64,000 nt of DNA, from positions 1,302,001 to 1,366,000 of the forward strand of contig OY725504.1 of NCBI GenBank assembly GCA_963281255.1. Direction: 5' to 3'. This document shows positions 1 through 64,000 of this stretch, one piece after another. The notes beneath the pieces are model-generated. The model saw only the letters and a program-made list of their open reading frames with translations. It had not been told where the DNA came from and ran no database searches. Source of the stretch: Aphrocallistes beatrix. Taxonomy: Eukaryota; Porifera; Hexactinellida; Sceptrulophora; Aphrocallistidae. A program made the translations under genes and the position numbers. Every line of letters begins with the position of its first letter. The stretch's first letter is position 1.

Positions 1-1439
1 GACAAGGAATTGCGAACTCCTCACAATCTTCTAGATGGTTATTCATTTCGCACGCCTTTACTCCTTCTGTACAAAAATCGCAGGTTACTTGTCTCATTGG
101 ACAGAGAGAGTTTTGGTGTTCTTCCAACAATTTCCTTTCCATTCTGTATATTGTTCCGTTGTCCTTATCCTCCGCCCTAATACACTTCAGTGGACACAAC
201 ACAGGGAAAAAATCGCATTCCGTAAGGTGATAGTGTATTTGATCGATAATATCTGTCCACATGCAGCCCTTTAGTTTGAATGGACATTCAACCTAGAAAT
301 ACAGTGGAGTGTTAATTATTTTCGTATAAATAGCAGGGTTGCCGTGGGAATGGAATTTCAATTCCCATTCCCACAGGATTTCTGTGAGAATTCTCACAGA
401 AACCCACAGAAAATCCCACAAAAACGCACACGGAATCTCACAGGAAATCCACAGGAAATCCCACAGAAATCCACAGGTAATCCCACAGATTCCCACATGT
501 GGGAATTCCCATAGCCTTAAAGTCATTCCCATCCCATATGGGAATCTGTGGGTTTTCCCATGGCTATACACACAGATTCCCATTCCTACGGCAACCCTGA
601 CAAATAGACACATCACAAACAAAGTGAGCTATACTAGAGGAGAGAGAACTAGTCTCTTTCCAGATGCAGTGCTAGAGGAGTTGCTTCTTGCTAATAGTGC
701 AATGAAAAATAATATCTAATTCTTCAACTATTTTGAACGTACTCGTATCTTCTATAATAGACAGTATCAAACTTGGCACAAAGTTAGAACACATCCTACT
801 GAACATTTTTAGATCTGGGACATCTTGGATTTCTCCAATGGTCCAGATTTTAGGTAATTTCCCTCGGTAAATATATTGTATCGTAGACACAATATTTACC
901 GAGGGAAATTAGATCATGACCTCAGAAATTATTTTATTATTCAATCTAAATATACAGTATATAACCACATTTCTCGATTCCAGGCATTTTGCGAGTTTCG
1001 GACAATTCGGTATGAACAATTACTGAATTATTTTAGAGCAATATTCGATAATTGCGTATTGCTTATTCTACAGAAACTTAGCATTATTATTTGTGGCTAT
1101 TTCTCCGTCAAAAGATTTTTGTTTTAGAATCTTACAACTCACTTGTCTTTTGTTTATTTCTTTTCGATTATGTTGTGCTATTTGTCTTTTCGAGTTGCCT
1201 GGGATGCATTCAGAACATCTGAATTCTTGATTTTCTTCTTTTTCAAACAAGCAAGCATCCCTTAACAATCCACTACATAACTTGCAAATTAAGAATCCTT
1301 CTAAATTTGATGTGATATTTTCGACCAACAATTCTGTTTTCCACCCTCTATAATACCCTTCATCCGTTTTCACGTACACTAGTTCCCTTATATCAATAGC
1401 TGCATTGCTATCTTCCGACTCTTCTAGATATCCTGCCAT
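1..1439 (-). CDS. TRAF-like RING/TRAF-type zinc-finger protein, 3' part outside window
   Basis: Exon 1 is 1439..1143 (99 codons from ATG). It ends at a GTGAGT donor and joins in phase 0 to exon 2 (292..1), whose acceptor is TTCTAG. Exon 1 holds a degenerate RING-like motif (CKLC near residue 51, CSEC near 76). Exon 2 opens with VECPFKLKGC and carries TRAF-type fingers with C-x6-C and C-x2-C pairs followed by H-x3-C. In known relatives such proteins are receptor-proximal adaptors or E3 ligases; the C-terminal MATH or coiled-coil part that would define a true TRAF lies beyond the left edge. The RING lacks the usual central Cys/His ligands, so E3 activity is doubtful. The intron contains a hAT-type MITE and a hairpin. 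A TATA-like run lies about 90 bp upstream on the minus strand (1523-1535). The exon join and family are well supported, the function is inferred. Confidence 0.82.
334..599. mobile_element. hAT-type MITE in the TRAF-like intron
   Basis: Inverted ends CAGGGTTGCCGTGGGAATGG and CATTCCTACGGCAACCCTG enclose about 265 bp. The flanks are ATAAATAG (326-333) and ACAAATAG (600-607), an 8-bp target duplication with one mismatch, as expected for hAT elements. The interior is made of short degenerate repeats around CCCACAG and TCCCACA. Long open frames across it are chance products of that repetition. Confidence 0.8.
855..911. repeat. Long perfect-arm hairpin
   Basis: The left arm 855-879 pairs with the right arm 889-911 with only a 2-nt bulge, leaving a 9-nt loop. 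It lies in the intron of the TRAF-like gene. The size is in the range of a pre-miRNA stem, but nothing shows expression. Confidence 0.8.
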
Positions 1440-2368
1440 ATTTACACAAGTACAGGCTGGTGTACGATAAAAATGTATTGCACTGATATAGACTTAAGAT
1501 AGCTATACACCTATATCTTAATTCTATATATATATCCCGCGTTATGTCTCTATAATGTAATATAATCTATCACAAAGGAAAGGTAGAATGGCTTACTTCG
1601 AGAGAAAGTACCAGCAATATTCCTTCAAACGTATGTATTGGTACCGTAATTGAGTTGTTCTCATTAACTTTGAGACAGTCGATTTGAAATAGTGACTTGT
1701 TACATTTAGTTTATTTTTGATTGTTTAAAGTTTTATATTTTATAATATGGCTATACGTAGCTTAGTAATGCGTAATTGAAACGCTAGGATCTTTTGTCTG
1801 AATTGATTGTTGAACTGGCAAGTTGTAGGAATATAAAAGTTGGCCTGTAGGAGTCAAATGGTGAGTGTCGAACAATATTAATTATCTACAGTAAATGCAA
1901 TTTTCCCACATCTTCCAGAAAACAACAAATAAAATTCATATCACTGTATAGCAATGAAGAAAGGATTCAATTGGTTTATTTTCATACCTTTAAATACACA
2001 ATTTTGCACTTTGAATAATTTTCAGAAAATGCAAGAATTAACTTAAATGTTAAGACTTAGGCTGACACGGAAAGTGTCAGCAAGCCGCGTTGCAAGTAAA
2101 TAATTTGGAACTTCTAGGATTTCATGTTTCTTTCATTGATATAATGGGTTGTCATTTAGTTTTGTTTCCCCTATAATGCTTTTATTCTCTGAGGACCAGC
2201 AGGTGATGGTCAGATTGTTTCTAAATATTGCGTATGACAGTGTCCTATTTCACGTGAATTTTCAACAATATGAATATGTATAAATGCTATGAGGTTTATA
2301 TTTATTTGGTATATACTATATACATATTTAGTGCATTCACAACTATTACCATTTAAAATATTTTTTTA
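1440..2368. other. Divergent intergenic region between TRAF-like gene and transporter
   Basis: AT-rich spacer between two genes transcribed away from each other. It contains a TATA-like run at 1523-1535 facing the TRAF-like gene and a fragment of the dispersed HINE-like 5' end at about 1780-1865 (GAATTGATTG and a following AACTGGCAAG block). TATA-like sequence near 2310-2325 could serve the transporter. Nothing else was recognised. Confidence 0.5.
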
Positions 2369-3685
2369 ATGAAACTGACTGAAATCACAACTTATTTTGC
2401 TGTGTTTACAGGCTATGTAGGCGTAATTGGAATTGTTTTCATTTTGGGATTTTCATCTCCCACTCAGAAGCAACTAATTCAAGAGCACATCGTGAGCAAG
2501 AGCACAATATCAATATTTGCATCTGTATCTCATGTAGGAAGGTTTCTAGGTAATTTTGTGATGCTGTCTTGTTATCAGTTAAAGATCAATAGTAACACAG
2601 CAGTGTTAGTGAACTCTGTCATAGGTGGGATCGGATGGCTGATGGTAATAATTGCTAGTTCATCTATTATGGCTATTTTAGGAGCGTCACTGGTAGGAGT
2701 GTATACCGGTATTACTATTTTCTTTATACAGACATATATTGGAGAAATAACTTTGAGTAGTCAGCGACGTGTAGCAAGTGGAGGTATCGGATTCTGTTTC
2801 AGGATCTCGCTGTTCTGTGTCTACGCGCTAGGGATTTGGCTCTCATTTCGCTGGTTAGCAGCTGTAGGATTGTTATTCATTTGTATTTTCTGTCTTTTGT
2901 TAACAATTATCCCTAAATCTCCAGAATGGTATGTTTCTCAGGGAGTAGATGAAAGAGCTAAACACACTTTGTTCTATCTACATGGCAAAGACTTTGATGC
3001 TGATTCTGAATTACAGAATATTCGAAATAATATTGCCGATAACAAATTTACCTGGACTGATAGTATTAACGCTTTAAAGAATTGGAAGGTTTTAAAGCCC
3101 ATCATACTAATATCTGTTTTTACTTGTTGCAAGGAGTTTGGCGGACACGAAGCTATGGTATCTTTCTCCTCACACATTCTAGAAAACCAACAAAGAATGG
3201 ATGCTCGATTAGCATCACTCTTCTATCCGACATTTCTAACTGCAGGTGCAGTTGTTTCATTAATAATCCTCAATTCCTGCAAATTGAAATGGCAAATAAT
3301 ACTCGGTGCACTGTTGCAAGCTTTTTCACATCTTTCGATGGCTGTCTATTATTTCGTTTCAGAAAACCATTTGCATTGCTTGAAAGAGTATTCCCAAATA
3401 TGTCAGACAATATCATTCTGGCCAATATTCAACATTGCCCTCTACGCGTTTGGATTTTCACTGGGTTGGGGTCTAACCTTTTTTTCCCTCATCGGGATAT
3501 TGATAGTTTCTTATCGAGGAATCTCGCTACTCCTCACGTCTGCTGCAACTAATATTTCAATGTTCACTATCATCAATATGTTTTATTATTTGCTCAATAC
3601 AATAGGAGGTTTTAGTACATTTTTGTGCTTAGCTTCTGTAAACCTCATTTCTATCGTCTTTGTGTATTTTTCTTTACATTTCTGA
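2369..3685 (+). CDS. MFS facilitative sugar transporter, Tret1/GLUT-like
   Basis: Uninterrupted 438-codon frame with about twelve hydrophobic segments, split six and six by a hydrophilic loop around residues 190-245. Sugar-porter landmarks are YIGEI after TM4 with a following RR pair, and the PKSPEWYVSQG motif after TM6, equivalent to PESPRWL of the family. These proteins move hexoses or trehalose across the plasma membrane by facilitated diffusion. The loop between TM2 and TM3, normally carrying RxGRR, reads without it, so the substrate and activity are uncertain. An acceptor-like TTTACAG lies at 2405-2411 just inside the frame, so an upstream exon could replace the first 14 residues. AATAAA signals follow at about 3843 and 3976. 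No intron is visible. Confidence 0.85.
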   Translation: MKLTEITTYFAVFTGYVGVIGIVFILGFSSPTQKQLIQEHIVSKSTISIFASVSHVGRFLGNFVMLSCYQLKINSNTAVLVNSVIGGIGWLMVIIASSSIMAILGASLVGVYTGITIFFIQTYIGEITLSSQRRVASGGIGFCFRISLFCVYALGIWLSFRWLAAVGLLFICIFCLLLTIIPKSPEWYVSQGVDERAKHTLFYLHGKDFDADSELQNIRNNIADNKFTWTDSINALKNWKVLKPIILISVFTCCKEFGGHEAMVSFSSHILENQQRMDARLASLFYPTFLTAGAVVSLIILNSCKLKWQIILGALLQAFSHLSMAVYYFVSENHLHCLKEYSQICQTISFWPIFNIALYAFGFSLGWGLTFFSLIGILIVSYRGISLLLTSAATNISMFTIINMFYYLLNTIGGFSTFLCLASVNLISIVFVYFSLHF

Positions 3686-4075
3686 ATGTTTACTTAATAA
3701 GTTGAATATATTTCTGCTTCCTGGTTATTTAGTATCATTTCTCTCGACTACTTGCCAACTCAATTAATGTTACTACTAAACATACTTTATCCATCTATTC
3801 CCCCAATCTAGAAAATTCGTGTTACACCGAAAAAACATCGAAAATAAATGCATCTCCGAATTGGAATCGGTATCGATGCTGACAATTATAAATCAATTGT
3901 GTTTGTAGAAATTTAGTTCATCAATTATAACGAGTCATTGTTTTTACTGGTTAATGAGTAAGATATGTATATACGTAAATAAAAGGAGAACATTTAGCAA
4001 GATTAAGTGATTGCTCGAATACCTCATGAAAATACAATAAATTCTGAGTCCCTCATGTCATATATACCTGTCATA
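3686..4075. other. 3' flank of the transporter
   Basis: AT-rich spacer with two AATAAA hexamers (about 3843 and 3976) suitable for polyadenylation of the upstream gene. No other feature seen. Confidence 0.5.
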
Positions 4076-4083
4076 TTCTAAAG

Positions 4084-5196
4084 CAGCGGTGGGCAACCTG
4101 GGGCATTTGGGGCCCACGAGACTAAATTTGATGGTCCGCGACTCTTTTCAAACACTCTATTATGGGGCCCGCGTGTTAGTGATTGTATACAAAATGGGCC
4201 CGCCTAATTTTAGTGTGAAATTAATGCTGAATATCAATATATTTTCTATAATCATTATATAATGATTCAATTTATTTACTTGTTATTTTGCTTATAAGTA
4301 CAAGCGCGCTTCGCTTGCTTGTGCTGCGCGGCTGGCGGACACTTTGTGTCCGCCGGAGGCTCCCTTCGGTCGCCTGGAGGTGACATTGGTTTATTACAGG
4401 GTTGGAATTTAACCCGGGTTAAATAGGTTTTGCCCAGCCCAGTGGGTTAAACCCGGGTAAAATCCGGGTTTAATTAGTTTAACCCGGGGTTAAAACGGAG
4501 AATAAACGGATTTTCCCAGTTATTGTCTTTGTTTTCAAATTCAACAATATAATTAATTATATTAGCGTATTTTTTGTAAGAGGTGCATATCAAAATCTAA
4601 TACACTAATGAAAATCTAAAACAAAGGGCCCCATAATAGAGTGTTTGATGCGTAATGATGACGTCATAACAAAGTGATGAGTCATCATTTTTTGATGATA
4701 GTTACATCATATGTGAGACATGTTAGTATACAGATTCTATTAAAATTTCAGCCTTCTATCTCCTATAATGGCTGAGTTATGCCCGAATAACTGTGTTGCT
4801 TAACTTTTAAAAATGTGACAATGACGTCATAATTCCATGATGAGTCGACATTTTGCTCTGAACTCAGAACTTACTGGAGCCATAGCCAAAAGACTCCCAC
4901 ATGCCAAAAATCAGCCTTCTGCGCCCGGCAGTTTCTTCAATCAATTCGTTACAGATATATATATATATATATATATATACAATCATCGAGTTTTAATAGT
5001 AAGGATAAACAATAATCGAGTTTTAATAGTAAGGATAATTTTAGTTATTACATTGCTTCCATATAGGTTTCTAATGTCAGTTCTTGCTACGGCCTTGGTG
5101 ATGTGACCGTAACAAGAACTGACAGATTTGGGGCCCGCGAGACCCCTCGCGGGCCCCAATTGTGGCCCACTTAAGGATTAAGGTTGCCCGCCACTG
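4084..5196. mobile_element. hAT element with perfect 8-bp target duplication
   Basis: Ends CAGCGGTGGGCAACCT and AGGTTGCCCGCCACTG are imperfect inverted repeats of the hAT CAGNGGT type. TTCTAAAG occurs immediately outside both ends (4076-4083 and 5197-5204). There is no transposase frame. Subterminal repeats rich in GGGCCC flank a nested HINE-like copy (4300-5036), and a cluster of AACCCGGGTT palindromes lies at about 4410-4500. Confidence 0.88.
4300..5036 (-). mobile_element. HINE/Helitron-like non-autonomous repeat, copy 1
   Basis: In reverse orientation the copy runs from an ATTAAAACTC end, through a TA microsatellite (about 4957-4978) and a CGAATTGATTGAAGAAACTG block, to a palindrome GCGGACACTTTGTGTCCGC and a terminal hairpin ending GCGCGCTTGT. 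It lies inside the hAT element 4084-5196 and is interrupted by AACCCGGGTT repeats. Confidence 0.65.
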
Positions 5197-5204
5197 TTCT
5201 AAAG

Positions 5205-5728
5205 GATGCACTTCAAGTAATATATGGTTCGAATGAGTAGTCAGGCCTTAATTACGTATCGAAGGCCATGCATTATAATTACAAGCGCGCTTCGCTTGCT
5301 TGCGCTGCGTGGCTTGCGGACACTATGTGTCCACAGATTTCCGGGCGCCTGGAGATATCAAAAAACAGTTGATTGCTTTCTAATTCTCTACTAAAAAAAG
5401 TTATCTATGGTGAATCATGAATTCAGAACTGAAAAAGAAAAATTAGGTCCATGATAAAAGGAATTCGAAATCAATTACGTACATACCTAGAAATGCCATG
5501 TCAACAGTTGAAAGCTAGTCTCTAGCCTATTTTGGAACTTGTTTACTTTATGTAACTATTGTAAACAAATGTGATCAAATAATTTATTATATATATTTGA
5601 AAATTTGATATTCGATATCTACACCCCTAAAATCCCATGTTAACCGTAGGAAGCTAGTCTAGCATATTTTTCATATTTCATCATATGGTGTGAAAATATA
5701 CACATCACCTTTTTGTTGCTATACAACA
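5205..5728. other. Spacer with a short HINE-like 3' end
   Basis: At 5281-5330 there is a truncated copy of the terminal palindromes (ACAAGCGCGCTTCGCTTGC then a decayed GGACACTATGTGTCC). The remainder is AT-rich with no recognised feature. Confidence 0.5.
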
Positions 5729-5845
5729 GCGGTTTTCAACCTTTTTTTGTCTGTGGATATCCCCTATAGCAATTTTCCTATATTCTGTGGAGTGTGGACC
5801 CCTTCCTATTAGTCGTAATACAAAATTTTGAATCCTGTGGACCCC
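5729..5845. mobile_element. hAT-type MITE fragment
   Basis: Begins CAGCGGTTTTCAACC and contains TGTGGA and CTATAGCAATTTTCCTATAT blocks shared with the complete MITE at 18447-18564 in the opposite orientation. The right end could not be delimited because it merges with the HIRAN-like fragment. Confidence 0.6.
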
Positions 5846-5867
5846 TTTATATCTTCTGTGGACTACT

Positions 5868-6114
5868 AAGGACTCCAGAGGAAGGAGAACGTTTGAACTT
5901 AATCCGGGAGCCAGACAATATTAAAGATAAGTATGCAGTATCAGTTATGAAAGACGGCCTGGTTGTAGGCCATGTCCCTTATAATCTAGCACCAAGAATT
6001 TCACAATTTTTGAAGAGAGACATGAACAAAGCCTTTGCTGAGGTTAAATCTAAACCAATAAACCGAGGAGCAGGTTTTGGCCTAGAGATTTCGTGTGTCT
6101 ATTATCTATATTGA
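5868..6114 (+). pseudogene. HIRAN-like domain fragment
   Basis: The open frame from about 5868 to the stop at 6112-6114 reads EPDNIKDKYAVSVMKDG followed by VVGHVPYNLAP and a GAGFGLE block. This matches the general HIRAN pattern (D-x-AV-V then G-x-VP), a DNA-end-binding fold that also occurs in transposon-linked reading frames of invertebrates. The in-frame ATG at 5794 lies in hAT MITE sequence, so the N-terminus is artificial and I treat the piece as a transposon-associated remnant. A functional small protein cannot be excluded. Confidence 0.55.
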
Positions 6115-6527
6115 CCCAAGATTTACATAGATAAAATGAAGGAAATTGTGGATGCCCTTTCTTCAGACGGACTCCTCTAATAACCTAATTTCCTACAATC
6201 ATGTAATATAGATGATATGTTATAAATATGTATATATTTTAACTTCTTATTTGAAACGTTCTTAAAGAATGGCATGTATATGAGTGATTGTTACATATAC
6301 ATCTGATTGATGCCGTATCTCGGAGGTAATTTTGTATTAAAAATTTCAAACGGGAGTTCACTTAACTGCCGTATGTCAGAGGTTGCCGTTACTCGGAGGT
6401 GCCGTTACTCAGAGGTTGAAGAAGTACTATTAGTATAGGAAAATCAATCGGTGGAATGGGATGATGCCGCTTCTCGGAGAGTTGCCGCTACTCGGAGGTG
6501 CCGCTTTGGGAGGTTTACCTGTATACA
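6115..6527. other. Spacer with repeated GCCGTTACTCGGAGGT motifs
   Basis: Between 6310 and 6520 the motif TGCCGtTACTCGGAGGT and variants recur at least six times, suggesting remains of a terminal-repeat element. A related piece lies at about 29470-29510. No gene seen. Confidence 0.4.
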
Positions 6528-7080
6528 CACAAGCGCTTCGCTTGCTTGCGCCGCGGCTGGCGGACACTTTGTGTCCGCCGGATGCGCCCTTTGGGCGCCT
6601 GTGGTCACCATTGATTAATTATATGGAAGATAGCATCTCTAAATACGTCTGTCCTACTATTATAATCAATATCGCACGAAAAATCACCAAAATTATCAAT
6701 TTTTTAAATTTTGATGCGTAATGATGACGTCATGACAGTGTGATGAGTCATCATTTTTTGATGATAGTTGTATCATATGTAAGGTATATTAGTATACAGA
6801 TTCTATTAAAATTTCAGCCTTCTATCTCTTATAATGGCTGAGTTATGCTCGAATAACTGTATTGCTTAACTTTTAAAAATGTGACAATTACGTAATAATT
6901 CCATGATGAGTCAACATTTTGTCTGAGCTCAGAACTTACTGGAGCCATAGCCAAAAGACTCCCACATGCCAAAAATCAGCTTTCTCCGCCTGGCAGTTTC
7001 TTCAATCAATTCGTAACATATATATGTATATATATATATATATATATACAAACATTAATCGAGTTTTAATAGTAAGGATT
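6528..7080 (-). mobile_element. HINE/Helitron-like repeat, copy 2 (near complete)
   Basis: Reverse-oriented copy with all hallmarks: ATTAAAACTC start near 7075, TA microsatellite 7018-7047, GAATTGATTGAAGAAACTG, a body shared with copies 1 and 3 (including a CATATGATACAACTATCATC stretch), palindrome GGCGGACACTTTGTGTCCGCC at about 6558-6578, and terminal hairpin at 6528-6555. Confidence 0.7.
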
Positions 7081-7124
7081 ACTTAACTTATTAATATTCG
7101 GCAAGAATATGCAAGTTACTTTTG

Positions 7125-7252
7125 ATGACCAGTGCACAATGGAAGTACTTAAGTACAAGTACAATTCATGAACAAAAAAGTACTCAAGTACAGTACTCAC
7201 AAAATTGTACTTAAGTACCAAAATACTTAAGTACATTTGAACCCAACCCTGC
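7125..7252. mobile_element. Decayed hAT MITE with AAGTACTT interior
   Basis: The right end is TTTGAACCCAACCCTG, the same terminal sequence as the MITE at 19936-20381. The interior is a run of variants of AAGTACTTAAGTAC. The left end is eroded. Confidence 0.5.
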
Positions 7253-7329
7253 TAAATAAGTTACTGCTTTGAAGTAGTAAAACAATGAGTCTATTGTAGT
7301 GTCAAACAATGATTTCTATTGGGAGGGTG

Positions 7330-7515
7330 AAGCCATATATATTGTATAGAAAAACACATTTTTGGCTGGAAATTTCGCTTAGATCTTTGAACTTAATCGT
7401 AGACGCATCATTTGACACCTAAGTGCCAATTTTCGTATATCTACGACTTGTCAATTCTTCAATCAATTCGGACAAATTCAAACAAAACCCTAGCGTTTTA
7501 ATAAACAGGAATCCC
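7330..7515 (-). mobile_element. HINE-like 5' end fragment
   Basis: Reverse-oriented fragment with GTCCGAATTGATTGAAGAATT and a downstream AGATCTAAGCG stretch shared with the copies at 48196-48968 and 36363-36885. Confidence 0.5.
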
Positions 7516-7708
7516 TTGCCGTTCGCGGGTTACATTCTTGAGAATTGGCGGGAACGGCAAATCCGCAATCGCCGAGGTTAAAGGTTTACGAAAATCCTGG
7601 GGTTAGGTTCCTAGAATTCTAAAAGATTCATTAAGTATCGTCCATAATATCCTAAATGAAAGCTTTAAGTTCTTCAAGTAAAGGGACAAATTAAGTTTAG
7701 TACCATAC

Positions 7709-8272
7709 AAGCTCACTTCGCTTGCTTGCGCTGCGCGGCTGACGGACACAAAGTGTCCGCCAGAGGCATCCTTTGGGTGCCTAGGCCCACATTGATTAAT
7801 TATAAGGTAGATAACTTCTCTAAATACGTCTGTTATAATATATATTATAATATATCACTAAATTTGTCATTTTTTTCAATTTTTGATGCGAAATGAGACA
7901 TATGATACAACTATCATCAAAAATGATGGCTCATCACTGTCATAACAGAGTGATAAGTCATCATTTTTTGATGATTGTTGTATCATATGTGAAGAATACG
8001 TATTAATATACACAGTCTATTAAAATTTCAACCTTCTATCACCTAAATGACTGAGTTAATTGTCGAAAAACTGAAATTTCTAATTATAAAAAGGTGACAA
8101 AGATGTCATAATTCCATGATGAGTTGACATTTTCGTCTGAGGTCAGAACTTAGTGGAGCCATAGCCAAAAGACTCCAACATGCCAAAAATTCAGCTTTCT
8201 GTGCCTGGCAGTTTCTTCGATCAATTCGTTACATATATATATATATATACACGTATACAGTTTGGCCTGCGA
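7709..8272 (-). mobile_element. HINE/Helitron-like repeat, copy 3
   Basis: Reverse-oriented copy: terminal hairpin at 7709-7742, palindrome GACGGACACAAAGTGTCCGCC, a body shared with copy 2, GAATTGATCGAAGAAACTG, and a TA microsatellite at about 8232-8250. The interior contains its own inverted repeat around 7890-7990 (CATATGATACAAC and GTTGTATCATATG). Confidence 0.68.
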
Positions 8273-8880
8273 GAATATATATGTAATTCATTTATTCTTG
8301 TGTTCACCGAATTCCTGCACAACACTTAAATAGTATTTATCATTTCATATTTTCTCCTTAGACTATTTGTGTTGTAGGTAGTTAAATTCTCTGAAAACTG
8401 TCTGCAGTTAGGCTCGTTTATTATGAACTACCAGGGGACCAAAAATATTATTCATAATATACTACTAGCGAAATTTCATATTAAGTGAACTAAATTGGGC
8501 TAATTTGTATCTACTCTTCAAACTGTCAGTAGAACTATTTGGTTGTCTGAGTACATGGCAACCAAAATACTTGTATCCTATCGTTAAGTATGTTGGAGAC
8601 TTGTCTGCTCTATCTACATGTATCATATTCGCATCATCGTACAAGTAAGAATTTTCATTACTCACTCACTTAATGATCGTACTTAGTTTATATTTTCAAA
8701 TGAGGGGACATGCCATAATAATTTCGACTCGTGGATTGTGCATACGGATAAGACCCTTTTTCCTGTTTCCAAACTGGTACGGTATTATACAGCCCTCCAG
8801 AGAGTCGGCAGAGACACCCTCTTAGTCTCAAACTCCTAAATTTTCATACACACAAATCGATAAATAACATTGTACTGTTA
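8273..8880. other. Intergenic, nothing recognised
   Basis: AT-rich sequence without coding-like frames, terminal repeats or tandem structure that I could identify. Confidence 0.4.
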
Positions 8881-8940
8881 TAATATAGGGTAAATTGGGT
8901 AATATGCTAAATTTCCCATATATTGAAAAGTCGAGTGCGC

Positions 8941-9534
8941 ATGCTCATATTTATAGGCACAACATTATTACAAGAGGATGCAACATTATTGCAAGAGGAT
9001 GCAACATTATTACAAGAGGATGCAACATTATTGCAAGAGGATGCAACATTATTGCAAGAGGATGCAACATTATTGCAAGAGGATGTTCGAGATAGATCTC
9101 TTATACATTCATTGAGAACAGATCCAATAGACATATTTTTGTCATCAGAATACCTTGTGAGCGAGCTAAGTGATGTCATTTACGATATATGTCCACCATC
9201 TAAGACCTCTGACATGACAGATTATGGTTTTTTGCCCGGTCTTTCTCAATTTCAAAATGAAAAGCAACCCGAAAGCACTTTCGACCTTGACTGCGCCCCA
9301 CCAACATCTTCCATCGCTGTTCTTGCTAATGCGCAGACTATATCCCCACTAAGGGTAAAATTCAAAACAATCAAAGATAAAGTCAAGACCGAATTTTGTA
9401 AGCTCCTTTCTAATCCCAACACATTCCTCTCAGGAATTTGCATAAACAGTTTCATGGTAAATAGTAGTATTTCTATAGTATCTATAATTTACATGACCTT
9501 TTTTTCTCTTGAAGTAGGTCTCTTGAATAGCTGA
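8941..9534 (+). CDS. Hypothetical protein with TLLQEDA repeats
   Basis: From an ATG at 8941 there is a 197-residue open frame. Residues 9-50 or so are six copies of the heptapeptide TLLQEDA, encoded by a 21-bp tandem repeat (8960-9085). The rest is non-repetitive with balanced amino-acid use. The frame could continue into a spliced mRNA: a donor-like ATGGTAAAT occurs at 9452-9460. The sequence just upstream of the ATG matches a dispersed repeat also found near 12240-12270, so the true start may be elsewhere. The last 46 nt overlap, antisense, the end of the cysteine-cluster gene. I do not recognise the protein. Confidence 0.35.
   Translation: MLIFIGTTLLQEDATLLQEDATLLQEDATLLQEDATLLQEDATLLQEDVRDRSLIHSLRTDPIDIFLSSEYLVSELSDVIYDICPPSKTSDMTDYGFLPGLSQFQNEKQPESTFDLDCAPPTSSIAVLANAQTISPLRVKFKTIKDKVKTEFCKLLSNPNTFLSGICINSFMVNSSISIVSIIYMTFFSLEVGLLNS
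8960..9085. repeat. 21-bp tandem repeat, six copies
   Basis: Unit AACATTATTGCAAGAGGATGC, with an A/G change at one position alternating among copies. The 21-bp length keeps a reading frame open on both strands. Confidence 0.9.
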
Positions 9535-11875
9535 TCAATTTTTGTTAGAATCACTGTTAAAAGGGGAGCTACGATTTGATGTAACGCCATTCGTCCATCA
9601 TCATTTGCTCTGGCTGGAAGTGAATTGAATAACTGTTTCATGGAATTGCTTTTAAGAAATATTTGTTGAAGTTCATTTTTAGGAATATATCCCCCCTTAG
9701 ACAATAATACTAGTATTTCTCGCTCCCTTTTAGTGAGTATTGAGCACTGAAAGATTCCATATAATGGTGAGGGGTAGCTTAGTAAACTTATAAGACTACT
9801 TACGCCAGGGAAGTCGTCATGAATTTTCCTCCATCCGTCTGTTTCCACGCTACTATACAATATATAGTCCTTATTACTGATAAAATCCAACATTTCAAAA
9901 AAATTGGTTTTCGTCAAACCCATCAAACTATAGTCTTTTAACTTTTTTCTTGTCGCAGAATTAGAGATGAATACGCGATCACTAGTTGGGATGAGATTAA
10001 AATGTTGTTCTTTATCCTTCGAATGAGAGATTTCAGGGATATGTTTCAGAGTTCCCAGTGTTACACCATCCATTATTACTACTTCTGGGTTATCCTTACA
10101 CATAGGACAAGTGAAATTCGCTTTGTAGTCAATTCTAACCATCCTTAAGTATGCATTCCACCCGTGTTTAAGAATGTGATACAGGTACTTAGTTTTCCTT
10201 CCTAGCCTCTCCATAACATTATTCTTTGCACTAGAAAAAAATTCAATTAGATTCATGTACTACTACTAAATAATGGTATTATTATTACACCCGGTTAGTG
10301 CGTACATTTTTATGTCTCCTATGCAAGCACGCACTACCCGAGTTCTCTAGTAATTCGGGAGCAATTCTTACCTTAGATAACCGTGTAGTGTGTTTCTAGA
10401 TGAAGTCATAAATTCGCTATACTCATAGAGCAAGTCATAATGTAAGAAGTATCTGTTGTTAATGTTCAGCAAAAGTCTTGAACTGCCATCAAAATATGCT
10501 CTACACTTGCAAGTACCTTCGCATATAGAACTATAAACTGAACAAATATATAATAACATGAACTATGAGCAGGTTGTGAAGCAAGATTTTGGTTATAATC
10601 TTCCTTTATGTTCAGCTAGCTCAACAACAGTCTTTGCTGTATATAGAATGAGCCCTCTTCTCTCCAATGAAATCTTCTCTTTGCTAAATTTATAGTTATA
10701 TTCACAAAGTTCCTTTTCCGGAAGTAGTTCTATCGGTAAATTCAGGTTGTTACATAGTTGTTGCTCTTCATAGAGATTGGACATGCTTTCATCAAATGAG
10801 ACAGGTATTGATATATTAGATACTACTGGATATTGAATTTCTTTCTGATCTGCTGTTAGTTCGTTGAAATTGTTTTCAGGTAAAATCTTTTTCATAGTGG
10901 CTGACTTACTACACTTACCCAAACATGTATCACAGAACCACTTCACTTCCTTCTTGTAGAAGATATGAAAATCCATATTGTCAATTAGAAATATTGTTGA
11001 CAAAGAGAGAGTAAAAACGTAGAAATATTGGCATATTTGGGTTGGCATAGAATTAGATGCTCGTTAATTAAGCATTGCTCGAAGGCTTGAATGTGAATAC
11101 AATTGTGATCACAACATTTCAAACATGATTCTGCGACTGTATCGATCACAACCATTCTTTTCGTTAGTTTGACTTTTTCTAAAATATACAAATGCTTAGT
11201 TAAGGAGCTCATTAAATAACATTTCGATTTCAAATTACGCAGAATGTGAATAGAACACATACCTGTCTTAGTCAATTCGAAATCTGATACAACTGCGAAT
11301 ACTGTCTCACACAATAGCCATGCCTTAGATTCTACAATCAAGAGGGCTGTATATTGGTCAGAGGTTGATATTGGTAAAGTTGATATTTCTTCATCATCAG
11401 ATTGGGATAAGTCCGAACCATGATTGGTGCCTATGATTATAAAAGAGCATTAATTAAGCATTAAATATCTAACCAGAACTGAGCTAACCAGAACGGCAGA
11501 GCTTACTCTAAGATGAATATATTACTAGTGTAGGTATATTAAATTGAATTAAAAAGACAACATTTCCCCAAAATATCTCAATATGTTATGTTAAACATAA
11601 TAAATTTATTTGCCAGTATATACCCACCCACCCTACATTACTTTGGAAATTATATGGTTGCAATATTCTATTAACAACAGAACAAAATCTAACACAAAAC
11701 AAAATGCTTTATCCATCATATATTTACCTGTTTGCTGATTGATTTCAATTCTGGTTAGAGATTCATCGAAAACATATACGTTACTCGTCTCTGAACTTAA
11801 GGTTAGATGGGAGAGATGTGTTTCTTCGAATTCATCTTTTCGTTGTCTCTTCTTTGAATTGGGTATGTTAAAATT
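9489..11875 (-). CDS. Cysteine-cluster (CxC5/CxC6-like, HMGXB3-related) protein, partial model
   Basis: Exons on the minus strand: 11875..11728, 11430..11263, from 11178 (end unresolved), one ending at 10372, and the last 10230..9489 with the stop. Junctions 11728/11430, 11263/11178 and 10372/10230 are in phase with GT-AG signals. The translation has cysteine pairs in order: CLKCCDHNC with a following H, WFCDTC, CKCRAYFDG, then FTCPMCKDNPEVVIMDG. That last pattern (C-x2-C...P-x-VI-x-DG) recalls the CxC5/CxC6 clusters known from KDZ-transposase-associated proteins and animal HMGXB3-like proteins. A zinc- and DNA-related role is plausible but inferred. One junction (about 11000-10950) needs a missed intron or a frameshift. 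A further 5' exon may lie near 12137-12075. Confidence 0.55.
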
Positions 11876-12239
11876 CTATAAGTTATCTCGTCGGACATAC
11901 TACTTGTATATCAAAAAAATTTATAAAATGTAATCAATTGTTACAATTTGTGATAGCTTCAATAAACCAATACTTGTGCCAGGATGTGTCTATATATACC
12001 CCTAGTAGTGAATCATGAATTACACTAGTAGCAGTCTGGGAAGTTGGAATTATTTGTGGTAGATACTCACTCGAAGCAATTTGTTCTTGTAATATAGTAC
12101 AATTTCAGCATTTCTTTTGTGGTCTTTTGAATCTAGTCAAATGGCTAATAATTAAATTGATAGTTAAGATTTTAAGGGTTCATATAGGTTGCTATGTTGT
12201 CTAAAGTAAGAGCTAACAAAGCGCACTCGACCTTTTTCA

Positions 12240-12370
12240 GTGCGCATTCGCACTCGACTTTTCAATACCTCAAATTTTCACGCTCCTAAACACTTTCGGG
12301 TTTAAAATCATATGCCCAAAGGAGCGTCTCGCGCTCCTATATAATCCCTCGCCCCCCCCCCCCCCCCGTT
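12240..12370. repeat. Dispersed repeat fragment ending in a poly-C run
   Basis: GCACTCGACTTTTCAATACC and GGAGCGTCTCGCGCTCC blocks recur (reverse) at 54865-54940, and the first block also occurs near 8921-8940. The segment is followed by a homopolymer of about 18 C at 12351-12368. Confidence 0.55.
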
Positions 12371-13110
12371 TATTCATTTATGTTGACTTATATCGAAAGT
12401 TATATTCTAATCCTAGCTAATCTGATCGTTGTAATATGAAAAACATTAAATAAGATGTCTAACCTATCCGGACCCCAAGAGTAGAAATATAATACGTATC
12501 CTCTTCACACGATGGTCAGCTTCTGAGTTTGCTTAATCTCTCTAGGACCAATGATGTATAAAGAATAATTTGATGAGAGTGAGATCCAAATAAAAGCATT
12601 GAACACGATTATTGTTGTTATTACGGACTTCATAATTGAAGAACCATTGAGGAAATCAAACTCCAGTCCTCTTTTCCAACTGCTCGTAGAGCTCCATTTC
12701 AAGTACATTTTCAGCCGTTTGACCACAAAATTGCGTAACATAGTACTGTAGGACTTGTTTCATTAATACAGATGTGTCATAAGTTCCATCATCTCATTAA
12801 ACTTCCAAAAGAAATGGTAAAGACTACACGATTATTTCCTTATTCGCTAATGTACTATAAAATTCATTAATTTTAAATTGAATATATATTGAATGTGGCT
12901 TACAGAGCAGCTGATGTAGACACTATAGAGCTTCGCCTACAAGCTTTCAGGACTCAAATTTTTCCTGTAATCCACTCCAGTTTTCCGAAGAAAGAATCCT
13001 TCATTCTTTACTGTCTTCAAATACATTTCTAGCTCTGTAATGGACACCCATCACTCTTACACCTTTCATAATAAATTTCCAGTCAACGTTGTACATTCTT
13101 TTTAATGTTT
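12371..13110. other. Intergenic, nothing convincing
   Basis: AT-rich. A 78-codon minus-strand open frame at 12505-12741 has no recognisable domain and no splice context I trust. Confidence 0.35.
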
Positions 13111-13112
13111 CA

Positions 13113-13198
13113 GACATACCTAATTTACAGAATGGAACCATTTCCGGGAAATACTCAGATTTCCCGGAATGGTTCCGTTCCGTAAATCAGGTATGTCC
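13113..13198. repeat. Long hairpin, about 39-bp arms
   Basis: Arms 13113-13152 and 13159-13198 are reverse complements with about four differences and enclose a 6-nt loop ACTCAG. The arms contain TTTCCGGGAAAT and GGAACCATT. Confidence 0.85.
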
Positions 13199-13549
13199 AA
13201 TTTTTCTTTCATTCGATTCAGGTCCTGGATCTGTTCCCCAACCACCTCCTCTGAAGTTCTCTCCCTATACTTGTATATTAATGCCAACAATTAAACGAAA
13301 TGACGTTGCAATATCCGTGCAATAACATGATATTTTATTCTTACAAATGGCAGATTTGGTCGCTAATTTCGAAAAGTCAATTGACTAGATGCAAGATGGA
13401 AAATATCTCTGAGAAAATATTTGGAACTGCAAAATAAGAAACTCCATCAAATGCTGGATGATGAAGAGACTAGAAATCGAGTCGGTTTACGTTCCTCTGA
13501 TATAATCAAACAAGAACTGAGAATTCAATCCGGAGTACGAAACAACCTA

Positions 13550-15430
13550 TAGCGAGAGCGAATTTTTGCGAAAAATTTCCAACCATAAGATGAAATAAAG
13601 CCCATCGACTTTGATTAAGAACTGAGACAATACTTTCCTTCTAAGTCGAATGTCTGCTGTCTCATTGTAAATCCTGGCAGCGGCGAAACATTCCTTTGTC
13701 AAAGGATGGGCTTTCGTTTTGAGAAAAACGCCTTCCACAGTTTGCATTTGCTACTTCCATTCCATGTCGCCGCGCAGAATGGCATCAAATGGAACCAGGC
13801 CAGGGAAAACCGGGCGGGATTAATGAGGAGTTTATCCAACTCTGGCTTTGCCTATCCCTGCCAGTCGGTGTCAGCTGGCGTTCAGACCTATCGAAACATC
13901 TCGTCGATTCAGACGGTGAAGGACTCCGATTATCATCGGGAGTATACGTGCACATCAAAGAGATCTCTTTCGAGCAGACACTCCTCAACCTTCTCCCCCA
14001 CGCGAAAGGTCTTAAAAGTATCCACCATCCTCATGACGAGCCGTCCCGATTCCTACACAACCATTTCCTCTTACTACCAACTCAGCATCGACCGTTTTAA
14101 TCAGGTCCTCGGATTCTCCCCTGAAGACCTATACTTCCGCATCCAACTTCAACAGAACAGTGGAAACTGGATCAGTTGAAGGGTTTACTCTACCTCCACA
14201 ATCAGATGAATCAGCAGTGGAAGTGATAATGTGAGCGTGTTCACCTTCGCACTCCTGTACCTGAGTTGATCAGTTACTTCATCTCAGATGTAGTGGAGTG
14301 TTTGCATCGGCTCCAGATGTGGTATCGGCGAGGTAGCGTACCTTGGAGTGTCCAGTCGAGAACTGACCTCTTCGAAGGACATTCTGAGCGGAGTAGATCA
14401 GGCTTGTCAGTGCTTGGGCCTGGCAGAAGAGCACATTAAGAAGCTTCCTTATGGCAAAGTGGTCCGTGTGTGGTGTTTGACCATTGAAGAATTCGTCGGT
14501 GCCAGCTGGTTAAGCAATTGTCCACGGAGTGACCAACACTTAAGCACTCGTTACATCGTAAATAGTGATGATCATTTTCAGTGTTCAAAATGGTGATGAG
14601 GCTTTTGCGTGGTTTATTGTCAAAGGAAGCGGACCTGATTTTCTCAGTTTTATTAAAATTATTACCAACTACCTGCTGCACATACCAATGTTCGTCACTA
14701 CGTCTCCTCCATCCCACCCAACTACAGTTTCGATTCAAGATCCGTTTCTCCATTTCAGTTTAGTTGGTTACTGAAATACCCCTGGATACTTGATCCCTGA
14801 GCTACTTAGCAGTGAGGTTATAGGAGGCAGACTTTTCTACTCTCTCTTCTTACAGTAGAGTCCTCGAAGAGATTCAGTTACTTCTTGGCAGTAAGCTTAG
14901 TTCGCACCTTACTAGTTGTGCCCTCACAGACTGAATCAGTTCTTCTTGTGTCTTCTTTTAACTACGTATTCCGACCATCCACAAGTCTATATTTGTATAA
15001 GACAGAATTCCCGCCTAATTTTGTTCAGCAGAATACCGAATCAATTGAATTGTACTGACAACTTGATATAGTATACTCCCAAACACTCCATAGAATACGA
15101 CACCATGATCCCACTTCTCTGTATACCTTACATCCACAGTCTATCCGGACTCGAATACCTAGAGCTAAGTTATATAATCCTACAGACAGCGGACAGAAAG
15201 ACCCTTTACAAGTCCTCGATACTAACAAAACACACTGTGAGTACTGTTCTTGTCTCATTCGCAGAGTTGTACTAACTAGTTGGGATGAATTCTTCAGCTC
15301 AACAATAACTATCCTATACTAACTTAGCTCTTCGACTATGGGAGACTGAGCTACAACATGGAGATGTCACTCTCGTACAGCAGTGAGTCGACTCAGATCA
15401 TCAGTCTACTTGGATGCGTATCTCAAGTTC
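13550..15430. other. GC-richer block of unknown origin
   Basis: About 1.9 kb with clearly higher GC than its flanks and several medium open frames on both strands (for example 13706-14179 and 14348-14596 on plus, 14436-14753 on minus), none with a domain I recognise. It resembles a decayed mobile element or an old gene fragment. No terminal repeats were found. Confidence 0.35.
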
Positions 15431-16641
15431 ACTAGATGGTATTGTGTGGCTATATCTGTGTATTTGAGCATTTCACTTTATTTCATATTTCCATAATGAA
15501 TGTTTATATTATTATTCCACTAAACTGGAAAACAGGAATATATCTGTATTACCAATTATGTAGTAGTATTTAATTAATACAGTTGCGTTTCAGGCTGTAA
15601 GAAGGGTTCTATTTTACAGTTTATGCATTGCCTGTGATAAGTGGTCAAAGATATAATGTAAGCAACCAATTTGATAGATAAATTCAAGTAGGGCCATACT
15701 CTCGCAATGGAAATATGCTTACAGAGATAGCCTACTGGTCATGATGAGTCAAACCACTCGTCTTAAGAAATCCTGTTTTTATTTAGTTTTCTGGTCAGCC
15801 GGTTTTGTACCACAAACCTGGTCACTTGGCCTGGGGTGTTACGTAGGGCGCCTAAGGCAGGCATGAATGTAGGCAAACCACGCAGCAAGCGAAGCGCCGT
15901 GAATTTATGATCTAATGCATAGCTCACTGTTATACAATGAATTTTGGTGTCCAGTTATGCATATAATCCTCTCTCCAAGCGTAATATTCAACACAGTCAA
16001 ACCTCTATAGCGAACACCTCTCGGGACCAGATTTTTTGTTCATCATATCGAGGTGTTGATTACTAGGTATAGTGGGAGGTTCTTGTTGACATCGTTGAAA
16101 TATTAAAATATATTGAAAATAGTGTCCACTATTTCGAGATGTTCACTGTTCACTCACGAGAGGTAATCACTCTTGGAGGTTTAAGGGAATCTCCCTAAAT
16201 GGTTGAATAGCAACAGTATGCCTTTGTACGTATTAGCTCGAGTTTTGCTTTGAACTCTATCCCTAGTACTGCACGCTGGAGATAGTCATGGTTATCGGGA
16301 TTCCTGGTATTGGCTGATGAGCTGATTCACCACTCACAATTATCCATTATGGAACTGAAAACTGGCTGACTCGATAAATACTGATTCACTCTCCCTACTG
16401 CTCCTATTTCTCAGTTGCTGATTCCAAATGACATTTGCGAGGGTTTCGATAACTTCACTTCATTTATCTAATTTTTTCTCCGAATTATAGTACCAAATAG
16501 GTTTCATTATCAATCTTTGTACGATTCAAAAAATAATGGAAATTTTATTTTCTTTCTTATTTCTATAATTTTGATAACTTATCTACTAGAATTAGGTTAG
16601 CTTAGTTTCAATTCTCATTCCACTCCCGAGCTCTAGTTGCC
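15431..16641. other. 5' flank of myosin with MITE remains
   Basis: Holds a partial terminal hairpin of the HINE-like family at about 15880-15900 and a MITE-like segment at about 15997-16185 starting CAGTCAAACCTCTATAG and ending CTTGGAGGTTTA. The sequence ACTCCCGAGCTCTAG directly before TTGCCATG could be a splice acceptor, implying an upstream 5'-UTR exon. Confidence 0.4.
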
Positions 16642-39242
<22,601 letters not shown>

Positions 39243-39901
39243 GTGAGTAATTTATTAATGTGTACTATTTATTATATTTTTATTTTACTGTGTGATTGTA
39301 CGCGTATGTGTTTATTACAGCTAGTTTAACTCATTTACAAAGACTGCATTATTGTACTACAAGTGCCTCGTTAAGTATTACATCTCGCGTAACTTGTGTA
39401 AATGTTTCAACCGGAGCCCCAATTCGGCTTGCTTGCAAATCTTGGATCTGTAGGGCCTGAAGGCGACCTGGGTTCCTCATACGCCACTAATCATGACTTA
39501 CCTCGTTTATATTCTCTTGAACGAGCGGTTTACTAACCTTATTAAGCCATGTAATACACGTAGTTTATAGTAATACTTAAATTAATGATTTGGGATGCAA
39601 TGTGACTCAGGAAATGTTTTACTCTGGCTGGGGACTACCAACTAAGAACCTCCCCAGTTTAATTGATAGATACGTCGTCGCTGATAGCTCTTTTAGAACG
39701 TTAACAGATGCACCGGATATCCGGATTTTTATGTCGCCTTACCAGATATCCGGTCCGGCCGGATAGAACTATTTATTGACAAAATGCATAAATTGATTTA
39801 TTACCTTAACAGCAGGGGTGGCGCGAGATTTTTATTATTTACTTGATATGTTTATGATTTTAAGCAGTAAACCTAATTTACTGTACTAAATAATCTTGAA
39901 G

Positions 39902-40105
39902 TAGGCTCCGCTTAATAGGGTCACTGTTTGTTGTTTAATCGGGCCACTTTTGGCAGGACCGGAATAGCTCCCACACATAGAAGCTAGTGCAAAATATTTT
40001 CGCTTAATAGGGTTCTCCGCTTAATCGGGGATTAAGCAGAGAACCCCTTAATCGGGGCATAATGTCCTCTGCCTGATGTGACCCTATTAAGCCGAGTCGA
40101 CTGTA
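39902..40105. mobile_element. Tigger/pogo-like MITE
   Basis: TAGGCTCCGCTTAATAGGGT on the left and (reverse) TACAGTCGACTCGGCTTAAT on the right share GGCTTAATAGGGTCAC-type ends, flanked by TA. The interior has further CTTAATCGGGG repeats. It lies between myosin exon 23 and the first kinase gene. Confidence 0.6.
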
Positions 40106-40634
40106 TTTCAAAAGATAACTGAATCAAGATTAAAATTTCAAACTTTTCCCAATACTTATAGCAATCGATCGAATATCAAAAATAATTTTGCTATGCAGCT
40201 GAAGGTCCATTGCTACCCATGTGCGGCCCCAGGGTATAAAACCTGGCGTTGCCCCTGCCTAACAGATTCGAAATATCTAGACTAGATCACTGGACAGCAA
40301 AATTATCTTCTAAAAATATACCTCTCCTTTTCCTTTCAATTATTCTCTGTGGTTAGCAGTCGAGATTTATGTGCTTCTAAGATTAGTAATCGAAAAGTAA
40401 ATGAAAATTCATAGACAGTGATCATGTCAGCAACTGAAATTATTTAAATAAAAAGTGAAAATAACCTCATTATAGATAGATACTTATGACGCAAATACGA
40501 GTATCAACCATTAATGAATTGAAAATTTCATAAAATAATCAAACCTTAAGATGTTATCACATTGAAATTAGTAGGCTCGCATTTCATTATTGTAGTTATT
40601 ATTATAATGTTGTATTCATGGTAGCAACACAAAC

Positions 40635-40642
40635 TATAAAAG
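40635..40642 (+). promoter_or_regulatory. TATA box of the first PKC-like gene
   Basis: TATAAAAG lies 62 bp before the end of the leader and 69 bp before the ATG at 40704. Confidence 0.5.
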
Positions 40643-40703
40643 CTTTGAATTCATTATTAGTTTTTAGTAAGCTTTGTAATAATATTACAAACAAAACATT
40701 GCA

Positions 40704-42764
40704 ATGGCAAGTTCAGATGGAAAGCCTAGTCTTAATGAGAGAGAAACTCATTCAATACGCAATGCTCGATTAGTAGCTTTTAAGGGCAAAAAGCAATTAG
40801 TAATCAAGGATCATCTTTTCGAACTTCACTTCTTCAAGCAACCTACCTACTGTTCCCATTGCACTCAGCTTATTTTCGGTCTAGGAAAAAAAGGTTATCA
40901 GTGCCTGCGATGTAAGTATGCCGTGCATAAGTATTGCATCAACTTGCTCACATTCAACTGTGCATGTTCCGATACGTTCAAATATGAAGCTGACCAGAGT
41001 GAACAGGGTGTTGAGCACGAATTCATTCCAGACTGTGAACAGACAACAGGATTTTGCGATCACTGTGGTCAAGTTATGGGTGGTATTTTTACGAAAGGAG
41101 TTAAATGTAAGGATGCTATTTGCCAAATGGTCGTGCATCCCCAATGTGCCGAGTTCGTACCTAAGAATTGTGGATTTCTACGTCACAAGAAGTTCGGTTC
41201 AATTTTATTATCGATGATATATACTGGACTCTCTGATGGTAATGTTGATCTTAAAATGACGATATTTCGTGCCAACAACCTTCTTCCTGCAGACAGTAAC
41301 GGTCTCTCGGATCCATATTGCAAAGTGAAGATATGCGATGAGAAGGGAGATGTGCTAGGGAAGGCTTCAACAAAGATCAAATGCAAGACACTCAACCCGA
41401 TTTTTGATGAAAGTTTTGAATTCACCATACGTTACTCTTCTAATGTCCGCTTGTTCCTTCGAGTCTACGACTATGATAACATGATATCAAGTGATTTTCT
41501 TGGCGGCATGTCCATGTTTTTAGACGAAGTTAAGAAATATGGAACAGGTGACAGGATGTGGTTCAACCTACTCAGTGAGGGAGTGTGGAACTCTGCTCAT
41601 GAGTTGGAGGTTATTGAGAATGCAGAAATGGAGAAAATATTTCAAAAAGTCTGCGGTCAACGAAGGGATTCGAAAATTGACTTTTTAAAACGGCAAAAAA
41701 GTCAACCTCTTTTGACAATAAATGAAGGAAATGAAATTATATCTCTTGAATCCTTTTTTCTGCTTCAAGAACTCGGATCTGGTGCATTTGGAAAGGTATA
41801 TCTGGTAAAACCTAAGTTGTCGAAGGACGAATTATACGCACTGAAGATAATTCACAAAGACTATCTTGTCGAATCAGATGCTGTTGAAAACGCAACTTTG
41901 GAAAAGGATATCCTAATCAAATATGGCCTGTCTAATTTTATTTCAAAATTAGCGGCTACATTTCAGGACGAGAACAACGTATACATGGTGATGGAATACT
42001 TGGGAGGTGGGGATTTCTTCAATCTCATCATGGCGGAGACCAGACTAACTCAGGAAAAAGCTCGGTATTACATTGCTGAAGTTTCCCTGGGCTTATTTTA
42101 TCTGCATAAAAAAGGTGTGATTCATCGCGATTTGAAGTTGGAGAACGTTATGCTTACAGTGGATAGACATGCTAAACTCATCGATTTCGGTCTATCCAGA
42201 GTGGGTGTGTTTAAAGAAAAGAATTTTGCCCACACTTATTGCGGGACGCCTACGTACATGGCTCCAGAAATGATGAACAGAGAGCCCTACGACGCTGCTG
42301 TTGACCTGTGGAGTCTCGGTATCATAACGTTTGAGTTGCTCACCGGGCTGATGCCTTACAATGGGTATGATGTCGAGACCTTGAAACCACTTGTAACTCT
42401 GCTGCCTCACTTCCCTTCCAGACTCTCCATCTCAGCTGTCGTCTTCATTTCCAAACTTCTTCAATTCAAGCCGAAGCAAAGAATCGGATACAGTACTGTA
42501 TATGGGGAAGAGCGATTCAAAAATTGCACGTTTTTCCTCGATTTTGATTGGGATAGATTAGAAGCTCATGGTCTGCCTCCTCCCGAATTGGCTTCTCTTG
42601 CAACTAAATTAGCTAAAAAGGTAGTCCCGCCCAGCCCCGGGGATGTGAAAGTAAGCACAGGAGAACCGCACCATGACTTCGTAATCGACCAGGACCTCTT
42701 TAAGTCTTTTGATTTTGTTGATCCAGGCTTCTTTTCGACGGGACAGTCCAGAATAAAAGTATAG
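40704..42764 (+). CDS. Conventional-type protein kinase C (C1-C1-C2-kinase), intronless
   Basis: 686-residue Ser/Thr kinase, full length for the family. Order: pseudosubstrate-like basic segment (about 17-30), C1A 37-86 with every zinc ligand at PKC spacing, C1B 105-156, C2 about 168-290, kinase about 350-612, C-terminal tail. C2 keeps all five calcium-binding Asp (197, 203, 256, 258, 264). Kinase residues are G-loop 358-363, K381, E400, HRD 474-476, DFG 494-496 and activation-loop T511. Diacylglycerol- and calcium-dependent membrane recruitment is therefore expected. Oddities: C1B has C-x4-C instead of C-x2-C, and the hydrophobic motif reads F-x-x-F-D-F with Asp670 replacing the phosphorylated Ser/Thr, as in atypical PKC or PKN. 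The absence of introns suggests retroposition. It lies 1.5 kb after the last visible myosin exon, same strand. Confidence 0.93.
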   Translation: MASSDGKPSLNERETHSIRNARLVAFKGKKQLVIKDHLFELHFFKQPTYCSHCTQLIFGLGKKGYQCLRCKYAVHKYCINLLTFNCACSDTFKYEADQSEQGVEHEFIPDCEQTTGFCDHCGQVMGGIFTKGVKCKDAICQMVVHPQCAEFVPKNCGFLRHKKFGSILLSMIYTGLSDGNVDLKMTIFRANNLLPADSNGLSDPYCKVKICDEKGDVLGKASTKIKCKTLNPIFDESFEFTIRYSSNVRLFLRVYDYDNMISSDFLGGMSMFLDEVKKYGTGDRMWFNLLSEGVWNSAHELEVIENAEMEKIFQKVCGQRRDSKIDFLKRQKSQPLLTINEGNEIISLESFFLLQELGSGAFGKVYLVKPKLSKDELYALKIIHKDYLVESDAVENATLEKDILIKYGLSNFISKLAATFQDENNVYMVMEYLGGGDFFNLIMAETRLTQEKARYYIAEVSLGLFYLHKKGVIHRDLKLENVMLTVDRHAKLIDFGLSRVGVFKEKNFAHTYCGTPTYMAPEMMNREPYDAAVDLWSLGIITFELLTGLMPYNGYDVETLKPLVTLLPHFPSRLSISAVVFISKLLQFKPKQRIGYSTVYGEERFKNCTFFLDFDWDRLEAHGLPPPELASLATKLAKKVVPPSPGDVKVSTGEPHHDFVIDQDLFKSFDFVDPGFFSTGQSRIKV

Positions 42765-43653
42765 CGAACCACTCAGATTATTTTCTTAGTCTCCTGCTTC
42801 TGTTAGTAGCCATCAGGTGCAGGTTTAGAGAGAACCTTATAGCATATGTAATTAAGCACTCACTCTTTCTACACACATCCACCATATTTCTTAGCTTGCT
42901 TCCTGAGAACCTTTTAGTATAACGGGTTCTTTCATTTGTGTATTTCTATATTTACCAATTATCCATTGTACATGTTTCTAGTGCTTTACAAGTCTATCCT
43001 GCAATTGATTAAACTAGTATAATGACCACCTGTGCTTTTCCATTATAACGATAACGCTTTCCTTCTGGTTGAACCCCTAGAGGGTATGCCTGAGAGTAGG
43101 GCTTTATATTACTTACATCAATCAATTGTTCAAGCAAAGAACTCGTTGTTCAATGTAGTGAAATATTCGCTATATTACAAGTATTGAGTCGATGTTTATA
43201 AAATGGATTTTAAGTGTTAATTTTAAAAGAAAATCAAGTTTAAGTTTAAGTTTTGACAAAAAATAAGTTTTCAGTTAAGTGTTCTTATCTTAAGAAACTT
43301 AGTAAATACTTTGTAAAAGCTTAGTTTATGGCTCAGTTTAAGTTTTCTTTTGAATAAGGCCCCAGGCCCTTAATCTTTCTTAGTTCTGTTGCGAAGATCC
43401 GTGAGATTCTTTTACTGGATTACCATGGATAGTTTTGTAGCGTAGAATTGTGAGATTTTGTTTCGCTTTCTCAAATGGTCTTGTGGTTCAATCTATATCG
43501 TAACTTGATAACCACCATTACAATTCATATATTCTATATTCCGTCAAATTAATTAGTTATTTTGAACACTCTTGCTCTGATTCATTTTGTTTTTGCCTGA
43601 TACTGTACTTTCCGGATTCTCATTGTAATAATAAGTAATCATCAAACCACATA
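42765..43653. other. 3' flank of the first PKC-like gene
   Basis: AT-rich, without a recognised gene or element. Confidence 0.4.
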
Positions 43654-43789
43654 CTTTCGGCAAGATGTCCTTTCGGCAAGATGTCCTTTCGGCAAAATGT
43701 CCTTTCGGCAAGATGTCCTTTCGGCAAAATGTCCTTTCGGCAAGATGTCCTTTCGGCAAGATTCTTGCGGCATGATGTCTTTCGGCAAG
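43654..43789. repeat. 16-bp tandem repeat, about seven copies
   Basis: Unit TTTCGGCAAGATGTCC with an A/G variant, decaying after 43765. Confidence 0.9.
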
Positions 43790-44394
43790 GTGGGCGGACA
43801 CGGTTTTAATAGCAGTTGCTTTTTGCTATGATGCAATTCCTGGTTTTGGAGAAATAATATCTTGCATAACCTACTCAACATATATTAAGTAGGCAATGGA
43901 TCTTGTTATTGCGCAGTATAATGATGGAAGGTTGGTTATTGAATTATCGTGGTGCTGATAAGCTTGGACCATATAAAAGGTTGTCTGAGTGCCCACGGTT
44001 TTATTCGACTCAACGCTACGTAGGACAAGGCATACTTGCTGCCGGTCACTTGTCGATTAATTTATACTTTATGAATCATGATCAGTGTCCCTTCCCTTCA
44101 TTGGTAAGAAGTGCCCCCTGTCACGAGGGTGCGCCCCCGAGTGGACTCGAGAGTTGGGAAAGCCTTATGATCCAACTAGAGGGTGCCCTTCAGCTATGTC
44201 TTATTAGCTAACCCAAAGGTGAGGCCATGTGAGGAATACTGGATAGGGGACCGGATCCATTGTGAATTTCGCTGGCACAGAGCATTATATTATTTTCCGC
44301 TTGGATTTGAAGACTTCACGCTGTGGTGATTAGTCTTGGTAAGACATGCCACCTTATCCACTCATGAAGAAAGTGCATCGGTATGAGGATTTCG
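43790..44394. other. Unassigned segment
   Basis: Slightly GC-richer than its surroundings. A 102-codon frame at 43903-44211 has no recognisable domain and I do not call it a gene. Confidence 0.35.
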
Positions 44395-44672
44395 AGTAAA
44401 ATGACTACAACCAAAACGGCTATATTCAAAACGGTTACAAGCCAAACGACCTTCAGTCCAATACGGGTAGCTACAGACAATAAAAGCAACATGTGTACAT
44501 ACAAGCTAGTGCAAAATTCCCATGATTACATTATCATACGCCTAAAATGCTATAACATCACGTGACTACTGCAATTCTCCACCTCAAAAGCTTGTTAAAG
44601 TTTGTAGCCTTTTTGGTCTATAACCGTTTTGACCTGTGTTATCCGTTTTGGTTTGTAGCCGCTTTGACCTGC
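44395..44672. mobile_element. Fold-back element with CAAAACGG repeats
   Basis: The left part repeats ACCAAAACGGCTA and CAAAACGGTTACA; the right part carries their reverse complements (ACCGTTTTGACC, CCGTTTTGGTTTGTAGCC). No target duplication identified. Confidence 0.55.
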
Positions 44673-46202
44673 CCTGACATGAGCCTTGAAGTGATGAAGA
44701 TGGATCAGGTATATTATTCCATTCAATCGGGGGATATTTCTGTTCAACTGATCAACTCAACAGTATTTTAATCTTCCTAAATATTAGTATTGTTCTCACA
44801 AAACTGGGCAAACCCAGCAAAATTCTAAAATTAGTTTCATATGTGCAAAAGTTTATTAATCAGTTTTGCCAGCCATGTCGATTATTTTAAATCGTTTTCC
44901 TCAGCCAATGTTCCCCTAATAACCGGCCTTTGGAAAAATACACTCGTTAATGACCAGCCACCTTTTGTGACGTGCCATTGTTCCAAGGCTGTTGCTCATG
45001 TACGGCCCCTTATTGTGTGTTTAATTTATAACCTTGGTATTTAATACCGTTTGAAGTTATTAACCAATACGTATATAATATGTGTTTGATGTTGGTAACC
45101 TTGACCATTAGTTAATTAATAAACTAAATAATCAATAAACTCAATAATTAAGACTGGAAATTTTGTTGCATAAGTTTAGGAACGATACATATCTATATTT
45201 TTAACGAGTAGTCCAGTTGTTAAGTAATGTTATTATTGAACACTGAATCCAAATAACAGTCGAGATGAATTTGTTGGTTACCTAGAAGTGAGAATCATAT
45301 ACTGTACTGTATTATCTAATAGTGCCATTGTTACTTCTGAGGTTAAGATACTGACTAAGATTTTGGCGAAATCTGATATTACTATTTACAGTCGGGACAA
45401 CAGGCCGGATGGTGTGCTGATCGGCCTAAAAATACGATTTGACCGGCCATCTGGCAGGATAAATCTAGTTTTGACCGGCCGGCCGGTCAAAAAATGGCTT
45501 AGAGGGAGCATTGGCTTCAGCTGCTTGGGAAAATAACATGATTGATAATACTCTATCAGCTTGTTGATTCTTTTGAAGCATTCTTCAAAAGAATTAACAA
45601 ACTGATGGTAGAAACTGAATATATGATATTACTCAGTATGTGTCGATGGCGATTTATTATTTTTTATTTACCACAAACTTAAATTTCATGTAATTGAGTG
45701 CAGAGCATCAACACATATTCAAATTATTTCCTAATTAATATTTAGTAAGTTTTGTTCATACTATTAAGATTTAGTCCAATAGATTTTCTGGTAAACACCC
45801 TGAGAAATTAATGTTAAACTTACATCAGCGAATTATTTACGTAATGCAGCTGTTAAACATTGAATACTTTCATTTTAAACATTATGTTTTAACCCCAAAT
45901 ATCTATACCAGACTCGGAATTCAAAGAATACTTACCTAAAACTATAATATTTCTCTCAATAAGGGAAATTTCTTATTGACTATCTTTTGGAAAATATTCT
46001 TTTAAGCAGATGATTATCCAAGAATATTCCTGACTCTCTGCAATTTCTCAAATTAGTTTCTTACAAAATTTTGATTCGAATAGCTGGAACTTCAAAAATC
46101 AGGTTCCAAAAGTCACAATTCTTAAATGGTTATTTTCTCCTGATTAAATATTTTATAACTTCTAATATTTGTTATTAATTCATAATCCTTGAATATTACT
46201 GT
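44673..46202. other. Intergenic, nothing convincing
   Basis: AT-rich. A GGCCGGCCGGTC palindrome cluster lies at about 45400-45492 and may belong to a small MITE. No coding sequence recognised. Confidence 0.35.
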
Positions 46203-47420
46203 ACACCCTCGCTAATCCGAACAGCTAGCAGCTCTGTACCAATATGATAGAATCAATCGCTCGGATTATTGAATTTATTCCGATTAGTGAGATAATTACC
46301 ATCAATTCAATGGGGAATTGACCCTTCCAGTAGATTTGGATGGTTAGCAAATTCTTGATGTGTGCAAATAATTATCCTATTTTGCCAGACTTGCACTAAT
46401 TTTTTGCTATCTTAAGTCTTGGAATACATTATCCTCTGTCATCATTGATCGCTAAATACCATCTCCTCGACTGCTTACTGACCATTATGCAATATATAAT
46501 GGTTACATATATTCTGCAGTCAGTGCACCTGGTATTGTGCAACCAGTGAAATCTTACAACAACGTCTCATCAAACAGCTAAGAACGTATTATGCACCTGT
46601 TCCCACATTGACTAGACTTTCTTTTAATTTGATTGTATCTGACGTAATCTTTACATGGATTTACATCCATTTGTTCAAGGATGGGTTGAAATTGATATTT
46701 GATTTTCAGTATGCATAAATTACTCCTCAATTATTTTGGGACTCTTACAACGCCCATACTTGTCTAGTTCTTTAATTTCCACAGTACAATCTTGAACAAT
46801 GATGTTCTAGGATCTAGGTAAAAACGGTGAGCTCTATTTTTGATAATTTTGCATGTTGAAAGTGTGGTAGCTATTTTCTGGAACTTTCAATTACAAACTT
46901 TGACCTACCCTTATCCCATAATCTTTATTGCTTTGCATTCCTGAGGATGATATTTTTTTCTTCCGGATTATCTCAACAATCTTTGTGCCAATTAATCAAT
47001 TGAATATTCAATAGATTCCATCGTCTAATTTTCAAAAAATCGTTGAATAAAGTCGAATAATGATTAGACTAATGATCCCGAATCTCGATCGTATTTGCCT
47101 AAATTAATAATTAAATAAAGAAAATATGCGCCCGCTCTAAATGATAAGGGGATTTTCATATGAGTGAGAGTATCAATGCATATTCAAGTGTGAGGCTAAC
47201 ATTTGTAATTAATCCACAATTTAGAGTGAAATGAATTACAAATATTCGAGAGAGAGCACAAAGTGCGCGGGCGTAATTTTCTATTTTATAGGATTGCGTA
47301 TAAAATGTTACTCTTGTACTAGCTGGCCTGAGACGGAATCGTTTCCATTGGTTAATTACTGGAGACTCCGATTATTCGGGACAGAATATCGAGACCCGAT
47401 TGATTAGCAGAATTGACTGT
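46203..47420. mobile_element. Possible pogo-like element
   Basis: Left TACACCCTCGCTAATCCGAA and (reverse) right TACAGTCAATTCTGCTAATC are weakly inverted with TA flanks, a pattern of pogo/Tigger ends. The interior is AT-rich without transposase. The pairing of the ends is uncertain. Confidence 0.35.
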
Positions 47421-48195
47421 ATCGACTAATATTAGGGTTGAAATATGGAACCGATCGTGATTTCATGGGGGAGGACGTACCCCCACTGCCTATCCTATGC
47501 CTATGACTGCCTATTTGAAGAGGGGGGACGTGGCTATGGAGATGTTCAATCCTCTCTCTGGATACACTACTGGGAGCTGCTATTTCTCTCATGTTTATCT
47601 ACATTTTGTTATGATGATTTGATGATGGTTTTGCTAATTCGATCACACTTTTTTGGCCATGCAGTAGTATGTAGTATCTTGAAACAATAGCAAAACTTGA
47701 GTTGGTTGTACTCGTATTACTCCATCATCTAATTTTTCCTGGTTTCTAAGAATGTTACAAATATTCACTTGTCAGCATAGCCATAGAGTTATATCATCAT
47801 AATTTTAAGAAAGGCGAATTTATGACTATAATTGTGCAATTGCTATACTTCCACATTAATATTCTTTTTGTAAAGAAAGGATTATAACTATTGGTTAGCA
47901 TTTCTTTGCGTTATTTTTGTCAGAAATTAAATGAACTATCAAGGGATTTGTATTTATTTCTCCCTTCGTCTAATTACCAGCTTAATTAGTATAATACGAT
48001 CGTGCTTGTACTAAATTCTTCTTATCAGTACTTGGATATGGCATGCAGGCCCTAGGCACCAGGCTCGAAGTGTCCGGTGCAAACCAGTCCGAGCGTACAA
48101 AATGGTCCTTTTGATCAAATTGGTAACAAGTGGTTAGGTTTAAACCGGACCAACCGGACGGGTGGCTACGGGCCTTGACATGTTGCCAATTACAT
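47421..48195. other. Intergenic with a possible small hAT MITE
   Basis: At 48055-48178 CAGGCCCTAGGCACC and GGGCCTTG could be inverted hAT-like ends, but no 8-bp duplication was found. Otherwise nothing recognised. Confidence 0.35.
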
Positions 48196-48968
48196 CTTAT
48201 ATATTAAAACTCAAGGATTTTTGTTTGTTTGTTTGTTTGTTTGTCCGAATTGATTGAAGAATTGGCAAGTCGTAGAGATACGAAAATTGGCATGTAGGTG
48301 TCAAATGATGAATCTAGGATTAAATTCGAAGATCTAAGCAAAATGTTCACACCTCGCCGAGATAGGTGACAAAATGTCCTGACCAATCAAATTCGATTAT
48401 TTTATAATGCAAATACATTGGAATAAAATCGTAGTGACTTATGCATACAATCAAAAGAACTATTTTTGATTGAAATTCATTGGTTTATGTGAACCAATCA
48501 ATTATCAGTCTTTTATAATGCCATTCACACGATTCTATTTCATATAAATGATTGAATGCTACTATTTTGAGTCTATTATTTGATTGTTAACAACAATTAA
48601 AGCGTGTTATATGCTACGATCAATCAATTCGATCATAAAAATAACTTTTAGCGACATGGACTGGAATTGATTATTCAAGTATAATAATCTTAAGCAATGT
48701 GAACTTTGTGTATTCAAATTGAGTTTACATTCAAGATAGTTGACTTAAGACTTAATACGAAGTAAATTATATTTATCACGAAACATAATTTCTGCTACAA
48801 TTCTGATTTCATTAATGTCACCATAGACAAATGACAATCCAGCGTACTTAGTATAAAACAAGAATGCGACGTATTGTTTCTCTAATATCCGCAAGCGCCC
48901 ACTGGGTAAATCTGCAGACACGCAGTGTTTGCAAGCCGCGCAGCGCAAGCAAGCGAAGCGCGCTTGTG
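48196..48968 (+). mobile_element. HINE/Helitron-like repeat, complete forward copy
   Basis: The 5' end ATATTAAAACTCAAGG is followed by a GTTT microsatellite (48222-48243) and GTCCGAATTGATTGAAGAATT. The 3' end has CAGACACGCAGTGTTTGC and the terminal hairpin AGCCGCGCAGCGCAAGCAAG up to GCGCGCTTGT at 48968. This copy defines the 5'-3' orientation of the family. No helicase is encoded. Confidence 0.65.
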
Positions 48969-50649
48969 TTTAATTAAAGAAGTACCGCATTTCTTCAGTA
49001 TATGATGTCTGTATGCATCCTCCAACCAACGCCAGGCCTACCATTGTTTCAGTTCTGGAGGAAGCTTAATTATTAACCATTTTCACCGTAGAACTTAGAT
49101 TGAGGTTAAATCTCAGACGATACGCGTAAAATGAATTATTATTCATTTGATATCATTGCGTGTAGTCCACTAATTTTCATGTAAATTCTCCATTTTATAT
49201 TTCATTATTGAAAGTAGACTGGATTTTGCTAATTTGGAAATTAATTTGAATAGTTTTTAAGACATGTTGATGATAATGAATATTGCGGTGCAAAACCACA
49301 ACCTTGAAATTAAAACTACCATTATGGATTTCATACCTTTTTTTCATGTTAAATTTTATTTTAGGTATTCCAATAATGTGCAATGCAATCAAGTAGTAAT
49401 AATTACAGGAAGCTTCATTTAATATTTCCGAAAAAATTAGATTTTAAAAACATTTTCAACACGAATCCATTCCGAAATTGAACCGCACTTGTCCGCTTAA
49501 ATCTTCTCTGACTGATTTGCTATTCCTTTTGATTTGGTATCAGCCCAATTGATTTGATTCTTTCAGTGAATTGTAAAGCAAATTATGTAATCCAAATAGT
49601 TTGTCGATATCTTCAGGGAGAAATTCTGAACCCAGCATACTTTAGCCTATTATCATTTCTCTCGACGCATTTGACTGTTTTCTTTGAAAATTGTGCGAGA
49701 CACAAGTGTAATTAACATTGAAATAATCGAATTAATTTTACCTTTGAATAAAACCATTGAATTCTTATCATATAATGAGTTTGTGTGCCAAGCCTTATAT
49801 GTTAGATCGTCACTCTCATAGATACCTGACTCGTTAGATGCATTGTTATGTTAATCCTATCGTCAATAATGGCGACTTGATTTTGTTAATTGAACTGAAC
49901 TCTCATGATTCATCGATTCAACCTGACTAATTGGCGAAACTTTTTTTAGCAAAACTGAAGTTTGAAAGTAGGCTATTATTTCCTTTTCAAACTCATGTAC
50001 TGCTTAGGTGGGACTTAGAGCCTGGACATCTAATGTTCTCTCCGGTGACGGCACTATTGACTTTGCTTATAGTTTTGCAGTGATGGTATTATAGAGCCAT
50101 TCTGATGTACGTACTGTTACATGCAATAGCATTATAACTTCTGATATCTAAATCCTGCCCTGAGGGAAGAACCTGGAGTGAATCTATTCATTAATCTGGA
50201 AGTTGAATAATATGTATGGTCAAGCTATTATTCCAAATTGTAAAGTACTGTAGTTATTTGGACAAAACAGTGGTTTTCTACTTCAAAGACGGAATTTACT
50301 TTCAACATTTTGCTGTGGCATTGTGGTATTAGTACGTATGTAATAATTGATCCTAAAAAAGAGCACATGAAGATAGAAAACAATAATTTAGGTTCTTTTT
50401 AGAAGATAAATAGCCATACATGTTGGTTCTGAGAAATGTGTCTGATGATTAAAATTTTGTAATATTTGTGCTCTAGAGGTCAGAGCTCAGTTTTATATTT
50501 AGGGCGTCGGATGGTGTTTTCCTGTACTTTCAGTGATATTAAAACAAATCAAATTTGGAATTAAAATCATGGTCGGAGTGAAATAGATATTGTATTTAGT
50601 TCTCCCACTTTCTTCAGTGGTTTGGATAGATACAGCCCAAGTATATGAA
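48969..50649. other. Intergenic, nothing recognised
   Basis: AT-rich sequence without convincing frames, tandem repeats or inverted termini. Confidence 0.4.
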
Positions 50650-51012
50650 CTTACATGTTGCACCATACACAACATTCGAATTACTCATTTAATAATCTTT
50701 CAACTAGATTACTCTCCTTTCAGTTTAAACATTCTCATCCTGTGCCACTAATAGTCCCATCATACGCAATGTTTACGACTCGTGACATATGGCACAGGGT
50801 AGCAAATGTTAAAATGTTTAACCTTGTGGAGAATAATTAAGTCGAAAGCATATTAGATGAGTATTTGAATATGAAAATACGGATTTGAAGCCTAAATGAG
50901 TGTATCTGTTACTGATTGAATGTTATTGACACTACAAATAGATTAGTAATATTACAACTATTCTAATGGATAATATATTGGAGTGTGCGAATACTTTTGG
51001 TAGGGGAATGTA
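50650..51012. mobile_element. Decayed relative of the 33149 MITE
   Basis: Shares CGAATTACTCATTT, CTGTGCCACT and CATACGCAAT in the same order as 33149-33467. The right end GCGAATACTTTTGGTAGGGG corresponds to the inverted terminus. Confidence 0.6.
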
Positions 51013-51741
51013 TTGCCATTCATTCTTACTTCGACACAATAAATATTTAAGAACATTTAATAGCAGTAAGGATTCGGAGAAAATCCTGTAGCTTAATGTT
51101 TGTAATATTCTTTTTAATATTAAATTATATGTTGACGGTGATGCGTTCAAATTTTGACTTTAAACAAGTCGGCGAGGGAATGAAACTCGAGCAGAAGTGA
51201 AATGGTTTTTTATAAACAAAGGCTTATTTTAGATAATAAATTTCTAAATATTTTCCTAAATTTGTTTTTAATAGGTACAAATGTTTTATCTTTGCCTCTC
51301 TACTATATGCCGCCGCATTATTTCTGATTCTGAATAGAAATAGTATTATACTTAGCTCAATAGAAATGTTGTGATTTCAACTCGTAGAGCTGATAAATAA
51401 TGCTTTTATGTGAGAAGCTGATGTCTCTCATAATGTATGAAAGTATCAATTTACAGTGCTTTGTATCAAGACGATAATGACGATTATCCACCATATAATA
51501 TCGATATATTACGCAGATAATTAATCAATTACGGGTACAAGTTTTATAATAACGTTCAGACTCTAGCTGTTTGACATTTATAACCTTTCCTTGATTGTAC
51601 CTTGATCTTGAAATAAATAATCTTATTTCAAGTACACGCATCTCCTCCGATTGAATATGTATGGATCCGAAGCAAAACAATTGCATTTAAAGCTATGTTC
51701 TAATTCAGCTCTAGTCAGTCATATTAGTTGACCTAGCCTAG

Positions 51742-51750
51742 TATATATAG
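51742..51750 (+). promoter_or_regulatory. TATA box of the second PKC-like gene
   Basis: TATATATAG lies 69 bp upstream of the ATG at 51811, the same spacing as for the first PKC-like gene. Confidence 0.5.
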
Positions 51751-51810
51751 GACCTTATTTTCAAAATATCAACTCGAATAACTTCACACAATTCATTGTA
51801 CAAAATAAAT

Positions 51811-53697
51811 ATGATTTCTACTCAGATATCCAAAATTAAAAATATATTCATAAAGGCGAAGAATTACTCTCCAGTTGAAATGGCCTGTGACTGTGATCAT
51901 GAATATAAGTTGGAGTTCTTAAAACAGACTACAACTTGTTCCCATTGCTCTACAGATATTTCAGGGATTCAGAAGCAGGTTTACAAATGTCGGAATTGCC
52001 AAAGTACTTGTCACACAGATTGCATGGACAGACTCCCTCATGATTCTCTAAAGGATGTTTGTTTGGAAAAACATTCTTTTCATCGAACTTCAAAAATGAT
52101 TTCGTTTTGCGACCATTGCGGGAAATTCATTTGTGGTCTATTTCAAAAAGTTTACGAATGTTCAAATGAACAATGCCAACTTCAGCTCCATTCTTCTTGC
52201 CGCTGTCTCATATCCCAAGAATGTTCAAATTTATCTACAAATAAATTCGGTGCGCTGGTCCTTAATTTACTATCCTTCTCGACTGGAAGCTCTCTTGTCA
52301 TACAAATTGACGTTATAGAAGCTCGAAACCTAATTATACCAACCCAAAACCGTCTTCCTAATCTCTTTTGCACGTTCGTTTTGAAATATGGATCGCGAGT
52401 TCTTGAAACGTTTGCTACAGGTATTCAAAATGAGGCACCCAATCCACATTTTGATGATTCAATTATTTTCAATATTCAGGATGATTCAAAGGTAGAGCTC
52501 CATATTACAATGTACAACAAGTTGAAAACAAAGCGTATGTCTTTTCTTGGTGGAATGATGCTGTCTCTTGGAGATATTAAGCGTTACAGCACTGGAACTG
52601 ACATCACATTTTCATTACTTAATCGATCCAAGTTAGCTCGGTCTTTCCACCATATTGCCATTCCAACTCAAACGGATACTCCCTCTCACAGCCTTACCCT
52701 CAGAGACTTCTCGGTTAAGACACGGGTAGGTGAAGGGGGATTCGGAACAGTTTACCTTGCGAATCTCGAAAAGTGTCGAACAAGAGCGTTCGCAATCAAA
52801 GTGTTCAATAAGCAGCGGATCGAGCAAGAAGATCTAACTAACTCACTCTTAGTCGAGCATCGAGTTGGTTTGATTCCGGAAAGGCCCTCCTTTTTGGCAG
52901 GAATACTGGCTTCCTTTCAGGACGAGGAAAATTATTACATGGTCTTCGACTTCTTTGGTGGAGGTGATCTGCTCTACCATATTTATAACGAGAAATTATT
53001 TCTTGAAAACCGCACACGATTTTACGTTGCCGAGCTTTCAATTGCTCTTTTTTTCCTGCACAAACGAGGAATTGCATACCTAGATCTGAAGCTGGAAAAC
53101 ATACTCCTAGATAATGATGGGCATATCAAGCTTGTAGACTTTGGATTTTGTGCTGAAGATGTTTACAATGGACGGTCCCATACGAGCTCTCCTCGCGGAA
53201 CCTTAGAATACATAGCGCCTGAAATTTTGGAAAATAGTCCTCATGACTGTGGAGCTGACCTATGGAGTCTGGGAGTTCTGACCTACGAAATGATGCTCGG
53301 AAGAGTTCCTTTCTCTGCCGAATCCCAGCAAGATATGTTGGATATTATTTTGAAGGAACCTCCCAGAATCCCTCAGCATCTGTCAGAACCAGCCCGCAAT
53401 TTTATCACTAGTTTGCTCAAGATAAATCCTGAAGATAGATTGGGGTATGACTTTGAAAGTGGATTTCAAAATTTCAGATCTGCCCAATTTTTCTCGGAGA
53501 TTGATTGGACTAAATTGGAGAATAGAGTATTGACTCCTCCCTTTGTTCCCAGATTGCATAGTCTAACAGCCACAACTTACTTCGACACAACTAATGAACC
53601 GTTACAAGTTTCAAACTCATCCAGTTCTTACTCGCTCGAGTCAAAAGCATCCCAAGTTTTTAATTATACATCACCTGATATAATAGCCCTCCTTTGA
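51811..53697 (+). CDS. Divergent PKC-like kinase with degenerate C2 and catalytic motifs, intronless
   Basis: 628 residues from ATG 51811. Same order as the gene at 40704: C1A (H30-C84), C1B (H88-C138), C2-like (about 145-270), kinase (about 300-562), tail. Present: K330, E349, catalytic D425, DFG 443-445, APE near 469-471. Changed: the loop reads YLDLKLEN, so the HRD/YRD arginine is Leu424; the activation segment SHTSSPRGTLEY replaces the PKC FCGTPDY; all five C2 calcium ligands are lost (loop 1 TQNRLPN, loop 3 YNKLKTKRMS). There is no pseudosubstrate and no standard turn or hydrophobic motif. C1B has the same C-x4-C as its paralogue, and C1A has an extended last interval. It is probably calcium-independent with altered activation, and may be a pseudokinase. 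The uninterrupted 628 codons argue for selection, not decay. Confidence 0.9.
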   Translation: MISTQISKIKNIFIKAKNYSPVEMACDCDHEYKLEFLKQTTTCSHCSTDISGIQKQVYKCRNCQSTCHTDCMDRLPHDSLKDVCLEKHSFHRTSKMISFCDHCGKFICGLFQKVYECSNEQCQLQLHSSCRCLISQECSNLSTNKFGALVLNLLSFSTGSSLVIQIDVIEARNLIIPTQNRLPNLFCTFVLKYGSRVLETFATGIQNEAPNPHFDDSIIFNIQDDSKVELHITMYNKLKTKRMSFLGGMMLSLGDIKRYSTGTDITFSLLNRSKLARSFHHIAIPTQTDTPSHSLTLRDFSVKTRVGEGGFGTVYLANLEKCRTRAFAIKVFNKQRIEQEDLTNSLLVEHRVGLIPERPSFLAGILASFQDEENYYMVFDFFGGGDLLYHIYNEKLFLENRTRFYVAELSIALFFLHKRGIAYLDLKLENILLDNDGHIKLVDFGFCAEDVYNGRSHTSSPRGTLEYIAPEILENSPHDCGADLWSLGVLTYEMMLGRVPFSAESQQDMLDIILKEPPRIPQHLSEPARNFITSLLKINPEDRLGYDFESGFQNFRSAQFFSEIDWTKLENRVLTPPFVPRLHSLTATTYFDTTNEPLQVSNSSSSYSLESKASQVFNYTSPDIIALL

Positions 53698-54336
53698 TTA
53701 CTTACATTTTATTTTAATGTATAAAAATATATAATAATACATTTCAAACAAATTGGGACTATGCTGTATATAATACAAAGTATAATGAAATACATATGCT
53801 ACATGTCATAGTATGATATTTTGTCCGAGACCCTATCAAAAGTTTGGGGCAATCTATAGGAACTACTATGCATGTATGCTATTGACTATTTTAGATAATG
53901 CAAGTGAATATTGAATGATTGCATTAGTCAATGCTGATTAGGACGAGCATTCATTTATTTTTGATTTTGGAAATTAGATTGTACCTGTGTCGTTTTAAAA
54001 GATGAACTAAGAATGAACTAAGTACTATCAATATTATTTATCTTTCAGTAGTTCCAATCCTGTAGAAAATTTGAAAACATCATTGTCTTAACTTTAAATA
54101 TGTAACAGTTGCAGTAAAAAGTAACGATGTAAAATACATCATAATGATATTGAGTATAAAATCATCTTCAAAAGGGAATTAATTTATCGTTCTCGATCAT
54201 TCTCGACCACAGTCTAATGAATTATTTTGTTCTTCAAATAAAGCACAAATATTCATAGTGTTAGTGTATGTACGTGCATTTCGTTTTCGTTATTCTACGT
54301 AGTCGACGTATGTTGCAAAAATATTTTTGAAGCCTG
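53698..54336. other. 3' flank of the second PKC-like gene
   Basis: AT-rich with no recognised gene or element. Confidence 0.4.
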
Positions 54337-54420
54337 GGTATCCAAAATAATTTGTTGAAAAGGAACTTTTAGTATGATGCGTACTAAATGTTCCTTTTCA
54401 ACATATTATTTTGGATTCAA
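54337..54420. repeat. Long hairpin, about 37-bp arms
   Basis: The arms meet at AGTA (54371-54374) and TACT (54382-54385) with a 7-nt loop. Pairing extends through TTGTTGAAAAGGAAC and CCAAAATAAT with few mismatches. Confidence 0.85.
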
Positions 54421-55186
54421 CCTCGGTATTAAAGATATACATATTTATCTACTATCAAGTACTACGTATGTGGAACTAAACGTTGTTCAATTCATACCAG
54501 TTGACAATAGTTGATAAGAACGTCATTAGTGATCGTCTGGCTGTGAAATATTTGACTACCAGAGGATGACGGCAGATATTGTTGATGCAAATTGGCCACT
54601 ATAGCTATCCTATTCTATACCTAATCGTAAAGGAAAAATAATGAACTTAGCTACATTTGCAATATATAATAAACTCGTACAGTCAAGTAGAGCAAAACGG
54701 TGAATCCAAAAGGAATATCTTAACTTTATCGGTAAACGGAAATTTCATCCAGAATATCAATACTATTGAGATCATTCAATGGGCATTTTCAATACCTAAC
54801 GGGGTTTATGGCAGTTTATACTGGACAATCCAGGTATTTTAGGCGGTATATGTGCAAGGGATTATCTAGGAGCGCGAGACGCTCCTTTAGGCGTATGAAG
54901 TTAATTAACCCTCAAGATGTTTAGGAGCGTGAAAATCCAGAATATTCCCCAATTTTTAATTAAATATTGCAATTTTAGTTATTTTGGGATAAGATTTATA
55001 AGGAATCCAGAAGATAGCAACCGAATAATTCAATTTTCGGTTAGGGAATATTCATGAATACTGATATTCAGTTCAATCGGTTTCAATCTTGGAATCCAGC
55101 CTGTCAAGGGCGGAGATAAAGAAGAACTGACATATGAGCACTGGAATTCGCATGAAACACCGGAGATCCAGGTCTATTCATATATA
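54421..55186. other. Intergenic with dispersed repeat fragments
   Basis: 54865-54940 repeats, inverted, the GGAGCGCGAGACGCTCC segment of 12240-12370. 55013-55095 matches ends of the MITE at 61679-62458 (GCAACCGAAT and ATCGGTTTCAA). No gene. Confidence 0.5.
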
Positions 55187-55313
55187 TTAACCCGCGGTTG
55201 GCTAGGAATGTTGAAAGTGAAAATGAAAGTACATTGAAAGTGAACTGAAAGTGAAAATGAAAGTGGGGGTTTCTCTATTTATACTTTTGAGACCTAGCCA
55301 GGCGAGGGTTTAA
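55187..55313. mobile_element. piggyBac-like MITE with GAAAGTGAAA repeats, copy 1
   Basis: TTAACCCGCGGTTGGCTAGG and CCTAGCCAGGCGAGGG followed by TTTAA are inverted ends at TTAA sites. The interior repeats GAAAGTGAAA and AATGAAAGT. Confidence 0.72.
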
Positions 55314-55756
55314 AGGACCAAACAGTATCAATCATTAGTTGTTTCCGTCCAAATTTCCGCCATTCTCTTGCTGTATGTGTTATGAATTGATTTTATTACA
55401 TATATCCTTTCGTCAATTAAAAATTGCAAACGGCTTCATTTTGTCGCCATAAACCTTCCTTTCAATTTTTGAACAACATTTCATTTGAGTCAAGCTCTTA
55501 GTGACTGAGGCATTAAATAAATGAATGATATTAGAACATATTAATAGATATATCTATTTAAATAATGTATCTTATTAATGCAATGAATGCTATGCTCCTC
55601 TGAAAGTATGATTACGTTTTACATAAAATCGTACATAGTTGTGTTTAGCTGTTTTAGGCACTAATTAAGTTTCATAATTGTAACAACATCATAGTATTCG
55701 TTGATGGTTTATTCAATCGCTTACCTTGACAATTTCGATGTCTCCATCTATTAATT
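55314..55756. other. Intergenic, nothing recognised
   Basis: AT-rich spacer. Confidence 0.4.
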
Positions 55757-55843
55757 GATTCGTCTAACACTTCAAGTCAAATATTTACTACAGAAGTTTT
55801 GTAACTTCTGTAGTAAAATATTTGACGAATTGTTAGACGAATC
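55757..55843. repeat. Long hairpin, about 41-bp arms, 4-nt loop
   Basis: Arms 55757-55798 and 55803-55843 pair through GATTCGTCTAACA and TACTACAGAAGTT, with one small internal loop and one bulge; the terminal loop is TTGT. Confidence 0.88.
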
Positions 55844-56857
55844 ATGCTCACTTGTTTCCCTGCAAAGCTTGAATACACTTTATTCTCCATGGTGCTTGAA
55901 GATTTCGATTTGTATGGAATGATGTAGAGAACGTTATTCCATATCTGTATGCTGATTTAACATATAAATCACTTCCATATTATCAGCAGTAGTTTATTTA
56001 TTCAATTTTTTGAGCATCCCTGCTATTTGTATAGGAGATTACTTTTGGCATAGACGGGTCCATACGTCATAAATTCTTAGAAAACGAATTTTAATTCGTC
56101 AATTGTATGGTTGATAGTGTGAAGAAACCATGGAGTGTAGCCTATCACACTAAGTTTCGGTTTCAAAACTTTTCTCTCTAATTTCATTCTGTAAATGTGT
56201 TATGAGTCTGACTCGACTAAGCTCTCTTTCCAATCGAATATTACCACTGTCCTAGTCTGAATCAAGTATTTCCTAGTCTGAATCAAGTATAAGTATTTAA
56301 ATGAAGACATAGGGATCTTGGATGAACAATTTTTAGATTTATTTTTAGTTTAGAGTGATACTGGGCTTCTGTGCTATTACTCTATAACCCTTGACTGAAA
56401 AATAACGAAGTATTGAACTTTTTAAAATAGGTTTATACGTAGATTTAAATTCATATAATATATTCGATGTTAATCTGTCGTTTATTCTCTGATGACCACG
56501 AATCAGTATTTTTTGCTTACTGAAAATATTTAATTCAAATTTGTTTCTGGAATTGATTTATTGCGAAGGTCAACTTTACTCGAATGGTATTTACTTACAT
56601 GTAATACACTCAAAAATACTACGTACTTGCTTTTAGATGTTTTGAAAGATAACTTATGGCTTGAATTCTTCCAATCTCTTTTTTTGCTGAGGTTGCTGAA
56701 TTATATGGATTCACTCGATCTTAGTGTAAAATTTAGTGTAAAACTCATTACCACTATTTGCTTTGCTCAGTTACACTACAAAGAAACCAAGGCAAGATTC
56801 CATCATTAATTACCATGCAGCGTTAAGATAGAATTGTTCTAATCTTATTGGCGTACC
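55844..56857. other. Intergenic, nothing recognised
   Basis: AT-rich; an 82-codon frame at 56561 is not convincing. Confidence 0.35.
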
Positions 56858-57020
56858 CAGGCCCGGATTAGGCACGTTCGGAGTGTCCAGCTGAACAGGG
56901 CCGCCCACCAGAGGGGGACCGCCATGCTTGACAAAATTGTTCTCACTGCATCCTTTTGTTGAAATGTAGAAGAGCTTAGCAAAACACGAGGGGGCCGCCC
57001 ACCAGCTTAATCCGGCCCTG
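56858..57020. mobile_element. hAT MITE
   Basis: CAGGCCCGGATTAGGC and GCTTAATCCGGCCCTG are inverted ends. Flanks GGCGTACC (56850-56857) and GACGTACC (57021-57028) form an 8-bp duplication with one mismatch. Confidence 0.82.
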
Positions 57021-57028
57021 GACGTACC

Positions 57029-58682
57029 CGTTTGAACAAATTAGCAATTAGAAGAAAAACAACTCTAACAACCCAGCTGCGGACTAAATAAAGGCGTTGG
57101 ATTAACTCTGAACATGGCCTTTAGCGAACTGACTTTAGTGCTAGAGCTAGGGTGCAAGTTTATGATATAGGAAACCTCTGAGATAATGGATATTCAATTG
57201 TCATTCTCAATCCGTTTTTCATCCCGTAGATTCCATATATTCTGTTTTGAATTGCGCATTCCCCAGGAAATACTTTGAATATTGAAATACGGCGTAGCTC
57301 TGCGTAGTGCTTTTGGACCAAGGAGGTGGTTTAACGTATATCCATTTGTGCATCCATCAAATCATTTGATTAATACATACTCGTTTGATTCAGAAAAATT
57401 GTCCTCCCTCACAATATGAGTTGCCATTCTATTGTTGTGGGTAGTAAGAGAGCTAAAAGTATAGAATAGATGACTTCAACAGTTCCTAAGGTACTCGAGG
57501 ATGTAAATTTCTAATATATTAAAATTAATATAATTTGTTTCTATTTACGATATCTCCGTGAAATACTAATTGAAAAAATATGCTCTATACCTAACTGCTA
57601 ACTGAGACGTCCCTCTTTTTCGGTCCCGCGAAAACGTTTCAAAAAGTGAGTTGTCCCGCTTTTCAGTGTCTAGAACTACCACAAATATACTATGCCCCGA
57701 TGAATAGCTCAATGTCCCTCTAAAATACGACTTATGTCCGGCTTTTTTCCTTCCTAGAGGTTGGCATGTATGATGCTAGAGACTGGCTATCAAGTGAACG
57801 GTTTGTCTAATTTGGGAAGCATATTGCAAACATTCTAATTTACAAGCTAATTTATGTGGTAAAAGCTTCCCTCAAAGGGCGACTTAGGCATACATATATT
57901 ACCTGCAAACCATGGTCGCAACCGATTCTTGATTGTTCTTGATTAATCAACTATTAATTGTACGTTATGTTGCAATTTTGGCTGCTAGTTTGACGTATAT
58001 TTAATAAGTCGACTTACGCTGTACGAATTCGATAGTGCAAAACTCAAGATGAGAAAACTTCATTGTATAAGGGTGACGAAATCGGATTTGCAGGTTGCGC
58101 AGAGGATACCTAAAAAATAGATGTATACATAGGTTGTTAAAGGTGATATCTTCTTACAGTACCATGTACAACTGAATATTTAAATTATATTCACCTTGTA
58201 AATCTCACTTTAATTAATATGAATTTACAAAAGCATATCAGAGTAGTAGGAAACAGGAGCAATCTCTCTAGCTTATATCTTTATTATTTCATTAATTTTT
58301 ATTCAGTTTTCCCCTTTTCTAGTACATGGTACTTTTCAAACATTTTTAATTTATTGGTTCTGCTGAATTATTGAGTCATCATTGTTCATCAGAGAATAAA
58401 CGATTTATTTTGTTATTATCGGAGAATTAAGTGATGCAAATCTTTAAATCGACATACAGAAAGGGAACAACATTCTTCAGTTAATAAAAATGCATGGTTT
58501 CCCTTTTAATATTTGAATTTACACATGTATCCATGGTTCATATGCGCAGGCGAGCGAGCCAAGGAGTTGAAATTAGAATGAATATAATAGGAATGCATAC
58601 ACTCAAATATTAATAACCGTTGAAACAAAATTTCTATGTAAAAAATACTAAAAATATTTAATTGTACGTATTTGAAGTTTAA
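57029..58682. other. Intergenic, nothing recognised
   Basis: AT-rich spacer upstream of the second piggyBac-like MITE and the P450 gene. No coding-like segment. Confidence 0.4.
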
Positions 58683-58781
58683 TTAACCCTACTTGGACTC
58701 GGAATGTTGAAGTGAAAGTGAAAGTTAATTGAAAGTGAAAATGAAAGTGGGATTTTTCTATTTAAGTCCAAGTAGGGTTAA
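58683..58781. mobile_element. piggyBac-like MITE with GAAAGTGAAA repeats, copy 2
   Basis: TTAACCCTACTTGGACT and AGTCCAAGTAGGGTTAA are perfect inverted ends at TTAA. The interior is GAATGTTGAAGTGAAAGTG followed by more GAAAGTGAAAATGAAAGTGG units. It lies about 420 bp upstream of the P450 start. Confidence 0.8.
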
Positions 58782-59198
58782 AATATAAAGATTTAAAAAA
58801 ACGTGTGTGCTTATATGTACATGAAGCCTGTCATCTTCATTGAATTTGCTAAATTGGAGGGATCACGGATTGGTTTGAATTCTTCCCTTAAAATTCTTCC
58901 CTTTGATAATTTTGACACTAAATTTCGTACCTAAAATAATGATTTTCATGATCGAATCTATCAGTGTTGCTTTGGTTTTGTTCGGGAGCAAAGCAATTTT
59001 ATTTTTCATCTATTTAATCAGAAATGAGAAAATTGGATAATTCTCCAATCTAACAATATCAAAGTATAGGTCGATCTTTTGGTTATTTATGGATTTCAAT
59101 ATTTTATTGGTAGTATACAAGTATTATTTGAATCTGTTTTTCCTTGATTTAGCATTAAATTTCTCTTTATTTTATATTGAAATCCTGGCTTAGGGATT

Positions 59199-60692
59199 AT
59201 GATTAAGATTCTCATTTATTCCACCTTCGTCGTCGCCTGTTTAACCATTATCTACCGGCTCGTACGATGTGTATTGGATATACTATACTTCCGCAGCTTA
59301 CCTGGACCTAACGTTGACTTTTTATTACGACATGAGATTTCCTTCACAGAGTCTGGTGACAAACTCTCCGAATTCGCGATGAAGTATCAGAGAATATACC
59401 CCCGGCTTTGTAGGTATTTTATAGGCCCCTTTCCTTTCATTACCATATCCCATCCAGAGGTTGTTAAACATATTATTACGAATTTAAAACTTCAGAAGCA
59501 CTACATGTACAGGACAATGCTTGGGTCTTGGATAGGAGATGGTCTGCTATTGTCAAAAGGAAACAAATGGCACCGTCACAGAAAAATAATAACTCCTGCT
59601 TTCCATTACTCTATTCTCTCTTCCGTTTTGAGTGTATACAGGGAGGCTACCACCGTCATGCTCCATTTGTGGGAAGAAACGGCTTTGAAGGATGGTTTTG
59701 TGACTGTACAGGACTTTACCCCTTACCTTTCTTTAGACATCTTGTTACAATCTATTGGTTCACTTAAAACTAATTGTCAAGTGGAGAGAGATGCAGTACA
59801 GTATGTAAAAGATGTTAATTTCTTAACAGAAACATCTGTTTTGCGTTTTTTTAATTTTATGTATATGATAGATGCATACTTCTATCTCACACCGACTGGT
59901 AGAGCTTATCAAGCCTGCTGTAGGAGAGCTCAAGCTTATACTCGAGATCTTATCTTGAAACGGAAACGGATTCTCACGATGCAGAGACAATCTCCCGGTG
60001 CCGAAATGGAGAGTCGAGACTTTCTGGATATCTTGCTAACATCGACTGATGAGAAAGGGGTGGGGCTGACAGATGGGGAGATCTGTGATGAAGTTGACAC
60101 GTTTGTATTTGAAGGTCACGATACTACCTCTTCTGCTATGACCTGGTTACTCTACTATCTTGCCCTCTATCCAGAATATCAGGAAATGTGTCGTGAAGAA
60201 GTGAACCGTTATTTCAACTCGAAAAGATTGGCAATGAAGGACCTCTCTAATCTCGAATTTCTCACAATGTTTATTAAAGAAACTCTCAGGTTAAAGCCAC
60301 CTGTCTACTCTGTTGTTAGGGTAAATGCTCAAACAATTCATCTCGATGGTTACCGAATCCCGAAAAACACTTTAATTGAAATATCAATCCGTCAAATTCA
60401 TCTGAATAGCGAATTCTGGCCTAATCCTTTAAAATTCGATCCTTGGCGATTCTCTAAAGACAATCTTGTTAAAATGGACCCTTACAGTTACTTGCCTTTT
60501 TCTGCTGGAGAACGGAACTGCATTGGCCAGATATTCGCTATGAATGAACTGAGAGTAGTGAGTAGTATGATCCTTCAGAAATTCAAGCTTCAGTTGCATC
60601 CTTGCTTGATCGGTGAAAAAATAGTAGAGAAGCTAGATTTACTGACCAAACCTCTAACCCCAATGAAATTTATTTTAACAAAGTGTAGTTAA
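59199..60692 (+). CDS. Cytochrome P450, CYP4-type, intronless
   Basis: 497-residue heme-thiolate monooxygenase, full length. It has an N-terminal membrane anchor (about 3-24), LPGPN hinge near residue 36, helix C WHRHRK near 123, and I-helix EVDTFVFEGHDTTSS near 300. The Glu before GHDTT is the residue that links covalently to heme in CYP4 enzymes. Also present are K-helix KETLR, the FDPWRF meander, and heme loop FSAGERNCIG with Cys near 441. CYP4 enzymes act in the endoplasmic reticulum, typically omega-hydroxylating fatty acids or metabolising hormones and xenobiotics; the substrate cannot be read here. The ATG at 59199 gives a normal anchor. No intron is present, unlike most animal CYP4 genes, so retroposition or intron loss is likely. 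An AATAAA overlaps the stop codon (60691-60696). Confidence 0.94.
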   Translation: MIKILIYSTFVVACLTIIYRLVRCVLDILYFRSLPGPNVDFLLRHEISFTESGDKLSEFAMKYQRIYPRLCRYFIGPFPFITISHPEVVKHIITNLKLQKHYMYRTMLGSWIGDGLLLSKGNKWHRHRKIITPAFHYSILSSVLSVYREATTVMLHLWEETALKDGFVTVQDFTPYLSLDILLQSIGSLKTNCQVERDAVQYVKDVNFLTETSVLRFFNFMYMIDAYFYLTPTGRAYQACCRRAQAYTRDLILKRKRILTMQRQSPGAEMESRDFLDILLTSTDEKGVGLTDGEICDEVDTFVFEGHDTTSSAMTWLLYYLALYPEYQEMCREEVNRYFNSKRLAMKDLSNLEFLTMFIKETLRLKPPVYSVVRVNAQTIHLDGYRIPKNTLIEISIRQIHLNSEFWPNPLKFDPWRFSKDNLVKMDPYSYLPFSAGERNCIGQIFAMNELRVVSSMILQKFKLQLHPCLIGEKIVEKLDLLTKPLTPMKFILTKCS

Positions 60693-60696
60693 TAAA

Positions 60697-61181
60697 TTTA
60701 TTTTTATGATCTATTAATGTTTACAACGTTTACTTTTTAGAGCCATAGTCATAGTCAAAATACTACTAGGGAAGCTATAATTGATTAGTTTTACGATTTG
60801 GAGTCTAGGGAGCTTCCATAAATATTGTTATTTCAGAAGAAGTGATTATTACACGACACGAATTGAAATGACGAGATAGCCAAAAATTCCAAACAATAAT
60901 TTCAATGATCAATTCAAACTTATTTTTGACTATCGATTATTTTTTTGGATTAATAGAATTTTCAGGTCATCTGCCGAACTTAACTATTAATTCGCGGTAA
61001 CAATTTTTAGTGCAGCTCCTAAATGGAGATGCCCTTATGGCATGGACCGGGTATCTCGTACGCGCACTACTGCGAAATCTAACAGTCCGATTTTTACCAA
61101 ATTTCGCATGTAGGATCTCTTGTGTAGATGTACACCGTCAACATTTTTTCGCAAAATCTCATCAATTCCGGTTTTTATAAG
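60697..61181. other. 3' flank of the P450 gene
   Basis: AT-rich spacer up to the first Tc1 terminus. No feature recognised. Confidence 0.4.
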
Positions 61182-61265
61182 TACAGCGTGTATCATAAGT
61201 GTTGTCGGGTATTATAATTGAATTTAAAAACCCAGAAATGTGTATCATGTACTAGTATACATTTT

Positions 61266-61478
61266 TTAAAAATTTATGTAATCTCCTCGACTATCTATTA
61301 CTGATTTAATACGATTAGGCATACTGGCGACTAGATTTTCCAAGATATTCGGATCAATGCTTGCCCAGGCCTTTTTACTTGAAAATCAGGTGTTCGATTT
61401 TAGTAACATTTTCTATTCGACTGACACTATCATCTTTCAAAATGGACTCTAGATTCTTGATAAGATTGAGATCGGGTG
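61266..61478 (-). pseudogene. Tc1 transposase C-terminus, truncated by the gap
   Basis: Next to the gap the frame reads PDLNLIKNLES, the PDLNPIENLW position with Lys in place of the catalytic Glu. After a frame change it continues WASIDPNILENLVASMPNR and ends at a stop at 61266-61268. The frame shift and lost Glu show it is inactive. Confidence 0.75.
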
Positions 61479-61678
61479 NNNNNNNNNNNNNNNNNNNNNN
61501 NNNNNNNNNNNNNNNNNNNNNNNNNNNNNNNNNNNNNNNNNNNNNNNNNNNNNNNNNNNNNNNNNNNNNNNNNNNNNNNNNNNNNNNNNNNNNNNNNNNN
61601 NNNNNNNNNNNNNNNNNNNNNNNNNNNNNNNNNNNNNNNNNNNNNNNNNNNNNNNNNNNNNNNNNNNNNNNNNNNNNN
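61479..61678. other. 200-N assembly gap
   Basis: Exactly 200 N. The true distance is unknown. Apparent open frames crossing it are meaningless. Confidence 0.99.
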
Positions 61679-62458
61679 CAAGGTTGCAACCGAATATTTC
61701 AATATTCGGTTAGACCAAATACTATTTGTCAAATAGTTGATATTCGGTTGGGACCAGGATATCAGTATTCATTTTCGTTTGAGTAACCGAATATTATCAG
61801 TATTCATATTCGGTTAAAGCAGTGATTTTCAACCAGTGGGCCACGGACTTCTTTTCAGTGGGCCACGGCCTGGTGATCTAATAATACAGTATAATCTCCA
61901 AAAGTGAACACCTCTAAAAGATGAACAACTCCAAAACATGAACACTTTTTCTCGGGCCCAAATTTTTCCATTCTGTTACATATTATTTAACCTTCAACTT
62001 GTGAACACCTCTGAAAAGTGAAACGTGAACACCTAATCTTGTCCCAAATGTCCAAATTACAGTGGATATGGCCTCTTAAAAGTGAACATAGCATGTGGCT
62101 TCATTAGATAATAGGCTAGAGTTAATATTTGATGTAGAATTTGGATATGAATTCATCATAAATTGGAAGACCCTCTCTCTGTTTAGGATATAATTATCCT
62201 CACCCATTCTTAATGATTGCTAGTAAAAAAGTATTAATAGTAAAATAGAAATGTCACAGTAATGTAGTGGGCCACGGTTTTTTCTGTAGTACGCTAGGTG
62301 GGCCACAGCAGTAAAAAGGTTGAAAACCCCTGGGTTAAAGTAACCAAATATTATCAGTATTCATATTCGGTTAGAATAACTGAATATTATCAGTATTCGT
62401 ATTTAGTTAGGGAACTATTCATGAATACTGATATTCGGTTCAATCGGTTTCAACCTTG
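61679..62458. mobile_element. MITE with CAAGGTTGCAACCG ends and ACCGAATATT repeats
   Basis: CAAGGTTGCAACCGAATA on the left and ATCGGTTTCAACCTTG on the right are inverted ends. The interior repeats AACCGAATATTATCAGTATT several times. Its left end touches the gap, so it could start earlier. Fragments of the family occur at 55013-55095. Confidence 0.6.
61820..62332. mobile_element. hAT MITE with 8-bp target duplication, nested
   Basis: Ends CAGTGATTTTCAACCAGTGG and GGTTGAAAACCCCTG; GGTTAAAG flanks both sides (61812-61819 and 62333-62340). The interior includes GTGGGCCACGG repeats and a block of AAAGTGAACACCTC repeats. Confidence 0.88.
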
Positions 62459-62506
62459 CTACTTAGGCAATTCTATTACCCGACAACACTTATGATACAC
62501 CCTGTA

Positions 62507-63848
62507 TACAGTCTGTCCCATAATTATTGAGAAAATGTTTAATTGAATATCCTTAGTAATTGAAACGAAATTTCAATACCTATTCATCTAAATCTTAGAC
62601 ATTCCTCTATTTGATGGATATTTTTCTATAATTAGTATGGTATAAACTTGGTTGTTTTTTTTAATTATGCAAAAATATGTGATGCGTCATCATTACTTAG
62701 CACTATCTGACTAATGTTAGTTTGTTGTGAATTTCTAAAGAGCTTAGATACGCTAGTTATTGAGATGTCTCAAGTTTCAAAGAGGAATGAAATTCGAACC
62801 CTCTGGACCTCAAAGATATACAACCTGAAACAAATTAGCCGAGCACTCGACGTTTCCTTAGCGACAGTCTACCGTGTAATTCGCCGAATTTCAGAACAAC
62901 AGTCACTAGGTCACCATCGTGGTGCAGGAAGACCGGCTATAGTCTATCAGGCGATTAAGAAAAGTGTGGTTAAGCAAATCAGAGATGATCCAAAGGTCTC
63001 TATTCGCGAAATTTCATCGAAGTTACCTTGTTCAGCTAGCAAAACAAGCGTCCATCGTTGTCTTAAAAAGTTGGATTATTCAAAACTCTTTCCGAAGAAA
63101 GTTCCCATGTTGTCTGAGACAAATCGTATTAAACGTCTAGATTGGGCAAGAACTAATATACGTAGACAGACCGTGGAATCAAGCAATTTTCGCGGATGAA
63201 GCATCCTTTTGGCTTTTTGGTGGTTCAGTGAGGATGTGGACTAAGAATAGTGAATTCAGAGTTGCCCCCACTGTTAGCATAATGCAAAGATCAATATTTG
63301 GGCCGGATTTTCTTCAATGGGGACATTCCCACTCTGTATTTTCGAACACAATATGAACGGTGAATTCTTTGTGAAGATTCTAGAGGTTCATTTACTGGCG
63401 CAAGCAGATGTTTTTCATGAAAGAAATTGGTTTTTGGTACAGGATAATGATCCCAAACACACTTGTAAGAAGGCAAGGGATTGGATGCAGCAAAATATGC
63501 CTCAAAACACCTTTGGTTGGCCAAGTCAGAGTCCTGATATCAATCCAATAGAGAATCTATTCGGATGGATAAAGCATAACCTTAGTAGAGATCGACCAAG
63601 AACAAAATCAGACCTTAAAGATCGGATTTCTGTCTTATGGGATTCCATAACCCCGGAGTTTTTGGAACCTTACTGGTCTTCAATGCCGAAAAGGTGTCAT
63701 AAAATGATCGACAGCAATGGTAACAAGATAAATTACTGATCATCAGACACATATAGTAATATTCTGCTTAAAATTTAATAATGGAATTGAATAATTGATA
63801 TTCATTTTAGTACTTAGGTGATTCTCAATAATTACGGGACAGACTGTA
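62507..63848 (+). mobile_element. Tc1/mariner element abutting the previous one
   Basis: TACAGTCTGTCCCATAATTA and (reverse) TACAGTCTGTCCCGTAATTA are inverted ends with TTGAGAA following, and TA on both sides. 1342 bp. It is inserted at the TATA formed with the right terminus of the 61182-62506 element. Confidence 0.9.
62765..63739 (+). pseudogene. Tc1-like transposase with two frameshifts, DD35E spacing
   Basis: The N-terminal 145 codons contain a paired-type helix-turn-helix (QISRALDVSLATVYRVIRR) and a GRP linker. A frameshift near 63170 precedes the first catalytic region AIFADEASFWLF, another near 63320 precedes VQDNDPKHT and NPIENLFGWIK. From the Asp of QDNDP to the Glu of PIEN there are 35 residues, one more than canonical Tc1. 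Both Asp and Glu are intact, so the copy is recent but dead, unless the shifts are sequencing errors. Confidence 0.85.
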
Positions 63849-63899
63849 TACTCTTATTTTAACACAATCACTGCAAAGCTTTGTTTTAAGATATAAGTA

Positions 63900-64000
63900 A
63901 GATCTCAACCATGGGCGCCGAACTTTTCGAAATCTATGGATAATTTTGGCGTCCTAGGGGGGGCTCAGCCCTAAAATTTGTATTGCGCCTATGGACCATC
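63900..64000. repeat. Start of a dispersed repeat at the window edge
   Basis: GGGCGCCGAACTTTTCG and a closing GCGCCTATGGACC resemble the ends of short hAT/SINE-like repeats. It is cut by the window edge, so no call can be made. Confidence 0.3.

What the first reader, a model, noticed from the sequence alone, without database searches (positions are those of the whole stretch)
39243..64000. Myosin II exons stop at a perfect donor; three intact intronless genes follow
Exon 23 ends at GTGAGT and about 450 rod residues are still owed, but no heptad-coding, GC-rich exon could be found in the next 24.7 kb. All other visible introns are at most about 3.3 kb. Two PKC-like genes and a P450 lie in the space on the same strand. 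Either one giant intron hosts three genes, or the myosin gene is truncated or the scaffold misjoined.
Basis: partly seen in the sequence, partly recalled or inferred. Interest (0 to 1): 0.75.

Follow-up and report, generated by a model that had tools for sequence, protein, structure and literature searches.

The report
Giant myosin intron holding four genes
The myosin gene is not broken: its missing tail lies about 7 kb past the end of the window, on the far side of one unusually long intron that contains four separate intron-free genes.

Summary
The window is C18:1302001-1366000 of a 100.5-Mb, 28-contig animal genome. No myosin rod exon was found in 39,243-64,000. The rod resumes at window coordinate 70,875, same strand, next residue, phase 0; exons 22-24 together align to human MYH9 over 225 residues without a gap. 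Eight further rod pieces follow, to 85.3 kb. So this is one gene with a ~31.6-kb intron (it holds a 200-N gap, so its true size is unknown), more than nine times the next longest intron in the window. It hosts four intronless ORFs, not three: three PKC-like kinases, one beyond the window on the other strand, and a CYP4-like P450. Intronless genes are frequent in the families searched here. Truncation or misjoin is unlikely. One surprise: GC3 is 0.71 in exons 1-22 but 0.32 from exon 23 on, a break at a 214-bp intron inside the gene. Nested genes are a known kind.

The parts
16660..39242 (+). Myosin II heavy chain, head and proximal rod, about 23 exons (GC3 of the first 22 pieces 0.71)
   Evidence: tblastn with MYH9, exon translations, codon counts. 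Exon edges are alignment-based except at junctions 22|23|24; about 20 rod residues between 31,860 and 35,204 were not located.
38567..38980 (+). Exon 22 (rod). Its donor GTTGAT is weak by eye. Read-through gives ...[14 protein letters not shown] and a stop at 39008-39010
   Evidence: Pfam Myosin_tail_1 9e-26
39195..39242 (+). Exon 23, 16 codons, phase 0 on both sides, GC3 0.31
39243..64000 (+). Giant intron. It continues past the window to coordinate 70874 (31,632 bp including a 200-N gap), GTGAGT...TTCAG, GC 0.36
40704..42764 (+). Nested gene 1: intronless PKC-like kinase, 686 aa, C1-C1-C2-kinase; HRD, DFG and the C2 Asp residues kept on reading the alignment
51811..53697 (+). Nested gene 2: intronless diverged PKC-like kinase, 628 aa; YLD in place of HRD, C2 calcium-site Asp residues lost on reading the alignment
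59199..60692 (+). Nested gene 3: intronless CYP4-like P450, 497 aa
61479..61678 (.). 200-N scaffold gap, inside repetitive sequence flanked by inverted arms 61182-61220 and 62468-62506
62504..63851 (+). Tc1-like element with 30-nt terminal inverted repeats; transposase matches lie in two open stretches separated by stop codons

Best explanation
This is a single myosin II heavy chain gene, about 69 kb from the first matched exon to the last matched rod exon. One phase-0 intron (39,243-70,874) has grown to about 31.6 kb and contains four independent intronless protein-coding genes: three PKC-like kinases and one CYP4-like P450. The host transcript is spliced across the intron, and the nested genes presumably use their own promoters. 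Intronless genes are frequent in this genome's kinase, P450, actin and myosin families, so a long stretch of tolerated sequence holding several of them is not strange here. PKC1 and PKC3 look like a local duplicate pair; the P450's closest relatives lie on other contigs. Shown: exon continuity, phase, strand, ORF integrity, and the frequency of intronless genes in the families searched. Inferred: transcription and splicing across the intron, and separate promoters.
For: The rod resumes at 70,875 with VQDLEKIKRNLENQ, matching MYH9 1520 VHELEKSKRALEQQ. Exons 22|23|24 align to MYH9 over 225 residues without a gap. Of 916 AG sites on the + strand between 39.3 and 92 kb that open at least 20 codons, 70,875 scores best (211; the next five are in-frame sites inside the same exon). 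Eight further rod pieces follow in order at about 71,964, 73,770, 73,934, 74,211, 75,276, 79,096, 79,286 and 85,203 (the shortest are weak alone). The whole-genome tail search gives eight of its 10 matches on this locus, with profile order rising along the + strand. A fourth nested ORF, 787 aa, C1-C1-C2-kinase, covers C18:1367701-1369695 minus. Intronless genes: 22 of 55 P450 matches, the nested one included, cover at least 397 of 497 residues in one frame; 6 of 78 myosin-head matches span profile 2-679 in one open frame. PKC1 and PKC3 are sisters, support 96/98, in a 7-row tree.
Against: No RNA data. The scaffold gap (200 N) lies inside the intron, so the intron's length, and strictly the join, is an assembly statement. 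Codon usage differs sharply between exons 1-22 and exon 23 onward, which a plain single-transcript model does not predict; the second myosin II locus shows no such step. The stop codon and last residues of the tail were not located. Three of the four nested ORFs are on the host's strand, where their transcription could disturb the host's.
Confidence: 0.92

Rival explanations
1. Two-module gene: the abundant transcript ends in or just after exon 22 (read-through stop at 39,008-39,010) and gives a myosin without the distal rod, while the long form across the giant intron is rare. Same-strand nested genes may favour this by transcriptional interference. It is compatible with the gene structure above.
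For: GC3 is 0.52-0.87 in 22 of 22 upstream exon pieces and 0.26-0.41 in 10 of 10 exons from exon 23 on, with no overlap (Mann-Whitney p 8e-6). All 12 amino acids listed that have synonymous codons shift down; Arg least (0.57 to 0.48). Intron GC falls far less, from a median of 0.38 (21 introns) to 0.32 (10 introns) (values). Among 41 single-ORF genes the front-minus-tail difference has mean 0.01, sd 0.063, maximum 0.16. Exon 22's donor is weak by eye. PMC3192792 (passages) reports interference by same-strand nested genes in human.
Against: No AATAAA or ATTAAA in the 691 bases searched after the read-through stop, only variants. The tail protein is well conserved (62% to MYH9 over 72 residues). 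GC3 does not simply follow expression: a myosin-XVIII-like intronless ORF has GC3 of 0.60-0.96 along its length. The controls are intronless genes, mostly of other families, several of them paralogues or cut at a locus edge. A myosin lacking the distal rod should not form filaments (established knowledge).
Confidence: 0.2
2. Chimeric gene: the tail (exon 23 onward) came from a different, low-GC3 myosin copy by recombination inside the 214-bp intron 38,981-39,194.
For: The codon-usage break falls at that intron and not at the giant intron.
Against: Residue-perfect continuity. No donor or relic found: the exon 22-23 DNA has one match in the genome, itself (a DNA search would miss diverged copies), and the tail search shows no other free tail.
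Confidence: 0.1
3. Truncated myosin or scaffold misjoin between 39 and 64 kb.
For: A 200-N gap at 61,479-61,678 inside repeats.
Against: The right-hand side carries the exact missing tail, same strand and phase. Inverted repeat arms sit on both sides of the gap. The matched upstream exons are open and the motor's nucleotide-binding motifs (names recalled) are kept.
Confidence: 0.04

Closest known systems
Nested (intronic) protein-coding genes of animals (2mit in tim2, PMC3786989; ceh-10 in polq-1, PMC12274878; passages read)
   Same: Complete genes lie inside an intron of an unrelated host. PMC3786989 gives about 6% of genes in D. melanogaster, 2.1% in C. elegans and 0.5% in human.
   Different: Four genes in one intron, three of them PKC paralogues; three on the host's strand, whereas the opposite orientation is called frequent in PMC3786989.
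Smooth/non-muscle type myosin II heavy chain
   Same: Head and rod in the MYH9 order; exon 22 scores best against smooth and non-muscle myosins in the PDB.
   Different: Rod much diverged (29-40% in the upstream rod pieces), one ~31.6-kb intron, and a break in codon usage.
Catchin and myosin rod protein (PMC3912159, passages)
   Same: They show that parts of a myosin heavy chain gene can be separate products.
   Different: Those are tail-only products, the rod protein starting right after the motor and catchin about 260 residues later; no such product is shown here.

Membership tests
Nested gene in an intron | Whole coding sequence lies between two consecutive exons of the host | tested here: met
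   ORFs at 40704-42764, 51811-53697, 59199-60692 and the ORF covering C18:1367701-1369695 lie between exon 23 and the exon at 70875
Nested gene in an intron | Host transcript is spliced across the nested genes | not testable with these tools
   No RNA data
Myosin II heavy chain | Motor domain followed by a long coiled-coil rod up to the distal rod | tested here: met
   the very end and the stop codon were not located
Conventional PKC | C1-C1-C2-kinase order | tested here: met
   PKC1, PKC2 and PKC3 by Pfam
Conventional PKC | Calcium-site Asp residues of C2 and an intact HRD-type motif (recalled) | tested here: inconclusive
   Read by eye: kept in PKC1; lost in PKC2; PKC3 has YRD, its C2 not examined residue by residue
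CYP4 P450 | P450 domain closest to CYP4 members, with the heme-binding Cys motif (recalled) | tested here: met
   P450 Pfam 3.9e-97; best PDB match CYP4B1 314.6 bits against 153.1 for the next family, CYP3A4; FSAGERNCIG in the ORF
Retrogene | Intronless copy with an intron-bearing parent, poly-A tail and target-site duplication | tested here: inconclusive
   A P450 relative at C6:213441-215388 matches in three pieces. The PKC search shows no intron-bearing parent among the 67 matches listed, but only 65 of 300 candidates were scored. No A-run of 8 or more in the 1.5 kb after the stop codons of PKC1, PKC2 and the P450 (PKC3 not tested). Duplications not tested.

The most novel reading that the evidence does not exclude
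The gene works as two expression modules. The heavily codon-biased front (exons 1-22) mainly makes a myosin that stops near 39,008 and cannot build filaments. The weakly biased tail is added only in a minority of transcripts that cross a giant intron holding same-strand genes, so the nested genes' activity would set the ratio of filament-forming to soluble myosin.
Probability: 0.15. Interest if true: 0.65.

Novelty: new member of a known kind. Interest (0 to 1): 0.36.

Why it matters
It removes a suspected assembly error. It also gives a clear case of a multi-gene intron in an animal genome where intronless and intron-rich genes of the same family coexist. The codon-usage break inside the gene is a simple, testable hint that its two parts may be expressed differently.

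Tried and rejected
Considered and rejected: truncation (the tail exists); misjoin (tail, strand and phase agree); rod exons hidden in 39-64 kb on either strand; RNA genes in the window (no tRNA by ARAGORN with the bacterial code; no Rfam match at gathering score). A splice from exon 23 to an acceptor near 39,322 followed by CTA GTT TAA was noticed by eye and not pursued.

Led nowhere: the source species was not identified. The mitochondrial COX1 on C28 reads TGA as Trp, AGA at what look like Ser positions, and AAA as Lys at NHKD (positions recalled), so an invertebrate-type code is inferred. The 13-row kinase tree was poorly resolved and its row L022 was a wrong ORF; it was redone with 7 rows, where holding the three intron PKCs together was not rejected (p-AU 0.243), PKC2 being a long branch. 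Paper searches: (myosin heavy chain, giant intron, nested gene) listed five papers, none on this by title; on intron-poor animals listed, among others, the intron-losing mite Aculops lycopersici (PMC7738191, listing and start of abstract only), so a strongly intron-poor animal is already in print. Searches supplied the papers cited or nothing used.

Codon-count details: one search put exon 23 in a wrong frame; one search uses 39195-39242. The front is about 1,457 codons and the tail about 399. For the 41 controls, 18 of 62 loci were set aside by name and 3 more had no ORF of 350 codons; the L022 row again used a wrong ORF.

Full report
What was asked. It left open a giant intron, a truncated gene, or a misjoin.

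Checking the observation. The myosin exons run from 16.66 to 39.24 kb on the + strand. Exon 23 is 39195-39242 and is followed by GTGAGT. A rod-composition scan of both strands gives 29.6 or more for eight rod exons upstream and at most 14.3 in the space, in a sequence that recurs elsewhere in the window. Because four true tail exons score only 10.8-15.3 in the same scan, the scan alone is not proof; the alignment below is. The two PKC-like ORFs and the P450 ORF are uninterrupted.

Where the tail is. A search of the window's own assembly (100.5 Mb, 28 contigs; the window is C18:1302001-1366000) for the myosin-tail family gives 10 matches, eight of them on this locus, with profile positions rising along the + strand. 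The first of the three beyond the window is at C18:1372875, window coordinate 70,875. The fetched DNA matches the window where they overlap (999 bases compared) and holds no N up to coordinate 83,000. The exon at 70,875 begins VQDLEKIKRNLENQ, where MYH9 residue 1520 begins VHELEKSKRALEQQ. Exons 22, 23 and 24 together align to MYH9 over 225 residues without a gap, with phase 0 at both junctions. Among 916 AG sites on the + strand in 39.3-92 kb that open at least 20 codons, 70,875 is the best. Further rod pieces lie at about 71,964, 73,770, 73,934, 74,211, 75,276, 79,096, 79,286 and 85,203. The last residues and the stop codon were not located. The intron is therefore 39,243-70,874, 31,632 bp including a 200-N gap of unknown true size.

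Is the scaffold right? The only gap inside the intron, 61,479-61,678, sits in repetitive sequence, with inverted arms on either side (61,182-61,220 and 62,468-62,506). The right-hand piece supplies exactly the missing tail, on the same strand and in the same phase. The two other tail matches are at a second, intron-rich myosin locus on C18 and in an intronless myosin-XVIII-like ORF on C1 (the class is my reading of its divergence). A misjoin would have to imitate all this.

What the intron holds. PKC1 (686 aa), PKC2 (628 aa, with YLD for HRD and lost C2 aspartates by eye), a CYP4-like P450 (497 aa), and, beyond the window, a third PKC-like ORF of 787 codons on the minus strand covering C18:1367701-1369695. 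PKC1 and PKC3 are sisters in a 7-row tree (96/98), with a pair on C17 as the nearest others; PKC2 is a long branch of unsure place. The four ORFs cover about 25% of the intron. A Tc1-like element also lies there.

Intronless genes are frequent here. Of 55 P450 matches, 22, the nested one included, cover at least 397 of 497 residues in one open frame. Of 78 myosin-head matches, 6 span profile 2-679 in one open frame, in ORFs of 1,224 to 2,398 codons, next to intron-rich myosins (65 of 70 candidates scored). Four PKC-like genes (PKC1 itself, PKC3 and the two on C17) match over nearly the whole length in one frame, and PKC2 in two pieces of one frame (65 of 300 candidates scored). The first eight of 64 actin matches span the family almost wholly in one frame. 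I did not survey genes in general, so this says nothing about the fraction of all genes. Whether these arose by retroposition is open: a P450 relative on C6 matches in three pieces, but the PKC search shows no intron-bearing parent, and no A-run of 8 or more follows PKC1, PKC2 or the P450 within 1.5 kb.

A surprise. GC3 of the 22 exon pieces upstream is 0.52-0.87 (overall 0.71). Exon 23 has 0.31 and the nine tail exons 0.26-0.41. The two sets do not overlap (Mann-Whitney p 8e-6), and all 12 listed amino acids with synonymous codons shift down, Arg least. Introns change far less, from a median of 0.38 to 0.32 (values). The break is at the 214-bp intron before exon 23, not at the giant intron. 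In 41 single-ORF genes (of 62 loci, 18 set aside by name and 3 without an ORF of 350 codons) the front-minus-tail difference has mean 0.01, sd 0.063 and maximum 0.16, against 0.39 here; one of the 41 rows used a wrong ORF and several ORFs are cut at a locus edge. The second myosin II locus ranges over 0.29-0.58 without a step, and an unconventional myosin on C19 over 0.51-0.71. Sixteen actin and tubulin loci range over 0.48-0.79; that the highest are the highly expressed ones is presumed, not tested. A myosin-XVIII-like ORF has 0.60-0.96, lowest at its 3' end, so GC3 is not a clean measure of expression, and some decline toward the 3' end occurs elsewhere. Possible causes are a rarely used tail, a recombined tail, or a local effect not understood. 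Papers seen: PMC3192792 (passages) describes same-strand nested genes causing intron retention and exonization in human hosts, and L1 elements also cryptic polyadenylation. PMC3912159 (passages) describes catchin and myosin rod protein as separate products of myosin genes. PMC2741454 (abstract and outline) reports reduced codon bias near splice boundaries.

Verdict. One myosin gene, one giant intron, four nested genes. Nested genes are a known kind (PMC3786989, passages; PMC12274878, passages). What is left to explain is the codon-usage break.

Noticed in passing
38981-39194 and exons on both sides: GC3 drops from 0.71 (22 exon pieces) to 0.32 (exon 23 and nine tail exons) across a 214-bp intron within one gene; 41 control ORFs differ by at most 0.16.
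   Followed up: partly
G000, families searched: Within one family, complete intronless genes (myosin ORFs up to 2,398 codons, 22 P450 matches) sit beside intron-rich members.
   Followed up: partly
2357-3685: A further intronless gene, a sugar-transporter-like protein of up to 442 aa, lies upstream of the myosin gene.
   Followed up: no
L010/L044, window coordinates 82979-84019: A 347-codon open frame that looks like a mariner-type transposase (recalled, not tested) lies in the 5.9-kb myosin intron 79.34-85.2 kb.
   Followed up: no
37209-38202: Tandem array of a 40-bp unit, about 25 copies, in the intron before exon 22.
   Followed up: no
32343-32900: A 185-codon open frame inside a myosin intron with no Pfam match.
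   Followed up: no
C28:3140-4480 (L038): Mitochondrial COX1 with TGA as Trp, AGA apparently as Ser and AAA as Lys, so an invertebrate-type mitochondrial code.
   Followed up: partly
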